Position numbers and translations under genes: made by a program. Positions 1 through 64,000 of a stretch of 64,000 bases of DNA are shown here, one piece after another. The notes under the pieces are model-generated. The model did no database searches. It had not been told where the DNA came from and worked only from the letters and a program-made list of their open reading frames with translations. The stretch lies in the NCBI GenBank assembly GCA_020627535.1, contig JAHDGU010000016.1, positions 1 to 64,000 on the forward strand. Reading direction: 5' to 3'. Each line of letters starts with the position of its first letter. Positions within the stretch are counted from its first letter, which is position 1. This DNA is from Saprospiraceae bacterium. Lineage in GTDB: Bacteria > Bacteroidota > Bacteroidia > Chitinophagales > Saprospiraceae.

Positions 1-54
1 ATCACGTACGGTTCTGTGAGAGGCTTGGGGTGAAATTCCCCAGGTCTACTTGAC
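1..54 (+). mobile_element. Group II intron, 3' end (domain V distal strand + domain VI)
   Basis: The first 17 bases carry the distal strand of a domain V helix (CACGTACGGTTCTG), typical of bacterial group II introns. A domain VI hairpin follows: CTTGGGG pairs with CCCCAGG around a short loop at about 24-44. The intron then ends CTACTTGAC, with an unpaired A at 48, seven bases from the proposed 3' splice site after 54, in the usual branch-point position. The rest of the intron, including any reverse transcriptase gene, lies left of the window. The intron reads on the plus strand while the host gene reads on the minus strand, so the host mRNA cannot be restored by splicing. Assignment is by motif recognition only; the intron class is not certain (IIC-like ending). 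Confidence 0.8.
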
Positions 55-1953
55 GGATAGTACCCAGAGTTGAAAGCTCCTGCCAAATCTATTTTCATGA
101 TAAAATGACTGAAGGAACTGCTGCTGATGTTGAAAGGCCAATTTTATCATAGCGTGATCGGATAGTGAATGGCTCAGAGAGAGTCTTGGACTCCAGTAGA
201 TCTGAGAAGTTCCAGAGTAATAACTACTGTGGAGACCAACCTGTCCTATTGTATTTCGCCAATTCCATTTTTTGAGGACAAATGGCGCAACTTGCCATTG
301 TTCTTCGGTAAAGTCAATCACGAGGATACTGTCATTGGCAATGCGACTATTGGTCTTATCTAGGCTCGATCTGATACCATAGGACCACGATCCTGCAGCA
401 GCTTCTTGACTTTCTTTCCAGCTCAAATGGTAATGATTGATGTCATTGGATTGAAAAATACCTGCTGCGGAGCTATTGGAGTTTATCGGTCCTTGTCGAT
501 TGAATCCAAGATCTAGCTTGCCATCACTTTTGTTTTCACTATAACCAATGTTCCACTCTTGCTCTCGCTCTTGTGACATAGTTCTTTTCCATTTGGCAGC
601 CATAGCTGTATTTGTCCAATGGGTATTTTCTTGAAGTTGCAATGTGTTTTGTGCAGTGATGAGTTGGGGCCGAGTGCGGAAGTCAAAGCTAAAGTCATAG
701 TCATACTGGTCTCGGGCATGGAATCCACTGATAGTAAGTAGGCTGTTTTCCCAATTTTTCACAAGTTTTAGATTTCCATCAAAAAATTTGAATTCAGGAC
801 TGATTTGTAGTCTTTGATCGTCTTGTAGCGGATCCCCTGTATCGATATCTTCTATTTTTCTAGCGTCTTGATTCAATTGATTGAAAAAATCGTTTCGAAT
901 GATAGAGTTCATTGTGAATCTTCCACCTATCTGCAAGTGTAGATCATTCCCAAATCCAAATTGCCTGCTAGCTTGTGTGAGTAGATTGCTGACTGATAAA
1001 AAACCACTGCCCTGTGCGAATTCGTCGGGGGATTCAATCTCAAGGACAGATCCTGATCTGCCACCATATTGGATGGGGGTAAAATTTTTGTGTAGTGTCA
1101 TACGAGCCACCATTGATTCATTGACACTACTGAAAGAACTGAAGAGCTTGTCAATTTTGAGCAGTTGCATACCATCCCAATGAATATGACTTTCCTCCGT
1201 TTTAGCTCCACGTATCTTGAGAGCGGCAGATCGATCATTGATGGCATTCACTCCTGGTAGTAGCTGAATAGATCTGATGCTTGAACCGAACTGTGCAATT
1301 CCAGATTTCTTTGCTCCAGAGAGGGATATACTTTGCTTATCGCTTGACCAGCGTGGTAGTGTCCAGTCATCACTGACGATGATCAGGTTGATCTTTTGTT
1401 GGCTCGATGTCAGAAGTATGTCTAGCCTTGCCCGATCTGATGGCACTGTGGTGGTCTGGTATTCCTGATATGAAAGATAATTGCAGACCAGTCGTGCAGT
1501 ATCTTGTGTGCTGGGGAGTCTCAGACTGAAGTGACCAGTTTCATCTGCCACTGTACCGATTTCTCTTGATAGATCAAATATGGTAGCAAAAGCTAGCGCT
1601 TCTTTTGTCTTGGCGTCCCTCACTTGGCCTTCGATAGTCCAGTACTTTTTTTCTGATCTTGGTGTTTCTTGTTTTCGTCTGATCAGAATCTTGTCATCAT
1701 CAATGGCATAGTATTCTAGTCCAGCTGCATTCAATATCTCATATAGTGCGGATATAGGGTCTGCTTGGTCTTGAGATATTTCTACTCGAATTCCACCAAT
1801 AGACCCTTTATCATAGGCCAACCTGAGATCGTGGTCTTGAGAAAACTGATCAAGTACCGAAGACAGATCTTGTGGACTTAGAGATTTTTCTGTCTGCGAC
1901 TTTAATAGACCTGAAGCTAGGCACAGGGTAGTGATGATCCAAAGTCTCCACAT
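46..1953 (-). CDS. TonB-dependent receptor with STN domain, 3' end cut off by a group II intron
   Basis: Outer-membrane receptor of the FecA type. The chosen start is the ATG at 1953, whose A is shared with the TAA stop of the upstream FecR gene (TAATG); it gives a clean signal peptide, MWRLWIITTLCLASG. A start further upstream would overlap fecR by about 50 bases. Order: STN (secretin/TonB N-terminal) domain at about 21-94, carboxypeptidase-like regulatory domain at 106-189, plug at about 200-310 (with SIRSIQLLPGVN and IRGAK), then beta-barrel. The barrel stops at FQLWVLS; the last two residues, VK, and the TAG come from the intron. Family members continue past this point for many more strands, so the barrel end and its C-terminal signature are missing. 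The STN domain implies signalling to the adjacent FecR and sigma factor. The gene is probably non-functional. Confidence 0.85.
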   Translation of the reverse strand: MWRLWIITTLCLASGLLKSQTEKSLSPQDLSSVLDQFSQDHDLRLAYDKGSIGGIRVEISQDQADPISALYEILNAAGLEYYAIDDDKILIRRKQETPRSEKKYWTIEGQVRDAKTKEALAFATIFDLSREIGTVADETGHFSLRLPSTQDTARLVCNYLSYQEYQTTTVPSDRARLDILLTSSQQKINLIIVSDDWTLPRWSSDKQSISLSGAKKSGIAQFGSSIRSIQLLPGVNAINDRSAALKIRGAKTEESHIHWDGMQLLKIDKLFSSFSSVNESMVARMTLHKNFTPIQYGGRSGSVLEIESPDEFAQGSGFLSVSNLLTQASRQFGFGNDLHLQIGGRFTMNSIIRNDFFNQLNQDARKIEDIDTGDPLQDDQRLQISPEFKFFDGNLKLVKNWENSLLTISGFHARDQYDYDFSFDFRTRPQLITAQNTLQLQENTHWTNTAMAAKWKRTMSQEREQEWNIGYSENKSDGKLDLGFNRQGPINSNSSAAGIFQSNDINHYHLSWKESQEAAAGSWSYGIRSSLDKTNSRIANDSILVIDFTEEQWQVAPFVLKKWNWRNTIGQVGLHSSYYSGTSQIYWSPRLSLSHSLSDHAMIKLAFQHQQQFLQSFYHENRFGRSFQLWVLSVK

Positions 1954-2945
1954 TACTCTGATGGGGAATTGATCAAAACATTTTTTCCATCGATCTCCCA
2001 CTCAAGGCGCATGGGCCAACAAATGGAATGAATCGCTTCATTCAAATTTTGGCCTATGAAAAATCCCGAATAAGATCGATTTTTCAACTCATCGGGAAGC
2101 ATGATCTTGACATCATACTGTCGTTCCAGTTCTGCAAATACATCACTGAGTGGGTCATTATCAAAATGATGGATGTCTTGTATGTAGGCCAGGTCATGAT
2201 CGTTTTTGAGTGGCTTCAGGTAGAGCTTCTCATTTTGGGTGAAACTCCCCTGATAGGGTTCAAGGTCTACGATGTCGTCTTCAGATACACTTACACGGAC
2301 TCTTCCAGTGTAGCATGCCACTTTAAAATCCGAATCACGTGCTATGATATTAAAACTCGTTCCCAGGACTTCGATTTGTCCCATTGGTGTATTGACGGTG
2401 AATTTGCTTCCTTTCTCTACATCAAAGAATGCCTCTCCTTCCAATGAGATATCACGGTTCGTCTCCCAGGTCTTCGTGTTGTAGCTGAGTTGAGAGACTG
2501 AATTGAGGTGTACTGTAGATCCGTCCGGTAGTTGGTGTTCCATGATTTCTCCCACTGTGGTGGCAATGGCAGTGTTCGATGAGCTTTTGGTGCTGAGATA
2601 TATCACTAAGCCTAGACTGAGCGGTAGTATGATGGAAGCAGCGATTTTTCTCCAAGTTAGGTGTCTTGGCTTGGTCATCTCTATTACTTGGGTATCGCTA
2701 AGAGTCGCTCGATCTATTTTTTCCCATATCGCGTCTTTTAGCGCATTGCTCGGAGGCGAGGACATCGTCTCTATCGCGGCCAGTATTTCCTTTGCCTTGT
2801 TGATCTTGCCCTGCTGGTCTGGATGCTCTAGTATCCATTCTTGCCATACTACGTCAAGTTTCTCATCGGCACCTCGGACCCAACGTATGAAGTCATCGGC
2901 CTGTGCCAAATCCTCAACGGTATAGTCTAAGTAGCTTTTTTTCAT
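1953..2945 (-). CDS. FecR-family anti-sigma factor
   Basis: Inner-membrane regulator linking the outer-membrane receptor to the ECF sigma factor. The 330-residue protein has a cytoplasmic N-terminal region (about 1-98) expected to hold the sigma factor, one membrane span at about 99-118 (IAASIILPLSLGLVIYLS), a periplasmic FecR domain at about 130-225 (DGSTVHLNS, GEAFFDVEKG, VLGTSFNI) and a C-terminal DUF4974-like domain (DPLSDVFAELERQYDVKI). It lies 26 bases after the sigma factor gene and its stop overlaps the receptor start, so the three genes form one coupled unit. With the receptor cut by an intron, this anti-sigma factor may have lost its signal input; that is an inference. Confidence 0.93.
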   Translation of the reverse strand: MKKSYLDYTVEDLAQADDFIRWVRGADEKLDVVWQEWILEHPDQQGKINKAKEILAAIETMSSPPSNALKDAIWEKIDRATLSDTQVIEMTKPRHLTWRKIAASIILPLSLGLVIYLSTKSSSNTAIATTVGEIMEHQLPDGSTVHLNSVSQLSYNTKTWETNRDISLEGEAFFDVEKGSKFTVNTPMGQIEVLGTSFNIIARDSDFKVACYTGRVRVSVSEDDIVDLEPYQGSFTQNEKLYLKPLKNDHDLAYIQDIHHFDNDPLSDVFAELERQYDVKIMLPDELKNRSYSGFFIGQNLNEAIHSICWPMRLEWEIDGKNVLINSPSE

Positions 2946-2971
2946 ATCTGACGTATATTGTGCACGATGGT

Positions 2972-3571
2972 TTAATGTAACAAGACTTTATGAATGTCGA
3001 GTGTACTCAGAAGATTTATTAAATAGCTCAGAAACATAAGTCCAAGTATTTTTCTTAAGGAGTTGATGGCTCTACTGGCTGTATTCCTTATGGATTGGTG
3101 GTTGAATCCGGTATACTCTGCGATTTCTTTGTAATCATATCCCTCAAAGTACTTGAGATAAAGCACTTCTCTTTGTTGCTCACTGAGCTGCTGGAGTGCG
3201 GCTTTGAGCCTCGCAGTCTCGGTACTTTGATCATGGGCAGGCTCCTCTTGTTCGGTTTTGTGAGACGCGAGATTCAGCTCCTGATTGCTGCGGGAACCGA
3301 GAAGTCTGATGATCTTGCGTCTGATGGAGACTATGAGGTAAGGTCTGATATTGGTCGTAGGTCCGAGTGAGTCTCTTTTTTGCCATAGTTCGATGAAGAG
3401 GTCTTGGATTGCGTCTTCTACGATGCCATGATCTCGAGTAAGTTGAGCTCCATAACTATAGAGGGCATCTACATGCTGACGATAGATGTATGCCAAGGCA
3501 GTCTTGTCTCCTTGGCGGAGACTGTCCCAATATTCTTGATCATTTATCAATGAGTGTAAAGTTAGGATCAA
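2972..3571 (-). CDS. ECF RNA polymerase sigma factor (FecI-like, Bacteroidota type)
   Basis: A 199-residue sigma-70 family factor of the extracytoplasmic function group. Region 2 spans about 25-95 (YIYRQHVDALYSYGAQLT, DAIQDLFIELWQKRD, YLIVSIRRKIIRLL). Region 4 spans about 125-175 (LSEQQREVLYLKYFEGYDYKEIA, then a helix-turn-helix ending RAINSLRKIL). It is first in the sigma, FecR, TonB-receptor unit and is divergent from the repeat lipoprotein at 3701. The hydrophobic tail after region 4 (LMFLSYLINLL) is common in Bacteroidota members. Its direct targets cannot be read from the sequence; the adjacent receptor is the usual one. Confidence 0.92.
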   Translation of the reverse strand: MILTLHSLINDQEYWDSLRQGDKTALAYIYRQHVDALYSYGAQLTRDHGIVEDAIQDLFIELWQKRDSLGPTTNIRPYLIVSIRRKIIRLLGSRSNQELNLASHKTEQEEPAHDQSTETARLKAALQQLSEQQREVLYLKYFEGYDYKEIAEYTGFNHQSIRNTASRAINSLRKILGLMFLSYLINLLSTLDIHKVLLH

Positions 3572-3700
3572 TCGATACTTTGGCTTTGATTACTGCACAA
3601 TATCCACTGGATTTCAATTTTTTTGGTCATAGCTGAGTACACTAGGATATCTGATTTTCTTATAAGGGCAAAAGACATTCACAATTTAAAACCTTAAACA

Positions 3701-4672
3701 ATGAGAAGTATGAAAAGCAGAATGATGATTGCCACTTTGAGTATGATGGCAATGTTCTTTATGACAAGCTGTCAAGAAGAGGCAGAGATTATTGAATCCA
3801 CGGAGTCAATAGAAGAGATTAGTTTTCGGACGGTCGACGAAATGGAGGAAGAAGGCCTACTGGGCTGTGGTGGCTGTTTTAGCCTTGTGTATCCTGTGAC
3901 TGTGGAGTTTGAAGATGGATCGCAAGTGACAGTAGGAGATAGAGAAGAGATGGTCGCGGCGATCAAGGCCTACTATGAGGAAAACCCACCAAGCAGACCA
4001 CGATTGATCAATCGACCAAATTTTGTGTATCCGATAGACGTGATGCTAGAGGATGGCTCTGTCCTCACGCTGGAATCACGAGATGATCTGAAACTAGTCT
4101 TGCAGGATTGTGACTTTGAGCCACGACGACCTTTCAATGGGATCTTTGGGCGCCATGGTCAAAGACTGGGTCTCAATAGATGTTTCAATCTTGTCTTCCC
4201 ACTGAGCATAGACTTTCCAGATGGTAGCTCAACGGAAGTAGCGGATCGTGAGGAGCTCAAAGATGCTATCAAGACCTGGAAGCTTGACAATCCAGATGCG
4301 GAAGAAAGACCTAATCTGTCATTTCCTTATGACGTCGAGTTGCAAGATGGAACGATCATCACAGTAGCTTCTGAGGAGGACAAAGAAGAGTTGAAGGAGT
4401 ACTGCGGTGGATTGATAGGGGAAGGTCATGGTACACCATGTTTTACCATCAATTATCCTGTAGAGATTTTATTTCCAAGTGGTGTCACAATCAGTGCCGC
4501 AGATCGAGAGGATTTGATTGCGAAAATCGCCGTTTGGAAAGCAAATAATCCAGATGCAGAAGAGAGGCCTCAGCTGGTCTATCCGATTACAGTGACATAT
4601 ACGGAAGATGGATCTGAATTGATTATTAACTCACGTTCCGAGTGGCGAGATGCTGTGAGAGGCTGTAGGTAG
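3701..4672 (+). CDS. Repeat-bearing lipoprotein, three Cys-bounded modules, function unknown
   Basis: Predicted lipoprotein of 323 residues with lipobox MTSC and the lipidated Cys at 24. An acidic linker precedes three modules, each starting with Cys-Phe and ending with Cys: 59-137, 161-235 and 247-322. Each module holds two half-units of the form (Y/F)P-x-x-V-x-(L/F)-x-DG-(S/T), followed by a short acidic helix such as DREELKDAI. The second and third modules share DNPDAEERP-type linkers, which points to recent duplication. One disulfide per module is plausible outside the inner membrane. I do not recognise a named family. It is divergent from the sigma/FecR/receptor unit and could be one of its targets, but no promoter motif proves this. 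Confidence 0.8.
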   Translation: MRSMKSRMMIATLSMMAMFFMTSCQEEAEIIESTESIEEISFRTVDEMEEEGLLGCGGCFSLVYPVTVEFEDGSQVTVGDREEMVAAIKAYYEENPPSRPRLINRPNFVYPIDVMLEDGSVLTLESRDDLKLVLQDCDFEPRRPFNGIFGRHGQRLGLNRCFNLVFPLSIDFPDGSSTEVADREELKDAIKTWKLDNPDAEERPNLSFPYDVELQDGTIITVASEEDKEELKEYCGGLIGEGHGTPCFTINYPVEILFPSGVTISAADREDLIAKIAVWKANNPDAEERPQLVYPITVTYTEDGSELIINSRSEWRDAVRGCR

Positions 4673-4698
4673 AGAATATTTTGAGTTGGTTTATTTCA

Positions 4699-4726
4699 GA
4701 GAGGTGTCAAGGAATTGGCACCTCTC
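4699..4726 (+). terminator. Rho-independent terminator between convergent genes
   Basis: GAGAGGTGTC at 4699-4708 pairs with GGCACCTCTC at 4717-4726, with one G-T pair and an 8-base loop. TTGCTTT follows. It lies just after the lipoprotein stop (4672) and before the converging kinase stop (4747), so it could serve the plus-strand gene. The T tract is imperfect. Confidence 0.6.
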
Positions 4727-4746
4727 TTGCTTTACATCTAGCTCAC

Positions 4747-6720
4747 TCATTTGTCGTGCCGATTTTGGTGGTCTGTGGTTTTGGGTATCTCGATACTCAC
4801 TGTGGTGCCTCGACCAGGGTAGGACTCGATATCCATATGACCACTGAGATAGTCGACGCGAGATCGGACTGAGTGTAAGCCGAGCCCTTCATATATCTGC
4901 TGAGGCACAAAGCCACTTCCATTATCTTCTACGATAAGTTGTATCACTTCGTCTAGGACATAGTAGGAGAGTTCGACCTTACTAGGGGCTGCATGATTCA
5001 TAGCATTGGAGAGCAACTCTTGAGCGATGCGATAGACGAATATCTCTATGGTCTCAGAGAATCTTGCTTCACTGTCAGCAATCTGGATATGAAATTCAAC
5101 CGTCGAATTATCATACTGATGAACTAGATTTCTAAGGGCAGCAGAAATGCCACTAGATCTCAATATGGGGGGCATGAGATTGTGAGATATCCTGCGGACT
5201 TCCTCGCAGGCGTCATCCATCATATTCTGAGCAGACCTATAGATATTTAAGTTCTCAATTTTCTTGATCTCTTCTTCGATACGCCCGAAGTGCGCTTTTA
5301 CGGAAGTCAAGAGCGAACCTAAGCCATCATGGAGGTCTTTGGCAATTCTATTCCTCTCTGATTCTTGTCCTTCAATCATCGATGATAGCGCCAGTATTTT
5401 ATTTTCCTTTTCCATCCGCACTATTTTTTGTTGATTGAGCTCATTGGTAGAAGTGAGCAGTTGATTTTTTTGTTTTTGCTGCCGCCAAATGAATATTCCA
5501 ATGAGCAGTGTTGACAATAGTCCTATTCCCAGAATCCAACTCTGTAGTTTTCGTGTATTTAGTTTATTGGCTTGCATTTCAATGGTTTTTTCCTTTTGTG
5601 CTGTCTCGTATTTTTCTTGGAGATCAGCCATGGTCTGTTCGTTGACCAATGCGCGCAGCGAGTCCTGAAGCTTGTGAGCGGACTTTGTGATGGTAAGTGC
5701 CTTGGAGTGCTCGCCAATTTGTTCAAGAATATTTGCTTCTAAGAACATAAAGTCGACTTGATATCGAATCTGATCAGTTTCTGACCCTGTTGTCCATGTT
5801 TTGGCATCTTTGATAGTTGCCAAGCCATCTAGATATCGCTGATGTTCATATTGGAGATTGATCAGTTGTTGATACACTAGGTAGATGTTCTCCTGAGCCT
5901 GGTTTTTTTTGAAATGGGAAATGGACTCTTTCAAGAAATCTACGCGTAAAGAGTAGTCCATGGATTCAGGAAGTAAGGAATGGTGATAGGACTGATGAGA
6001 TTGAAAAATCTCCTCGTATAATTGGGAGTACAGGGCGAAGTGCTTTGCCCACTTTTGCTTGCTGATTTGATAGCTTGAGTAGTGGTTGAGGAGATAGGAT
6101 AGACAGATGAATTGTTCTTTCTTTTTAGTATTTTGGGACTCCTTGTAGGCAGAAAGTAAATGATCTTCTGCTTGAGGATACATAGACATTTTATTGAGTG
6201 CTTCACTTGCATTGATATGGGCATACATTCGACGGCCATATTGTTGCTCATCCAGACTTTCTAAGGTTCTGATTGCCCAATAATGACTCGAGTCTTGCAA
6301 GCCTTGAAGGGCATAGCACATGGTCAGGCGCGTATAATATTCCGACAGTCTATGTTGACGTTTTGATGATTTTGCGATTTGAATCGCACGCCTGACAGCT
6401 GAGACGCCTTCATGATATTGTCCTACATTACAATAGTATTGACTCTGGTATTGAAGGCTTTCTCCGATTCCTACGATATAGTTGTGAGTCTCACTGAGTG
6501 TCATCGCAAGCTGCAGATAGTGGAGCTGGCTGTCGAGTGCATGAGTTTTGTGACGGTAGTAGTTGCTGGCAAGGAAGTAATGACTGACTTTTTCTTCTAT
6601 GCTCTGAGCGTCTTCTATGTTCTTGAGGATTGATGAAATCTCAGGTATGTACTTTGACTGTGCTATTACAGGATAGACAAACAGACACGAGATGAGTATA
6701 TGAAGTAATCTTGCTCTCAC
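4747..6720 (-). CDS. Sensor histidine kinase with TPR-like periplasmic region (NarL/HisKA_3 type)
   Basis: Membrane histidine kinase. The start chosen is GTG at 6720, giving VRARLLHILISCLFVYPVIAQ as signal peptide. A longer frame to 6891 exists, but its first residues translate a GC-rich intergenic repeat and a non-hydrophobic stretch, so I reject it. From this start (657 residues): helical tetratricopeptide-like repeats at about 25-370, a coiled linker, one membrane span at about 394-413 (SWILGIGLLSTLLIGIFIW), a HisKA_3 dimerisation domain with phospho-acceptor His 464 in RIAKDLHDGLGSLLTS, and a HATPase domain (ELLSNAMNHA, EDNGSGF, GLGLHSVRSRV, GRGTTVSIEIP). No LuxR-type response regulator, its usual partner, lies next to it. 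Confidence 0.88.
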   Translation of the reverse strand: MRARLLHILISCLFVYPVIAQSKYIPEISSILKNIEDAQSIEEKVSHYFLASNYYRHKTHALDSQLHYLQLAMTLSETHNYIVGIGESLQYQSQYYCNVGQYHEGVSAVRRAIQIAKSSKRQHRLSEYYTRLTMCYALQGLQDSSHYWAIRTLESLDEQQYGRRMYAHINASEALNKMSMYPQAEDHLLSAYKESQNTKKKEQFICLSYLLNHYSSYQISKQKWAKHFALYSQLYEEIFQSHQSYHHSLLPESMDYSLRVDFLKESISHFKKNQAQENIYLVYQQLINLQYEHQRYLDGLATIKDAKTWTTGSETDQIRYQVDFMFLEANILEQIGEHSKALTITKSAHKLQDSLRALVNEQTMADLQEKYETAQKEKTIEMQANKLNTRKLQSWILGIGLLSTLLIGIFIWRQQKQKNQLLTSTNELNQQKIVRMEKENKILALSSMIEGQESERNRIAKDLHDGLGSLLTSVKAHFGRIEEEIKKIENLNIYRSAQNMMDDACEEVRRISHNLMPPILRSSGISAALRNLVHQYDNSTVEFHIQIADSEARFSETIEIFVYRIAQELLSNAMNHAAPSKVELSYYVLDEVIQLIVEDNGSGFVPQQIYEGLGLHSVRSRVDYLSGHMDIESYPGRGTTVSIEIPKTTDHQNRHDK

Positions 6721-6784
6721 TACAGTAGATTCAAAACTGATGATATCTATCCGATATCTACCTCTATGAAAATAGGGATATTTT

Positions 6785-6876
6785 GCGTCAGGGATCGGAG
6801 TGATCGGCGGAGCCGAGTCCGAGGCACGAAGGACCAAGTCACGCAGAGCCCGGTCGGCCCAAAAGCCGAGACGCCC
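6785..6876 (-). repeat. GC-rich Bacteroidota-type intergenic palindromic repeat, copy 1
   Basis: Read on the minus strand, the block starts GGGCGTCTCGGC, passes GGGCCGACCGGGCTCTG, GACTTGGTCCTTCG and GGACTCGGCTCCGCC, and ends GATCCCTGACGC. It matches the general plan of a repeat that I recall as common between genes in Flavobacteria and relatives (GGGCG ... GGTCGGG ... ATCCCTAACGC). It is far more GC-rich than its surroundings and sits between two divergent genes. A second, diverged copy lies at 60867-60957. Confidence 0.6.
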
Positions 6877-6937
6877 AGGATCACTACTCATCTAGAATTT
6901 CCATAGATTATGTGTACCTTGTAGCAAACTAGTCAAT

Positions 6938-8296
6938 ATGATCAGTCGGAGAGAAGCACTACAGAAGTTGGGAATAGGCATTGGGACGATCGCTCTAGGC
7001 CAGACTGCTATGGAATGCGAAACGCCGCAAAGCTCAGAGAAGCGAATGCTGGCCCCATGGAATGGAGATCGGCCGATCACGGCGATCACACTCGGAGCGG
7101 GAAACCGTGGCAATGTTTACGGAAATTATGCACTGTCATATCCTGAACAGCTCAATATCGTGGGTGTGGCTGAGCCGATAGATATTCGACGCGAGCGTTA
7201 TCGGAAGGCGCACGACATCTCGAGCGAACGCTTGTACACGACATGGGAGCATGTATTTGATCAGCCGAAGATGGCGGACGCTATCATTATCACAACGCCT
7301 GATGATCTGCACTATGGGCCGTGTATGGCCGCTCTCGAAAAGGGCTATGATATATTGCTCGAAAAACCCATCTCTCCCTCTGAAAAGGAATGTAGGGACA
7401 TACTGCGATTGTCAGAAGAAAAAGGCTCCATTGTGGCCGTGTGCCATGTCTTAAGATATGCTCCTTATTTTCAAGATTTACAAAAAATCGTTGCATCTGG
7501 TGTCCTAGGCAAGGTGGTCAGTATGCAGCATTTTGAACCGATAGAACATGTGCATATGGCGCACAGTTTTGTTCGAGGAAATTGGCATAATTCTAAGACG
7601 AGCAATCCGATCATACTGGCAAAATCTTGTCATGATCTGGATATCATGAAATGGGTGCTGGGAAAATCATGTGTCAAAATGCAAGCCTTTGGTTCTGTGA
7701 GTTGGTTCCATAAGGGGAATGCGCCAGAAGGCAGTACTGCAAGATGTATGGGTGGATGTACACATGAGCCAAATTGTCCTTACTCTGCGATGAAGATATA
7801 CTATCGTGACCGGCAACGAACGTATGTTTTTGATTTGCCAGAAGAGAAAGAGAAGCAAGGCGAGGCGATCTTGGAATATCTTCGCACGACCAATTACGGA
7901 AGATGCGTCTATCGCCTGCAAAATGATCAGCCTGATCACTATACCTGCAATATGCTCTTCGAGGATGACATCACCGCTACCTTTAATATGGAGGCATTTA
8001 CATCTTACCATGGCAGGCGGACGCGGATCATGGGAAGTCTAGGAGATGTGGTCGGTGATATGTATAGCTATACGCATACGGACTTTCTGACTGGTGAGAA
8101 AACCGTCTGGAATAATGAGACTGATGGTCATGGAGGCGGTGACTGGAGACTGGTGCGCGATTGGCTTGAAGCTATCACGAAGCGAGATGATTCTCTCTTG
8201 AGCTCAACCATCCGCGCCAGCATAGAAAGTCACATCATGGGATTTGCTGCCGAACAAAGTCGTAAGTCACAATCTGTAGTGGCTGTGAAAGTCTAG
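6938..8296 (+). CDS. Gfo/Idh/MocA-family oxidoreductase with twin-arginine-like leader
   Basis: NAD(P)-dependent oxidoreductase family acting mainly on sugars and sugar derivatives (or, in some exported members, NAD-dependent glycosidases). The 452-residue protein opens with ISRREALQKLGIGIGTIALG, a twin-arginine-like leader suggesting export after folding. The Rossmann motif GAGNRG is at 53-58 and the family EKP motif at 142-144. The C-terminal domain has the substrate-binding helix (SCHDLDIMKWVLG) and a Cys-containing loop (RCMGGCTHEPNCPYSA) seen in a Bacteroidota subgroup. It starts a plus-strand run of genes; DUF2200 follows after 21 bases. The substrate is unknown. Confidence 0.88.
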   Translation: MISRREALQKLGIGIGTIALGQTAMECETPQSSEKRMLAPWNGDRPITAITLGAGNRGNVYGNYALSYPEQLNIVGVAEPIDIRRERYRKAHDISSERLYTTWEHVFDQPKMADAIIITTPDDLHYGPCMAALEKGYDILLEKPISPSEKECRDILRLSEEKGSIVAVCHVLRYAPYFQDLQKIVASGVLGKVVSMQHFEPIEHVHMAHSFVRGNWHNSKTSNPIILAKSCHDLDIMKWVLGKSCVKMQAFGSVSWFHKGNAPEGSTARCMGGCTHEPNCPYSAMKIYYRDRQRTYVFDLPEEKEKQGEAILEYLRTTNYGRCVYRLQNDQPDHYTCNMLFEDDITATFNMEAFTSYHGRRTRIMGSLGDVVGDMYSYTHTDFLTGEKTVWNNETDGHGGGDWRLVRDWLEAITKRDDSLLSSTIRASIESHIMGFAAEQSRKSQSVVAVKV

Positions 8297-8317
8297 ACTA
8301 AAAAATTTCATTTATTT

Positions 8318-8683
8318 ATGAAGAAGACGTATGACGAGCGTATTGCAGAAATGACCTTTGCTTCTGTCTATCCGCACTATGTCAATAAAGTAGTAAAGAA
8401 AAATAAAACCGTAGAGGAGCTTCATACTGTGATCACTTGGCTTACTGGATTTGACGATCAAAAAATTCAAGAGACGATAGATCGCAAACTGACTTTCGCA
8501 GAATTTTTTGCTGAGGCGGAAATACATCCTAATGTTGACCTCATTAAAGGGCTGATCTGCGGACATAGGGTGGAAGATATAGAAAATCCCCTCACTCAAA
8601 AGACACGCTATCTGGACAAGCTGATTGATGAGCTTGCTCGAGGAAAGAAGATGGAGAGTATTTTACGTGAGCGAAAGAAATAG
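8318..8683 (+). CDS. DUF2200 family protein
   Basis: A 121-residue cytoplasmic protein matching the DUF2200 family over its whole length: DERIAEMTFASVYPHYV near the start, WLTGFDDQKIQE in the middle, and RVEDIENPLTQKTRYLDKL with a basic ending. Its length is typical of the family and the function is unknown. No signal peptide or membrane span is visible. The gene sits 14 bases before the DUF805 gene, likely in the same transcript. Confidence 0.92.
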   Translation: MKKTYDERIAEMTFASVYPHYVNKVVKKNKTVEELHTVITWLTGFDDQKIQETIDRKLTFAEFFAEAEIHPNVDLIKGLICGHRVEDIENPLTQKTRYLDKLIDELARGKKMESILRERKK

Positions 8684-8697
8684 ACAATTACGCTGAT

Positions 8698-9357
8698 ATG
8701 AGGTACTACTTGGAAGCATTCCAAAGAGCCTTTGATTTTGATGGTAGATCAAGTCGTATTGCCTATTGGTTTTTTATTGGGGTCAATCTCTTTATTGCTT
8801 TTCAATTGCAAGAGCTTGATCGAATATTGGGCCTGCAGATCGGACGTTCAAGCATGGGTTGGATTTATGCTGGCTATGTGGTGGTCATGTTTGTACCTGC
8901 CCTTGCAGCTGCAGTGCGTAGACTCCATGATACTGGCCGATCTGGTCATCTGCTGTGGTTGGCATTGGTGCCATTGATCGGAGGTTTGATCCTCTTGGTA
9001 CTACTCTTACAGAGGTCTGATGACACGAATGCATATGGTGAGCCGCGGGAGGATCCGATGGATTGGGGGTCGACAGAATCGACGGATAATCGAATTATGA
9101 TTTTTATTATTTGGTCAAGTGTTACCGCACTGGTGTTCATCGTGTTGTCAAGGTGGCTTTTTGCCAAGTGGAATATGTCTCATGATAGCCTTCAAAAGAT
9201 CTTTGAGATGAGATCCTGGCTTGGATTCTGGTTTTTGTTTGGCTTATTGATGGCCATACGTCGCGGACGGACGAAAGCATGGGCTTTGTTTTTAGTAATA
9301 TTTTGGCTTCTATTCGCATTTGTGGCAACACGTATCGGCGAGATCCCGATGTGGTGA
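8698..9357 (+). CDS. DUF805 membrane protein with an extra C-terminal membrane pair
   Basis: The N-terminal half is a DUF805 integral membrane domain: FDFDGRSSRIAYWFFIGVNL, a second span with YVVVMFVPALAAAVRRLHDTGRSG, and a third LALVPLIGGLILLVLLL, ending NAYGEPRE. DUF805 proteins usually stop near there (about 110-130 residues). Here a further part of about 85 residues adds about three more hydrophobic segments, around residues 132-158 and 172-213, separated by short charged linkers. Function unknown; inner membrane. The stop is directly followed by the MITE-like element, which may separate this gene from those downstream. Confidence 0.85.
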   Translation: MRYYLEAFQRAFDFDGRSSRIAYWFFIGVNLFIAFQLQELDRILGLQIGRSSMGWIYAGYVVVMFVPALAAAVRRLHDTGRSGHLLWLALVPLIGGLILLVLLLQRSDDTNAYGEPREDPMDWGSTESTDNRIMIFIIWSSVTALVFIVLSRWLFAKWNMSHDSLQKIFEMRSWLGFWFLFGLLMAIRRGRTKAWALFLVIFWLLFAFVATRIGEIPMW

Positions 9358-9364
9358 TGATTTG

Positions 9365-9671
9365 AACCCAATTCGTGCATTAGGACTTATTTGAGCATTC
9401 TACCATAGATATAAGTCGTAGATATTGAATGTCTTGTACATATTAAGATGACATTTTTGTTTGTAACATTTTGTTCCGGTTAAGAAGCTATTTTCCAAAT
9501 GAGAAATCTCCTAGAAAACTTAACGGTGTCAAGTCTTCGAGTTTAGCCTATTTCTGCTTCATAATCAGGCACTTACTCTCCTCGCCATAGCTCGCTATGC
9601 CTCGTCGGCCAAGCACCCGATTCTATCGCATAAATCCACTATCCTTCGAAGCCTATTGCACGAATTGGGTT
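9365..9671. mobile_element. MITE-like element with terminal inverted repeats, non-coding
   Basis: The left end, AACCCAATTCGTGCA at 9365-9379, is exactly inverted at the right end, TGCACGAATTGGGTT at 9657-9671. With a few mismatches the match extends inward over TAGG to about 22 bases and outward by about four. The 307-base interior has no convincing reading frame; it includes a GC-rich stretch at about 9578-9625 unlike the AT-rich flanks. A clear target-site duplication is not visible. It lies 7 bases after the DUF805 stop. This suggests a small element moved by a transposase encoded elsewhere, or a decayed insertion sequence. The remaining gap 9672-9832 shows no feature. Confidence 0.55.
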
Positions 9672-9832
9672 GAAAGCTACTTGCAATTGACCTACGAATG
9701 GCAACTTGGTCAGTAGAAATCCACCTCTAAAGAAGACTGGGTAAGAATGTGATACTACATAACTTCGCAGTGCTTGAGGCCATGGCTCTGAGGCTATGCC
9801 GTTTGATATGTTGACGTATACAACTTGATTCA

Positions 9833-10762
9833 TTGAAAAATTTTCTCTTACTCTTTGTCGCGATCATGATGCTGGCTTGTTCTGGGTCAGCTGATGACTT
9901 GGATCTCTCTAGAGATGGGCACGTAAAGCTCATGAGTCCAAGACTGATCAAGTATGTGATGAGTCGTGATGGCCAACTGGATCGGCCACTAGAGCAGTAT
10001 TTTGATATGACGACAGTAAAAAGTCTTTGCGGAGTCCAAGGTATGGATGTGATCAGCATGGGCAATATGTATCGCAATATCAATTTCTTTCCCGAAGGAG
10101 ATGGCTTGCTCAGGATGCAACAAGAGAATGATTTTATCCTATCTGCAGCACAGAGCTGTGGTGATGCTTGTAGGGCCTACATCGCTGTGGATCCGCTGCT
10201 CAATGATGCGGTCGAAGAACTGCAGCGCTGTCATGAATTGGATTCTACCATAGGTCTATGGATGGATTTTAAGGTTTCCAATGTTTACCTCACGTCATAT
10301 TTACACCGCCAGTATCTCAAGGACATCCTGCAAGAATGCTCACGCAGATCTATACCTGTCTATGTACAACTCGATCCAGGTCATCCGAGGTATGGGATCG
10401 ATGATATGAGATTTTTGATGGATTCTGTCATGACGACTGTGGGACATCTCAGCATGCGTGTCGCGCACATGGGAGGATCGGGAGGCTTTCATGAGGCAAA
10501 TGAAAAAATCATCAATCAATATCTTGAGTACAGGGAACAAGGTAAGGTCCCTGAGAGACATGACATCCAGTGGGATCTGTCCGCAGTGGGTCTTGACAAG
10601 ACTTTTGAAAGATCAAAGGTCCTGTCGGAAGAGCAGTTTGAAAAGCTAGAAAAGTACATAGCAGATCTTGGCAGTGAAAATATCGTCTTCGGATCTAGAT
10701 ATCCGCTCTACGATAGCCAAGACTATATTTCTGTTCTCCGTGATAATGGCATCTTGCCATAA
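9833..10762 (+). CDS. Amidohydrolase-fold lipoprotein lacking most metal ligands (pseudoenzyme candidate)
   Basis: A 309-residue protein of the Amidohydro_2 type (metal-dependent TIM barrel) made as a lipoprotein: KNFLLLFVAIMMLACSG with lipobox Cys 16. It starts at TTG; an in-frame stop 19 bases upstream leaves no ATG before the leader. The fold is visible from DGHVKLMSPRL at the first strand, VYVQLDPGH, RVAHMGGSGG and ENIVFGSRYPLYD at the last. Active relatives have HxH, a Lys/His pair after the third strand, AHxGG and FGSDxP. Here HxH is HVK, the Lys/His position reads WMDF, and the final Asp is Arg; only AHMGG remains. It probably binds rather than hydrolyses, or has changed its metal site. 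Confidence 0.75.
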   Translation: MKNFLLLFVAIMMLACSGSADDLDLSRDGHVKLMSPRLIKYVMSRDGQLDRPLEQYFDMTTVKSLCGVQGMDVISMGNMYRNINFFPEGDGLLRMQQENDFILSAAQSCGDACRAYIAVDPLLNDAVEELQRCHELDSTIGLWMDFKVSNVYLTSYLHRQYLKDILQECSRRSIPVYVQLDPGHPRYGIDDMRFLMDSVMTTVGHLSMRVAHMGGSGGFHEANEKIINQYLEYREQGKVPERHDIQWDLSAVGLDKTFERSKVLSEEQFEKLEKYIADLGSENIVFGSRYPLYDSQDYISVLRDNGILP

Positions 10763-10779
10763 ATTCACCGATACCGCTC

Positions 10780-11421
10780 ATGGATCTCGCAGCTCATCAG
10801 AATATTGACTTGACTCAATGGAAAAGAAAGGAGCACTATGCTTTTTTTTCGGCATGTGACGAGCCATTTTTTGGTATCACGGCAGAAGTGGAGTGTACAG
10901 CTCTGCTAGCGAAGTGCCGTGACTCTTCGAGGTCTTTTTTTGCGAGCTACTTATTTGCTGTGATGAAGGCTGCCAATGAGACTGAGGCCTTTCGCTATCG
11001 TATCATTGATGGAGTGCCAGTGGTCTTTGATGAGATTCATGCCTCCGCCGTCCTCTCACGGCCTGATCACAGTTTTGCCATGAGCTTCATTGAATATAAT
11101 CATGATTTTGGAGTGTTTTGCGATGCTTTAAATCGTGAAAGGCAGAATGTCTTGTCAGAGGCAGGTCTTCGATTCAATGATAATGCTAAGCGTCCAGATT
11201 CCATTCACTTTTCGACCTTTCCATGGAAGCGCATTACTGGCTTGAGTCACGCACGCAATCTCAAGGTGGGTGACAGTTCGCCAAAGGTGACCATAGGATC
11301 GACATATGAGCGCCAGGGCAAATGGTTTTTTTCTGTATCCGTACACTGTCATCATGCATTGATGGATGGCTATGAGGTGGGCTTGTTTTTACAGCGACTC
11401 GAAGCCTCCTTGATGGAATAA
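10780..11421 (+). CDS. Chloramphenicol acetyltransferase-family acyltransferase
   Basis: A 213-residue protein of the CAT fold, usual length for trimeric CATs. The catalytic HHxxxDG motif is present as HHALMDG at 191-197, after the typical strand (WFFSVSVHC), and the N-terminal substrate region includes WKRKEHYAFF and RYRI. These enzymes transfer acetyl from acetyl-CoA to a hydroxyl. Many chromosomal Bacteroidota members have unknown natural substrates, and nothing here (no mobile context, no resistance neighbours) indicates drug resistance. The gene is 17 bases after the amidohydrolase-like gene and 9 bases before the LpxL-like gene. Confidence 0.85.
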   Translation: MDLAAHQNIDLTQWKRKEHYAFFSACDEPFFGITAEVECTALLAKCRDSSRSFFASYLFAVMKAANETEAFRYRIIDGVPVVFDEIHASAVLSRPDHSFAMSFIEYNHDFGVFCDALNRERQNVLSEAGLRFNDNAKRPDSIHFSTFPWKRITGLSHARNLKVGDSSPKVTIGSTYERQGKWFFSVSVHCHHALMDGYEVGLFLQRLEASLME

Positions 11422-11430
11422 TACAGGAGT

Positions 11431-12303
11431 GTGAAGGCGCTATCCTACTATATCACCCTTCCCTTCATCTATCTGGTGGCGATGCTGCCACTTGGTTTGC
11501 TTTATTTATTCTCAGATTTTTTGTACCTGATCATTTACAGAGTGGTTGGATATCGCAAGGCTGTGGTAAGAGAAAATCTTCGACAGAGTTTTCCAGCACA
11601 GACTCAGAGTGATCTGCTAAGAATTGAGAAGAAATTTTATCGATATTTCTGTGATCTAGTACTTGAGACTCTAAAGACATTGGTCATCAGTCCACGACGG
11701 CTTGATCGTATGGTGCAATTTGAGAATACTGAGCTGCTTGAAAGGTACCATATGGAAGGTCAGAGTATTGCTTTGGTCCTTGGGCATCAAGGCAACTGGG
11801 AGCTTGTTGGTGCAGCCTACAGTCAACTAGGGTTTCACCCACTCTATGTGATCTATCATCCTCTGAGCAATCCCCACTACGATCGCCTACTCCGTCATAT
11901 GCGAACCCGACTAGGCAATGGACTGTACAGTGTCAAGACAGTTTTGCGTGATATGGTATCTAGGCGCGATACTGTTACTGCCACGGCATTCATAGCTGAT
12001 CAGACTCCTCAGCCTGATCGTGCTCATTGGATGGAGTTTTTATCACAGGACACACCCGTCTTTCGCGGTACAGCCATATTGAGCCGAAGACTCAAGCTGC
12101 CGCTGATCTATGTCTCAGTCACACGTTCAGAGCGTGGTAAATACCTTGTGAAGTTGGAGGAATTGGCCTCTGAGCCCTCTCGGCTAGAGGAAGATGAGCT
12201 CACAGAATTGCATACCAGACGACTCGAAGTAGACATTCGCGCTCATCCCGAGCTTTGGCTCTGGACTCATCGGCGCTGGAAGCACCAGAGAACCGCGATA
12301 TGA
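11431..12303 (+). CDS. LpxL/HtrB-family lipid A-type acyltransferase
   Basis: Membrane-bound acyltransferase of 290 residues that adds secondary acyl chains in lipid A-type pathways. It begins at GTG with a hydrophobic anchor (about 6-36). The catalytic HX4E motif is HQGNWE at 119-124. Other conserved parts are RENLRQSFP, FIADQTPQ, the FRGTAILSRRLKLPLIYV segment and LWLWTHRRWK at the end. It acts at the cytoplasmic face of the inner membrane. The next gene, a desaturase, starts 13 bases later, so the two may jointly adjust membrane lipids; this is inferred from position. Confidence 0.9.
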   Translation: MKALSYYITLPFIYLVAMLPLGLLYLFSDFLYLIIYRVVGYRKAVVRENLRQSFPAQTQSDLLRIEKKFYRYFCDLVLETLKTLVISPRRLDRMVQFENTELLERYHMEGQSIALVLGHQGNWELVGAAYSQLGFHPLYVIYHPLSNPHYDRLLRHMRTRLGNGLYSVKTVLRDMVSRRDTVTATAFIADQTPQPDRAHWMEFLSQDTPVFRGTAILSRRLKLPLIYVSVTRSERGKYLVKLEELASEPSRLEEDELTELHTRRLEVDIRAHPELWLWTHRRWKHQRTAI

Positions 12304-12316
12304 GTACCTTTGCGGC

Positions 12317-13297
12317 ATGGGAACCAAGGAATTGATACTTGAGACTTCGAAGTTTGCAAAGGAAGATCGGGTAAAGAGCTGGAGGCTTCTTATTGTATCT
12401 CTGATCCTGACTGTAGGCGCCTATGTGCTCGCCATCTGGTCAGCCGTTCCTCTTGCCTTACGGATTGCTTCTTCGATCATTGCGGGACTGCTGGTGGTAC
12501 GCATCTTCATCATGTACCACGATTACCTTCACAAGAGCATTCTGCAGCGCTCTAAGCTCGCAGAATGGATCTTCAAGCTCTACGGGATGTTCATCCTTGC
12601 GCCGATATCTATCTGGCGACGATCGCACGATCATCATCACGCGCACAACTCCAAGTTGTATACCTCGTCCATCGGCAGCTATCCGATAGTGACCAAAGAA
12701 GACTACCTCAAAGCCAGTAAGAAAGAGCGCTTTATCTATATGATGGTCAGGCACCCTCTCACGATTGCCTTTGGCTACATCTTCGCATTTTTGATCGGTA
12801 TGACTATCAGGTCTTTGGTCAATGGCGGCAAGAAGCACATAGATTCACTGTACGCCATCATTTTCCACTTTGGCATTGGAGCATTGATTTGGGTCTTTTT
12901 CGGTCCCTTGGCATTCTTGTTGGGTTTTCTTGTGCCTGCGTTAATCAGTAGCGCTATGGGGGCTTACTTATTTTATGCACAGCACAATTTTCCATCAGCG
13001 GTCTTTCGACCAAAAGAAGATTGGGATTTTGCCTTTGCGGCACTCAACTCGTCTAGCTACATGAAGATGAGCAAGGTGATGCACTGGTTTACGGGCAATA
13101 TTGGATATCATCACATACACCATATCAACTCCAAGATTCCATTTTACCGTTTGCCGGAGGTGTTTAAGTCGATTAAGGCTTTACAAAATCCTGGTACGAC
13201 GAGTTTGTCTCCATTGGAAATCATCAGATGCTTTCGGCTCAAGGTCTGGGACCCCGAGCGTGGTCGTATGATCGGTAGGAGAGAGATCTACGCGTAG
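12317..13297 (+). CDS. Membrane fatty acid desaturase
   Basis: Integral membrane di-iron enzyme of 326 residues that introduces a double bond into acyl chains. All three histidine boxes are visible: HDYLH at 68-72, HDHHH at 104-108 and HHIHH near 257-261 (in NIGYHHIHHINSKIP). Hydrophobic spans lie at about 25-66, 145-165 and 175-215. The third box followed by PFYRLPEV is typical of acyl-lipid desaturases. It follows the LpxL-like acyltransferase by 13 bases. Regioselectivity cannot be read from the sequence. A role in adapting membrane fluidity is likely from the family. Confidence 0.9.
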   Translation: MGTKELILETSKFAKEDRVKSWRLLIVSLILTVGAYVLAIWSAVPLALRIASSIIAGLLVVRIFIMYHDYLHKSILQRSKLAEWIFKLYGMFILAPISIWRRSHDHHHAHNSKLYTSSIGSYPIVTKEDYLKASKKERFIYMMVRHPLTIAFGYIFAFLIGMTIRSLVNGGKKHIDSLYAIIFHFGIGALIWVFFGPLAFLLGFLVPALISSAMGAYLFYAQHNFPSAVFRPKEDWDFAFAALNSSSYMKMSKVMHWFTGNIGYHHIHHINSKIPFYRLPEVFKSIKALQNPGTTSLSPLEIIRCFRLKVWDPERGRMIGRREIYA

Positions 13298-13306
13298 TTG
13301 ATGATA

Positions 13307-13322
13307 GGGCTTTCGCCCAAAT
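13307..13322 (+). repeat. NNNC-TTTC-GNNN-AAAW hairpin, stem GGGC/GCCC
   Basis: GGGC TTTC GCCC AAAT forms a perfect 4-bp stem with a TTTC loop and AAAT tail. It lies 8 bases before the start codon of the aldo/keto reductase gene. It is one member of the dispersed family described in the findings. Confidence 0.6.
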
Positions 13323-13329
13323 TGACTTT

Positions 13330-14313
13330 ATGAAGTATAGAAGATTTGGTAAGACTGACTGGCAAGTCTCTGAGATAGGTCTGGGTACGTGGCAGGTCGG
13401 TGGAAAATGGGGAAGCGGATTTTCATTCGACAATGCAGCAAGTATTCTAGAGTGTGCGATTGAGGAAGGCATCAACTTCATTGATACGGCGGATGTATAT
13501 GAAGCTGGACTGAGCGAGACCGCTGTAGGTAAAGCAGTGAGATCAGCAGATCATAAAATCTATGTGGCTACCAAGTGTGGCCGTCAGATCATTCCCCATG
13601 AAAATCAATACTACACGCCAGATGTCCTAGAGCGATATGTCGATCAGAGTCTGCTGCGCCTCGGGTTAGAACAGATAGACCTGATTCAGCTCCATTGTCC
13701 TCCGAGTGAGGTCTATGCCAGGGATGAGATTTTTGAGCGCTTTATACGCTTACGCGAAAAAGGGAAGATCGCTCATATGGGCGTAAGTGTCGAGAAGATC
13801 GATGAGGCCTTGCAAGCGCTAAACTATGAAGTGGTTTCCAGTGTGCAGATCATTTTTAATATTTTTCGTCAGCGACCAGCGGCGGAGTTTTTTGCGGAAG
13901 CTAAAAAAAGAGATGTAGCCATCATCTCTCGCGTACCTCTGGCTAGTGGATTGCTTACTGGCCTGTATTCTGCTGATACGGTATTTGGTAAGGAAGATCA
14001 TCGATCTTTCAATCGCAATGGCGAGGCATTTGACAAAGGAGAGACTTTCTCCGGTGTGCCCTATGAGGTCGGTCTGCAAGCAGTAGCAGAGATCAAGAAG
14101 GTAGCTCCAGATTTAGATAATTTGATTCCTCTTGCTCTGAGCTGGATTCTTTCCCATGAGGAAGTGTCTTGTGTGATTCCGGGTGTGTCTCGGGTGGGGC
14201 AGTTGGACTCGATCATCGCGAGTGAGAACTATGGATTATCGAGTCAGGCAATAGATCAACTCGGAGAGATCTATGATCGCCACATCCGCGAGTGGGTACA
14301 TGAGTCTTGGTAG
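13330..14313 (+). CDS. Aldo/keto reductase
   Basis: NADPH-dependent (beta/alpha)8-barrel oxidoreductase of 327 residues. The catalytic tetrad is present: Asp and Tyr in FIDTADVYEAGLSE, Lys in YVATKCGRQ, His in LIQLHCPP. Other family marks are the opening RRFGKTDWQVSEIGLGTWQVGG and the cofactor region (PLALSWILSHEEVSCVIPG). It resembles the YghZ/Tas-like group acting on small aldehydes and ketones; the substrate is unknown. The stop is 17 bases before the ATG of the AraC-type regulator, suggesting shared transcription. The start is 32 bases after the desaturase stop with a small hairpin in between. Confidence 0.93.
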   Translation: MKYRRFGKTDWQVSEIGLGTWQVGGKWGSGFSFDNAASILECAIEEGINFIDTADVYEAGLSETAVGKAVRSADHKIYVATKCGRQIIPHENQYYTPDVLERYVDQSLLRLGLEQIDLIQLHCPPSEVYARDEIFERFIRLREKGKIAHMGVSVEKIDEALQALNYEVVSSVQIIFNIFRQRPAAEFFAEAKKRDVAIISRVPLASGLLTGLYSADTVFGKEDHRSFNRNGEAFDKGETFSGVPYEVGLQAVAEIKKVAPDLDNLIPLALSWILSHEEVSCVIPGVSRVGQLDSIIASENYGLSSQAIDQLGEIYDRHIREWVHESW

Positions 14314-14330
14314 TCGAGAGATGCCACTTT

Positions 14331-15143
14331 ATGTTAGAAAAAATCCGACAGCTCTATAGACCAATACAGCCGACGGTAAGTCAGGTTGAATCCAAGGTGT
14401 ACTATAGAGAGTACTTGCCTGAACTAGGCTTAAGAAATTACATCTATTGTTATTGGGATCTTCATACGACAACTCCATTGGAGCAAGATTTTGTCTACAG
14501 AGTTGTCTCTGATGGATGTATCGATATTTTCTTCAATCTTCAGGATACTTCTGAGAGTTTTGTCATGGGTTTTTGTCGGCAGTTCACCGAGTTTGACTTG
14601 TCACAAGAATTTCATTATGTGGGAATCCGATTCTTACCGACCATGTTTCCTCAGTTGTTCCGGATTGATGCTAGTACATTAAGTGATAACTTCTTTCCGC
14701 TCGCGAGTATTTTGAACTCTTGTGCGGACTATATTCGTACCGAGGTATCTAGGTCGTTTCCTATTGAGCAAGTATGTGAATACTTGGATCACTACTTTTT
14801 GGAAGTGCTGCGCCACTCGGACTTTGATGATGATAGCCGATTGTATGATGCTATCGAGAGCATTTTGACGCATCAGGGAGTGGTTAATGTTCAGACAGAT
14901 ATAGCCACAGGTCTGAGTCCTCGTCAGATGCGTCGAGTCTTTCACTACTATATCGGTACTTCACCAAAGGTTTTTAGTAAGGTTGTCCGTTTTCAAAATA
15001 TCCTGCGGGCCAAGCCCTCGTCACAAAGTCTAAAGAGAAATAAGCTATTTTATGACTTGGGATACTATGATCAAGCTCACTTTGTCAAGGATTTTAAGAG
15101 CCTATATGGTGTGACTCCATCCAAGGCCTTTGGTCGAGAGTAA
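14331..15143 (+). CDS. AraC-family transcriptional regulator
   Basis: A 270-residue DNA-binding regulator. The ATG at 14331 is chosen; an in-frame TTG at 14307 would overlap the previous gene and adds nothing recognisable. The N-terminal part (about 1-150) resembles the DUF6597 sensing domain: REYLPELGLRNYIYCYWDL, then SDGCIDIFFNL. The C-terminal AraC domain carries two helix-turn-helix motifs, with LSPRQMRRVFHYYIGTSPKVFSKVVRFQ followed by FYDLGYYDQAHFVKDFKSLYGVTPS. It may control the aldo/keto reductase before it or the VOC gene after it; no operator was identified. Confidence 0.9.
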   Translation: MLEKIRQLYRPIQPTVSQVESKVYYREYLPELGLRNYIYCYWDLHTTTPLEQDFVYRVVSDGCIDIFFNLQDTSESFVMGFCRQFTEFDLSQEFHYVGIRFLPTMFPQLFRIDASTLSDNFFPLASILNSCADYIRTEVSRSFPIEQVCEYLDHYFLEVLRHSDFDDDSRLYDAIESILTHQGVVNVQTDIATGLSPRQMRRVFHYYIGTSPKVFSKVVRFQNILRAKPSSQSLKRNKLFYDLGYYDQAHFVKDFKSLYGVTPSKAFGRE

Positions 15144-15242
15144 ATCATGGATAGAGTTGAAGATGTCCGTTTTTTACAATATTTTCCTCTGTCGTCGCCT
15201 GCATCTTTGGTGTATCAACAATAACAATAAAAACTTCACTTC

Positions 15243-15626
15243 ATGAAACTCAATGCAGGAATCCTTACAGAGAAATTGAAAGAAACCAAAGCATTTTATA
15301 CAAAGTATCTGGACTTTGGTGTGACATTTGAAAACGAATTTTATCTCTTGCTGCACACACCCAACAGGCAGGCTGAATTATCTTTTCTACTGCCCAATCA
15401 TCCGACTCAGGCTGAGTTTTTTCATGCACCATTTCAAGGACAAGGGATGTATCTGACGATCGAAGTCGAGGATGTGGATACTCTTTACGATCGGATGAAA
15501 ACTATGGGTATCGACATCAAAGTGGATCTCAGAGATGAGCCTTGGGGTGATAGACATTTTGCGATACAAGACCCTAATGGGATCGGGATTGACATTGTGA
15601 GATACACAGCTCCAGAAGAGGCATAG
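15243..15626 (+). CDS. VOC (glyoxalase/bleomycin resistance-like) family protein
   Basis: A 127-residue single-module vicinal oxygen chelate protein with the beta-alpha-beta-beta-beta pattern: KLNAGILTEKLKETKAFYTKYL in the first half, and LTIEVEDVDTLYDRMKTMGI, then WGDRHFAIQDPNGIGIDIVRY, in the second. Family members bind a metal between paired modules and act in varied reactions or bind drugs; the role here is unknown. No signal peptide. Its stop is one base from the stop of the convergent AlkD-like gene. It is the last gene of the plus-strand run. Confidence 0.85.
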   Translation: MKLNAGILTEKLKETKAFYTKYLDFGVTFENEFYLLLHTPNRQAELSFLLPNHPTQAEFFHAPFQGQGMYLTIEVEDVDTLYDRMKTMGIDIKVDLRDEPWGDRHFAIQDPNGIGIDIVRYTAPEEA

Positions 15627-15627
15627 C

Positions 15628-16335
15628 CTAGCACTTGGCCATCTTCTTTTTATGACCAATTCTACCCTTGTCTTCTACCTTCTTGATGTAGGCCGAGATC
15701 GCTGGGACTTTGCATGCGGTGTCTCCCATGTCCACCTTCACTTTACCAATTTTCTCTCCGAGTGCTTTGCATTTTTCTGTGAGCTCCGGTATGCCGCAGC
15801 CAGCAGCGATGATGAAGCCATTCATGGTGTAGCGGACTCTTCCATCGATCTCGTGTATTTGCGCAGCTGCCCGATCTACAAGGGCAGACCACTGGTCTAC
15901 ATCGATCTGGTCTGATGGGAGCAAGCCGGCTAGACTGCTCAGCGTAGCCCATCCACTGCTTGTGACATTGGGTTTGTCACTATCGATCCATTTGAGCGCA
16001 AGCTCGAGCCCATGAGGACTATCTGCAGCCGCCCAGGCGACACTATATTCCGAGATCATATACCATGGCGCTTTCTCCGCCCAAGACTGCAGATCCGCTT
16101 TGGTGATCTTGTCGTCGTCTGATATTAGCGCTGCGAGATACATGGCATCAGAGTTACCCGTGTTGAAGAGTTGTAAAGAGAGCTCATGGTCTTTTTTGAC
16201 CTTTTTGACGATTTTCTTAAGATCGGCGACCTTGACTCCGTACATGGGACAGTCTGCCCCATGTTTGCGATAAATATTCACTGTTCCTGGGTTGCCCATG
16301 GCTTCTAGCTGGGACATGACTTCTTTGAGTTGCAT
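15628..16335 (-). CDS. DNA alkylation repair protein (AlkD-like HEAT-repeat family)
   Basis: A 235-residue all-helical protein of the DNA alkylation repair (PF08713) group, whose AlkC/AlkD members remove alkylated bases through a HEAT-repeat cradle. Visible marks are MYGVKVADLKKIVKKVKKDHELSLQLF, WAEKAPWYMISEYSVAWAAADS and the lysine-rich C-terminus GHKKKMAKC. Many Bacteroidota homologues are annotated this way without tested glycosylase activity. It is the last gene of a minus-strand series, 10 bases after the cupin gene. Confidence 0.85.
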   Translation of the reverse strand: MQLKEVMSQLEAMGNPGTVNIYRKHGADCPMYGVKVADLKKIVKKVKKDHELSLQLFNTGNSDAMYLAALISDDDKITKADLQSWAEKAPWYMISEYSVAWAAADSPHGLELALKWIDSDKPNVTSSGWATLSSLAGLLPSDQIDVDQWSALVDRAAAQIHEIDGRVRYTMNGFIIAAGCGIPELTEKCKALGEKIGKVKVDMGDTACKVPAISAYIKKVEDKGRIGHKKKMAKC

Positions 16336-16345
16336 AGTACTTGTA

Positions 16346-17137
16346 TTAGGTCTTGGAGATCCTAAGATACTTCAATAGTCCGTGACCTTTACTAGTCCAC
16401 TGAGCGTTCATGCCATCTGGAAGCATCACGAAGTCCCCGGTATAAAAATCGTGCTCGCTTTCATCAGCGAGCTTTATGGTGATCATTCCAGATAGGATGT
16501 GAATAAGCTGCTCTTGATCAATCGGTGCGACTTGTCTGGTTTGAGGTCTTTCTGCGATGATGCTTACGGTGAGCTCAGGACCTGTCGCTAGGACTTCTTG
16601 ATAGTATCCTTCTTGATCCGGAGTAATCTGGGTGCCCGAAGTGCTGCCAAGATTGAGACGCTTGTGTTGATGATCATAGGTCTGATCCGAGGCCTCTGCT
16701 CTTTGCGTAGCGATCACAGAGAGCTCGTAGTGTAAGTGATTACCACCACGGATCTGCCAAGTACCATTGTAGCCTTTTGGCGCAAAGAAGTGCTCATGAC
16801 TTTGGAAGATTTCTGCAGGCCCGTGCTCAGGCTGAATGACGGCTTCACCATGCAACATGTAGACGTACTCATCGAAGGGAAAGTCCTTCATCTCATTGGT
16901 CCAGTTTGCTGTGGAGACGACGTAGACTGATAGTTCTGGGCCTCGGTAAAGATTCTTCTGGTAAAAGTCTTTTTCGGGCTCGTTTTTCAGATCTATCTTT
17001 TGCAATCCTATTCCTGAGAGGACTGCTTTATTCAAGAGGATGGGAGCGACGATTTCCTGTGCAGTAATACCGTAAGACACAGCGAATAGAAGTACAAGGA
17101 CAAGCAGTCTGGATAAGATTGACTTGATAAGTAGCAT
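16346..17137 (-). CDS. Secreted double-cupin protein
   Basis: A 263-residue protein with a signal peptide (LLVLVLLFAVSYGITAQ) and two cupin barrels at about 45-145 and 165-255. Each barrel has the glycine-rich conserved strands: EYVYMLHGEAVIQPEHG with FFAPKGYNGTW in the first, and QLIHILSGMITIKLADES with FVMLPDGMNAQWTS in the second. The segments resemble the (S)-ureidoglycine aminohydrolase-type cupin (DUF861). Metal-ligand histidines are sparse, so enzymatic activity is uncertain. It sits between a small secreted protein gene (33 bases upstream) and the AlkD-like gene (10 bases downstream). Confidence 0.75.
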   Translation of the reverse strand: MLLIKSILSRLLVLVLLFAVSYGITAQEIVAPILLNKAVLSGIGLQKIDLKNEPEKDFYQKNLYRGPELSVYVVSTANWTNEMKDFPFDEYVYMLHGEAVIQPEHGPAEIFQSHEHFFAPKGYNGTWQIRGGNHLHYELSVIATQRAEASDQTYDHQHKRLNLGSTSGTQITPDQEGYYQEVLATGPELTVSIIAERPQTRQVAPIDQEQLIHILSGMITIKLADESEHDFYTGDFVMLPDGMNAQWTSKGHGLLKYLRISKT

Positions 17138-17169
17138 CAGGTTTTATATTGGATCGGTGCGTATCTGAT

Positions 17170-17568
17170 CTATTTCGTCTCACGGATATTATGAACGCCG
17201 CTCTGGTCCAGTTCCCATTTTTCTCCACGACCAATGGAGAAATTGAGTTCTTTCCATAAGACACCAGAGACTGCTTCGAGCTTGAGATTGTCTGATGACC
17301 GCGTCAAGGTGAACTCAAACTTGGCCTCCTCGTCCTGACTTATGTTTTTGTCAAGATAGAGGTAAGTGTCCGTATAGGTCACTGCTTGCCCATAACTGCC
17401 AGACAGTGTCAAGGTCTTCCAGGCACAGCCTTGGTGACAAGTCATGATCAGATCATTGCCTTTTTCTACGATCCGTACTTGAAACTCACTACTAGTAGTC
17501 TGTGCTAGGCAATGACCACTTAAGAGTAAAAGACTGGCGCTAGCAAGGAGGATTTGGATTGATTTCAT
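17170..17568 (-). CDS. Small secreted protein, function unknown
   Basis: A 132-residue protein with signal peptide KSIQILLASASLLLLSGHCLAQ. The mature part (about 110 residues) is predicted mainly beta, with Cys pair in MTCHQGCAWKTLTLSG that may form a disulfide. I do not recognise the family with certainty. The CHQGCAWKTL motif recurs, to my memory, in uncharacterised Bacteroidota proteins. It lies 28 bases after the DUF6624 gene and 32 before the cupin gene, so it probably shares their transcript. Confidence 0.7.
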   Translation of the reverse strand: MKSIQILLASASLLLLSGHCLAQTTSSEFQVRIVEKGNDLIMTCHQGCAWKTLTLSGSYGQAVTYTDTYLYLDKNISQDEEAKFEFTLTRSSDNLKLEAVSGVLWKELNFSIGRGEKWELDQSGVHNIRETK

Positions 17569-17596
17569 GATAGAGGATTTTTTGATGTAAATGCGA

Positions 17597-18523
17597 TTAT
17601 TTGGTCTTTTGCGGAATATCCCATGCTATACCCCAACGTGAAACGTAGTCTTCTATTGGCCCTAGGCCCACTTCTTCTCTGCGCTGATTGACATATTCTG
17701 GTTCGTCAAGATCTCTCACATGAAAAGAGCCGTCAGCGTCTCTCGAGATCTGAGAACCATAGATTTGTTTACCGCCTTCTCGCAGATTGACCCGATCAAT
17801 GAGCAATGCTAGGCTACTCCAGCTTGCTTCACCTGCGTCAGCGGCTTCTCGCATGACAGGCAAGTATTTCTTTTGCATCTCTATATCGGCATGCTGTATG
17901 ATCAGAAAGACCGTACTAGCAGCACTTCCCTTGACGACGGAGGCTTTGGGCCAACCGTGTTCGTCGATGATCTCTGCAACGCGTGCCTCATTCTTCTCAT
18001 TGATCTGTGCTTTGAGTTCCCAGAGGGCTCTTTGGATAGGAGATTGTACACCGTCGCACTGTTCCTGCACATTGAGATGATAGTAGAATGCTTGATCTTT
18101 GATCTTCATGCGCCAGAGCTCCTTGGATAATTCAGGCATCTCATACTTCCCCCATTTCGCTTCCACTCGCTTGACGATTGAGTTTTCCAGATCTGTCCAT
18201 CGCTCGTCGTCTATAAGGAAGTAAAAGTCTGGATCATTCAGTGCCTGTACAGTGCTATCATTCGCAGTGGCGATGTGGAGATAATGGAATGCGGAGTCTT
18301 TCTTTTGAAGCAGGGCATAGGCGCAGGCTAGATTGTACATATTGCTCCTATTGTCTGGATCAGTAGCTAAGATGTTTTTGTGCTCTTCAATTGCCTCGAT
18401 AAGATTGCCTTCATCTCGGAGGCTATCGGCTGCAGTCTTGATGATCTGCATATTTTGAGCTACGAGGCTTTGTAGGAGAATAGAAATTGTAAAAAAGAAG
18501 CTAGTACAGAGGAGCTTTTTCAT
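17597..18523 (-). CDS. Secreted DUF6624-type protein with TPR-like N-terminus
   Basis: A 308-residue secreted protein. The ATG at 18523 gives KKLLCTSFFFTISILLQSLVAQ as signal peptide; ATGs at 18541 and 18559 only add a charged extension. The N-terminal part has a tetratricopeptide-like pair (AADSLRDEGNLIEAIEEHKNIL, NMYNLACAYALLQKKDSAF). The C-terminal part carries the DUF6624 ending EPEYVNQRREEVGLGPIEDY. The same ending occurs in the lipoprotein at 61925-62716. The function of this domain is unknown. The gene lies about 100 bases after the symporter gene on the same strand. Confidence 0.8.
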   Translation of the reverse strand: MKKLLCTSFFFTISILLQSLVAQNMQIIKTAADSLRDEGNLIEAIEEHKNILATDPDNRSNMYNLACAYALLQKKDSAFHYLHIATANDSTVQALNDPDFYFLIDDERWTDLENSIVKRVEAKWGKYEMPELSKELWRMKIKDQAFYYHLNVQEQCDGVQSPIQRALWELKAQINEKNEARVAEIIDEHGWPKASVVKGSAASTVFLIIQHADIEMQKKYLPVMREAADAGEASWSSLALLIDRVNLREGGKQIYGSQISRDADGSFHVRDLDEPEYVNQRREEVGLGPIEDYVSRWGIAWDIPQKTK

Positions 18524-18622
18524 ACGGCGTCGGACTTTCATCAGTGGTGTGAATTTCAATCAAGTTAATGTCTAGCTTCGCCATGACCAAATATGCTTTG
18601 AAATCTTAACGTATTATCACAA

Positions 18623-20047
18623 TCAATTTGGAGCATTCGATGAGATCATGGACAATGATGAGATGACTGAACTGGCGGCAATGGCCATGATAAATGATGA
18701 AAATCCCAAAGTCCATTTTGGCGAAAGCCAGCCATAGTAAAAAGCAAAGACCAAGAGCAGCCCTATGATGATGCCCACTACAGCCCAAAAGGGACGATGC
18801 ATGCGCCCGAGCAGACAGATCGCGGCTGCGGGAAAGAGTACGGCTAGTCCAGAAAATGCCATCTTGCCCATGTCGAAGATGCTTGCAAAAGGGTGAAAGG
18901 AGATGCCAAGTCCGATGAGGGCGATGAAAAACACGATCACCCGTCCAGCCTTCACCTCCTGAAGATGTGTGCTTCTTGATCGCTTATGTATGCGAAGAAT
19001 ATCTCGGGTGAAAATACTGCTGAGCGCCAAGAGCTGAGAGTCCAATGTCGACATGAAGGCAGCGATCGCTCCGGTCATGATGAGTCCTTGGAACCAAGGA
19101 GGTGTATGTTTGGCGAGCATTAAAGGCAGTATTTTATCTGCTTCCTTGCCTTGTAAATCAGGGAAATCTACATGGCCCCAGATTCCAATCAGTACAGGCA
19201 ATATCGAAATCCCAATCGGAATAAGAGCATATAAAATAGCCGAGGTTTTCAATGTGGGGATGTCCTTTGCAGCAAAGAATCGCATAAATATCTGTGGAAA
19301 CATTGGGACGCAAAAGAACCAGAAAATCAAAAAGCTGAACCACTTTTTTATATCATACGCGCCATCAATGCTTGTGGAAGAGAATAAATCGGGCTTTTGT
19401 ATATAGACCTTTTCATTAATACTTGTAAATCCATCAAGTTGAGATGCAATATAAATCAGTGCTGCCAGCATGAATGTGATCATCAAAATACCTTGCTTTA
19501 CATCCGTCTTGGCAATGCTCTGTAGACCGCCGATGATTACGTATATGACAGTAAATACACTCAGTAAAATAATCGCGAGTCCATACGATATATTGCCACC
19601 TGTGATCTCTTCAAGAATATATCCACCACCTATGATCTGAAGCGCGAGATAGGGCAGCGTAAATATGATCATGACTACCGCAAAGAGCAAAGCAAGAATT
19701 TTGGAGTGTGATCTCGCGTAGATCAATTCTGAGGGTGTGATACTACTATGCTGCTTAGAATATTTCCATGCCGGAACGGCCAGAAGCAAGATAGAAAATC
19801 CTGCAAAGCCTGTGCCCAAAGCCATCATGATATAATGCACAAATCCAAGTCGATAGGCTTCACCTGCAAAACCTAGAAAATAGAAAGCACTAAAGTTGGT
19901 GGCAAGGATTGTAAAAAATAAGGAGAGCGTCGGTAGTGATCTGCCAGCTAAGAAATAGCCTTCAGCACTGCTCGTCTGTGCTTGTCTACCGGCCAAGCTA
20001 CTCCAAAATGTCAGTGCAATGTAAGCTATGAGGATAAAGTAGATCAT
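18623..20047 (-). CDS. Sodium:solute symporter (SSS family)
   Basis: Inner-membrane transporter of 474 residues using the sodium gradient. The ATG at 20047 is chosen because it overlaps the stop of the small upstream membrane protein as ATGA and starts at the first membrane span (MIYFILIAYIALTFWSSLAG). About 12-13 spans are visible. Family marks include EGYFLAGRSLPTLSLFFTI, NFSAFYFLGFAGEAYRLGF and MTGAIAAFMSTLDSQLLALSS. The substrate cannot be assigned from sequence. The 3' end holds one copy of the 16-nt hairpin motif (18715-18730) inside the coding sequence. Confidence 0.9.
   Translation of the reverse strand: MIYFILIAYIALTFWSSLAGRQAQTSSAEGYFLAGRSLPTLSLFFTILATNFSAFYFLGFAGEAYRLGFVHYIMMALGTGFAGFSILLLAVPAWKYSKQHSSITPSELIYARSHSKILALLFAVVMIIFTLPYLALQIIGGGYILEEITGGNISYGLAIILLSVFTVIYVIIGGLQSIAKTDVKQGILMITFMLAALIYIASQLDGFTSINEKVYIQKPDLFSSTSIDGAYDIKKWFSFLIFWFFCVPMFPQIFMRFFAAKDIPTLKTSAILYALIPIGISILPVLIGIWGHVDFPDLQGKEADKILPLMLAKHTPPWFQGLIMTGAIAAFMSTLDSQLLALSSIFTRDILRIHKRSRSTHLQEVKAGRVIVFFIALIGLGISFHPFASIFDMGKMAFSGLAVLFPAAAICLLGRMHRPFWAVVGIIIGLLLVFAFYYGWLSPKWTLGFSSFIMAIAASSVISSLSMISSNAPN
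18715..18730 (-). repeat. NNNC-TTTC-GNNN-AAAW hairpin, stem TGGC/GCCA
   Basis: On the minus strand TGGC TTTC GCCA AAAT, a perfect 4-bp stem. It lies inside the symporter coding sequence, where it encodes the residues W-L-S-P-K-W. The 18 bases TCCATTTTGGCGAAAGCC recur exactly at 29817-29834, between genes. Confidence 0.55.
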
Positions 20048-20235
20048 GATTCTTGTCCGTAGTCTCTGGCCCAAAATCTGAGACATGCGATGTAGATCAG
20101 ATGAATGATGATCATCGGCCACAACCAATCAGGTAAGCCAAGCATATGGCATTTCCAACTCACGGGGCCGACGAGGATGAAGAGGCTCGCGCTAAGCAAG
20201 AGTAAGAGGCAAATGATCATGGATGAGGTCTTCAT
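20044..20235 (-). CDS. Small membrane subunit of the sodium:solute symporter (DUF3311-like)
   Basis: A 63-residue protein with two membrane spans: IICLLLLLSASLFILVGPVSW and WLWPMIIIHLIYIACL, then a short charged tail (RFWARDYGQES). The ATG at 20235 starts KTSSMIICLL; a longer frame exists but adds a non-hydrophobic part. Its stop overlaps the start of the symporter gene as ATGA, a sign of translational coupling. Small two-span proteins next to SSS transporters (DUF3311/YhdT-like) are known as probable subunits. The LPDWLWPMIIIHLIYI stretch fits that pattern. Its 5' end faces the divergent riboswitch. Confidence 0.75.
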   Translation of the reverse strand: MKTSSMIICLLLLLSASLFILVGPVSWKCHMLGLPDWLWPMIIIHLIYIACLRFWARDYGQES

Positions 20236-20304
20236 GGCAATGGTCGATTTCTGCAGAGATATATGCCTTGAACAAATGTAGAGGGATATCACTTAGCTTT
20301 GCAA

Positions 20305-20382
20305 CATCATTTGGGGTGCTTTATGGAGCTGAGATTATACCCATAGAACCTGCCCAGGTCATGCTGGGAAGGGAATATGATC
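20305..20382 (+). ncRNA. TPP riboswitch (THI-box)
   Basis: The conserved THI-box elements appear in order: GGGGTGC, CTGAGAT, ACCC, GAACCTG, then CAGG-TCATGCTGGGAAGGGAA. The P1 helix pairs ATCAT at 20306-20310 with ATGAT at 20377-20381. It lies 54 bases before the ATG of a TonB-dependent receptor, so it should reduce expression of that receptor when thiamin pyrophosphate is plentiful. A small hairpin, CCTGT-CTC-ACAGG at 20391-20403, lies between the aptamer and the start codon and may be part of the expression platform. Thiamin-regulated outer-membrane receptors of this kind are known in Bacteroidota. Confidence 0.93.
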
Positions 20383-20435
20383 TGATCTGTCCTGTCTCAC
20401 AGGGTATCCCGTCATGTATATCAATATGTCATACT

Positions 20436-22874
20436 ATGAAGAAGTGGATCGCCCAATTTGTATGCCTAGTAGGAGTGACTGGTTTGCTCGCTCAGTCTAG
20501 TATATCTGGTAAGATTATCAATGAAGATGGAGAAGCACTAGTAGGTGCAAGTATTGTGATATCTCCCTTGGAGAAGCTCTATGTGAGTGCAGATGACGGA
20601 TCCTTTATCGCTAGCTCTCTCTCAGATGGTCTTTATGATGTGCAGATCAGTTATGTCGGTCATGAGGATCACAGTCAGAGAGTAAATGTTCAAGGTAAGG
20701 ATATCAATTTGGCCACGATCATATTGAGGACCCAGACCAGAGTCTTTGATGCTGTGACCATCAGTGCTGAGGTACTCGATGACCTTGACCCCATCAGTCA
20801 CAGTTATGTCAATAAGGAAGAGCTCCAGAAACTCAATACGGCAAAGGATGTTCCTTTTCTTCTACGACAGACGAGTTCGACAGTGGTGACGAGTGATGCC
20901 GGGACAGGTATCGGCTATACGGGGATGAGAATCCGAGGTTCAGATGCAACGAGGGTCAATGTAACGATCAACGGTATCCCTCTCAACGACTCGGAGTCTC
21001 AGGGTGTGTTTTGGGTCAATATGCCTGACTTGGCTACGAGCACCAACAATATTTTGGTGCAAAGAGGACTAGGGGGATCATCTCTAGGATCCGGCGCCTT
21101 TGGTGCTACCGTCGGAATTGACACTCGGCAGGTAGAGGCAGAGCCGACGGTTCTCTTGAGCAATACGATTGGCTCTTTTGATACTAGGAGACATAGCTTG
21201 ACGCTCAATAGTGGTATGATCAATGAACACTGGAATTTCCAGGCAAGATTGTCGCGTATAGCTTCTGATGGCTACGTGGACAGAGCGACAGCGGATCTTC
21301 GATCATATTATCTCTCAGCGAATTATATAGATGACAAAAATTCTCTGAGTCTCATTCACTTTGCTGGCAAGGAGCGTACATATCAATCATGGTTTGGTAC
21401 ACCACAAGCCTTAGCAAATGGTGATGATCAAGGTATCGATGATTATTGCACGAGAAACTTCTTAAGTGAAGAAGATTGTCAAGCTCTCAGAAGTCAAGGT
21501 AGGACCTATAATTTTTATACCTATGAGGATGAAGTGGATGACTATGGTCAGGATCACTATCAATTACACTATGATCGCGTACTGACCGATGAGCTGAAAC
21601 TAAAATTGAGTCTGCACTACACGCAGGGAGCAGGTTTTTTTGAGCAAGAGCGGTTGGATGATGATTTTTCGGACTATGGCATCGATCCAATTACTGTAGG
21701 TGGCGAGACATTTGATACGGGTGATTTTATCCGACGTCGATGGTTGGACAATGATTACTATGGAGCTGTCCTCCGCTTGAATAAATCTGGAAATACAGAT
21801 GGCTTCGAATTTGGTGCTGCCTTCCATCGCTATCTCGGAGATCACTTTGGAGAAGTGATCTGGTCAGAATTTGGTGCAGCAGCGCCGAAGGACTTTCCGT
21901 ATTACTTCAGTGATGCGACCAAGGATGACTTTAATATCTACGGGAAGTATGAGCGCAAATTGACAGATAAGCTCAAGATGAATGTAGATCTTCAATATCG
22001 TCAAGTGAATTATGCCGGAGAGGGTGTCAATGATGATCTGAGAGCTTTGGATTTTTCACATGATTTTTCATTTTTCAATCCCAAGCTCGGACTCAATTAT
22101 GTCCTCAATGAACAGTCTGCTCTCTATGCCTACTATGGTAGGGGAAATCGAGAGCCGGATCGAAATGACTTTACCGAGTCCACGGGTACCGATCCGCGAT
22201 CTGAGCGCCTGGACAATGTCGAACTGGGATATCGCCTGCGCAAAGATGATCTGCAGGTGTCAGCCAATGCATACTATATGGGATATAAGGACCAGCTCGT
22301 GCTTACTGGTGCACTCAATGATGTAGGTGGTGCGATCAGGACCAATGTAGATGAGAGCTATCGTCTAGGACTCGAACTGGAAGCCGCCTATCATATCTCA
22401 AGTAAGCTATTGCTGAGAGGAAATCTGAGCCTCAATCGGACGAATATTTCATCCTTTGATGAAATTATTTTTGATTTTTTCAACAATGAGGAGATTGTCA
22501 TTCAGCATGAGAATACTGAGATAGCTTACTCGCCGGAGACAGTGGCTTTTTTGGGCTTGAGTTATCGGCCGCTGAGTGATTGGGAGCTAGGCCTTACGGC
22601 CAAATATGTCGGTGAACAATTTTTGGACAATACGTCAAATCCTGATAGAGCGCTCGAGTCCTATTTACACTCCGATTTCTTTGCGGCCTATGACTTCTCC
22701 ATCGGCCGTCCCAAGAATGGGCGAATAAATTTTCAGGTCTTTAATGTATTCAATTCGCTGTATTCCAATAATGGCTACACTTTTAGCTATGCTTTTTATG
22801 AGACTATCACGGAGAACTTTGTTTACCCCCAGGCAGATCGGCATTTTATGTTGAGCTTGGATTTGAGGTTTTAA
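20436..22874 (+). CDS. TonB-dependent receptor, probable thiamin uptake (TPP-riboswitch controlled)
   Basis: Outer-membrane active transporter of 812 residues. The ATG at 20436 starts signal peptide KKWIAQFVCLVGVTGLLAQ; the open frame continues upstream only because it crosses the riboswitch. Order: carboxypeptidase-like regulatory domain at about 23-100 (SISGKIINEDGEALVGASIV), plug at about 125-240 (LRQTSSTVVTSDAG, MRIRGSDATRVNVTINGIPL, RGLGGSSLGSGAFGATV), then the beta-barrel ending with aromatic FMLSLDLRF. The riboswitch points to thiamin or a thiamin precursor as substrate; this rests on regulation, not on residues in the barrel. It stands alone; no thiamin synthesis genes are in the window. 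Confidence 0.9.
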   Translation: MKKWIAQFVCLVGVTGLLAQSSISGKIINEDGEALVGASIVISPLEKLYVSADDGSFIASSLSDGLYDVQISYVGHEDHSQRVNVQGKDINLATIILRTQTRVFDAVTISAEVLDDLDPISHSYVNKEELQKLNTAKDVPFLLRQTSSTVVTSDAGTGIGYTGMRIRGSDATRVNVTINGIPLNDSESQGVFWVNMPDLATSTNNILVQRGLGGSSLGSGAFGATVGIDTRQVEAEPTVLLSNTIGSFDTRRHSLTLNSGMINEHWNFQARLSRIASDGYVDRATADLRSYYLSANYIDDKNSLSLIHFAGKERTYQSWFGTPQALANGDDQGIDDYCTRNFLSEEDCQALRSQGRTYNFYTYEDEVDDYGQDHYQLHYDRVLTDELKLKLSLHYTQGAGFFEQERLDDDFSDYGIDPITVGGETFDTGDFIRRRWLDNDYYGAVLRLNKSGNTDGFEFGAAFHRYLGDHFGEVIWSEFGAAAPKDFPYYFSDATKDDFNIYGKYERKLTDKLKMNVDLQYRQVNYAGEGVNDDLRALDFSHDFSFFNPKLGLNYVLNEQSALYAYYGRGNREPDRNDFTESTGTDPRSERLDNVELGYRLRKDDLQVSANAYYMGYKDQLVLTGALNDVGGAIRTNVDESYRLGLELEAAYHISSKLLLRGNLSLNRTNISSFDEIIFDFFNNEEIVIQHENTEIAYSPETVAFLGLSYRPLSDWELGLTAKYVGEQFLDNTSNPDRALESYLHSDFFAAYDFSIGRPKNGRINFQVFNVFNSLYSNNGYTFSYAFYETITENFVYPQADRHFMLSLDLRF

Positions 22875-22891
22875 TTTTTCCCAATGACAGG

Positions 22892-22925
22892 AAAAGGGTA
22901 TGTCGCAATGCGGCATACCCTTTTT
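22892..22925. terminator. Bidirectional rho-independent terminator
   Basis: AAAAGGGTATG at 22892-22902 pairs with CATACCCTTTTT at 22914-22925, continued inward by CGC/GCG with one mismatch. The A tract and T tract make it work in both directions. It lies between the convergent stops of the TonB receptor (22874) and the T9SS protein (22942). Confidence 0.9.
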
Positions 22926-22941
22926 GATTCATCAAACCAGG

Positions 22942-25656
22942 CTATTTGATGACTTTTTGGCTAGACCTCAATTGGTCCTCTTCCCAGAGCTTGATCAAAT
23001 AAAAGCCTCTTGGGAGATTACTGAGAATGAGTTGTATGTCATTTTCTCCGTATTGGGCGATGAGAGAATGAGACTGGATCACCTTGCCCTGAGCATCGTG
23101 CAATGTGATCTGATGAGAGATTCCTTGCTGAGAAGATTGAAACCGGACGTTGGCATAGTCGGTTACAGGATTGGGGCTTACTGCGATGTCTAGATCTTCT
23201 TCTACTCTCTCTTGCTTGCCAAATCTGACATCCGTGAGTTTTAGATCAAAGTCTCTGCGCTTTCCAGTTTCATTCCAGAGCTCAAAGGTGATCATGCGTA
23301 TATCGCTGAAGTCCATCTCTCCTTCTGCTGCTAGATTGAAATCTTTTTGGAAGATCATATGCGTTTGTTTGCTGCCGTCAAGACGTACTGTGTACCTAGG
23401 CTGATCTTGCCATTCTGCAATATCCGCTTTGACAAGGACGATTTCAAGTAGACCTTCTGCTTCTGTGCTGAAGTTTAGATTGCTGTACTCGTCGAGATCT
23501 ACAGGCAGGAATGCAGGATTCAGTGATCTGAAAGCTGTGAATTTCTCGTCGTATTGTCCTGTCGCATGAAGATCTCGACCGACCCAGTACTCATTATAAT
23601 TACCTCTAGAGCCTTGCGATATTTCATAATCTCTGATGGTAGTGCTCTCATTTTCTTGAATTCCCCATTGGCCATCGGCGACAAAAATGACATCGTTTTG
23701 CTGGTCACCAGTACGAATGGTCATCCCGACATCTGCAACACTACCAAGCTTGACTTGGAAGACGTTTTCGCTCACGGATACTTGAGTCGTTTCTACAATT
23801 TCGTTGGAAGTTTCCGTCTCATGATACACCAAATCGAGATCAATTTTTGAGTTGCCATCTACACCATTGACGAATGCTAGGATTTCTTCATTTTGGTAGT
23901 AGACTGACGAGATGTACACCTCAGGGATTCTGCCGACGTCAAATTTTATGATTTGTGCCTCAGTATTCAGTGCTTTCAGTACATTGGCAGCCATGATCTC
24001 CAGGTCCTCAATTGTTGATGCCCAGATTTGGAAATTGAAGTACTCTTTTTCTTGGGTATACTGATCTAGGGTCCAGTGGTTTTCTAGCGTCCATTGATCT
24101 TCCTCGTTGAGCCAAGCCGAGAGGTTGATGTTGTACTCATGTTTTCCGTCGTTGCGTTTAAAAGCTGCGATAATTAATCCGGCTATTCTTGACTTAAAGA
24201 TGTCTGTGATTTGATGTCCTTGAAATCTATCGCAGATGTACTTCGTATGTTCATATGGACCATTCTCTGATTTTGTAGCAAGGACCGCTGCCTTTCTGGT
24301 CTCACCCCAGTAATAGTCGGCGGCGATAATCTGTGTCGCATTGGTAATTGTCAATAAGTCTGTCGGAGAGGTGATGTATACCTCGCTAGCAGGCAGGAGC
24401 CCCTCGGTGACATAGTGCTCTATGTGATCAGGAGTCCTGTATCTGATGTAATCGTCCATGCTAAGAAGCTCACTAGGATCATCAAAGTCAATGTGTTCTT
24501 TGACTCGCTTGTAGTTTCTAGCTGCTATTTTGTGTGATAGCCTACTATTACTTTCTAGACCACCTTCACCACCACTTGATGAACCGTCATCACAGTTTTC
24601 GTAGTTTGAGCAATCAGGATCATCACAGTCTATGAGCCCATCACCATCATTATCAATACCGTCGTTGCAATCTGACTCGTAGCAATCGATATATTCTGTA
24701 CAGGCAGGATCTTCACAGTCGGTCAGTCCATCTCCATCGTCGTCTATTCCATTGCCACATATTTCCTGTGGCACTTCTGCTAGCGGACATCTCGCTCCAT
24801 CATTGCTTCCTGCTGTAGGTCCAAAAGCGAATGTGCTAGACGAGATTGCGTCACCTACATTGAGATCTTGGACAGCTGTGATTTTGTAGATAGTGCCAGT
24901 CTGATTTGAAGAAATGTACAAGTTTCCATCTGGATCAAAATAGACGGCTCCAAATGTGTATTGTTCGCCATTGAGAACTGGAACAAGACCAATGTCTGTG
25001 ACATCACCTGTGCTGACATCAATTCTGATGAGCATGCCTGGTCTTGTTACTGTGTATAGCATGGCGTCTACTGGGTTAAAGGCCCAATCTGCTATATTCG
25101 GATTGGAGCTCAGCTCAAATGAGTTTCTGAATTTTCCATAGTTCTCAGATTCTGGATTGACGTCCACACAGTACACTGTACTTCCGCTGGGTTTGAGATA
25201 ATAAATTCCCGAAGAGTCAACATCTCCGATGTAGGAATTTGCACTGGGCAATTCTTCAATGATATAAACTGTGGTCGCATAGTTATTACCGACTTTGGCA
25301 ATGGCTTTATCAGGAGTGGTCAAAGACCCCCAGATCATTCCATCAGTGTTGTTATAGCCACATGCATTGATATTTCCCTCGACGATGTCTACTGCTGCAA
25401 GCTCTGTAGTTCCAGAGGCTAAGTTGACTTTGTACACATCATTGTATTGGAATAGGTAGGCTTCTACAGGACATTCAAATTGTTGCGGGCAGTCTTGATA
25501 GTTAGCGCAGTCTTGATCTTGACAATCTATCAATCCATCGCCATCGTCATCTATGCCATTGTCACAGATTTCGATATTGTCAAATGCCAACAAGGGAAAT
25601 GTGATGCAGCCCAGGCTAAGGCTAAGTAGTAAAGTGAGTATTGTTTTTAGTTTCAT
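22942..25656 (-). CDS. T9SS type A secreted protein with acidic DxDxDG repeats
   Basis: Secreted protein of 904 residues. The ATG at 25656 gives signal peptide KLKTILTLLLSLSLGCITFPLLA. Order: a Cys-bounded acidic repeat (CDNGIDDDGDGLIDCQDQDC) near 35, a propeller-like DUF6923-type region with strands such as NPVDAMLYTVTRPGMLIRID, two more acidic repeats (CGNGIDDDGDGLTDCEDPAC; CNDGIDNDGDGLIDCDDPDC) that look calcium-binding, a long middle part starting LESNSRLSHKIAARN, and a type A sorting domain (SPNPVTDYANVRF ... LPRGFYLIKLW ... QKVIK). The sorting domain implies export by the type IX system and attachment to, or release from, the cell surface. The task is unknown. An 85-residue stretch near 600 resembles material in other Bacteroidota exoproteins. 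Confidence 0.85.
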   Translation of the reverse strand: MKLKTILTLLLSLSLGCITFPLLAFDNIEICDNGIDDDGDGLIDCQDQDCANYQDCPQQFECPVEAYLFQYNDVYKVNLASGTTELAAVDIVEGNINACGYNNTDGMIWGSLTTPDKAIAKVGNNYATTVYIIEELPSANSYIGDVDSSGIYYLKPSGSTVYCVDVNPESENYGKFRNSFELSSNPNIADWAFNPVDAMLYTVTRPGMLIRIDVSTGDVTDIGLVPVLNGEQYTFGAVYFDPDGNLYISSNQTGTIYKITAVQDLNVGDAISSSTFAFGPTAGSNDGARCPLAEVPQEICGNGIDDDGDGLTDCEDPACTEYIDCYESDCNDGIDNDGDGLIDCDDPDCSNYENCDDGSSSGGEGGLESNSRLSHKIAARNYKRVKEHIDFDDPSELLSMDDYIRYRTPDHIEHYVTEGLLPASEVYITSPTDLLTITNATQIIAADYYWGETRKAAVLATKSENGPYEHTKYICDRFQGHQITDIFKSRIAGLIIAAFKRNDGKHEYNINLSAWLNEEDQWTLENHWTLDQYTQEKEYFNFQIWASTIEDLEIMAANVLKALNTEAQIIKFDVGRIPEVYISSVYYQNEEILAFVNGVDGNSKIDLDLVYHETETSNEIVETTQVSVSENVFQVKLGSVADVGMTIRTGDQQNDVIFVADGQWGIQENESTTIRDYEISQGSRGNYNEYWVGRDLHATGQYDEKFTAFRSLNPAFLPVDLDEYSNLNFSTEAEGLLEIVLVKADIAEWQDQPRYTVRLDGSKQTHMIFQKDFNLAAEGEMDFSDIRMITFELWNETGKRRDFDLKLTDVRFGKQERVEEDLDIAVSPNPVTDYANVRFQSSQQGISHQITLHDAQGKVIQSHSLIAQYGENDIQLILSNLPRGFYLIKLWEEDQLRSSQKVIK

Positions 25657-25687
25657 CTGATCTATTCTTTGATGCAAATCTGAGCTT

Positions 25688-25703
25688 AGGCTTTCGCCCA
25701 AAT
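25688..25703 (+). repeat. NNNC-TTTC-GNNN-AAAW hairpin, imperfect (AGGC/GCCC)
   Basis: AGGC TTTC GCCC AAAT pairs at three of four stem positions and keeps the constant loop and tail. It lies 32 bases upstream of the start of the minus-strand T9SS gene, in the divergent gap. Confidence 0.45.
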
Positions 25704-25795
25704 ACCGTGGTTTCGATTTTTGGCGGACTTCGCCAGTTTTTTGGTTGTTGCATTCACCTTCTCTGGCCAGTCATCTTCGGATGGCTTGTGATTTC

Positions 25796-25811
25796 TTACC
25801 CATATGGGTAG
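25796..25811. promoter_or_regulatory. Palindrome TTACCCA-TA-TGGGTAG upstream of an S74-like surface gene
   Basis: A perfect 14-base palindrome, TACCCATATGGGTA (25797-25810), lies 67 bases before the ATG at 25878. A near-identical palindrome lies at 44616-44631, 46 bases before the ATG of another gene of the same type. Shape and placement fit a dimeric regulator site; the regulator is unknown. Confidence 0.4.
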
Positions 25812-25877
25812 TTTCTTGAAAGAGGATCAGATCGTTCTTTGGACTTTCATTTTTGATGACAATCAACAGATACATCC

Positions 25878-26957
25878 ATGAGGAAATACACTCTGATCAC
25901 TTTATTCTGCTTCTGCACAGCCCCTTTTCTTTCAGCTCAAGAGCCTCTCGTAGTCGAGGGTGCCATTGTGATTCAGGATACGACTTCTTCCCCCGTTCTC
26001 GATGGCACGATACAGTTTGAAGGGACTGAATTTCAAGGGCGCGTGGCAGGCGCTTGGAAGCCATTTGCTCTAGGGAGCCCGAGTCTTTGGGTCAATGATG
26101 CCGACAATCTATATTACAGTGTAGCTGGTGGGTATGTCGGGATCGGCGTGGCAGATCCACTGGCTCGTTTACATGTGAAGTATCGCTCTGAGGCAGATCG
26201 CCCACTCCTTAGGCTCACAGAGCTTGATCTCGGTGATGTAGGGCAGATCAGATTGGAAAATCAAAACAGTAGTTATTTCTCGATCCGCTATCGTCTCGGT
26301 GGTGGGGACGAGCCATGGATGGGATGGTATACCAATGAGGATCCCAATCTCATCTACAATCCTCTGCGAGGTGCGCTCGGACTACACAAGACAGATCCTC
26401 TTGGTACCATGCAGATTCATGAGCCAGTGAGAGATACAGCGCTCCTGGTGATGAGTCCCGCTTCATCCAATCAGGACTCACGGATCATGCTAGCAGAAGG
26501 TCCTGGTGGAGCTGTCGGCATGATCTTGCACTACGATGGTGGTCTCAATCAATTTCATATCATCGGTGCAGACAATGGTGGCGAATTGGATCCTGCCATG
26601 AGGGTAAAGAGAACAGGGGAGATCGCTTTAGGTCAGAGCTTTGCTACCGGCTATAAGCTTAGCGTAGATGGGAAAATTATGTGCGAAGAGCTACAGGTGA
26701 TGTTGGAGGCCGATTGGCCTGATTATGTCTTTGAGTCGGACTATGATCTTCGACCCTTGTCAGAGGTGAGAGAGTATATTGACGAACATGGTCACTTGCC
26801 AGATGTGCCGGCAGCATCTGAGATCGAGGAGAGTGGTGTCCCAGTGGGTGAAATGCAAAGAATATTGCTGCAGAAAATCGAAGAACTCACCCTTTATGTC
26901 ATAGAGCTCAGTGAAGAAAACGAAGAGCTCAAAAGTGTACTCAAAGCAAAAAACTAG
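25878..26957 (+). CDS. Secreted tail-fibre-like surface protein
   Basis: A 359-residue secreted protein with signal peptide RKYTLITLFCFCTAPFLSAQ. The start resembles Bacteroidota tail-fibre-like proteins (DTTSSPVLDGTIQFEG, GGYVGIGVADPLARLHV), the middle is beta-rich, and the C-terminus has the well-known ending WPDYVFESDYDLRPLSEVREYI, HLPDVPAASEIEESGVPVGEM, then a coiled coil (KIEELTLYVIELSEENEELKS). It lacks an obvious S74 catalytic Ser-Asp pair, so it may trimerise without self-cleavage. It lies 6 bases before the BNR-repeat gene and likely shares its transcript. It is not evidence for a prophage: such proteins are common chromosomal exoproteins in this phylum. Confidence 0.75.
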   Translation: MRKYTLITLFCFCTAPFLSAQEPLVVEGAIVIQDTTSSPVLDGTIQFEGTEFQGRVAGAWKPFALGSPSLWVNDADNLYYSVAGGYVGIGVADPLARLHVKYRSEADRPLLRLTELDLGDVGQIRLENQNSSYFSIRYRLGGGDEPWMGWYTNEDPNLIYNPLRGALGLHKTDPLGTMQIHEPVRDTALLVMSPASSNQDSRIMLAEGPGGAVGMILHYDGGLNQFHIIGADNGGELDPAMRVKRTGEIALGQSFATGYKLSVDGKIMCEELQVMLEADWPDYVFESDYDLRPLSEVREYIDEHGHLPDVPAASEIEESGVPVGEMQRILLQKIEELTLYVIELSEENEELKSVLKAKN

Positions 26958-26963
26958 GCTCTG

Positions 26964-29804
26964 ATGACCAATTCTTTATTAGCTAGGACGATATGCTGCA
27001 TAGGCTCTCTTGTATTTCTCTTGCCGGCTCTTCTAGCTCAGGATGTTATGCGATTTAAAGAGCAACTACGAACGGCAGAGACGTTTTATGAAGTGATGGA
27101 TGTGATTAATACGGAGTATGAAGCACTACCAGAGAATATCCGAGAAAAGGGTGGGCAAGGCTATGTCAAAGAAAAGCGACTGAGGCGATGGGAATGGTAC
27201 AATTCACATTTTCTCAATGGGAAAGGAGAAATTGCTGATGTCTACGAGATTCATGAAAAAGAGTCGGCCAAGATCGCGAGGCAAGAAGATCTCAGAGGTA
27301 CAGAGTCCAGCTGGTCCTCCATCGGTCCGGACAATACTGATTGCCTTTCTGCCCCTTGCTATTGGCCAGGGATTGGTCGCATCAATCGCATTGCTTTTCA
27401 CCCTACAGATGCTGATATTCTCTATGTCGGGACAGCATTTGGAGGCGTGTGGAAATCTGATGATGGAGGTGCTAGCTGGGTCAATATTTTTGATCATTCT
27501 CCTGCCATTGGCGTATCTGGCATCGTGGTTTCACATGAGGACCCTGATATGATTTGGGTACTCACTGGAGATGGAGATGCCAATAGTCAATCTTCACTGG
27601 TCAATCGATTTGATGCGGTGTCGGCCTCAGATGGTGTCTACAAGACGATTGATGGAGGCAATACTTGGTATCAGACTGGTGTGCTCAGTGGACTACCATA
27701 TTTCCCTTATCAGATCGTACAGAATTCCAACAATGCCAATCTACTCATGGTAGCGACAAGCGCTGGACTCTATAAGTCTACCGATTACGGTGAAACCTGG
27801 ACTAATAAGTTTGTCGGTAATGTGCAAGACGTCATGTATCGACCCTTTGGCAATCGCTTGTACTGGGTAGATCAAAACAATTGTTATTATTCTGACACGC
27901 AAGCGGAGACATGGTCTACGAGTGCAATGAATATCGATCCACCCACTGGTCGAAAAGCACTAGCATCATCAAGGGACGACTTGACCAAGCTCTATCTGAT
28001 CAGTGGTCCTGTGACGGATACTGGATTTTATGGTGGAATTTATCAGTCGATCAATAGTGGGGTGAGCTTTTCTCGACGATCCAATGCACCGAATATTTTG
28101 GGCAATTCAGATAACGGAATGGACGCAAGAGATCAGTCGAGCTATGATCTTTGCTTGGCAGCCAGTCATGAGGATCATACGCATCTGATTTCTGGTGGCT
28201 ACAATGCTTGGAGATCAACAAACGCGGGCGTCGCATGGCAAATTCGCTCGGGTGATGTAGAGAGCGATGCGGATTACCTCCATGACGATGTACACGATCT
28301 TGAGTTTAATCCTTTAGATGATAAGTTGTATGCAGCGCATGATGGTGGTCTTAGTGTATCTGAGGATGAAGGTGCTACTTGGACCACGCTGCAAGCTGAC
28401 ATAAGATCTACCCAGAGTTACCACATGGATAAAGATATCGACGGTTCAGAACGATTTTTATTGGGCAATCAAGACAATGGTGTTCAGTATAGTGTGAGTT
28501 CTGGATCGGCAACATTTGGTCATATCAGCAGTGGAGATGGGTTTGCGACCAGTATTTTTCGCTCAGACGGCTCCAAAGGTTATGTCAGTATCAATGATAA
28601 CCTGTACCGCTTTGAAGATGATGGAGACACACGGACCCGTCTGACACCAAATGATCACGTATGGTTTACACCAATTGAGGTACACAATACGAGCTTTGAT
28701 GACGTAGTCGCAGGGAATGGTGGTAGAATCTGGAAGTCCACAGATGCTGGTGTGACATGGACTACTATTTTTAATGCATCTGCAAGTTGGGCACTCACAA
28801 CATGTCCTAGTAATAATGACAGATTATATAGTACTGGATATACTACCTGGAGAGATCATCCAGAGGGCACTGCGTATCGCTCTGATGATTTTGGAAGTAC
28901 CTGGACAGAGATCGGTCTCAATCAACCGACCTTTTTCGATACCATCATTCGACTCACAGATATAGAAGTACATCCACTCAATTCGAATCGCGTGTGGGTG
29001 ACCAATGCTGGATACGTTGATGGGCAAAAGGTCATGTATTCATTTAATAGCGGCTCGACTTGGCTCAATGCAAGTCATAACTTGCCCAACGTGCCGGTAT
29101 TTTGCATTGCCATCAGTTCCACGAATCAAGTATTCGTCGGAACGAGTCTGGGTGTCTTTTATAATTCTCCAGGCGAGTCTGATTTTGTACCCTTCAACAA
29201 TCAACTTCCCAATACGGTCGTCACTGACCTCAGGATTGATGAGAGCTTAGGATATATTTATGCAAGTACATTCGGACGTGGTGTGTGGAAAAGCCCATTG
29301 CCAGATGATGATTGTGACGATAACATCACTCTCGTGGGCAATGAAGGGGGCACACTTTTTTATGAGGCTGGGACCAATATTGGTACCACACAGACATTCA
29401 TCGGTAGCTCAGAAAATCATATCACTTATAAAGCGGGCACAAGAGTCCGATTCTCGCCAGGATTCAAGGCTGAGGCCAATTCGACATTGGTAGCATACAT
29501 CGCAGACTGTGGGGAAGAAGGTGTCAGAAATTCCGGAATTGATCACGATCATTTGACGGAAGTCAATAGATCATCTTTTGATATCATCGGATCAGAAGGT
29601 CTGCGACAAGTACAAGTCCAAATAGACCTGTCGAGATCATATGAGCTCAGGTTGCTTGACGAAAATTATCAGACGATTCAGATCATGCACCAAGGGAAGC
29701 TCAGCTCTGGTCAGCATACTTGGGATCTAGATATGACGACTGTTGAGGCAAATTTCCTATTGTTGACGCAAAGCGGACGACGTATTTATTTGCAAGAGCT
29801 GTAG
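26964..29804 (+). CDS. Secreted BNR/sortilin-type repeat protein
   Basis: A 946-residue exported protein with signal peptide LARTICCIGSLVFLLPALLAQ. A long propeller of BNR/YVTN-type repeats follows, recognisable from many W(K/R)S-x-D-x-G-x-(S/T)W strings such as VWKSDDGGASWVNI, LYKSTDYGETWTNKF, IWKSTDAGVTWTTIF and MYSFNSGSTWLNAS. A segment near 800-850 (ITYKAGTRVRFSPGFKAEANSTL) matches the stacked beta region seen before many T9SS tails. The last 60 residues look like a degenerate type A sorting domain. Ligand and enzymatic role are unknown; sialidase catalytic residues were not seen. Confidence 0.8.
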   Translation: MTNSLLARTICCIGSLVFLLPALLAQDVMRFKEQLRTAETFYEVMDVINTEYEALPENIREKGGQGYVKEKRLRRWEWYNSHFLNGKGEIADVYEIHEKESAKIARQEDLRGTESSWSSIGPDNTDCLSAPCYWPGIGRINRIAFHPTDADILYVGTAFGGVWKSDDGGASWVNIFDHSPAIGVSGIVVSHEDPDMIWVLTGDGDANSQSSLVNRFDAVSASDGVYKTIDGGNTWYQTGVLSGLPYFPYQIVQNSNNANLLMVATSAGLYKSTDYGETWTNKFVGNVQDVMYRPFGNRLYWVDQNNCYYSDTQAETWSTSAMNIDPPTGRKALASSRDDLTKLYLISGPVTDTGFYGGIYQSINSGVSFSRRSNAPNILGNSDNGMDARDQSSYDLCLAASHEDHTHLISGGYNAWRSTNAGVAWQIRSGDVESDADYLHDDVHDLEFNPLDDKLYAAHDGGLSVSEDEGATWTTLQADIRSTQSYHMDKDIDGSERFLLGNQDNGVQYSVSSGSATFGHISSGDGFATSIFRSDGSKGYVSINDNLYRFEDDGDTRTRLTPNDHVWFTPIEVHNTSFDDVVAGNGGRIWKSTDAGVTWTTIFNASASWALTTCPSNNDRLYSTGYTTWRDHPEGTAYRSDDFGSTWTEIGLNQPTFFDTIIRLTDIEVHPLNSNRVWVTNAGYVDGQKVMYSFNSGSTWLNASHNLPNVPVFCIAISSTNQVFVGTSLGVFYNSPGESDFVPFNNQLPNTVVTDLRIDESLGYIYASTFGRGVWKSPLPDDDCDDNITLVGNEGGTLFYEAGTNIGTTQTFIGSSENHITYKAGTRVRFSPGFKAEANSTLVAYIADCGEEGVRNSGIDHDHLTEVNRSSFDIIGSEGLRQVQVQIDLSRSYELRLLDENYQTIQIMHQGKLSSGQHTWDLDMTTVEANFLLLTQSGRRIYLQEL

Positions 29805-29819
29805 TCCTTCTTGAAATCC

Positions 29820-29835
29820 ATTTTGGCGAAAGCCT
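29820..29835 (-). repeat. NNNC-TTTC-GNNN-AAAW hairpin, imperfect (AGGC/GCCA)
   Basis: On the minus strand AGGC TTTC GCCA AAAT pairs at three of four positions. It lies 16 bases after the stop of the BNR-repeat gene and shares 18 exact bases with the copy inside the symporter gene. Confidence 0.45.
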
Positions 29836-29841
29836 AAAGTC

Positions 29842-29874
29842 AAAAAAAGCCCTCGAGAAATACATCCCGAGGGC
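29842..29874 (-). terminator. Rho-independent terminator of the subtilase gene
   Basis: On the minus strand GCCCTCG (29874-29868) pairs with CGAGGGC (29855-29849) around an 12-base loop, followed by TTTTTTTG. It lies about 45 bases after the subtilase stop at 29918. It has no T tract in the plus direction. Confidence 0.85.
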
Positions 29875-29917
29875 CAAACTTGATGCAGAAAAATTATCGT
29901 TTTTTCTGGCTACTCGA

Positions 29918-32725
29918 CTATTGCTTGATCAAGGTCTTGGTGATGACTTCTTCTTCTGTCTGTGCAGCGATATAGAAGCTACCTACCTGAAGAGCTGAGA
30001 TATCTATTTGCACGGTAGTGCCCTCGACCTTGCGATCATAGACCATCTTACCTTCCAATGAATAGATGCTGAGTTGCTCGATGTTTTCATCCGCAGTGAT
30101 CGTGATCATTTCTGAAGCAGGATTGGGGATCACACGTAGCTCATCCTCCGTATTTTGCTCCAAACTCAGGCTCGGAGGAAGTACACTGACGAGACTTGGT
30201 TCATCTTGTCCATTGCCGATATTGGATCCGCTAGCACCATTGCCAGTCAAGGTCACTGCGTCTATGTAAATCTGATCACTATTGGTGCTTGCATCACACT
30301 GGAATCTGAATTGCGCATTGCTTGTGAGATTGTAGTTTGCGTCATCAAGTGTGACTGTTGCGACATAGAAGGACCCATTATTGAAGCTTGATCCACTTGC
30401 ATAGGTCGCTACAGTTTGCCAGCCTGATCCGCTGTTGTATCGCACCCAGAAATCTTCACCTGTTTCCATGCTATTCGGATAAAAATAGAATTCAAGCTCT
30501 ACAGAACTGTATCCGCTGAGGTCATAGCTTGATGAAGTCATCGCAGATGGCGTGCCGCTATTATCACGGATTCTGATGGAGTAGCTTCCTTCATAAGAGC
30601 GTGAGCCATTGTAGCGGAAACAATCGCTACCTCCATCTTGCCAGCCGTCCCAGCCAGATTCAAAGAAGTGAGCAAACACGGTTTCTGATCCGCCACCACC
30701 ACAAGGTGGGCAAACAGAACCACCACAGTCGATGCCGGTTTCATCACCATTTTGGACGCCATCCTCACAGGTAGGTCCACTATTGCCGATGCAGAAGTCA
30801 GTCGACTCTGAAGAGCCAAATGCTCCGCCACTCGCGAAGGTCTCACTGCTACTACTCAAGTCATATGAGCCTGATCCATAGGCACAGCAAATACCATCAC
30901 CATAGCTGTCAAAGATGGTGAAGTTATAGCAGCCATCTCCTAGGCAAAAGTCTTCTGTATAGGTCGTGCCACTGCTATTGTAAGGTCCGCCGGAAGCAAG
31001 GACATTGCCATTGTCATCTGATAGCTCCCAAGTGGTCTCTCCAGGATAGTTATCTGTGAGGATGGTGAGCGTGACTTCTGTATCACTACATCCGCTACTA
31101 CACGGAGGGCAATCTGGACCTCCACAGTCCACACCGGTCTCACTACCATTTTGCTGGCCGTCGCTACAGGAAGGGCCACCACCACCGCCGCCAATATCAT
31201 TGAGGACAGCTTGCGCATTGACACGACCACTTGCATATTCATTGTCGTCGCCGTTGGGACCCATGTCGATGGCGGTATTGTACAGGCTGGTCTTGAGGGC
31301 GTCGCTCGTGACATCAGGATTGTATCCAAGGGCAAGGGCACAGACACCAGCTACCACAGGACATGCTGCACTTGTGCCTCCAAAGGTGTTGGTGTAGTTC
31401 GTGCTATTATATCCAGGACCGCCCATGCGATCAGTCGTGCGCACACCTGCTCCAGGCTGCGGCGAGACGGCATTTGATGGTGCCACGATGTCGAGATCAG
31501 TACCGTAGTTACTGTACGAGGATCTCACGCCCTGATTGGTGAATGCTCCCACGGCAATGGCATCCGGGTGCTTGGCAGGAAAGTCTACACAGCTTTTGTA
31601 GCCGTTGCCAGAAGCGAAGACCACAAGGCAACCTTTACCACCGCGACCATTACTATTCGCATCAGCAATGGCATTTCCGATATTGGAGTAGTTGACATTG
31701 CATGATGTATAGCCCCAAGAGTTACTGAGCACGTCGGCACCATTGTTTTTTGCCCAAGTAATGCCATCTGCGATATCCTGAGTAGACTCTCCACCGACAA
31801 AGATGTTGACGCTAATAAGATCTACCAGTGGAGCGACACCGCGCACACCTATGGTGTTGTGGGATGCTGCCACGATGCCGGCACAAGATACGCCGTGATT
31901 GGAGCCAGAAATGGCGTCTCCATTGCCATTATTGGCGGGAGAAAAGCCATTGGTATAGCGGCTTTGTCCAGAGGCATTTTCCATGTCTTCATGATCTTCT
32001 AGACCATCGTCAATGACGGCTACTGTGATCGATGCAGAGCCGAGCGAAATGGCCCAGGCCTCGGGCGCATTGCAGTCCATGTCATTGACACCAGTCACAC
32101 CATCGATTGTCTGACCTGTATTATTCATTTGGAACTGGTCAGGATATCTTGGATCATTGTAGTGCGTGATGCTTGCATAAAAATCGGGGTGAGAAAAGCG
32201 GACAAGGCCGGTCTCATAGATTTTATTAGAGACTTCAAAGGCATCATCTACGCGCTCTAGCACAAGTCTATGCACACCATTGATAGACTCTAGACTGATG
32301 TAGTCGTACTCATTCACGATTTCCATGATCTGAGTCAGGTGGTCTTTGTGCGAAAGTCTGAATACGATCTGGTGAGTAGGATACATGGTGAAGCCATCCT
32401 CCAGCGTATATGCACTAGCATAGTCAATGGTGGCGGATTTCAACCCAAGATCTTCAATGATTTGCAGTGGAGATCTAAGTTGATCTTCTGGCGTCAGGAC
32501 GGCATACTTCTTGTGCGGAAATGCCTTGACCTCCTTCAATCCAGGAGCTAAGGATGCTTGAGCTAGGCTTTCTAGGTCTTCTCCACTTTCGGTAAAGATG
32601 ATGAAGCTTTCGAGAGACTGCTCGAGTTGATGGATTCCGTCATCACTGTAATAAAATTGAGATTGACAGAATGCAGTGCTTGCGCATAGGGCAAACACCA
32701 AAAAGGGTAGAATGCTACGATTCAT
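29918..32725 (-). CDS. S8 family serine peptidase (subtilase), T9SS type A
   Basis: Secreted protease of 935 residues with signal peptide NRSILPFLVFALCASTAFCQ. A pro-region (about 22-185) precedes the S8 domain at about 205-515. The catalytic triad is visible: Asp 239 in VAVIDDG, His 277 in GSNHGVSCAG, Ser 450 in FGGTSAACPV; the oxyanion Asn is 372 in ASGNG. Next come two Cys-rich linkers (CSDGQQNGSETGVDCGGPDC type) around a beta domain (LTILTDNYPGETTWELSDD), then a jelly-roll-like domain at about 690-830, and a type A sorting domain ending ITKTLIKQ. It probably degrades extracellular protein, for nutrition or for processing of surface proteins nearby; no substrate evidence. Confidence 0.93.
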   Translation of the reverse strand: MNRSILPFLVFALCASTAFCQSQFYYSDDGIHQLEQSLESFIIFTESGEDLESLAQASLAPGLKEVKAFPHKKYAVLTPEDQLRSPLQIIEDLGLKSATIDYASAYTLEDGFTMYPTHQIVFRLSHKDHLTQIMEIVNEYDYISLESINGVHRLVLERVDDAFEVSNKIYETGLVRFSHPDFYASITHYNDPRYPDQFQMNNTGQTIDGVTGVNDMDCNAPEAWAISLGSASITVAVIDDGLEDHEDMENASGQSRYTNGFSPANNGNGDAISGSNHGVSCAGIVAASHNTIGVRGVAPLVDLISVNIFVGGESTQDIADGITWAKNNGADVLSNSWGYTSCNVNYSNIGNAIADANSNGRGGKGCLVVFASGNGYKSCVDFPAKHPDAIAVGAFTNQGVRSSYSNYGTDLDIVAPSNAVSPQPGAGVRTTDRMGGPGYNSTNYTNTFGGTSAACPVVAGVCALALGYNPDVTSDALKTSLYNTAIDMGPNGDDNEYASGRVNAQAVLNDIGGGGGGPSCSDGQQNGSETGVDCGGPDCPPCSSGCSDTEVTLTILTDNYPGETTWELSDDNGNVLASGGPYNSSGTTYTEDFCLGDGCYNFTIFDSYGDGICCAYGSGSYDLSSSSETFASGGAFGSSESTDFCIGNSGPTCEDGVQNGDETGIDCGGSVCPPCGGGGSETVFAHFFESGWDGWQDGGSDCFRYNGSRSYEGSYSIRIRDNSGTPSAMTSSSYDLSGYSSVELEFYFYPNSMETGEDFWVRYNSGSGWQTVATYASGSSFNNGSFYVATVTLDDANYNLTSNAQFRFQCDASTNSDQIYIDAVTLTGNGASGSNIGNGQDEPSLVSVLPPSLSLEQNTEDELRVIPNPASEMITITADENIEQLSIYSLEGKMVYDRKVEGTTVQIDISALQVGSFYIAAQTEEEVITKTLIKQ

Positions 32726-33098
32726 TGATTGGGTTTAGATAGTTAAGTACAGAGAGCAGCTAGGAAGGCATACCGATCTAAGGCATCGAAATCTGCGATA
32801 CTAGTTTGCTCGTTTAACAGGAGGAAGTTAGAAAAACTTGAAGAAGATTGCAAAGCATCACGCAAAATTTTATTCTATTGTATGGTATTGTGCAGAATGA
32901 TTGCATGTTTCTGGTCATGCTTGTTTGTGCCCCATAATATATCTCCAAGCCAGTAGATCCGAATACAATTCAAAGATTCTAGTGGTTCATGGCGGATGAC
33001 TGACCGGAGATCAGGCTGCTCGATGCGAGTTCTTCGTCGATGAACTTTTTGAAGTCTTTCTAAATTTCTACTCTTATCAGTTGATCAATTCAGGTTTC

Positions 33099-33977
33099 AT
33101 GGATCGCAAACACTTTTTGTAGAGCACTGCTCTTGGGATGGCAGGATTGGCATCTGGAAAGCTTATTCCCGGAACAGACGAATTGATGCCTAGCTCAACA
33201 TATGACAGATTGATCGATCAAGTCGGGTTCAATCACCTTCCTACGATAGAATTAAAATCTATGAAATCAGTACTTCATAAGGCAGAGACTAGAGGCAAGG
33301 CAGACCACGGATGGTTGCAATCTCATCATAGCTTTTCTTTTGCCAGCTACTACAATCCTGAGCGCATGAATTTTGGTGTGCTGCGAGTGCTCAATGACGA
33401 TAAAGTGGCGGGCGGAAAAGGCTTTGGCACGCATCCCCATGACAACATGGAGATTATTTCCATCCCGCTGAGTGGTGATCTTGAGCATAAGGATAGCATG
33501 GGCAATACGACTGTGATCAAGCAAGGAGATGTGCAAGTGATGAGTGCCGGCACTGGTGTTTATCACAGTGAATACAATAAGAATGCAAATGACGAGGTGA
33601 AGTTTCTTCAGATCTGGCTGTTCCCCAATAAAAAGAATGTGGAGCCCAGATACGATCAAATCTCCTTGGACCAATATGATATCACCAGTGGCTTGAAGCA
33701 AATACTCAGTCCAAATCCAGAAGATGAGGGAGTATGGATTCATCAGGACGCGTGGTTTCACCTTGGGACCTTAGCACAAGGGACTAAGCAGGAGTATCAG
33801 ATCAAAAAAGCACAAAATGGTTTGTACACTTTCGTCTTGAGCGGAGAGATAAGGATCAATGGGCAAGAGTTACACCAGCGAGATGGATATGGTGTGTGGG
33901 ATATTGACAAAGTCACTATAGAGAGTTCTGATGATGCCCAGATTCTGCTCATGGACGTACCTATGAGCCTCAGTTGA
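33099..33977 (+). CDS. Pirin family protein with a stop codon inside its original export leader
   Basis: Reading from the ATG at 33099 the frame gives MDRKHFL, a TAG at 33120-33122, then STALGMAGLASGKLIPG: a leader of the kind found on exported Bacteroidota proteins, split by one stop that a single base change (AAG to TAG) would explain. As it stands translation can begin at ATG 33138 (279 residues) or ATG 33261; the latter, MKSVLHKAETRGKADHGWLQSHH, is where cytoplasmic pirins usually begin. The pirin body is intact: HSFSFASYYNPERMNFGVLRVLND, FGTHPHDNMEIISIPL, VMSAGTGVYHSEYN with metal-ligand histidines, and a C-terminal cupin. Relatives include quercetinase-like YhaK/YhhW; the reaction here is unknown. 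A second pirin gene follows after 27 bases. Confidence 0.8.
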
Positions 33978-34004
33978 TCCTTCACTTGTGAGCTTAGCTG
34001 CAGT

Positions 34005-34877
34005 ATGGCCACTAATAAAATGATCATTGAGGAAAGGTCACGAGATATCGGTGATTTTCTCGTAGGGAGACTATTGCCCTTCCGGAAAAAGAGGCAAGTT
34101 GGCCCCTTCACTTTTATCGATCATATGGGACCCTCTGAGCTAGGGCCTAAGCACTATATGGATGTTGATCAACATCCGCACATTGGGCTCTGCACCTTGA
34201 CTTACTTGCTAGAGGGCGAAGTAGAGCATAGAGATAGCACCGGTGCTCAACAGATTATTAGGCCAGGGGATGTCGGCTTGATGAGTTCAGGTCGGGGAGT
34301 GAGCCACACGGAGCGGACGCCACTAGCCCTGAGAGATGCTCGCTTTACACTGCATGGGTATCAAGTTTGGCTCGCCTTGCCCAAGGAAAAGGAAGAGATG
34401 GAGCCGCGATGGGATTTTGTATCGGCCAATGAGTTGCCTAGAGTCTGTCGAGATGGAATGAGCATGACAGTGGTCGCAGGAGAAGCTTACGGACTGACAT
34501 CACCGCTGCCTGTGCACTCTCCATTGTTTATGGTGGATATTCTAGCAGATCAGGATACAGTCTTGGATATTCATGCCCAGCTCAAGGGCGAAATTGCTCT
34601 CGTCGTCACAGAAGGAAAAATCACTTCGGGTTCAGACATCATTGAGCAAGGGCAGATGATGATTTCAAAGACAGAAGATGAATGTAGGGTTGAGTTGCTG
34701 AAAGGAACACGCCTTCTAGTCTTCGGAGGAGAGGCGCTTCCAGAGGAGAGGTTCATGCATTGGAATTTTGTCTCGTCATCAAAAGACAGATTGAAGCAAG
34801 CCGCAGATGATTGGAAGCATAGGCGATTTCCAGTCGTAGAAGGAGATGACACCTATATTCCATTGCCTGGATCATAG
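34005..34877 (+). CDS. Pirin family protein
   Basis: A 290-residue cytoplasmic bicupin of the pirin family. The N-terminal cupin holds the iron-site histidines in FIDHMGPSELGPKHYMDVDQHPHIGLCTLTYLLEGE and the downstream GRGVSHTER. The C-terminal cupin is at about 165-250 with weaker motifs, as usual. It ends with NFVSSSKDRLKQAADDWKHRRFP, a typical pirin tail. Bacterial pirins range from quercetin dioxygenases to regulators of metabolism; none can be chosen here. It is distinct in sequence from the pirin immediately upstream, so the pair is not a recent duplication. Confidence 0.92.
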   Translation: MATNKMIIEERSRDIGDFLVGRLLPFRKKRQVGPFTFIDHMGPSELGPKHYMDVDQHPHIGLCTLTYLLEGEVEHRDSTGAQQIIRPGDVGLMSSGRGVSHTERTPLALRDARFTLHGYQVWLALPKEKEEMEPRWDFVSANELPRVCRDGMSMTVVAGEAYGLTSPLPVHSPLFMVDILADQDTVLDIHAQLKGEIALVVTEGKITSGSDIIEQGQMMISKTEDECRVELLKGTRLLVFGGEALPEERFMHWNFVSSSKDRLKQAADDWKHRRFPVVEGDDTYIPLPGS

Positions 34878-34934
34878 GATGGAGTCCACTACTTTGCTTT
34901 GTCATACTTTCAGGGTTCAAATGTTATGTGTCCA

Positions 34935-35336
34935 ATGAGATCTCTGATGGTGTTAGTCTTGGTTTTTTCTGCTTTTCTTGCCTGTCAAGACAGCAAGCAT
35001 AAGAGTGCGGTGCAGGAACAGTTGGCCTCAGAGCCTGTATTGCGACATGTCGTGCTCTTCAATTTTATCGACGCCACTTCCCAAGAGAAAATTCAAGATA
35101 TCGAGATCGCTTTCGCATCGCTGCAAGACGAGATCGAAGAGATCCAAGCCCTTGAGTGGGGGATCAACAATAGTCCAGAAGGTCTTGACAAGGGATTTAC
35201 CCATTGCTTTTTATTGAGCTTCCGTTCGGAAGCAGATAGAGATGTCTATTTACCTCATCCCGCTCATCAGCGCTTTGTTGACTTCGTAGGTCCATATGTC
35301 GAGGACGTGATCGTTCATGATTATTGGACGAGATAG
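34935..35336 (+). CDS. Dabb-domain lipoprotein
   Basis: A 133-residue lipoprotein: leader RSLMVLVLVFSAFLAC with lipobox Cys 17. The ATG at 34935 is chosen; ATG 34926 is also possible, and an in-frame TTG at 34899 is unlikely. The rest is a Dabb (stress-responsive alpha/beta barrel) domain of about 100 residues: LRHVVLFNFIDATSQEKIQDIE, LEWGINNSPEGLDKGFTHCFLLSF, HPAHQRFVDFVGPYVEDVIVHDYW. Such domains dimerise and resemble heme or small-molecule binding barrels; the function is unknown. It follows the two pirin genes and may belong to the same transcript. Confidence 0.88.
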   Translation: MRSLMVLVLVFSAFLACQDSKHKSAVQEQLASEPVLRHVVLFNFIDATSQEKIQDIEIAFASLQDEIEEIQALEWGINNSPEGLDKGFTHCFLLSFRSEADRDVYLPHPAHQRFVDFVGPYVEDVIVHDYWTR

Positions 35337-35362
35337 GTACACTCAATATGCCTTGTTGGATG

Positions 35363-35378
35363 GCGCTTTCGCGCAAAT
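35363..35378 (+). repeat. NNNC-TTTC-GNNN-AAAW hairpin, stem GCGC/GCGC
   Basis: GCGC TTTC GCGC AAAT, a perfect 4-bp stem with constant loop and tail. It lies between the Dabb gene (stop 35336) and the giant T9SS gene (start 35498). No other feature was seen in that gap. Confidence 0.6.
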
Positions 35379-35497
35379 GAATTGCGTCGTTCGTAGCAAT
35401 AACTAGGAAAAGAGCTAAAGTATACAGTGTTTGATTGGACGAAACAGCCAAAAAACTAGTCTATATTCACAGAGACCTCAAGGTCCAAAAACCAATC

Positions 35498-38400
35498 ATG
35501 ATTGTGGCTTTCCATATCGGTCAGCGGAAGACTCGGGTAGAGACACTCGTTTTTGTCTTCCTGTGCTGTCTTGTCGGGAGCAGCCTGTCCGCACAGAGCT
35601 GCCAGTGCACTGCCTGTCCTATCAATTTCCTGGATACTGTACCCGTCAATCTGACCATCGAGGTCGAAGGCGCGGTCGTAGATGATCTATCAGACCCTGT
35701 CCAAGGCGTCTGTGGTGTACGCATTGACTTTGGACATGATGATATAGGACAGATGACTATGGAGCTGGTCAGTCCAGCTGGTCAGTCTGTGCAGCTCATG
35801 GGGCCGCCAAGTTTATGCGGGCGAACCCTTGGGGATGTTTGGTTTATCGAGTTTGTGCCTTGCGGCGAAACAGCTGTGCCCGATGCGGGCTTTCCAGCAG
35901 TTTGGGATAATTGCTCCTTTGAAGGTACGATGCTCCAGATATTTAATGGCACATACTATCCCAATGCGGGATGTCTTGAAGACTTTGATACGGGTCCAGT
36001 GAACGGAGATTGGGAGCTTAGATTTTTGGACGACTCTGTCCGTCAATTTGGTTCTATCCTTGATTTTGAAATTATCTTTTGCCGTCCCAGCGGTATCAGT
36101 TGCACCACTCCCGTATGCCAAGACTATGAAGCTGGTCTCCCTCCGAGTTTTTATCTCTGCGAAGGGGAGACGGCAAGCATTATAGAGACCACAGGTGGTT
36201 CCTTGACCACGCACAATTGGAGCACCTCTGATGGCGAGATCCTTTCTGGGACGCAGCGTGACTCTATTCTCATAGGAAGCCCCGGTACATATGAAGTTAT
36301 TATCCAAGGACCTGATCCGCAGAGTGGATTGGTCTGTGCAGATACGAGTAGTATTACGGTTACGCCAAGTAGCTTCAGCACGCCATCGATAAGCTTCAAT
36401 CGCAGATTTGAGCTTGACTGCAACAATGATACCATCACAGTCTTCGGTGTCATCAGCAATAGCTCTGGCGATGATCGGATCATTTGGACGACAGTCTCAG
36501 GCAATATCATAGGACCCAATGATGGCGAAAGTATCGTGGTAGATCGTGAAGGCATCTACAATGTGCTCATAGAAAATCCAGAAGGATGCGGTGGCGATTT
36601 CCAGATCGAGGTCCTGCTCAATCTTGAACCTCCGATCGTATCGATCAGCAATGCCCGAGATATTACTTGTCTTTTCAATCAGTCAGACATTATCCTCAAT
36701 GCATCTGGCTCAGGGAATACATTCGTCTGGGAAGGTCCGGGGATTGATTCTCTACTCATCAATCAGATGAATCAGTCGGTCACTGAGGCGGGCACATATT
36801 CTGTGACGGTCACTGGCGAAAATGGATGTACTGCCACAGCGTGGACTTCTATCGATATTGATACCACGGCTCCTCAAATCGAGATACAGCAAAGTGCTCC
36901 TTGGTCCTGCTTTGATCCTGTGATCAGCTTGAGCGTCAACTCCAATGACTTCTTGACCAATTACATCTGGACGGGACCTGACATCAGTGGTGCGGACAGA
37001 TTTGTAGAAGTGCTCGAAGTCGATACGGCCAATCGCTATCTTGTGACAGTCATCGACGGCGATAATGGCTGCATTTCTGTGGATAGCATCGACGTCATCG
37101 ATGAGAGAGTCTTCCCGACCTTGATGGATTATTCTGACACGCTTCAGTGCCTGGATACGGCCTTGCTGCTTGATGTCGATGCCATGGGTGATCTTCTACT
37201 ATTCGAGTGGTCTGGACCGGATATTGATGCGACCAATCGGAATGATAGCTTCCCCATAGTCACGCTTCCTGGAGAATACACAGTAGCCCTGAGCGTAGAT
37301 AGTCAATGTGTGGTGACAGGGACAGTAGTTATTGACATAGATAGTCTACGACCACAGGTCCAGATCCAGGCTGACACCTTTGAGTGTGGAGATAGTATTG
37401 CGACCATTCTGGCCATCCCTTTGATTGACGGTATTGACCTAGAGTGGTCGGGACCAGGTATCACAGATGACAATCGCAATGATGCCGAGATCATCACGAT
37501 GATTCCTGGTGTATTCGAGCTTTTGGCCGCGACCGAAAATGGCTGTGAAATCAGCTATCGTATAGACGTGACAGGCTCAGGAGATATTCCATTCTTGGAA
37601 GTCATGGATGATACATTGACCTGTCTAGTCACACAAATCGAGCTTCAAGCCATCTCTGATCCCGCGGTGGATTATCTCTGGACGGGACCTGGTATTGATG
37701 ACAGTAATCGCGACCTGCCCAATCCGCTCGTGACGATCGGTGGAGCATATCAGGTCTCGGTCAGGGATAGTCTCGGATGTCTCAATGTGGCAACTCTTGA
37801 GATCATCACAGATACCATATCACCGGCGCTAGACTTGCGAGATACGAGTATTTCCTGCCTCATTAGAGAGATTGAGCTGAGGGGAGCTGAAGATGCATCT
37901 TCCGCACAGTGGGCAGGTCCAGGCATCAATACTGCCAATCAAGATCAATTGCGTCCCTTGATAGATCAAGCCGGCATTTACACGGTGGAAGCCATAGGAC
38001 TCAATGGGTGCGTAAGTATTGCTACCATGGAAGTTGCAGCTGATACCACGAGTCCACAAGTAGCTCTGAGCGCTGATGAGCTCGATTGCAATCGTCAAGA
38101 GGTCGCGATTACCAACATTAGTGATGCCACTGCATTCCTATGGTCTGGTCCTGATATATCATCTGTCAACGAGACTGAGCAGTCGCCTACAGTTGGATTG
38201 GCCGGTGTGTATGAGTTGAGCGCTTTCGCGCAAAATGGTTGTAGCACAATGAGGATGATTGAGATCACGATCGATACTGTGCGTCCTACCGCAGACTTAT
38301 CGGCAGAAAGGATAGATTGTGATAATCCTGTCACCATTTTGGAACTTATGAGTGATGGAGATTCATTCGTCTGGGAAGGTCCAGGGATTACAGCACAAAA

Positions 38401-40033
38401 TGTCAACGCAGAGCGACCCTCCGTTTCCGAAGCTGGAGACTATACCGTCTTGATTACTGGCGAAAATGGTTGCACACGAGAAATTTCAGAGCTCGTCGAA
38501 ATAGATACGACCGCTCCTGAGCTCATACTGACTAGCTCTGCCAATGCGATTACCTGTGAAGATCCAGAGGTGATCCTAGATGCCTCTAATTCCAGTGGAC
38601 AGGACGAGCTAGAGTTTTCTTGGAGTCGGCTCGAAGGAGACCCTGTCGGTGGATTTCTGGAGGAGCCGATCATCACGGTAGATCGCCAAGGCACCTATGT
38701 ACTAGAATTGACAGATCCAGCCAATGGATGTAGCTCGATGATACAGATATTGATAGGTCAAGACGACGTATTTCCCAGTTTGCAGATCGAGGCCTTTGAT
38801 ACGCTCACATGCCAAGATCCGGAGCTGAGACTTGACGGGTCTGGCTCGGAAGATGGATCTGATATTCGCTATGCGTGGACAGGTCCAGGTATTGATGGTG
38901 TCGCTAGTGCAGATGTAGTTACTATTGCCGAGGCAGGCGTCTACACATTTGCTGTGATCAATGAGGCTACTGGTTGCAGCAGAGATACGATGATTGAAGT
39001 ATTCTCCAATCAAGATCTCCCATTTGTGGAGCTTATCAGAGATGGCGCCCTGGATTGTTTCAGCAGGGAAGTGTCTCTGTCAGTGGGCAGCTCGGATCAA
39101 GGTGATAATTATGAAATTCTCTGGACTGGTCCAGGGATCACTTCTGCGACCCAAGGCGAGTCAGAGATTTCAGTCAATCAGACCGGTGATTATGCCTTGA
39201 TGATTGCGGATCTCCTGACAGGCTGTGAATCCCTATTGGCATTTGAGATCGAGGGCTTTGATGAGATTCCTACAGCCATGACTGTCACTACTTCCAATGC
39301 CAATTGCCTCACAGGAGAACTTGGAAGCATCAGGATCTCAGATATCATCGGAGGTGAAGGTCCATTTTCTATTTTCCTAAATGATCAGCTGGGGGAATTG
39401 GTCAATACAGATCTTGCTGGCGGTAGCTATGATGTCATTCTACAAGACGCCAATGGATGTTTGCTGCAGGAAACGGTCAGTCTTGGAGATATCGTGGCGC
39501 TGACTCTTGATCTCGGAGAGGATCTGATCATTGATCTAGGAGAGCGAGTCTTCGTAGACGCCATCACCAATAAGCCAGATTTTTTGAGTAGCATTCGATG
39601 GACTGGTGATCCCGTGCCTTGTGATAGTTGTCTGTCTTTTGATTTTGAGCCACGGGAGTCTGGATTATATATTTTGGAGTTGCAGGATACGGATAGTTGT
39701 CGTGCGAGTGATGAGTTATACATCGAGGTACAAGAAGGCCCGAGTCTTTACATGCCCAATGTCTTTTCGCCCAATGGAGATGGAAGGAATGATAAGTTGT
39801 CTCCGAGGATCGGAAGTATTGTACAGCAGGTGGATTTGTTCCAGATATTTGACCGCAAGGGTCATCTGGTCTATGAGAAGCACAACTTCAGAGATCTTGG
39901 CATTCAGTCAGGCTGGGATGGCCGCATTCGCGGAAATGAAATGCCGTCGCAGGTATTCACTTATCTCATCCGCTATACATTGATCAGCGGGAAAGAGATT
40001 GTACGGACTGGGGACATTACTTTGGTGCGGTAG
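35498..40033 (+). CDS. Giant T9SS type B exoprotein with P-domain and PKD-like repeats
   Basis: Secreted protein of 1511 residues. The ATG at 35498 leads to signal peptide ending FLCCLVGSSLSAQ. Next comes a proprotein convertase P-domain (about 35-185: GVRIDFGHDDIGQMTMELVSPAG, VNGDWELRFLDDSV). About 11-12 Ig/PKD-like repeats of roughly 80-90 residues follow, each with a Cys near its start and a core like W(T/S/E)GPGI, then G-x-Y-x-V and an NGC motif. Inter-repeat linkers carry DTT-P strings. The end is a type B sorting domain (CHU_C/gliding-motility-associated: YMPNVFSPNGDGRNDKLSPR ... VFTYLIRYTLISGKEI). A long cell-surface stalk or adhesin is the most likely role, by family analogy. Confidence 0.88.
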   Translation: MIVAFHIGQRKTRVETLVFVFLCCLVGSSLSAQSCQCTACPINFLDTVPVNLTIEVEGAVVDDLSDPVQGVCGVRIDFGHDDIGQMTMELVSPAGQSVQLMGPPSLCGRTLGDVWFIEFVPCGETAVPDAGFPAVWDNCSFEGTMLQIFNGTYYPNAGCLEDFDTGPVNGDWELRFLDDSVRQFGSILDFEIIFCRPSGISCTTPVCQDYEAGLPPSFYLCEGETASIIETTGGSLTTHNWSTSDGEILSGTQRDSILIGSPGTYEVIIQGPDPQSGLVCADTSSITVTPSSFSTPSISFNRRFELDCNNDTITVFGVISNSSGDDRIIWTTVSGNIIGPNDGESIVVDREGIYNVLIENPEGCGGDFQIEVLLNLEPPIVSISNARDITCLFNQSDIILNASGSGNTFVWEGPGIDSLLINQMNQSVTEAGTYSVTVTGENGCTATAWTSIDIDTTAPQIEIQQSAPWSCFDPVISLSVNSNDFLTNYIWTGPDISGADRFVEVLEVDTANRYLVTVIDGDNGCISVDSIDVIDERVFPTLMDYSDTLQCLDTALLLDVDAMGDLLLFEWSGPDIDATNRNDSFPIVTLPGEYTVALSVDSQCVVTGTVVIDIDSLRPQVQIQADTFECGDSIATILAIPLIDGIDLEWSGPGITDDNRNDAEIITMIPGVFELLAATENGCEISYRIDVTGSGDIPFLEVMDDTLTCLVTQIELQAISDPAVDYLWTGPGIDDSNRDLPNPLVTIGGAYQVSVRDSLGCLNVATLEIITDTISPALDLRDTSISCLIREIELRGAEDASSAQWAGPGINTANQDQLRPLIDQAGIYTVEAIGLNGCVSIATMEVAADTTSPQVALSADELDCNRQEVAITNISDATAFLWSGPDISSVNETEQSPTVGLAGVYELSAFAQNGCSTMRMIEITIDTVRPTADLSAERIDCDNPVTILELMSDGDSFVWEGPGITAQNVNAERPSVSEAGDYTVLITGENGCTREISELVEIDTTAPELILTSSANAITCEDPEVILDASNSSGQDELEFSWSRLEGDPVGGFLEEPIITVDRQGTYVLELTDPANGCSSMIQILIGQDDVFPSLQIEAFDTLTCQDPELRLDGSGSEDGSDIRYAWTGPGIDGVASADVVTIAEAGVYTFAVINEATGCSRDTMIEVFSNQDLPFVELIRDGALDCFSREVSLSVGSSDQGDNYEILWTGPGITSATQGESEISVNQTGDYALMIADLLTGCESLLAFEIEGFDEIPTAMTVTTSNANCLTGELGSIRISDIIGGEGPFSIFLNDQLGELVNTDLAGGSYDVILQDANGCLLQETVSLGDIVALTLDLGEDLIIDLGERVFVDAITNKPDFLSSIRWTGDPVPCDSCLSFDFEPRESGLYILELQDTDSCRASDELYIEVQEGPSLYMPNVFSPNGDGRNDKLSPRIGSIVQQVDLFQIFDRKGHLVYEKHNFRDLGIQSGWDGRIRGNEMPSQVFTYLIRYTLISGKEIVRTGDITLVR
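38220..38235 (+). repeat. NNNC-TTTC-GNNN-AAAW hairpin inside a gene, stem GCGC/GCGC
   Basis: GCGC TTTC GCGC AAAA, a perfect 4-bp stem with AAAA tail, inside the giant T9SS gene (encoding part of S-A-F-A-Q-N). It has the same stem as the intergenic copy at 35363. Confidence 0.5.
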
Positions 40034-40061
40034 CTTGTCCAACTTTTACAAGAAATGACAA

Positions 40062-40094
40062 AGAAAAAGGTCCAATCCGTGAGGATTGAACCTT
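40062..40094 (-). terminator. Terminator of tRNA-Lys
   Basis: On the minus strand AAGGT..AATCC pairs with GGATT..ACCTT around a 4-base loop (40094-40067), with a 2x2 internal loop, then TTTCTTT. It lies 10 bases after the tRNA 3' end and also separates it from the convergent giant gene ending at 40033. Confidence 0.7.
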
Positions 40095-40104
40095 CTGATT
40101 TTCG

Positions 40105-40177
40105 TGATCGGTCTGGGGCTCGAACCCAGGGCCCACGCCTTAAAAGGGCGTTGCTCTACCAACTGAGCTAACCGATC
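40105..40177 (-). tRNA. tRNA-Lys (anticodon TTT)
   Basis: On the minus strand the acceptor stem GATCGGT pairs with ACCGATC, the D arm is TAGCTCAGTTGGTAGAGC, the anticodon loop CTTTTAA is closed by ACGCC/GGCGT and reads TTT, and the T arm is CTGGGTTCGAGCCCCAG. The discriminator is A; CCA is not encoded. It lies alone, convergent to the giant gene before it and divergent from the one after it. Confidence 0.97.
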
Positions 40178-40301
40178 TCCGTGTGCTTTGGTGTCAAAGC
40201 GGCTGCAAAGATATTGTCTACGGGCAACTTTGCAAAGAGAACTTGCGGTTTTTTGATGATGGTCCTCCGCCCCTTGGACGTATAATCGCTACTGGCTTTA
40301 T

Positions 40302-43300
40302 ATGTTCAAGGATCTTGCTGCTTGTCTTAAGGCTTATTTGTACCTTCATGATACAATCCTCTTTGCCGTGAAATCCCTTTCCCCTCTTATATTTCTTGTT
40401 TTGGCCCTAGTCAATGGTCTATATGGGCAATCTTGTTTCAATTCCAACTTCGAGCAGGGCGATGCTGGTGCGTACAGCACATTTACCGGAAGGTTAGAGA
40501 CTGGAGTCCCAATCATAGATCAGATCGAGTATGATACCAATAGGCACCGCATCATGAGAGTGGATGAGGGGCTTGATCCAGTGGTAGAGAATTTGTGCCA
40601 AGACCTGGATCTTCCTGTGGTGTCGCCTAGTGGTGGTGCATATTCCATGCGACTTGGCAATTCATGGACAGGCTCGGAGGCGGAAAGTGTCAGCCTCAGA
40701 TTTACGGTGGATGAGCAATCGACCTTCTTCCTCTTGCAATATGCAGTGGTCATGGAGGATCCTTCACACACCTTCGATGACCAGCCCAGATTTGAACTCA
40801 ACATCAAGCGCACAGATGGAGAGCCTGTAGAGTGCGGTAGCTACGTCGTGAGGGCAGATGAAGAGCTAGAGGGCTTCGAAAGCTGCGGGATCCTGCGAGT
40901 GAGGCCGTGGACCACCGTAGGTATCGAGCTGCAAAGTTACCTCGGTGAGGAGATCATCATCGAGATTCTGACCACTGACTGCGGTCGTGGTGGGCATTTT
41001 GGCTATGCTTATTTTGACGCGACCTGTCAGCCGCTTTCGATAGAGGTGGTCGGATACTGTGAAGAGGCGGACTCGGCGATTGTCCGCGTGACTGAGGGAT
41101 TTGTGGATTACCTCTGGGATACAGGAGATACGACCAGCTCCATCGTCGACTATGACCCGGTCGAGGGTGAAGTCTACAATGTCACGGTGACTAGCGCTAC
41201 GGGTTGTACGCTTGTGCTCTCAGATACTTTACCACCTATTGAAGAAGTACTCGATCCTGTATTTCAAGGTCCGTTTGATAGTGTCTACTGTGGTGATCCA
41301 GAAAATTTTAATTTTCGACCGATTGTCTCTGATGCTTCTAGCATCTATTCTCTTTTTCATGGCTATGCAGCAGAACAGTTTCCGATTGATTTAGAACTAG
41401 ACACTTCCTACCAGTTTTATGCGGCCAATGATTATGGTTGCCTCAGTGATACCGTCACTTACCGATTTTCAACGGTGTCCCCAGAGCCTGATTTTATCGT
41501 CACGGCTCCATATTGCAGGGGAGAGGCGACTGGACGGATAGAAGTTGTCCAGAATCCCACTGACCCAGCCTACGAGGTCCTTTGGGAAAATGGTGAGACT
41601 GGTCTGATTTTAGAAAATGTGGCTACGGGGATCCATAAAGTCATTATTTCAAAGGACGAGTTTTGCGATGCCGAATTTTTTATTGAGGTGCCAGAGGCAG
41701 ATGGCTTTGTCCTGGACTATCGCTACTCTGCATCTGTCTGTGGTGATCAAGCGACAGCTTTTATTCAGTCAAGCGTGATCAATGCGTCTTTGCCAGTCAT
41801 GTACTCATTCAATGGAGGCGCATTTGAATTTGACGGTCAATGGAACAATTTGGGTCCGGGTGAGTATGTGGTCGTGGCGCGTGATGCTGCCAACTGTGTT
41901 TTGAGAGATACGTTCAGTATTGGCTCAAGACCTAGTCCGACTTTTCTCAATGATGTGCATGAGTTTGAGAGCTGCGATACCTTTATTACCATAGTTCCAG
42001 AAGTTGACTTTGCAGATCGGATCAGTTGGGTATTTGGACGGATTGATTCAGCGCTAGAAGTCAATACTGTGAATTTTTCAGAGGTGATTATCGAAGCAAA
42101 TTTTCAGAGTTGCAAGACGCTTGACACCTTTTATTTTAATCATCTTGGACCTCTCATCGAGGGAGATGTCGATCATCTGCTTTGCTACGACGATTCTTCT
42201 GGTGTGATTACGATTACTGATCTTAATGATGATCCATCCTTAGAATATGATTGGGGATTTTCTCGAGAAAATCGGATTACTGATCTCGCTGCGGGTACAT
42301 ATGCTGTGACCTTGACCAATGCTGCTCAGTGTACTGCATTTTCAGAGTTTCTTGTCAGACAGCCAGACTCACTCCAGTTGATCATTTCAAGCAGCTCCAC
42401 ACAAGAACTATGTGTGAATGATTCCACAGGTATTGTGTTTTTGTCGAGGCGTGGAGGATCTTGGCCCATTGAGTTTTCTATTGATGGTGTCAATTTTTCT
42501 TCTCAGTCGCGATGGGATAGTCTGCCGGCTGGTGAATACACATTTTATGCGCGAGATCGGAATGATTGTATGGCCGAAGTGTCTTATCGCATAGAAGAAG
42601 TTCCGACACCTCTTTATGAAGGTGAAGATCTCATATTGCTATGTGAGCGCCAGGCTTTTTTCGAAGTTCTTTTTTCGGATGCCTCAAGGGTATATTCAGA
42701 GTATCATGATGCATTTGGTTCTTCTTTTCTCATTGATCTGGATGTCGAGGATAGCTATCGTTTCATCGGATATAATCGTCTCAACTGTCCGTCAGATACA
42801 GTGGAGATTTCCTTCATGCAGCGAGATTCCCCAAGAGTAGAAGTACTTGTAGCAGACAATCTCTGTTTTGGAGATGCTACAGGTCGTATATCCCTGACAG
42901 TGCCGATGGACGCGAATGTACCATATACTTATCTATGGGACGATATGTCTATTGACTCAGTGCTTTCTGAGTTGCAAAGCGGCGCCTATTCCGTCACAGT
43001 CACAGATCGTTTTATGTGTGAGGCTACGTACACTTATCAAGTCACTTCACCCGCTCGCTTGATGGGCTCACATAGATTGATCAATGGGAATTCATGTGAA
43101 GGGCAACAAGATGGTGAGATCGAACTGCAGGCAAGCGGTGGCGTAGAACCTTATCTATTTTTACTGAGCGATGGACAAGAAGATTTTTTGGGCGGATTCT
43201 CTGAGCTGAGTGCAGGAATTTATATGTATAGCGTCAGGGACTCCAATGGGTGCGTGTTTTCTGATTCGTTTGACATCAAAGAAGTAAGTATAGACTCATT

Positions 43301-44495
43301 TGAACTGCAAGTAAGCCCAGAGACTTGTGATCTTGATAATGGAGCTATTGTGATTGGCGAAGTTTTTGGTGGCTTGGGTGCCAATCAGTATGGAATCAAT
43401 ATGGATGCTCTCGGTGAAATATCCGAGTTCGTGAATCTTGATTCTGGCAGTTATCTCATCCGTATCCGAGATAGTCTAGGATGCCAAATTGAGCAGGAGG
43501 TTCTTGTCCAGAGAGAATTGCCAGTCTCGATTATCAGATCAGAAGTTGTATCTACATCTTGTGATGAGCCAAACGGAGAGTTGAGGCTTGAGTTAAATTT
43601 TGAGAGTGGAACGCGCTCTTTTCTGATGGATCAAGAATTATTTTCTTTGAGCGTCGACGGTCTCGAGCCAGGTGCTTATACTTGGGTCGTTGAAGATAGT
43701 AATGGCTGCAGTGATAGTCTATCTTTTGATATTGACGGGAGTGAGCCCCTTGAGATCGTGGATGTAGACATACAAGAATTTCCATGTATATCTAGGACTG
43801 CAGACATAGAGCTCTTTCCGAATCGAGATATAGCCTTTTTGGATTATAGCATCGATGGGTCTGTGGGACAGTCCGAAGCAATCTTTATGGATGTTCCTGA
43901 AGGCGATCACCTCATTAGTATAGTAGATTCCAATGGTTGTCAAGCGCTGCTCGAGCTCGACTTACAACTAGTGGAGATGCTCTCTGTCGAGCCTCTTCTT
44001 GACGGAGCAGAGTGCGATAATTCTGGACAAGTATTTCTGGACCCTTCTGGAGGAATACCGCCATATATGTATAGCAGCGATTCAGTGAATTGGTATGGTG
44101 AGGGTGACTTTGAGAATCTTGCTCCTGGAGTTCAACTCTTTTACGTGAGAGATGACTCTGACTGTTTTCAAGAGGTCTTTGTGGATATTCCATTTTCCTG
44201 CGAGGTGTATTTTCCTACTGTGTTTTCACCCAATGGAGATGCTGTCAATGATGTCTTCAAGCCCTATCTGAATGACGAGGATTCTGTGACGATCTTGCGT
44301 CACCAGATTTTTGATCGCTGGGGTAATATGGTCTTTTCTTCGGTGGGAGTGCCTGTGTCACAGTATGATGCCTGGTGGAATGGCTCTTGGAAATCTCAGC
44401 CGGCACCTGTAGGTGTCTACACCTATGTAGTTGATCTTCTTTTTGTCAATGGTGAGCGTTTGAGATTTGATGGAGATTTTACTTTGATCAGATAG
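40302..44495 (+). CDS. Giant T9SS type B exoprotein with SprB-type repeats
   Basis: Secreted protein of up to 1397 residues. ATG 40302 is used; the GTG at 40368 would give a shorter, more usual signal peptide (KSLSPLIFLVLALVNGLYG), so the true start is unsure. A jelly-roll-like N-terminal domain (about 45-250: CFNSNFEQGDAGAYSTFTG, RPWTTVGIELQSYLGEEI) is followed by many SprB-type repeats with the pattern Cys, DG-x-I, GG-x-x-PY, F-x-x-L-x-x-G-x-Y, V-x-D-NGC. The type B sorting domain closes it (FPTVFSPNGDAVNDVFKP ... APVGVYTYVVDLLFVNGE). SprB is the main gliding adhesin of Flavobacterium; similarity of the repeats suggests a surface adhesin, though gliding is not proven. Confidence 0.87.
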   Translation: MFKDLAACLKAYLYLHDTILFAVKSLSPLIFLVLALVNGLYGQSCFNSNFEQGDAGAYSTFTGRLETGVPIIDQIEYDTNRHRIMRVDEGLDPVVENLCQDLDLPVVSPSGGAYSMRLGNSWTGSEAESVSLRFTVDEQSTFFLLQYAVVMEDPSHTFDDQPRFELNIKRTDGEPVECGSYVVRADEELEGFESCGILRVRPWTTVGIELQSYLGEEIIIEILTTDCGRGGHFGYAYFDATCQPLSIEVVGYCEEADSAIVRVTEGFVDYLWDTGDTTSSIVDYDPVEGEVYNVTVTSATGCTLVLSDTLPPIEEVLDPVFQGPFDSVYCGDPENFNFRPIVSDASSIYSLFHGYAAEQFPIDLELDTSYQFYAANDYGCLSDTVTYRFSTVSPEPDFIVTAPYCRGEATGRIEVVQNPTDPAYEVLWENGETGLILENVATGIHKVIISKDEFCDAEFFIEVPEADGFVLDYRYSASVCGDQATAFIQSSVINASLPVMYSFNGGAFEFDGQWNNLGPGEYVVVARDAANCVLRDTFSIGSRPSPTFLNDVHEFESCDTFITIVPEVDFADRISWVFGRIDSALEVNTVNFSEVIIEANFQSCKTLDTFYFNHLGPLIEGDVDHLLCYDDSSGVITITDLNDDPSLEYDWGFSRENRITDLAAGTYAVTLTNAAQCTAFSEFLVRQPDSLQLIISSSSTQELCVNDSTGIVFLSRRGGSWPIEFSIDGVNFSSQSRWDSLPAGEYTFYARDRNDCMAEVSYRIEEVPTPLYEGEDLILLCERQAFFEVLFSDASRVYSEYHDAFGSSFLIDLDVEDSYRFIGYNRLNCPSDTVEISFMQRDSPRVEVLVADNLCFGDATGRISLTVPMDANVPYTYLWDDMSIDSVLSELQSGAYSVTVTDRFMCEATYTYQVTSPARLMGSHRLINGNSCEGQQDGEIELQASGGVEPYLFLLSDGQEDFLGGFSELSAGIYMYSVRDSNGCVFSDSFDIKEVSIDSFELQVSPETCDLDNGAIVIGEVFGGLGANQYGINMDALGEISEFVNLDSGSYLIRIRDSLGCQIEQEVLVQRELPVSIIRSEVVSTSCDEPNGELRLELNFESGTRSFLMDQELFSLSVDGLEPGAYTWVVEDSNGCSDSLSFDIDGSEPLEIVDVDIQEFPCISRTADIELFPNRDIAFLDYSIDGSVGQSEAIFMDVPEGDHLISIVDSNGCQALLELDLQLVEMLSVEPLLDGAECDNSGQVFLDPSGGIPPYMYSSDSVNWYGEGDFENLAPGVQLFYVRDDSDCFQEVFVDIPFSCEVYFPTVFSPNGDAVNDVFKPYLNDEDSVTILRHQIFDRWGNMVFSSVGVPVSQYDAWWNGSWKSQPAPVGVYTYVVDLLFVNGERLRFDGDFTLIR

Positions 44496-44508
44496 CTTTC
44501 GCTAAAAT
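44493..44508 (+). repeat. NNNC-TTTC-GNNN-AAAW hairpin, stem TAGC/GCTA
   Basis: TAGC TTTC GCTA AAAT, a perfect 4-bp stem. Its first three bases are the TAG stop of the giant SprB-type gene. GCTTTTTTG follows, so this copy might also end transcription weakly. Confidence 0.6.
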
Positions 44509-44615
44509 GCTTTTTTGCTCTCTGCCATTTTGCGCCAAAGCCATGTCCTAGTGAGACTTTGAAGCAGATACGCCAGGATTTTCTAGCTGTGCTCATCCAC
44601 AGCCTACTTGTCATC

Positions 44616-44631
44616 TTACCCATGTGGGTAA
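44616..44631. promoter_or_regulatory. Palindrome TTACCCA-TG-TGGGTAA upstream of the S74 gene
   Basis: Seven-base arms TTACCCA/TGGGTAA around TG, 46 bases before the ATG at 44678. It matches the palindrome at 25796-25811 in 14 of 16 positions, and both precede a tail-fibre-like gene. The rest of the gap 44496-44677 shows only the small hairpin at its start. Confidence 0.4.
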
Positions 44632-44677
44632 AGGTGAGGCTTCAATAGGCTGATAGCTTTGCGCAAAACTCAAAGAC

Positions 44678-46717
44678 ATGAAGACCTTATACACCTTGAC
44701 AACTTGCCTTGTGTGCATGATTGGCCTCAGAGCTCAGCACACGGAAATAGAGCATAACTCTAGCTCGACAGACCCTACGCTCCAGCTGACAGAGACCGAT
44801 ACGACGGACTTTGTGCGATTGCAGTTTATCAATGCTGTAGATCCCGATGCCAAGTGGGCGCTCTCTGCCAAGCCAATCCCAGGATCCTTTGATAATGATA
44901 ATTTGCTCAGTGAGCCGTTCATCTTTGCCAAGGATGGCCAGCAGGTGTTTGCAATCTCCGCGGATGGAGTAGTGCGTATCAACAAGGCGTACTTCCTGCC
45001 CAACTTCGCTGGGACCTCAGGCCAAATACTCAAAGCAGGACCAAATGGTGCAGTGTCATGGGTGGACAATGATGTCATTGTCGATGAAGATGGAGATACT
45101 GGGGTGGCTATGAGTGAGGATAGCGAAGACCAGCTCTTCTTCGTGGTAGATGATACTATCGGCATGCTTTTGAATAATGAAGGACTGAATATCAATGGAG
45201 AGTACACGCTGCCCAATGAAGATGGCATGATGGATCAAGTGCTAAGTACAGATGGTAACGGAAATCTCAGCTGGAAGGAATTGAGCAATGAACCGACGGA
45301 CGATGATGGAGATACCAAGATCAGCTTTGATGAATCACCTGCCGAGCGGATCAACTTCACTGTTGAGGATGTCGTACGTATGCGCATATCTGACAATGGG
45401 GTCCTGATCAATCAGGCCTATAGGTTGCCTCAGCTAGATGGTGGTGCTGGACAAGTCTTGACCACAGATGGCAGCGGTGTCACCTCTTGGTCATACATAT
45501 CCCAGATGGAAGATAGTGATGGAGATAGTCGCATAGAGTTTGTGGAAACACCATTTGAAGAGATTAGCTTTTTCCTTTCAGATACATTGGCTTTTCGCAT
45601 GCGGGAAAATCCTGGGGGCTTCGTAAGAATGGGCGGAGCTTTCAACGATGGAAATCTGATGATGGGCTACCAGGCCGGATTTGATATAGGTAAGAGCGGA
45701 ATATCTGGCGATGTGGCCAAAGGAAATCTCGCTTTGGGTATCAATGCAATGTTCAAAGCAGACAGCTCATTTAGATGTATTGCCTTGGGCACAGATGCAA
45801 TGAGATTGCATACAGGCGGCCGACACAATATTGCCATGGGCTATGGTGCATTTGAAATACTTGACCAAGGAGAGCAGAATACCGCACTCGGAAGTTTGAG
45901 TGGCACGCAAATGATCGAGGGAAGTCTCAATACATTTTTGGGATTCCAATCAGCGGGATTTTTGGAGTTTGGTACGAGAAATACATTTATAGGGGCATCA
46001 GCTGGGCGATCAGGCGCAACAGACACTGTACAACGCGCCATCTGTATTGGATTTGATGCGGGTTCAGGAAAAGTGAAAAGTGATGAGCTCTATATCGATG
46101 TGAATAATACAGCGAATCCATTGATTTATGGAAATTTTGCGACGGACGAAGTAGAGATCAATGGTGACTTAGATGTGGGTGAGCTGCATGTAGGTGGATT
46201 GATCATCGGTACGGTGACTCTTGGGAATAAGAGCATTGAGTCCAATAATGTGTCGTTCAATTTTGAGGATGATATATGGCCGACGGATGATGATGCGTAT
46301 GACTTGGGTAACACTGTCCGTAGATGGAAAACACTCTATACCATCAATCCTGTCGATGTGAGTTCTGACAGACGACTCAAAAAGAATATTGAGACACTAG
46401 ACTATGGGATTGCAGACCTGATGCAGATCAGATCAGTGGAATATCACTTGAATGCCCAAGATACGAACGAAAAAAAGCACCTCGGATTCATCGCGCAAGA
46501 AATGAACGAGATCATTCCTGAAGTGGTAGGTACGCCAGACAATCCTGATGAATATATGTCCATAAAATATTCAGAATTAATTCCCGTACTTGTCAATGCC
46601 CTTCAGGATCAGCAGGAAATGATTGATACTCTGACAGAGGAAAATAAATATTTCAAAAATGAGATCGCTGAGATCAAAGCCCTTTTGACGGAAGTCAAAG
46701 AGAAAGAGGCGGAGTGA
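44678..46717 (+). CDS. Secreted tail-fibre protein with S74 intramolecular chaperone domain
   Basis: A 679-residue secreted protein with signal peptide KTLYTLTTCLVCMIGLRAQ. The N-terminal half has three acidic repeats starting DEDGDTGVAMSE, DDDGDTKISFDE and DSDGDSRIEFVE, each followed by a beta stretch and a G-Q-V/I-L-T/S-T/A-D/G-G turn. A left-handed or trimeric beta region follows (about 330-470: NLALGINAMFKADSS, NIAMGYGAF, NTALGSLSG, NTFLGFQSA, NTFIGASAG). The C-terminal Peptidase_S74 domain is clear: SSDRRLKKNIETLDYGIADLM, HLGFIAQEMNEIIPEVV, YSELIPVLVNALQ and a coiled coil. S74 domains drive trimer folding and then usually cut themselves off. It forms the last large exoprotein of the region. 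Confidence 0.88.
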   Translation: MKTLYTLTTCLVCMIGLRAQHTEIEHNSSSTDPTLQLTETDTTDFVRLQFINAVDPDAKWALSAKPIPGSFDNDNLLSEPFIFAKDGQQVFAISADGVVRINKAYFLPNFAGTSGQILKAGPNGAVSWVDNDVIVDEDGDTGVAMSEDSEDQLFFVVDDTIGMLLNNEGLNINGEYTLPNEDGMMDQVLSTDGNGNLSWKELSNEPTDDDGDTKISFDESPAERINFTVEDVVRMRISDNGVLINQAYRLPQLDGGAGQVLTTDGSGVTSWSYISQMEDSDGDSRIEFVETPFEEISFFLSDTLAFRMRENPGGFVRMGGAFNDGNLMMGYQAGFDIGKSGISGDVAKGNLALGINAMFKADSSFRCIALGTDAMRLHTGGRHNIAMGYGAFEILDQGEQNTALGSLSGTQMIEGSLNTFLGFQSAGFLEFGTRNTFIGASAGRSGATDTVQRAICIGFDAGSGKVKSDELYIDVNNTANPLIYGNFATDEVEINGDLDVGELHVGGLIIGTVTLGNKSIESNNVSFNFEDDIWPTDDDAYDLGNTVRRWKTLYTINPVDVSSDRRLKKNIETLDYGIADLMQIRSVEYHLNAQDTNEKKHLGFIAQEMNEIIPEVVGTPDNPDEYMSIKYSELIPVLVNALQDQQEMIDTLTEENKYFKNEIAEIKALLTEVKEKEAE

Positions 46718-46855
46718 GATTGTGGATGGCAAAAAAGATCTAGAGCTCAGAAAATAGGAATGCTGGAATAGGGCTGGCGCTGGGAGGCGCACAGCAAACA
46801 TAAAGAGCTTACATCAAATGCGGGCTTAGCCAATTCAAGGTGTAGTCCGGGATAT

Positions 46856-47335
46856 TCAGCCTGCAATCCGACCATAGAGAAATCCATCCGGAGGATAGAA
46901 TTTCTTTTTTCTTTTACTCAATTCAAAATATAAGATGAATTTCTGAGTTCCATCTTCATTCGATAGTTCGACTCTAAAGAGGCCCAAACTATCGGACTGA
47001 CATTTTCTTCGTATTCTCTCTGTGTCGATAAGCTCTTTTGAGAGAATTTTTAGCTTTTCGGTATTCTTATTCGGGTCTTTTGAGCTAGTCGACCACAGAT
47101 TGTCGACATACTTGTCGATGATGTCGCTGCAGCCACATTGAGGACTTGCCTTGAGTTTTATCGGACGATCTGCATGATGCCCATATCCTGACTCTATTTT
47201 CGAGTAGTTGCCGGCACTCTGCAAGTACATGGTGCAGGCATCCATTTGGGCATGAACTAGTGATGGAGTCGTCAAGCAAATGAGCAGCGCGAGTGCAAAG
47301 AGAAAATAGGTTCTATGTCGAAATGTTCTTTTCAT
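46856..47335 (-). CDS. Small secreted Cys-containing protein, function unknown
   Basis: A 159-residue protein with signal peptide HRTYFLFALALLICLTTPSLVHAQ and a mature part with Cys residues at about 34, 67, 69 and 113 (CTMYLQSAGNYS, SPQCGCSDIIDKYVDNLW, RRKCQSD). The C-terminal half (LGLFRVELSNEDGTQKFILYFEL) looks like two or three beta strands. No family recognised. Its ATG overlaps the stop of the VWA gene as ATGA, so it is translationally coupled to the MoxR/VWA pair. The gap 46718-46855 has no visible feature. Confidence 0.75.
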   Translation of the reverse strand: MKRTFRHRTYFLFALALLICLTTPSLVHAQMDACTMYLQSAGNYSKIESGYGHHADRPIKLKASPQCGCSDIIDKYVDNLWSTSSKDPNKNTEKLKILSKELIDTERIRRKCQSDSLGLFRVELSNEDGTQKFILYFELSKRKKKFYPPDGFLYGRIAG

Positions 47336-48654
47336 ATGCTCTTTCGATTCATTTCCCTCACGGCTTCCTCTATGCCTTTTGGCGAAAGCTGATACATGGG
47401 TATGAGCTGTCTGATCACTTGGATGCTAAAGACATAGTGCCAATACTTTTCTTTCTCAGGATTGAGCCATGCTATGCGTGAAAATTGCGCCGACATTTTT
47501 CGATATGTGTCCATGCTCGATTTGCTGAGTTCGTAGGGCGCCATAGATGCATCACCTACGATAAAGACGCGATATGCAGGGTCTTTGTCTAGTAGACTTT
47601 TTAGCGGAAGCGACTTTCTCCTAGCGGCATCAGTATAGACGCGATCATAGATCGTATTGTGGAAGTAGTAAGTCTCCATGTCATGGGCAAAACGGGTTTT
47701 CATCTTCCGGAAGAGTTGCTGCACCATTCGGACGAATGGATCCATGGAGTAGCCTCCGTTATCTATAAGGAGTAGGACTTGGAGTTTTTTGTGTTGATGA
47801 TGCTCTAGCTCTGGTAAAAAAAGGCCACCGCGCTTGATGCCATCTTTGATGGTTTTCGGTAAGTCAAGCTTCGTCTCAGCCGTCTCTTCCATGACGCCAT
47901 TGAGCGCGCTCAGCGCTGCATCGATATTGTCATCGTTGATGGTTCTATCTCGATCTACTGGAAAGTATTTACGATCATTGAGAATCATCCTCGCCATCTT
48001 TCCACCACCAGTGCCACCGACTCGTATGCCATCCTTGGCAGCACCTCCATGTCCATAGGGAGATATTCCTCCTGTACCGATCCAGTGACTACCACCTTGA
48101 TGCTTGCCTTTTTGTTGTTTCATGACCTCGCGCATCCGCTCGAGCAACTCCTCTAGACTTAAACCAGAATAGTCGGCCATTTGCTCCAGCTTGCTAAGTC
48201 TTGATTCTCCGTCAGTGTCTAGACCATCCTCGTCTTCTACATCACCGCTATCATTATTCCAGATTTCTTGCCCGTCAAGGATTTCTTTGATGTCATAACT
48301 TGTCAGATGTACTTCCGACAGGAATGTATCTACGAGCTCATCTACGTCTAGGTCGTCGCCAAAGCGATCTAGATTATCCTCTCTCCATTTTTTGAAAGTT
48401 TCTGATCTCAATATGGCGTCTAATAGCGTATCGCCTGGAGCGAAGTCAATTTGTAAAAAGTATTGATAAAATGCCTTGGTAAATGGACCTAGCTCCTTGG
48501 GATCTTTTACCACAGCGGCTCGCAAGATGGCATAAACATCTCCGAGCGTCTTACAGAGTCCTTTGATTGACGCTTTTTGTATGAGCAGAAGGGTGCGGAC
48601 GTCTGCATTAAGCCCATGCTCTCTGAGTGCAGATGGTAAACTTGCAAACATCAA
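47332..48654 (-). CDS. CoxE-like VWA-domain protein (MoxR partner)
   Basis: A 440-residue cytoplasmic protein of the CoxE/VWA group that works with MoxR AAA+ ATPases to fit metals or remodel protein complexes. The N-terminal half is helical (VRTLLLIQKASIKGLCKTLGDVYAILR), followed by an acidic linker, a Gly-rich loop (GTGGISPYGHGG), and the VWA domain from about 270. The MIDAS site, usually DxSxS, reads DNGGYS here, so the first Ser is replaced by Gly; this may be normal for the subfamily or a changed metal site. Only 3 bases separate it from the MoxR gene before it. A secreted Cys protein gene overlaps its end. Confidence 0.87.
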   Translation of the reverse strand: MMFASLPSALREHGLNADVRTLLLIQKASIKGLCKTLGDVYAILRAAVVKDPKELGPFTKAFYQYFLQIDFAPGDTLLDAILRSETFKKWREDNLDRFGDDLDVDELVDTFLSEVHLTSYDIKEILDGQEIWNNDSGDVEDEDGLDTDGESRLSKLEQMADYSGLSLEELLERMREVMKQQKGKHQGGSHWIGTGGISPYGHGGAAKDGIRVGGTGGGKMARMILNDRKYFPVDRDRTINDDNIDAALSALNGVMEETAETKLDLPKTIKDGIKRGGLFLPELEHHQHKKLQVLLLIDNGGYSMDPFVRMVQQLFRKMKTRFAHDMETYYFHNTIYDRVYTDAARRKSLPLKSLLDKDPAYRVFIVGDASMAPYELSKSSMDTYRKMSAQFSRIAWLNPEKEKYWHYVFSIQVIRQLIPMYQLSPKGIEEAVREMNRKSI

Positions 48655-48657
48655 GTC

Positions 48658-49572
48658 CTAGTTTGGCGTACTTCTTTTGTGAAAATCATCTGGATGCCGT
48701 AGGATCTGAGATTGGATTCTTTCCAGGTCTGTCTGGGTCTTGATTAATACACCAAGTCCTTCCAGCTGCTGTATTTTCTCTTTGGCTTCTTCTGAAGAAA
48801 ACTTTTTAACCCATTTGAGCCAGTTCAGTAGCTCTCTCGTAGTCGGCGAACGCTCCAGTCCAAGATTGCGTAACTGGTAGAATATATCCATCGCCAACTG
48901 CACAGTCTTGTCGTCCAAGCTTGGATGATGCTTGGCCACGATTTCTCTCATTGTATCTGCATCGGGGAAGTGGATATAGTGATAGATGCACCTTCCTTTG
49001 AATGCTGTAGGTAGTTCTTGCTCTCGATTGGAAGTGATCACGATGGCGGGCATATTTTCTTCAGTGACTTCGATCACTTCTCCAGATTCTGGCATGATGA
49101 ATTTTCGGTGACTCAAAGCATAGAGAAGATCATTCGGGAATTCCCTTGGCGCCTTATCGATTTCATCAATGAGGAGGACGGAGTTGGCTTTGCTGTATGC
49201 AAGCGCTGCAGGACCTTTGACGACATAGTCTTCTAGTCGATCGGTATGACGATCATGAGATTTGCTCTTTTGGTTCAGGCCCTTTTCTTCACGCTGTGCA
49301 TCGAGGATTTCAAACTGCGCATCTCGGAGATATTTCACGTGATCAAATCTCGCTACGAGCTGCTCCACATTGCTTTTGGAGCCTGTAGGATAGACAAAAA
49401 GATCCAGCCCATGGTCCTGTGCGTACTGCAGGGGTAGTTCTGTCTTGCCGGTACCTGGTTCGCCCTCTATGAGTAGAGGCATGCCAAGAGTACGGGCAAT
49501 GTGAAAAGATTGAGCGAGCTGTGGGTCACAGAGGTATTTGTCTGATCCACTCCAGTATGTGTCGAGTGCCAT
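48658..49572 (-). CDS. MoxR-type AAA+ ATPase
   Basis: A 304-residue ATPase of the MoxR family, partner of VWA proteins. The ATG at 49572 (MALDTYWSGSD) is chosen over an in-frame TTG further upstream. Walker A is GEPGTGKTE and Walker B LLIDEIDKA; sensor 1 is IVITSNRE, and the arginine-finger region has FKGRCIYHYIHFP. The C-terminal lid ends with a helical region (TTRELLNWLKWVKKF). Together with the VWA protein it probably inserts a cofactor into, or remodels, an unknown client complex. The gene follows the HisKA_2 kinase gene by 68 bases on the same strand. Confidence 0.92.
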   Translation of the reverse strand: MALDTYWSGSDKYLCDPQLAQSFHIARTLGMPLLIEGEPGTGKTELPLQYAQDHGLDLFVYPTGSKSNVEQLVARFDHVKYLRDAQFEILDAQREEKGLNQKSKSHDRHTDRLEDYVVKGPAALAYSKANSVLLIDEIDKAPREFPNDLLYALSHRKFIMPESGEVIEVTEENMPAIVITSNREQELPTAFKGRCIYHYIHFPDADTMREIVAKHHPSLDDKTVQLAMDIFYQLRNLGLERSPTTRELLNWLKWVKKFSSEEAKEKIQQLEGLGVLIKTQTDLERIQSQILRHPDDFHKRSTPN

Positions 49573-49640
49573 AGATGTTCTTTCTTGTCTTATAGCCAAA
49601 GGTATATCCCTTGCAGATGGTTCATCTCATCAGAGACGAG

Positions 49641-51527
49641 CTAGACTTTCTGATACTTAGATATGAGCAGTCGCACTGTCGTTCCATCTGCTCCAGATAT
49701 ATGGAGATCTGCCTCGAGCTTGTCTTGGAAAGCTTGGATCAATGAGTGTCCAAAACTATCGCCTTGATTGATTCTTTCCTGATCAAGACCTACACCATCA
49801 TCTTTGACCTCTAGGATCAGTTTGCCATCTTGCTCGACACATTGGATATCAATCCTCCCTGACTCTTTACCTTCAAAGGCGTATTTCAGACAGTTGGTCA
49901 TCAGTTCATTGACAATCAATCCGATCGGAATCATGGACTCCACGTCCAACTTGAGATCATCTACATTTAGGCCTAGCTCAATGTCTTTTTCTTCGTATTG
50001 ATAGTTAACGAGTAGATCTTTGGCGAGCTTTGGTAAATACTGCTTCAGCTCGATACCTGTGAGATTGTCTTTCTTATAAAGATTCTGATGGATGAGTGAC
50101 ATAGAATGTACGCGGCTGCGTCCCTCTTGAATGGCTTCCTTTGCTTTTACGTCTTTGATGGACCTTGACTGTATGCGCAGCAGGGAGGAGACCATCTGTA
50201 GATTGTTTTTTACGCGATGGTGAATTTCTTTCAGAAGGATTTCTTTTTCTTTCAGCGCCTTTGTGATGATCTCATTTTGGGCAGTAATTTCTTTTTCATA
50301 TTTGAGCTTTCTCCGGAGCACATATGCACCGGCTACAAGTAAGGCAGATAGCAGTGCAAGGAGGCCATATGTTCTGTTCCTTTTTTCTTTCTCCCTTTTG
50401 AGTTCGATCTCTTGTTGGAGAATTTCATTTTCTTTTTGTGCGACATTGAGCTCAGTGTAGAGTCTGGTAAATTTCTCTGTATTCTCTACGTCGTAGAAGC
50501 TATCGATGGCTTGGATGAGCTCTGGATAATGTGTCAGTGCCGATTGATCATCTCCCCTGCTCTCGTCCAGCGTGATCATGGCTCTGAGTACCTGGTGAAT
50601 CAATCCCGGACTAGAATCTTGTTTGGCCAAGAGCAGCGCTTGTTCCAGGTAGGTCTCGGCCTCGGCATATTCACCGACTGCTGTGTGAGAGATTCCAAGG
50701 CGAGTGAGTAGCGTTATCTGATGGACTTGCGTCATTGATTTTTGACGGAGCTGATAGCTTTGTGTCAAGAGATCTATCGCTTCTTGATGGCGTCCGAGCT
50801 TCTGCAAAATGTCAGCCTTGGTGGCGAGAGATGTGCCTTCTATCAAAGTGGATTTTTGGGCTTTGGCATCTGCTATAGATTGATTGATCGCCTCGGTCGC
50901 CTCATCATACATTTCTTGATTGGCATATGCTCTTGCCAGGCGTTGATAGGTTTTTGGTGATTTTCTTCCTTGCTTTGTTCGTATGTCTATACTTTTTTGG
51001 AAATAGCCAGCAGCCTCGTCAAAGTTGTTTTTTGCTGAGAGAATCGTGCCGATCCAGTCATAGTTCATAGGGAGTTCGATCTGGTCGTCTGATTGGCTTA
51101 TTTCTAGTGCTGCAAACTGCTTTTTGAGAGCCTTGTCAAACTTTTCTCTTTTGTAGAGAAATATACCTTCGAGTGTAAGGATATATGCTTCTGAATCACT
51201 GTCTTTATTCTCCTCTGCGAGCTGTCTTACTTCTTGTAATATTTTTTCTGCCTTCTCAAGATTTCCCGCGGAGTATATGGAGTAGTATCGTGCAAGACGC
51301 AATTTATTTTGTATGACTTGTTTGGGAGGTGCTTTGATCCCTATGAGGCTATCGATATGCGCGATGATGAGTTGTTCTCTCTCGAGGACTTTGCTAGTGA
51401 CCGCTTCTGCCGTTTCGTTCAAATCTAGTTGCTGTGAGCGCAGGGAGAGACAGAGCATTATCCCTATACTCAGGAATAAGAGTCTCGTAGTAGCGATGTG
51501 CAGACGGAGTTTGATCCCACGGTTCAT
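49641..51527 (-). CDS. TPR-containing sensor histidine kinase (HisKA_2 type)
   Basis: Membrane-linked sensor kinase of 628 residues. ATG 51527 is chosen: it gives a signal/anchor (TTRLLFLSIGIMLCLSLRSQ) and leaves 28 bases to the divergent crtA-like gene; in-frame starts at 51548 and 51566 are possible. Order: TPR repeats at about 90-330 (KAEKILQEVRQLAEENKDS, DEAAGYFQKSIDIRTKQ, AEAETYLEQALLLAKQ), a membrane span at about 377-394 (YGLLALLSALLVAGAYVL), a HisKA_2 dimerisation domain with phospho-His in EIHHRVKNNLQMVSSLLRI, and a HATPase domain (NELMTNCLKYAF, DDGVGL). No response regulator is adjacent. Confidence 0.9.
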   Translation of the reverse strand: MNRGIKLRLHIATTRLLFLSIGIMLCLSLRSQQLDLNETAEAVTSKVLEREQLIIAHIDSLIGIKAPPKQVIQNKLRLARYYSIYSAGNLEKAEKILQEVRQLAEENKDSDSEAYILTLEGIFLYKREKFDKALKKQFAALEISQSDDQIELPMNYDWIGTILSAKNNFDEAAGYFQKSIDIRTKQGRKSPKTYQRLARAYANQEMYDEATEAINQSIADAKAQKSTLIEGTSLATKADILQKLGRHQEAIDLLTQSYQLRQKSMTQVHQITLLTRLGISHTAVGEYAEAETYLEQALLLAKQDSSPGLIHQVLRAMITLDESRGDDQSALTHYPELIQAIDSFYDVENTEKFTRLYTELNVAQKENEILQQEIELKREKEKRNRTYGLLALLSALLVAGAYVLRRKLKYEKEITAQNEIITKALKEKEILLKEIHHRVKNNLQMVSSLLRIQSRSIKDVKAKEAIQEGRSRVHSMSLIHQNLYKKDNLTGIELKQYLPKLAKDLLVNYQYEEKDIELGLNVDDLKLDVESMIPIGLIVNELMTNCLKYAFEGKESGRIDIQCVEQDGKLILEVKDDGVGLDQERINQGDSFGHSLIQAFQDKLEADLHISGADGTTVRLLISKYQKV

Positions 51528-51555
51528 TTCATCGCAAAGGTCATACATTTGGTAG

Positions 51556-52281
51556 ATGTCGAGCAATACCCATCAGGTCACATCACTTACTCTCTTGAAA
51601 TATCGCGGTACTCGACAAAAATGGCGTGGCTTTACACTGATGCAAAGGGGGCATGGTTTGCTACGAGACCTACCTGGACAACACGTCTACAAACTCATGG
51701 GCACGGGAAAGGGATTTGGCCTTAGAGATGGGGCTGACTTGTCTAGCTATGCTGTATTGCAAGTATGGGATGATGAGGCTTCCGCCAAAAGCTATTTTGC
51801 TTCTGATAGTTTTCTTCGGAAATTGACCAAAGGAACTTCCCAGTCATGTACCATCATGATGCGATGTCTGCGTGCTCATGGTGAGTGGAAGGGGGTGAAT
51901 CCTTTTGCTGTACATGAAGATCTCGATGCTGAGAATCATCTGATAGCGGCGATCACTCGAGCGAGTCTTCGTATTTCTACTTTAAGGAGTTTTTGGTCCT
52001 ATGCTGCAGTTGCGCAAAAACCCATTCACAATGCCACTGGTCTTCAATTTAAATTGGGTATCGGAGAGCATCCATTTTTACACATGGCGACATTCTCCAT
52101 TTGGAATTCGCTCTCGGATCTCAATGCATATGCCTACCAGACGAAGGAACATCTCAAAGCGATCAAGTTGACGAAGGAGAAGTCGTGGTATCGAGAAGAG
52201 TTATTTGCGAGATTTCAGCCTTATCAGATGATTGGGGCGTGGCCAGGACTAGACATCGATCTGCCGTCGCTGAGCGACTAG
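51556..52281 (+). CDS. crtA: CrtA-like carotenoid oxygenase (spheroidene monooxygenase family)
   Basis: A 241-residue protein aligning by eye with spheroidene monooxygenase: VTSLTLLKYRG at the start, MQRGHGLLRDLPGQHVYKLMGTG, AAITRASLRISTLRSFWSY, QFKLGIGEHPFLHMATFSIW, and YREELFARFQPYQMIGAWPG at the end. CrtA adds oxygen at C-2 of acyclic carotenoid ends. With crtD and cruF products it would act on a psi end group as found in saproxanthin or flexixanthin; the exact product is inferred. It is convergent with the methyltransferase gene, with 33 bases of overlap at their ends, and starts 28 bases from the divergent kinase gene. Confidence 0.8.
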   Translation: MSSNTHQVTSLTLLKYRGTRQKWRGFTLMQRGHGLLRDLPGQHVYKLMGTGKGFGLRDGADLSSYAVLQVWDDEASAKSYFASDSFLRKLTKGTSQSCTIMMRCLRAHGEWKGVNPFAVHEDLDAENHLIAAITRASLRISTLRSFWSYAAVAQKPIHNATGLQFKLGIGEHPFLHMATFSIWNSLSDLNAYAYQTKEHLKAIKLTKEKSWYREELFARFQPYQMIGAWPGLDIDLPSLSD

Positions 52282-53178
52282 TGTCATGATGCCATGAGAG
52301 GACTTTCGTCCAAATATGTTTCTTAGATCAAACAAGATTTTGTTCTTCACATAAGAAATCAATCGATCTTCCATGGAGTCTGACCAATTGATTTTTAGTT
52401 TCTCCATTTCACTCATCCAATAGAGATTGTAAGGATCCAGAGTGCCGTGGATGTCGACATATAGCGTATCCCACCCACATTGATCCAAAAGCATAGAGAG
52501 ATTGTCTGGCGAAAAAAGAGAGATGTGTCGAGGACTGTGCCATCCTGCCCACTCATTTCCATATCTTTTTCTGCTTTCAGAATCGTAGTTGGGTACTTCG
52601 ATGATCATGATGGCTTCATCTGAGGAGATATCATGTAGTCGCTGCAAGGAGGCTCTCGGATCGTAGTCATGCTCGAGATAGTGCCACATGGTCACAAGGT
52701 CTGGCGCCTTGCGAGGTTCATAGGCCGCTAATTCTTGCGTGGACAAATTCAGTAGCTCATAGCTTGGTTCATTTTTCCAGCCATGATCTGAAAAATCAAT
52801 GCCATAGCAGTCGGCTCCACTGCGCTCATGAAGCGCGAGGAGATAGCTTGGTTTCCCACAGCCTACATCCAATGCCGTAAAGTGCTGATTTGCGTCAAGA
52901 TGTTTGAGCGAAAGCTCGACACGTTTCTTGTCAGTATTGGCGAGACTTTTTGCTACGAGATTAGAATATTTTCCCCACGCTACAGGACCACGGTATGGCA
53001 GGTAATACTCCTGATAATAATCGCCGAGTTGCTCAGGAGCTACTGGGTTGTCAAGCCATACGAAGTGGCACTCTTCACATCTACGAAAGATAAAGTTCTC
53101 ACCGTCATACTGATGCATCATCGCCGTAGTCTCGGCGACGATTGTCGAATTACCACTTCCACAGATGTGGCAACTCAC
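52249..53178 (-). CDS. Class I SAM-dependent methyltransferase with N-terminal zinc-ribbon-like motif
   Basis: A 309-residue protein. The GTG at 53178 is chosen: its last two bases and the next A form the stop of cruF (GTGA), and residues from it start VSCHICGSGNS. The N-terminal Cys pairs (CHIC and CEEC, 32 residues apart) look like a zinc ribbon. The methyltransferase core has TALDVGCGKPSYLLAL (motif I) and DLVTMWHYLEHDYDP. Such N-terminal ribbons occur in Methyltransf_23-type enzymes acting on sugars and polyketide-like molecules. Position next to cruF and crtD suggests a carotenoid (or its sugar) is methylated; this is an inference. Two perfect copies of the 16-nt hairpin motif lie within the gene. 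Confidence 0.8.
   Translation of the reverse strand: MSCHICGSGNSTIVAETTAMMHQYDGENFIFRRCEECHFVWLDNPVAPEQLGDYYQEYYLPYRGPVAWGKYSNLVAKSLANTDKKRVELSLKHLDANQHFTALDVGCGKPSYLLALHERSGADCYGIDFSDHGWKNEPSYELLNLSTQELAAYEPRKAPDLVTMWHYLEHDYDPRASLQRLHDISSDEAIMIIEVPNYDSESRKRYGNEWAGWHSPRHISLFSPDNLSMLLDQCGWDTLYVDIHGTLDPYNLYWMSEMEKLKINWSDSMEDRLISYVKNKILFDLRNIFGRKSSHGIMTLVAQRRQIDV
52300..52315 (+). repeat. NNNC-TTTC-GNNN-AAAW hairpin, stem GGAC/GTCC
   Basis: GGAC TTTC GTCC AAAT, a perfect 4-bp stem. It lies inside the 3' part of the methyltransferase gene, which reads on the other strand. Confidence 0.55.
52902..52917 (-). repeat. NNNC-TTTC-GNNN-AAAW hairpin, stem GAGC/GCTC
   Basis: On the minus strand GAGC TTTC GCTC AAAC, a perfect 4-bp stem with AAAC in place of AAAT. 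It lies inside the methyltransferase gene. Confidence 0.5.
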
Positions 53179-53834
53179 GCGCCGAGAATCTGGATACTGA
53201 AGTATGCAAAAAATACCAAGAGAGACAAATAAATATGGACAGATAGTCTGTACGGAATGTAGACGCGGTAGCGGTGGATCATGTATTGCAGGCCATATCC
53301 GATGACAAACCAAGCAATGTAATTCCTCAGTGGTGCAATGTCGTGCGAAAAATGCCAAAAATCAAAGGCATGTGCGCAGTATTCCATGAAGTAATCAAGG
53401 ATAATCATCAATGCACTTCCCGCGGCCGATACCACATGTATGCTACGAGTCGAAAGCTTGCTAGCAATACGAGCACTACAGAGGCTAAGCACAGCCCAAT
53501 TGATGCCAATCAGTAGCGGAACTCCGCCGATCTTCCAGCCGAGATTTTCACCATAGTGGTAGGCGCCAAATAACCATCCATATCTTACCCCGATCCACTC
53601 GACAGTCATGCCGACAAAAAAGCAAATGGCTACGACCAACTGTGCACGCTGTTGTCGAAAATCACCCTGCCATACAATCAAAGATGCCATCAAGATGAGG
53701 GTCATCGGTGTTTTGGATAAGAACCACTGATCAAATCCTATCGTGATACCGATCATGCCAGATATCTGAAAAATCCACAGCAGATATTCACTGGGAAAAT
53801 GACGGAGCTGCTTGGGGATAGCTATGCTTTGCAT
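53175..53834 (-). CDS. cruF: Carotenoid 1',2'-hydratase, CruF family
   Basis: Integral membrane protein of 219 residues with about seven spans and the CruF (DUF422-type) pattern: GVRYGWLFGAYHYGENLGWKIGGVPLLIGINWAVL in two parts around 85-120, then IILDYFMEYCAHAFDFWHF. CruF adds water at the 1',2' bond of the psi end of gamma-carotene-like precursors, giving the 1'-hydroxy group of myxol and saproxanthin types. Its start overlaps the crtD gene by 13 bases and its stop overlaps the methyltransferase start, so three genes are coupled. These positions support a single carotenoid operon on the minus strand. Confidence 0.85.
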   Translation of the reverse strand: MQSIAIPKQLRHFPSEYLLWIFQISGMIGITIGFDQWFLSKTPMTLILMASLIVWQGDFRQQRAQLVVAICFFVGMTVEWIGVRYGWLFGAYHYGENLGWKIGGVPLLIGINWAVLSLCSARIASKLSTRSIHVVSAAGSALMIILDYFMEYCAHAFDFWHFSHDIAPLRNYIAWFVIGYGLQYMIHRYRVYIPYRLSVHIYLSLLVFFAYFSIQILGA

Positions 53835-55297
53835 GTCTTGGATTTTATAAGGTCGCTGACAATCTTAGCAGAGTGCAGGCAAAGTGGTATGCCGCCTCCA
53901 GGATGTACAGAGCCACCACAGAAATAGAGCCCTTCTAGTTTTTTACTGAAATTGGGATGGCGCAAAAATGCAGAGAAGCGACTATTGCTGGAACTGCCAT
54001 AAAGAGAGCCTTGGTGGGAGGCTGTTTGTTCTTGTATCTGTAGAGGTGTCCAGTACTTCTCTGCGATGATGTGGTCTGCCATATTGATAGACAGATTGCT
54101 CTGGATTTTCTGGATGATATTTTTCTTGATGTTCGGCATGAGAGTGTGCCAATCTTGTCCTTGATGGCGCGGAGCATTGATCATGACAAACCAGTTTTCC
54201 ATGCCACAAGGAGCGTCAGACGCCACGTGTTTGCTTGTAATGTTGATGTAAACAGTCGGATCGTCGATCGGTTCGCTGGAGTAGAACAAGTCTTGAAACT
54301 CTTGCTTATAATCCTCGCTGAATAAGATGTTGTGCAGGCCAAGCTCAGGCACAAGACGGTTTATTCCCCAATAAAACACAAATGCACTGCTGGACCTCTC
54401 TTGAACGAGGCTTTTGCGCGGGGCATATTTTTGCGGAAGCAGCTGTGTATAAAGGCTATGGATGTCTAGATTGCTTACGACGATGTCCGCGTGATGATCC
54501 TTCGTCGTCCTGATGCCTACTGCTTTGCGCCCACTGATGAGGATGGACTCGACCTTGGTGCTTAGATGGAATCTGACACCTTGTTTTTGTGCAAGCGACG
54601 TGAGGGACTCCGCGATATCGTACATGCCACCGTCTGGAAGATATGTGCCGAGCATCATCTCAAGATGTGGGATCATCGACATGATGCCTGGTGTACGATA
54701 GGGTGACGAACCATTGTAGGTGGCGTACCGATCAAACAGTTGCACGAGTCGTGGCTCCTTGAGAGCATTAGCATTGGTGTCGTGAAGGCTGCGATGGATA
54801 TCCAAGCGCCAAGAGCTCAACAGCGCTCGAAGAGTTTTCGCATTCATGAAGTTGCGCCAGCGGTGCAGCGATCGCTCTAGAAATAGATCAGCAGTCAGAT
54901 CATACTTGCGCTGATTGGCTTTGAGATATCTGTCAATCCTAGAATCCGAGACACCAAAGCACTCGCTAGCCTCTCGTATAAACTGCTCTGAATCTGCCGC
55001 AGCGGTGAATCGCGTGCCATCCTCCCAGAAGTATCGGCAACTCTCCTCGATCTGACGATACCGGAAGTGCTGGGCGGGTGTTTCGCCAAAGAGGGAAAAG
55101 AGCTCATCAACCAGTCCAGGAAGCGTAAATAGGGACGGACCACGATCAAATCGAAAACCGTCCATCTCAAACTGCGAGAGTTTGCCACCGGTATGGTCGG
55201 CGGCCTCAAAGACCTCGACATCTAGGCCTACATGTCTCAGCCTCAATGCTGCCGCAATGCCGCCAATACCTGCTCCTATGACAATCGCTTTGGACAT
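53822..55297 (-). CDS. crtD: CrtD-type carotenoid 3,4-desaturase (phytoene desaturase family)
   Basis: FAD-dependent desaturase of 491 residues. The dinucleotide-binding motif GAGIGGIAAALRL is at residues 8-20 and the glycine-rich phytoene-desaturase signature FCGGSVHPGGGIPLCLHSAK near 460. Marks such as YWGINRLVPELGLHNILFS, DPTVYINITSK and CGMENWFVMINAP match CrtD-type (1-hydroxycarotenoid 3,4-desaturase) members of Bacteroidota better than the first-step CrtI. It would introduce the 3',4' double bond next to the hydroxylated end made by CruF. No crtB, crtI or crtY gene is in the window, so the cluster is only part of the pathway. The gap 55298-55499 shows nothing. Confidence 0.83.
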   Translation of the reverse strand: MSKAIVIGAGIGGIAAALRLRHVGLDVEVFEAADHTGGKLSQFEMDGFRFDRGPSLFTLPGLVDELFSLFGETPAQHFRYRQIEESCRYFWEDGTRFTAAADSEQFIREASECFGVSDSRIDRYLKANQRKYDLTADLFLERSLHRWRNFMNAKTLRALLSSWRLDIHRSLHDTNANALKEPRLVQLFDRYATYNGSSPYRTPGIMSMIPHLEMMLGTYLPDGGMYDIAESLTSLAQKQGVRFHLSTKVESILISGRKAVGIRTTKDHHADIVVSNLDIHSLYTQLLPQKYAPRKSLVQERSSSAFVFYWGINRLVPELGLHNILFSEDYKQEFQDLFYSSEPIDDPTVYINITSKHVASDAPCGMENWFVMINAPRHQGQDWHTLMPNIKKNIIQKIQSNLSINMADHIIAEKYWTPLQIQEQTASHQGSLYGSSSNSRFSAFLRHPNFSKKLEGLYFCGGSVHPGGGIPLCLHSAKIVSDLIKSKTCKA

Positions 55298-55499
55298 GAG
55301 TGTGCAACTCTATGAATGTGAAATAGGTTGTGCGGCAGCAGAGAATATATGACTCATCTTGATGATGATGGTCGACCGCAGGGCAACTAGGCGTAAAGAA
55401 GAAATAACTAATATTGGGCTGATTGACCTCTTTTGCCTCGTAGTGAGTCCAGATGAATTGATGGGTTCAATACGAGGCCAATATGGCAAACTGACTAGA

Positions 55500-56381
55500 A
55501 TGACTATGCACATCAAACACAAGAATATATTACAGGAAAGTGCCCAGCTTGCTGTAGCAGTGGTTCTTGCGAGTATCGGCCTCAAAGTATTTCTTCTGCC
55601 CAATGGATTTCTAGATGGAGGAGTCACAGGGATTGCCATTCTCTTGAGCAAATTGTTTCCAGTAGATATGTCAATCATCCTACCGCTTGCCTCCATTCCT
55701 TTCTTGATCGCTGGGTATTTCATTACGACAAAGAGGATTCTGATCAAGTCCATTGTTTCCATAGCGGTTTTGGCACTGGTCATACACTTTGACAATTTCA
55801 GCTCTATCACGGAAGATAAATTGATCATTGCCACCTTCGGCGGATTGTTTCTTGGTGCAGGTATTGGGATGGCGATCAGAGCAGGTGCGGTGCTTGATGG
55901 CTCAGAGCTCCTTGGACTCTATCTCAATGAGAGGTTTGGTTTTTCCATAGGTTCAGTCATCTTGCTTTTCAATATTGTGCTTTTTGGGATTACTGCGATG
56001 CTGCTTTCTACGGAGGCAGCTATGTATTCTATCTTGACCTATTTGGTCACGAGTAAGGCCGTGGACTTTACGATTCAAGGCTTTGAAAATTATGTAGGAC
56101 TGATGATTGTGTCCAAGAATCATCAGATGATTCAGTCCGAATTACAATCTAGACTCGGACAAGGAGCGACGATTTATCAAGGAGTGAAAGGCTATGGCAA
56201 GACTGGAGCTAGCCAGCCCAACGAGATCATCCATGTGGTGGTCAATCGGATTGACGCTCGCAGGATTCATCGTCTGGTTGACAACTTGGATACCGAGGCT
56301 TTTGTGATAGAGTTTGATGTCAATCATGTGAAGGGTGGAAAGGTGAGAAAACTGCTGAGTCGCACTGCCGTATCTGCTTAG
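55500..56381 (+). CDS. YitT family membrane protein (DUF161 + DUF2179)
   Basis: A 293-residue inner-membrane protein. The ATG at 55500 (or 55506) is chosen because the family domain begins soon after; an upstream in-frame extension is not conserved-looking and crosses the intergenic gap. The DUF161 pattern is clear: GLKVFLLPNGFLDGGVTGIAILL, ILPLASIPFLIAGYF, ATFGGLFLGAGIGMAIRAGAVLDGSELL. About five spans precede a C-terminal soluble DUF2179 domain (ELQSRLGQGATIYQGVKGYG, IIHVVVNRIDARRIHRLV). YitT-like proteins are widespread and poorly understood transporters or regulators. Confidence 0.92.
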   Translation: MTMHIKHKNILQESAQLAVAVVLASIGLKVFLLPNGFLDGGVTGIAILLSKLFPVDMSIILPLASIPFLIAGYFITTKRILIKSIVSIAVLALVIHFDNFSSITEDKLIIATFGGLFLGAGIGMAIRAGAVLDGSELLGLYLNERFGFSIGSVILLFNIVLFGITAMLLSTEAAMYSILTYLVTSKAVDFTIQGFENYVGLMIVSKNHQMIQSELQSRLGQGATIYQGVKGYGKTGASQPNEIIHVVVNRIDARRIHRLVDNLDTEAFVIEFDVNHVKGGKVRKLLSRTAVSA

Positions 56382-56466
56382 CCTTCACGCGATGATCTTG
56401 ATACAGTCGAATGAATATAGTTTGTTAACTTTTCTTCATCAATTTCGCTCTAGCTAAGGACAATAA

Positions 56467-57819
56467 ATGAAAAAAATATTTCTTTTTTTTCTGTGCTTGA
56501 TCTTGTGGGTAGATGCTTTTGTTCAGTCTGATAAAGCAGACTCGACGAGGAGTATCATTTCTTATGGTCTTGACATCGGAGCTGGAGTATATTACCAGTT
56601 TTCGACCTTTGGGAATACAGCTTTAAATACGGTCAGATTATCGGACATCTTGCCGCGAAGGGCCTCCGAACCAGAGGTGCGGGATATCTGGAGACTGGAT
56701 GAGGACGCAGTTACTGATGTTCCGTTTTTTCATGGGAGCTATTTTTTTCGCCTGGGGGGACAGTTCCGTATTGGCGATGATTTGCAGATCACCGCGGCCA
56801 TTAATGCGGAGCAGCGTGGATTTTCTGATGGTGTCTTTAGTCGTAGGACGAGAAACTTTTATCCCTATTTCAATGCCTCATATGCTAAGACCAAAGGCAA
56901 GTTCAGCTACCTGTTTCAAGCAGGAGATTTTTGGAATTTTAAGCTCTATGAAGGTCTTACTTACTACAACCTCGAGACCCAGTCTTGGGTCCTAAAGTTC
57001 AAGTATGATAAATTCTATTTTAAGCATGTCGGAGTAGGAGATCTGCTGATTGGGATCGGTCTTGGCATCGATGATCTTTATGATTATTCTGTGGGCGCAG
57101 AAGATCTTTATCTTGGAGCTGATAGTAGCATGATATTGGATGTGAGGCTTGGCTATTCCAACAATAGAGGAAGTATTGGTGGAGGGTTTTGGAATTTTTC
57201 TGGAGGAGTTGACATCAAGGATCGACATCGCGCTTACACGCAAGTATCTACCAATCGGAATGGTCAAGTTGCATTCCTTGTCGGTACAAGCACTGAGTGG
57301 GAATCCTGGGATCGACTAGAGGTCAACTCTACGCTGGAGTTCAGAAGCTATAGTGCTGGATTCAATCAGGGGTTTACCCATACAGTATACTACCGCAATC
57401 CATCAGAGCGATCCACTTTTGTGAATTCCACTTCTACAGTTTTTGTGCCATTGGACTACTACGAGCGTGGATTCAATCAGTGGGCCATATTTACGGAGTA
57501 TCAGGATCTCAATGTTTCGGGTCTTCATCTGCATGCCATAGCAAAGTATCACTTTTGGGATCGCTCATTTATCAAGCTTTTGGCAGATTTCAATTGGCTT
57601 ACGACAGCAGAGGAATCCATACTCTACCCGCTCTTCAGCTTTGGCTTTGGGACGGAGGTTATGGAGTCTACTGAGATATCACTAGAGATTAACAATCGCG
57701 TGATCAATCTGGACAAGAATTTTCCAAGTCTCTATTCGTCCAATACGCCTTATTATAATTTGCGTCTATTCCGTCCTTTCAAGTATTTGAAAGAGAACGA
57801 TCGTAGGCATCGTCGATAG
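56467..57819 (+). CDS. Predicted outer-membrane beta-barrel protein, function unknown
   Basis: A 450-residue protein with signal peptide KKIFLFFLCLILWVDAF. The mature part alternates polar and aromatic residues in many short strands with Tyr/Phe-rich turns (GAGVYYQFSTFGNTAL, FHGSYFFRLGGQFRIGDD, FYPYFNASYAKTKGKFSYLF) and ends FRPFKYLKENDRRHRR rather than with the usual terminal aromatic. This fits an outer-membrane barrel; no named porin family was recognised. The ATG at 56467 follows a stretch with the partial promoter-like string TATAGTTTG at 56417-56426, too weak to count as evidence. Confidence 0.65.
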   Translation: MKKIFLFFLCLILWVDAFVQSDKADSTRSIISYGLDIGAGVYYQFSTFGNTALNTVRLSDILPRRASEPEVRDIWRLDEDAVTDVPFFHGSYFFRLGGQFRIGDDLQITAAINAEQRGFSDGVFSRRTRNFYPYFNASYAKTKGKFSYLFQAGDFWNFKLYEGLTYYNLETQSWVLKFKYDKFYFKHVGVGDLLIGIGLGIDDLYDYSVGAEDLYLGADSSMILDVRLGYSNNRGSIGGGFWNFSGGVDIKDRHRAYTQVSTNRNGQVAFLVGTSTEWESWDRLEVNSTLEFRSYSAGFNQGFTHTVYYRNPSERSTFVNSTSTVFVPLDYYERGFNQWAIFTEYQDLNVSGLHLHAIAKYHFWDRSFIKLLADFNWLTTAEESILYPLFSFGFGTEVMESTEISLEINNRVINLDKNFPSLYSSNTPYYNLRLFRPFKYLKENDRRHRR

Positions 57820-57959
57820 TAATGGCAATGGTGGCATCAGCAGAGGACAATGTGGCATTCGAAAAAAGCACTAGAATGTCAACTTGACGTCTTATAGTAA
57901 TTGGTACATGAATTGATATCAGATTCTAGGCATTTACATTTAAGCGAAAGCATGTAGTC

Positions 57960-58769
57960 ATGAATACGAACAATCTAGCGGACTTTGCAAAGCTCTCGTT
58001 GACTTCATTGCGGCAAGTTCAAAAAGTCCAAGAAGGAATACATCTAGTACTAAGCGGTGGAGGCGTCAAAGGCGTGGCACATCTCGCGCTCATTGAATAC
58101 TTGGAAAAGTGCAGGATTCCCATTCGTGCTATATCAGGTAGCAGTGCAGGAGCACTTGTAGGTGCGTTGTATTGTTCTGGCATGGCGACCAAGGATATCT
58201 TGTCATTCTTTAAGAGCACACCGATTTTCAAATACACTTGGCTCAACCCGGTCAAGGCAGGCATCTTTGACTCTGAAAAATATGTGTCGATCCTGGAAGA
58301 AAATGTCAAGTATCGATTTGAAGACTTGAGAATTCCTTTGACCATAGCCGCTACGAACATTGAACGCAATGAAGTCGTTTATTTTGATCACGGTGAATTG
58401 ACTCATCCCTTGCTAGCCTCCTGCGCGGTACCTGCAGTTTTTTCTCCAGTGAAAATTAAGGGTGAGCTCTATTCTGATGGTGGCATTATGGACAATTTCC
58501 CTATTTTACCTTTCTTGGATCAAGATGTCCCCATCATAGGGAGCTACACATCTAGTCCGAGCCCAAAAACTGCAAAAGAACTGAACTCGATATTGAAGGT
58601 GAGCAACCATGCCAATTCTCTCTTGCTCTATTCGGCTAATGTCACAAAGTTTAACTCTACCACGAGCACTGTAATCTTTCCTCTCGGAGATTATTCTGCT
58701 TTTGACACGAATAATATTGATAAGATTTATCAGAAGGCTCAGGAGTTTATCTTGTCCAAGGTAAGTTGA
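57960..58769 (+). CDS. Patatin-like phospholipase
   Basis: A 269-residue lipid acyl hydrolase of the RssA type. The oxyanion motif GGGVKG is at 33-38, the nucleophile elbow GSSAG at 60-64 (Ser 62), and the catalytic Asp in DGG at 173-175, followed by the NFP turn usual in bacterial patatins. No signal peptide or membrane anchor, so it is cytoplasmic or peripheral. Expected reaction: hydrolysis of acyl esters in membrane lipids. It stands alone, convergent with the acs gene. The gap 57820-57959 has only an imperfect copy of the small hairpin motif just before the start codon. Confidence 0.92.
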   Translation: MNTNNLADFAKLSLTSLRQVQKVQEGIHLVLSGGGVKGVAHLALIEYLEKCRIPIRAISGSSAGALVGALYCSGMATKDILSFFKSTPIFKYTWLNPVKAGIFDSEKYVSILEENVKYRFEDLRIPLTIAATNIERNEVVYFDHGELTHPLLASCAVPAVFSPVKIKGELYSDGGIMDNFPILPFLDQDVPIIGSYTSSPSPKTAKELNSILKVSNHANSLLLYSANVTKFNSTTSTVIFPLGDYSAFDTNNIDKIYQKAQEFILSKVS

Positions 58770-58900
58770 AATCACAAGATGTATTTCTGATGAGCCTGAT
58801 GTGATGTAGTGCTGAGATGTATCACGCAATCAGCACGATGAGTATCCTGCGTTCGTATTTATATCTTATAGATATTTTGAGTATTCAATCATCAGATAAA

Positions 58901-60805
58901 TTACACCAAGGCCTCGTCCATGATAGACTTCACCACTTCTGGATCGAGCAGAGTGGATATATCTCCGAGATTATCGGTCTCATTTGAGGCTATTTTGCGC
59001 AGTATGCGACGCATGATTTTTCCCGAGCGTGTCTTGGGTAGCCCTTGGGTGATTTGGATTTTATCAAGTTTCGCAATTGGACCGATTTGCTGAGAGATCA
59101 GTTGATTGATTTCACGACAGAGATTCTCTTGATTTTCCACTGGAGACTTGAGTGTGACATATCCATAGAGCGCATTTCCTTTGATGTCATGCGGGTAGCC
59201 CACGATGGCTGATTCTGCGACTTGTGGATGTGCATTGATCGCATCCTCTATGGGTGCTGTGCCCAGATTGTGACCGCTCACGATGATGACATCATCGACG
59301 CGACCCGTGATCCTGTAGTATCCAGTCTCGTCGCGGAGCGCTCCGTCTCCAGTAAAGTATTTGCCTGCAAAGGCCGAGAAATATGTATCCTTATATCGCA
59401 GATGATCTCCCCAGATTGTCCTTGCTATCGAAGGCCATGGATATTTGATGCAAAGTCTGCCTTGCACTTGATTACCATGGATTTCTTGACCATTTTCATC
59501 CATCAAGGCAGGCTGTATTCCTGGCATTGGCAGTGTCGCGAATGTAGGTTTTGTCGGCGTGACATATGGAATTGGCGAAATCAATATCCCACCAGTCTCA
59601 GTTTGCCACCAGCTATCGATGATCGGTGTATTTTTTTTGCCGATGTGATCATTGTACCAGTGCCAAGCTTCCTCATTGATGGGCTCACCGACAGAGCCGA
59701 GAACTTTGAGGGAGCTGAGGTCGTGCTTGTTGACGAAATCTAGACTTTCCTTTGCCAGTGCGCGTATCGCCGTAGGTGCGGTATAAAATTGATTGACTTT
59801 GTGTTCTTCTACGATTTGCCAAAATCTTGAGCAATCTGGATGGCTCGGCACACCTTCATACATCAAGGTGGTTGCCCCATTGGCCAGCGGTCCGTAGACG
59901 ATGTAGCTATGGCCAGTGATCCAGCCTATATCTGCTGTACACCAGTAGATGTCGCCCTCCTCATATTGGAAGCAATTTTTGAAGGTGTAGGCAGTGTAGA
60001 CCATATAGCCCGCCGTACTATGAAGCATCCCTTTGGGCTTGCCAGTAGATCCCGAAGTATACAGGATAAATAGTGGGTCTTCTGCATCCATGATCTCTGG
60101 TTCACACGAGGAGGATGCCGCCGCAAGTTCTGGCGCTAGCCAATGATCGCGTCCTTCTTGCATATGAATATCACTGTGGATTCTTTGAGCCACAAGGACT
60201 GACTGCACAGCTGGACAGTCATCGAGTGCTTGATCCACGATTCCTTTCAGATCTATGGTTTTCGATCCGCGGTATGAGCCATCTGAGGTAATGACCATTT
60301 TGGCATCGCAGTCATTGATACGCGTACTCAGAGCAGTCGCAGAAAATCCTGCAAATACTACACTGTGGATGGCGCCAATCCGCGCACAGGCAAGTACTGA
60401 TACGGCAAGCTCTGGAATCATCGGTAAGTAAATGATGACGCGATCACCTTTTTTGATTCCATGATTTTTGAGCACATTGGCAAAGCGACAGACGCGCTCA
60501 TGCAAGTTGCGATAGGATATTTTTTCTGCTTCCCCATTGGGGTCATTGGGTACAAACAAGATCGCAGTCTCATCAGCTTTTGTGGAGAGATGTCGATCGA
60601 TGCAGTTTTCTGTGATGTTCAGTTTCGCACCCTCAAACCATCTGACCTCAGGCTTCTCAAAATCCCAAGCAAGCACGCGATCCCATTTTTTGTGCCAAAG
60701 GAAATGATCCTGAGCAATTCCTGACCAAAATTCTTCAGGGCGATTGACAGACTCGCGGTAAACTTTGAAATACGCTTCAAGACTCTGGATGTGGTATTGG
60801 CTCAT
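58901..60805 (-). CDS. acs: Acetyl-CoA synthetase (acetate--CoA ligase, AMP-forming)
   Basis: A 634-residue cytoplasmic enzyme that joins acetate and CoA with ATP, giving AMP and pyrophosphate. Family motifs are in order: the start SQYHIQSLEAYFKVYRES, YTSGSTGKPKGMLHSTAGY (A3), WWQTETGGILISPIP (A5 region), TGDGALRDETGYYRITGRVDD, and KTRSGKIMRRILRKIA (A10) with the Lys controlled by acetylation in relatives. Length is normal for Acs. It scavenges acetate for acetyl-CoA. On the minus strand it has a weak promoter-like TATATTTA about 55 bases before the start. A GC-rich repeat lies between it and the divergent secreted-protein gene. Confidence 0.95.
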   Translation of the reverse strand: MSQYHIQSLEAYFKVYRESVNRPEEFWSGIAQDHFLWHKKWDRVLAWDFEKPEVRWFEGAKLNITENCIDRHLSTKADETAILFVPNDPNGEAEKISYRNLHERVCRFANVLKNHGIKKGDRVIIYLPMIPELAVSVLACARIGAIHSVVFAGFSATALSTRINDCDAKMVITSDGSYRGSKTIDLKGIVDQALDDCPAVQSVLVAQRIHSDIHMQEGRDHWLAPELAAASSSCEPEIMDAEDPLFILYTSGSTGKPKGMLHSTAGYMVYTAYTFKNCFQYEEGDIYWCTADIGWITGHSYIVYGPLANGATTLMYEGVPSHPDCSRFWQIVEEHKVNQFYTAPTAIRALAKESLDFVNKHDLSSLKVLGSVGEPINEEAWHWYNDHIGKKNTPIIDSWWQTETGGILISPIPYVTPTKPTFATLPMPGIQPALMDENGQEIHGNQVQGRLCIKYPWPSIARTIWGDHLRYKDTYFSAFAGKYFTGDGALRDETGYYRITGRVDDVIIVSGHNLGTAPIEDAINAHPQVAESAIVGYPHDIKGNALYGYVTLKSPVENQENLCREINQLISQQIGPIAKLDKIQITQGLPKTRSGKIMRRILRKIASNETDNLGDISTLLDPEVVKSIMDEALV

Positions 60806-60866
60806 GTGCTTATGATACGATGGGTGCGTGACGATAAATATAGAGATTGATGATCAATGTGTAGGC

Positions 60867-60957
60867 GGGCGATACCTCCGCAAAGCTCCGGCCCGAGCTC
60901 TCCAGGACTTGGTCCTCCACTGCGCTGCGGACTCCTGCTGCGCAGGATCCTTATGAT
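60867..60957 (+). repeat. GC-rich Bacteroidota-type intergenic palindromic repeat, copy 2
   Basis: Starts GGGCGATACC, then CCGGCCCGAGCTCTCC, GACTTGGTCC, CGCTGCGGACTCCTG, and ends GGATCCTTATGATC. It shares GACTTGGTCCT, GGACTC and the GGGCG opening with copy 1 at 6785-6876 in the same order, but is more diverged. Like copy 1 it sits between two divergent genes and is much more GC-rich than its flanks. Confidence 0.5.
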
Positions 60958-61079
60958 CTCTATCGCAAAGGAGCAAATACCTTCTTCATCGCGACGTCCA
61001 CGTGTCTGACTATAACCAAAGTTATATTTCATCCTCAAGCACAGTGGGAGAGCTTTGTCTCATACCAAAAAATAAATCA

Positions 61080-61874
61080 ATGTATCGCATTTCATACATC
61101 CTCATTTTGGCTGTTATTTCTTTCAATCTATCAGCCCAGATTCTTGATATCGATGGCAAGATCCGGATCAAAGACAGCACGCAGGGAGAAGGTCATATCC
61201 TGGTCAGTGACAGTTTTGGTACAGCTCGCTGGTCGACGAAGGACAGATTTTTGATTGACCTGCACAAGGATCTCGAAGGTGGCCTCATCCAGTTGTTAGA
61301 GTGGGGCTTTGATCCCTTGGAACTTTGGCAGAATGGAGTTGCCTATGAGGATCTTATAGGCCTTGATTTAGAATCAGATCCGTACTGTGGTAGAGGGCCC
61401 GAAGTGGTATTCCTGATTGATACCGGTGATATACATCCCTATGCTTATGTGACTTGTGGTGGACCTTATTGGACTTGGAGTAGCTGGGCTTGTCCGGACT
61501 CCGCGATTATAGGAGCGGACAGTGAGCTATTTGGAGATGGACCGCAAAATACTCTTGATGTGCAAGAGGGCTGCCCATCACCGCCCAATCCGAATAATGT
61601 CTTTCGTCAGATTCGGAATAGTGCGCCACCAAACACAAGTTTAGAAGCTTCGATCGCCTCGGTTGAGGAGGCTGAGATGATTTATGACATTTTGATTTCA
61701 ACTGGCCTCTATTCTCTTAGGATTTCACCGGGAGACCTATACTGGCTATCTACGGAGGCACAAGGTCCCAATGAAGCGACTCATGCAATGATGCTGAATG
61801 GGAATGACTGGAATATTATCTCCACACACTTGATGATGCGCGATGTTCATTTAATTCGATATTTTCAGCATTGA
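61080..61874 (+). CDS. Secreted protein of unknown function
   Basis: A 264-residue protein; the ATG at 61080 starts the signal peptide YRISYILILAVISFNLSAQ, and the longer frame upstream is not supported. Residues just after the leader (LDIDGKIRIKDSTQGEGHILVSDSFGTARW) resemble the beginning of Bacteroidota tail-fibre-like proteins, but the rest does not. Cys residues at about 103, 126, 140 and 168 may form disulfides. The end is Met/His-rich (HAMMLNGNDWNIISTHLMMRD). No catalytic motif found. The DUF6624 lipoprotein gene follows after 50 bases. Confidence 0.7.
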   Translation: MYRISYILILAVISFNLSAQILDIDGKIRIKDSTQGEGHILVSDSFGTARWSTKDRFLIDLHKDLEGGLIQLLEWGFDPLELWQNGVAYEDLIGLDLESDPYCGRGPEVVFLIDTGDIHPYAYVTCGGPYWTWSSWACPDSAIIGADSELFGDGPQNTLDVQEGCPSPPNPNNVFRQIRNSAPPNTSLEASIASVEEAEMIYDILISTGLYSLRISPGDLYWLSTEAQGPNEATHAMMLNGNDWNIISTHLMMRDVHLIRYFQH

Positions 61875-61924
61875 GTTTCAGAGACAATTGGCCTTTTTCT
61901 GTAGCTTAGCTGCCAAAGACACCT

Positions 61925-62716
61925 ATGAGCTTTGCGAATCTTTTGAAATTTTCCATCCAAAGCTTTCTTATGGTATTCCTCGCCTCCTTATTCTCTTGTC
62001 AGTCATCAGAGCTGAGAGAGCTCTCGTACGAGGAGTTCATGCAGAGAGTCAATGAGCGAACGATGCCGCCGATTGCCGAAGTCATGATTCGTGATGAATA
62101 TGGTCAAGAGATCAGTCCGGACTCACTGGCTGAGTTGGCTCGGGTACGAGATATAGATCAAAGAGTTTTTGTAGATCAAGATGGCGATGTTTCGGAAGTA
62201 CATGTCATACCTCGCAGAGCATTGAAGCAGATATCAGTTGATTGTGACAATATAGTCGGTGGCCTAGATAGCATCTATAGACTTGACCAGAGTGTGAGAT
62301 CCGAATTTGATCCAAGAATAGACTACAGCAATCTAGAGTATGTCACAAGTCTTATTGACCAATGTGGTATGCCGCAGGAGCGCAGTGCGCTCAAGACTGT
62401 TTTTTATGTGCTACAGCACAATCATACCATTCATCAGAAAAAGTACATCGAGCAGCTTCGAGAGCAAGCAGCACTTGGCAATTTCTCACGGTCCACTCTT
62501 GCCATGATGGAGGATCGTATCCTCATTGGGGAAGGCAAGCAGCAACTTTATGGTACACAGGTGGTCCGCATGCCAGGAGAGAAGCAAGCGCGACTAGATG
62601 ATCTCTTTGAGCCAGAATACGTCAACCAGAGAAGAAAAGAAGTAGGCCTCGGACCAATCGAGGAATATTTGGAGAGCTTTGATATTGAATTTTCTGTGCA
62701 GCAAAAGGTGAGATGA
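61925..62716 (+). CDS. DUF6624-type lipoprotein
   Basis: A 263-residue lipoprotein: leader FSIQSFLMVFLASLFSC with lipobox Cys 25. Residues 34-160 are acidic and helical. The C-terminal DUF6624-type region ends EPEYVNQRRKEVGLGPIEEY, the same pattern as in the secreted protein at 17597-18523 (there EPEYVNQRREEVGLGPIEDY), and both keep a YGTQ/YGSQ motif about 30 residues before it. The two are therefore paralogues of different export type (lipoprotein and soluble). Function unknown. Confidence 0.78.
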   Translation: MSFANLLKFSIQSFLMVFLASLFSCQSSELRELSYEEFMQRVNERTMPPIAEVMIRDEYGQEISPDSLAELARVRDIDQRVFVDQDGDVSEVHVIPRRALKQISVDCDNIVGGLDSIYRLDQSVRSEFDPRIDYSNLEYVTSLIDQCGMPQERSALKTVFYVLQHNHTIHQKKYIEQLREQAALGNFSRSTLAMMEDRILIGEGKQQLYGTQVVRMPGEKQARLDDLFEPEYVNQRRKEVGLGPIEEYLESFDIEFSVQQKVR

Positions 62717-62889
62717 ATCCCATTTCTAAGTGTTCTGGGCTAGTTTTGGTTTTGCCAAATATAATGTGAGAATTGTGCTCAATGCTAGGTTGAAGTCGTG
62801 CCTAGTTTTTTGTTTGCCATCGCTTTGCTACATCATTTTTTTTTGCACAAGTGTCGGCGTGTCAAAGGGTGGCAAAATTTGGATCCAAT

Positions 62890-63105
62890 ATGATCTGTTT
62901 ACCTGAGATAGAGGGCCACATTGAAAGATATAAGGGCAAATTGAATAGGCAGATTGCCGAAGCCTCGGAGTTTGAGAAGAATTTAGTTCTTGCCTATTAT
63001 TTGGACGATGAGGGCTTCGAGTTGAGAGGCAGTTTGGAGGTATTTCATGATGATAACTTTGTTAACTCTATATGCGATGCTCGCCCTAGACTTTGTAAAT
63101 GCTGA
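62890..63105 (+). CDS. Small hypothetical reading frame, doubtful
   Basis: A 71-residue frame from ATG 62890: ICLPEIEGHIERYKGKLNRQ at the start, then EKNLVLAYYLDDEGFELRG. Composition is balanced and protein-like, but there is no recognised family, no signal peptide and no coupling to a neighbour. It could be a decayed fragment. It is the only candidate in the gap 62717-63396; nothing else was seen there. Confidence 0.3.
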   Translation: MICLPEIEGHIERYKGKLNRQIAEASEFEKNLVLAYYLDDEGFELRGSLEVFHDDNFVNSICDARPRLCKC

Positions 63106-63396
63106 TCTTATTATTCTTCCTCAGGTGAACAGGTAGTAACATCCAATTTTATTCTTGCCAAAGAAGAGTGGCTAGAATAATAAACGACACAATGGATCGC
63201 TACTTGTAAGATTGAGGGGCTATCAGTATATTTACTGTAGAATCTCCACTATCATGAGCGTTTACAGCGCAGTTTTATCCCTACTTCATGTTTCATTTGG
63301 TTCCTGTTATACTTGATGGCCTAGGTGGCTCTGAGCTCGTCATTGTTGAGACTTTCTGCACATAAATGTTAAATGGAACGAAATTTTATATTCCCT

Positions 63397-64000
63397 ATGA
63401 CTACAAACAAAATCCTTTGGCTTCCGCTCTCACTTCTAGCAATTCTTGTTCTGCTCAGTTGCGACGATGAGGGTGATGACCCAAGCAATCCCATTGTAGA
63501 AGCGCAGATATTGTTGTCTCCTTCTGAGATTATGATGAATGACAATGAAAGCTCCACCATATCCTTAACGGTACAGCCGGCGAGCGAGTTTGAGTGGAAC
63601 GTCACAGCGAGGCCTGATTGGCTTGATATTAGCCCAGCATCGGGAATGATTAGCAACTCTATCGTTGAGCTGCAACTAACACCAAACCCTGAAGGATTGA
63701 GTCGTGGCAAGCATTTTGGGACAATCGAAATCATCTCGAATGGTGCAGGAGTGGCTAGTTCGGATGTGGTGATGTGCGTAAATGCGAGACCGGTTGCCGC
63801 CCTCAGTTCCTCAAGTATGAGTTTTTTGGCCACAGAGTCTCAAAAGTCACTGGTCATATCTAATGTTGGTACTGGATTTTTGACCTGGGATCTTGAGGAC
63901 TTGCCTTCTTGGATTGATGTCAGCCGATCCTCTGGTATCTTGGATGAAGGGCAGAGTACCGAAGTGACTGTTTTGGCCGATAGAAGTGGTTTGGAGCCAA
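63397..64000 (+). CDS. BACON-domain lipoprotein, 3' end outside the window
   Basis: Open to the right edge: 201 codons from ATG 63397 (an in-frame ATG lies at 63373). Leader NKILWLPLSLLAILVLLSC with lipobox Cys. Two BACON-like beta domains follow: STISLTVQPASEFEWNVTARPDWLDISPASG and, after a Pro-rich turn, LVISNVGTGFLTWDLEDLPSWIDVSRSSG. BACON domains occur in Bacteroidota surface proteins, often glycan-binding. A reading frame on the other strand at 63369-63833 is its shadow. The full architecture, and so the job, cannot be read here. Confidence 0.8.
   Translation, partial: MTTNKILWLPLSLLAILVLLSCDDEGDDPSNPIVEAQILLSPSEIMMNDNESSTISLTVQPASEFEWNVTARPDWLDISPASGMISNSIVELQLTPNPEGLSRGKHFGTIEIISNGAGVASSDVVMCVNARPVAALSSSSMSFLATESQKSLVISNVGTGFLTWDLEDLPSWIDVSRSSGILDEGQSTEVTVLADRSGLEP

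Follow-up and report, generated by a model that had tools for sequence, protein, structure and literature searches.

DNA uptake sequences of Neisseriaceae (DUS) and Pasteurellaceae (USS) are short words present in hundreds to thousands of copies, within and between genes and in both orientations, with dialects between relatives (PMC3630211, PMC1939737); they are described as non-palindromic and as acting regardless of orientation (PMC1939737). REP sequences with RAYT/TnpA-REP, and the end hairpins of IS200/IS605, combine a small hairpin with a fixed short flank (canonically GT(A/G)G) and are read as single-stranded DNA in the IS200/REP case (PMC6006769). Chi sites are fixed linear words that occur in many copies and act in an orientation-dependent manner. 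Extraordinarily stable DNA mini-hairpins of the d(GCGAAGC) type have a very short stem and a G...A loop; melting temperatures of 88.5 and 76.5 °C are tabulated for hairpins of 3 and 2 bp (PMC10527192). The d(cGNNAg) tetraloops are specially stable. Known genome-wide tags (uptake sequences, Chi and the like) are fixed words and known dispersed hairpins (REP) are copied by a transposase.

We analysed a 64,000-nucleotide stretch (hereafter the window) of Saprospiraceae bacterium (assembly GCA_020627535.1, contig JAHDGU010000016.1, positions 1 to 64,000), in which dispersed small hairpins with a covarying stem, a TTTC loop and an A-rich tail had been noticed. The following copies are present:

13000..13016 (+), perfect hairpin GGTC-TTTC-GACC plus tail, inside the fatty-acid desaturase gene
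13307..13323 (+), perfect hairpin GGGC-TTTC-GCCC plus tail AAATT, between genes
15989..16005 (-), hairpin GAGC-TTGC-GCTC plus tail AAATG, a loop variant
18714..18730 (-), perfect hairpin TGGC-TTTC-GCCA plus tail AAATG, inside the SSF symporter gene
22590..22606 (+), hairpin GGCC-TTAC-GGCC plus tail AAATA, a loop variant
25688..25704 (+), hairpin AGGC-TTTC-GCCC plus tail, inner pairs intact and outer pair open
29819..29835 (-), hairpin AGGC-TTTC-GCCA plus tail AAATG, between convergent genes, outer pair open
35363..35379 (+), perfect hairpin GCGC-TTTC-GCGC plus tail AAATG, between genes
36481..36497 (-), hairpin AGAC-TGTC-GTCC plus tail AAATG, a loop variant antisense in a gene, outer pair open
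38220..38236 (+), perfect hairpin GCGC-TTTC-GCGC plus tail AAAAT, sense in a gene
44493..44509 (+), perfect hairpin TAGC-TTTC-GCTA plus tail AAATG, overlapping the stop codon of 40302..44495
46681..46697 (-), hairpin TGAC-TTCC-GTCA plus tail, a loop variant of the weakest class
47375..47391 (-), near copy CAGC-TTTC-GCCA plus tail, one inner pair broken and hence outside the core set
52300..52316 (+), perfect hairpin GGAC-TTTC-GTCC plus tail, antisense in the methyltransferase gene
52901..52917 (-), perfect hairpin GAGC-TTTC-GCTC plus tail, sense in the methyltransferase gene
57937..57953 (-), near copy ATGC-TTTC-GCTT plus tail, one inner pair broken and hence outside the core set

The observation behind the original prediction is confirmed, and the motif is more abundant than was reported. 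All seven perfect copies that had been listed are present; the copies given at 18715, 52902, 29820, 47373 and 57942 are on the minus strand, within about four bases of those positions, and one perfect copy (at 13000) had been missed, which gives eight perfect CTTTCG hairpins with an AAA tail. CTTTCG itself is not enriched in the window (30 observed, 28.4 expected), and 13 of the 30 sites carry the AAA tail. However, the eight perfect hairpin-plus-tail copies compare with a mean of 0.005 (maximum 1) in 200 dinucleotide shuffles of the window. The earlier chance estimate of about 0.01 was about right. We then ran the controls that had been named in advance as able to refute the pattern, and genome-wide counts exceed controls: the window's own genome contains 401 copies of one stem variant (GGCTTTCGCCNAAA) against 0 for the reversed pattern, and 432 copies of CTTTCGNNNAAATG against 3, while 102 perfect coding copies compare with a mean of 1.3 (maximum 4) in 30 synonymous-codon shuffles of 664 predicted genes of an 832-kb sample. 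In that sample, core copies occur once per 3.5 kb. In a congener (G001), CTTTCGNNNAAA occurs 640 times against 33 in the control. Some bacteria of the Saprospira group carry about a thousand of these hairpins.

The motif is XYC-T(T/G)NC-GY'X'-(A/C)AAATG, about 16–17 nt long, and its stem changes do covary. Both inner pairs are Watson–Crick in 188 of 209 copies in the own genome and in 154 of 164 in the congener; sliding the 3' side by 1–3 bases reduces these numbers to at most 40 and 35, respectively. In TTTC copies of the congener, pair 2 is GC in 62, CG in 37, AT in 23 and TA in 8 cases and is not Watson–Crick in 5 of 135, while pair 3 is GC in 64, CG in 45, AT in 14 and TA in 6 cases and is not Watson–Crick in 6 of 135. 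Perfect stems number 104 against a mean of 18.4, and 111 against 10.3, when the 3' sides are dealt anew, and there are 17 and 21 distinct perfect TTTC stems. Loops with a perfect stem and tail are led by TTTC (104), TGTC (22), TTCC (21) and TTAC (12) in the own-genome sample, and by TTTC (111), TGTC (23) and TTAC (15) in the congener, all of which read GN(A/C)A on the other strand. Predicted DNA folding energies are only -2.8 to -4.9 kcal/mol and differ by no more than 0.5 kcal/mol between strands.

We next examined the genomic context of the copies, using gene calls from a simple codon-score caller of our own rather than a standard annotator, and skipping sites with N or near contig ends. Of 138 perfect copies in the own-genome sample, 65 are sense, 48 antisense, 24 intergenic and 1 at an edge, so that 113 lie in predicted genes; of 149 in the congener, the corresponding sense, antisense and intergenic numbers are 66, 47 and 36. 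Copies occur on both strands and in all frames and are nearly indifferent to transcription, although a mild sense excess exists. In coding regions, 37 of 38 copies align gap-free with an ortholog (counting only perfect stems, or TTTC/TGTC copies with two of three pairs), which indicates that they arise by substitution; one shared site has a compensated stem (GGCC/GGCC against TCCC/GGGA). Little DNA is shared beyond the motif, and close pairs, inspected by eye only, share no evident interior sequence that would suggest MITE-like elements. At gathering thresholds, Rfam finds only a tRNA and a TPP riboswitch in the window, neither of them at the hairpins.

Copies on the same strand avoid each other. 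Same-strand pairs under 5 kb number 164 against 223.7 expected (sd 10.5, minimum 189 of 2000 permutations), while opposite-strand pairs number 300 and are near expectation against random placement. The deficit also holds for pairs with different stems (131 against 174.1, 0 of 1500 permutations as low), and none of seven decoy words shows a significant deficit. The strand spacing was found after looking at the data, and its replicate in a relative (G030) is weak: neighbours under 2 kb are 13 opposite and 4 same, those at 2–5 kb are 8 and 8, and the result under 5 kb has p 0.16, with 4 single-site contigs of the 100 listed left out.

The motif is patchy in one family and near background outside it. 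At least one related genus has its own variant of the flank: G030 contains CTTTCGNNNAATG 462 times against 23 in the reversed control. In four other genomes (G027, G225, G181 and G155) pairing is looser, with 2 to 4 of 5 copies having both inner pairs. Hairpin enumeration in samples of 20 to 60 kb of tag-poor relatives (G003, G006, G007, G019, G022, G026, G032 and G033) gave no dispersed dialect; the leading words in G006, G007 and G033 are local repeats within one 20-kb stretch each, but these samples are small, and a 5-kb sample of a further genome (G005) appears largely N. Of 80 named relatives reached through a PEPCK search, the 12 counted are at or slightly above control (at most 13 against 4), so no tag-rich strain was found among them. 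Some genomes were equated between searches by inference from equal size and counts (e.g. G324 with G121). The ComEC family is present in 30 of 30 genomes tested, tag-rich and tag-poor alike, and so explains nothing about the patchiness. For type IV pili, a profile search limited to one family (the T2SSE ATPase) gave weak, partial matches in 27 of 30 genomes; 2 of 30 (G007 and G029) just pass the cut-off with neighbours counted, and the own genome does not.

The interpretation offered by the original prediction, i.e. a repeat whose RNA or hairpin form matters or an uptake/processing-type signal, possibly with a RAYT-like transposase, is partly supported. The importance of the hairpin form is strongly supported, whereas an RNA form and a RAYT-like transposase are not. 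An uptake-type signal fits in that copies are far above chance, lie within and between genes and accumulate by substitution in place; however, there is no single fixed linear consensus, and indifference to orientation does not fit a deficit confined to same-strand pairs. The expectation that DUS/USS should lack strand-specific spacing is our inference from PMC1939737 rather than a measured property of real DUS/USS. Compared with REP and IS200/IS605 hairpins, the motif also has a fixed flank at its foot (AAATG, or CATTT on the other strand), but it is not GT(A/G)G, the stems vary, and copies lie mostly in genes. Compared with Chi sites, it is not a fixed word and shows no orientation bias by contig. 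It shares with the d(GCGAAGC)-type mini-hairpins a very short stem and a G...A loop on the CGAAAG strand; our searches met no genome-wide natural signal of that kind.

Our analysis establishes a dispersed chromosomal DNA motif that occurs about once per 3.5–4 kb in two species, is conserved by pairing with free X and Y, a C–G closing pair, a constrained loop and a fixed flank, arises by point substitution and is spaced strand by strand. Its function, including any recognition, uptake or recombination, is inferred. The best of the possible explanations, to which we assign a probability of roughly 0.45, is that it is a chromosome-wide self-tag read as a shape when the DNA is single-stranded and folds into the mini-hairpin 5'-CATTT-(K)XYC-GNMA-GY'X', by an unidentified protein acting on the strand that bears it. 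In this view, tagged strands would be preferentially taken up, protected or recombined in gene transfer within the species, perhaps allowing the cell to recognise its own DNA, and tagged alleles would spread by molecular drive, as proposed for uptake sequences. Once a strand has a tag, a second on that strand within about 5 kb would bring little gain, but one on the complementary strand would, which would produce the strand-specific spacing. Tags are not depleted in genes of atypical codon usage (own genome 2.58 per 10 kb in the least typical fifth, 2.31 in the most typical and 3.74 in the fourth; congener 2.06 and 1.86), which is against a simple foreign-DNA prediction. If confirmed, the motif would be a record of a process acting on long single strands in the bacterial cell and would point to an unknown reader protein in Bacteroidota, where our literature searches showed no report of such a signal.

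Alternatively, the motif could be a polar, Chi-like recombination or translocation signal, read in one orientation on an unwound strand by an enzyme that moves along DNA and changes its activity, with copies selected so that every stretch of each strand meets one. Strand-specific spacing over several kilobases is what an orientation-dependent stop or start signal needs, and hundreds of copies lie within and between genes. This reading is unlikely, however, because there is no orientation bias within contigs: + and - copies number 34/30, 30/23, 9/6, 34/26, 8/9 and 10/8 in the six own-genome contig samples of 60 kb or more, and 130/106 over the whole sample (counted by contig, without a mapped origin); moreover, the stem is free.

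An ordinary double-stranded uptake sequence of DUS/USS type, recognised on duplex DNA with pairing as a side effect, appears somewhat less likely still. Copy number, scatter, substitution origin and the flank dialect resemble DUS/USS, and a mild excess of one orientation in genes is also reported for uptake sequences (PMC2346458). By contrast, all four base pairs occur at two stem positions, and the spacing is strand-specific.

A single-strand initiation or priming hairpin for replication or restart is improbable. Stable single-stranded DNA hairpins serve as priming or assembly structures, and spacing per strand would fit, but lagging-strand use would bias orientation by replication arm, whereas contigs are balanced whatever their GC skew, and patchy presence within one family does not suit an essential replication signal.

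REP-type hairpins spread by a RAYT/TnpA transposase now lost are similarly improbable and largely refuted. The fixed short flank 5' of the hairpin foot on the GAAA strand resembles IS200/REP anatomy (PMC6006769), and Pfam Y1_Tnp matches exist in several tag-bearing relatives (one partial in G001, two in G030, two in G027 and four in G004). However, Y1_Tnp is absent from the own genome, the richest one, and from G029, while tag-poor genomes such as G003 and G010 have seven and eight, and 37 of 38 coding copies are substitutions in place without an insertion footprint.

A by-product of mutation, in which quasi-palindrome correction perfects stems and deletion between direct repeats removes same-strand neighbours, is very doubtful: template switching makes perfect stems and same-strand pairs with an identical inner stem are depleted under 5 kb (33 against 49.6), but this does not explain the fixed loop and flank, the absence from most relatives or the clear deficit for different stems, and stem perfection is confined to tagged loops, since other loops are rare with stem and tail. 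An RNA-level element (terminator, processing or binding site) is the least likely, because although most loops on the complementary strand fit the GNRA form (GAAA, GGAA, GTAA and GCAA), the second most common (GACA) does not, sense and antisense copies are nearly equal, and the tail is AAATG, not the T-run of an intrinsic terminator, at all positions and on both strands rather than on the coding strand at gene ends.

We also looked for viral carriers. A search with one 16-base variant, and with no other stem, found 16 viral stretches, each with that one copy; one of these, among the stretches scanned, also has a loop variant. Finally, a single tag-free stretch of 28 kb (contig C5) holds very long genes, against an expectation of 19 kb for the longest such stretch.

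The eight perfect NNNC-TTTC-GNNN-AAA hairpins, of which the original prediction had listed seven and missed one at 13000, are all present in the window, against a mean of 0.005 in 200 dinucleotide shuffles; the observation therefore held. CTTTCG alone is not enriched, and it is the combination of pairing and tail that is. The window is 64 kb of a 4.09-Mb genome in 25 contigs. In a comparison of a PEPCK gene, the nearest named relatives are three Saprospiraceae metagenome assemblies at 67-70% identity, and the first cultured species listed is Phaeodactylibacter luteus at 59% (NCBI lineage Saprospirales). Besides the hairpins, the window contains the following features:

20302-20392 (+), a TPP riboswitch just above the family threshold (54.6 against 54.3 bits), ahead of a TonB-dependent receptor gene, so that the ORF start at 20223 is probably too early
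22942-25701 and 29918-32725, large proteins with type IX secretion C-terminal domains (one DUF6923 repeat protein, one subtilase)
33138-34877, two adjacent pirin-family genes followed by a Dabb (stress-responsive A/B barrel) gene
40104-40177 (-), tRNA-Lys (TTT) between two very long ORFs (1532 and 1397 codons)

We then counted copies across the genome, which is also the comparison with controls that the original prediction had named as its test. GGCTTTCGCCNAAA occurs 202 times forward and 199 times reverse in the own genome, against 0 for the reversed control, and CTTTCGNNNAAATG occurs 432 times against 3. An 832-kb sample of the own genome contains 236 core sites (one per 3.5 kb), and 709 kb of the congener (G001) contains 177 (one per 4.0 kb), which extrapolates to roughly 1,160 and 870 per genome. 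Coding copies with perfect T(T/G)TC stems number 102 in the own-genome sample against a mean of 1.3 (maximum 4) in 30 synonymous-codon shuffles, and 101 in G001 against 0.8 (maximum 3). Intergenic copies number 20 and 31 against means of 0.00 and 0.02 in 50 dinucleotide shuffles. The longest tag-free stretch in the own-genome sample (28 kb; contig C5, 150025-178179) is made largely of very long genes (3280, 1233, 775 and 2435 codons).

The consensus derived from copies with any tail is X Y C - T(T/G)NC - G Y' X' - (A/C) AAA (T/A) G. Outside it the profile is nearly flat, although A is favoured just upstream (61 of 148 and 56 of 143) and C just after the tail in G001 (70 of 143). The closing pair is C-G in 104 of 111 and 111 of 125 hairpins that have a TTTC loop, three outer pairs and the tail. 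The two inner variable pairs are Watson-Crick in 188 of 209 and 154 of 164 T(T/G)TC sites, whereas the best control with a slid 3' side gives 40 and 35. In G001 all four pair types occur at both positions, with 5 and 6 non-Watson-Crick pairs of 135. Dealing the 3' sides anew gives means of 18 perfect stems in the own genome (104 observed) and 10 in G001 (111 observed). In six other genomes of the family (labelled G319, G161, G027, G181, G155 and G225), 22 of 30 copies taken as loci have both inner pairs intact, i.e. 5 of 5, 5 of 5, 4 of 5, 3 of 5, 3 of 5 and 2 of 5, respectively.

Loops with a perfect stem and tail in the own genome are TTTC (104), TGTC (22), TTCC (21), TTAC (12), TTGC (6), TGAC (5) and TGCC (4), followed by TTCT (4) and TCTT (3), which lie outside the rule, so that the rarest loops are not above background. 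In G001 they are TTTC (111), TGTC (23), TTAC (15), TTCC (3) and TTGC (3). Read on the other strand, the leading loops are GN(A/C)A, although TTCC is partly suspect because it can come from common codons. This rule resembles the d(cGNNAg) class of stable DNA loops. Related mini-hairpins appear in PMC10527192. Predicted DNA folding energies are -2.8 to -4.9 kcal/mol and are alike for both strands, so folding energy does not indicate which strand is read. Among the close pairs, the only tandem cluster consists of three TGCC-TTTC-GGCA copies about 65 bases apart (G001 contig C49, 9757-9900).

We also analysed where the copies lie. Of 138 perfect copies in the own-genome sample, 65 are sense, 48 antisense, 24 intergenic and 1 at an edge; of 149 in G001, 66 are sense, 47 antisense and 36 intergenic. 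All three codon phases are represented on both strands, and intergenic density is about twice the coding density. This speaks for a DNA signal, with a slight sense excess; an orientation excess in reading frames is also reported for uptake sequences (PMC2346458). There is no clear bias by contig strand, and no depletion in atypical genes.

To examine how copies arise, we used 46 reciprocal best pairs (40% identity or more) between the two samples. Of these, 38 motif instances (23 own, 15 congener) could be aligned, 37 of them without a gap. One site carries the full motif in both species, with the stem GGCC/GGCC in one and TCCC/GGGA in the other, and three more are near-intact in the partner. 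In the other gap-free cases the partner has the same length without the motif. Copies are therefore born and lost by point changes, which excludes insertion as the main route in genes.

The spacing of copies is strand-specific. Neighbouring core copies are in opposite orientation 259 times and in the same orientation 130 times. When all pairs under 5 kb are counted, same-strand pairs number 164 against 223.7 (sd 10.5; lowest of 2000 strand permutations 189), or by species 115 against 148.6 and 49 against 75.0. Against random positions, same-strand pairs are short in every bin to 5 kb and normal beyond, while opposite-strand pairs stay near expectation, with an excess under 300 bases (28 against 16.9). 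The deficit holds for pairs with different inner stems (131 against 174.1, none of 1500 permutations as low) as well as identical ones (33 against 49.6), so deletion between direct repeats is not enough to explain it. This pattern was noticed in the data rather than predicted. In the independent genome G030, neighbours under 2 kb are 13 opposite and 4 same, but 8 and 8 at 2-5 kb, i.e. in the same direction but weak. Of seven decoy words none shows a significant deficit (the lowest, CTTTCG without stem and tail, has 221 against 228.2, sd 9.6), and three show a same-strand excess.

In brief, this is a real, strong and unusual feature. The analysis supports its structure and its action at the DNA level well, and provisionally supports strand-wise action in two species, while its biological role is inferred. 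Pairing that is kept with free letters, together with near-indifference to transcription, suggests that a folded single strand of DNA is the likeliest form recognised. Spacing by strand over about 5 kb suggests that the benefit of a copy is confined to its own strand over that range, as for transforming or recombining single strands, or for a polar enzyme. We tentatively favour a tag accumulated by biased transfer, following the molecular-drive model discussed for uptake sequences (PMC1939737). The original prediction, which proposed a repeat whose RNA or hairpin form matters or an uptake/processing-type signal, is partly supported in its interpretation. Known uptake sequences differ in that they are not palindromes, act regardless of orientation (PMC1939737) and have linear dialects (PMC3630211); even spacing was reported for them (cited in PMC1939737), and no strand-specific repulsion was seen in the text that we read. 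Literature searches for such hairpins or uptake signals in this group, which did not cover most subscription papers and preprints, returned nothing relevant.

Among 60 genomes (own included), the GGC-stem pattern is high in the own genome (401), G030 (321) and G001 (148), moderate in genomes G029 (57), G004 (56), G027 (47), G023 (25) and G031 (24), and 7 or fewer in the others. Among 298 genomes of the family, CTTTCGNNNAAATG is clearly raised in the own genus and in some members of five other genera, labelled g119 (G319, 117 against 4), g60, g29, g27 and g88. Among 296 genomes drawn from the phylum, 290 lie outside the family and are near their reversed controls; the highest are 17 against 13 and 16 against 6, and one small case is 8 against 1.

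We searched for three protein families as candidate machinery: (i) the Y1 transposase (RAYT) is absent from the own genome and G029, and 23 of 32 genomes have some, tag-rich (G001 one partial, G030 two) and tag-poor (G003 seven, G010 eight) alike; (ii) the ComEC family is present in 30 of 30 genomes; and (iii) the T2SSE pilus/secretion ATPase gives only weak partial matches. None of these three accounts for the patchiness.

G030 uses the variant flank GAATG (462 against 23). In this genome nearly all listed matches to the GGC-stem pattern are GGCTTTCGCCGAAA, which may be a word of its own there: it is a second abundant word (321 matches with the N pattern; five places read, stretches L036-L040), in which CTTTCG and CGAAAG overlap as an inverted repeat. 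Many G030 copies in the stretches read (L036-L040 and L254-L283) follow a T-rich run, as if just behind terminators.
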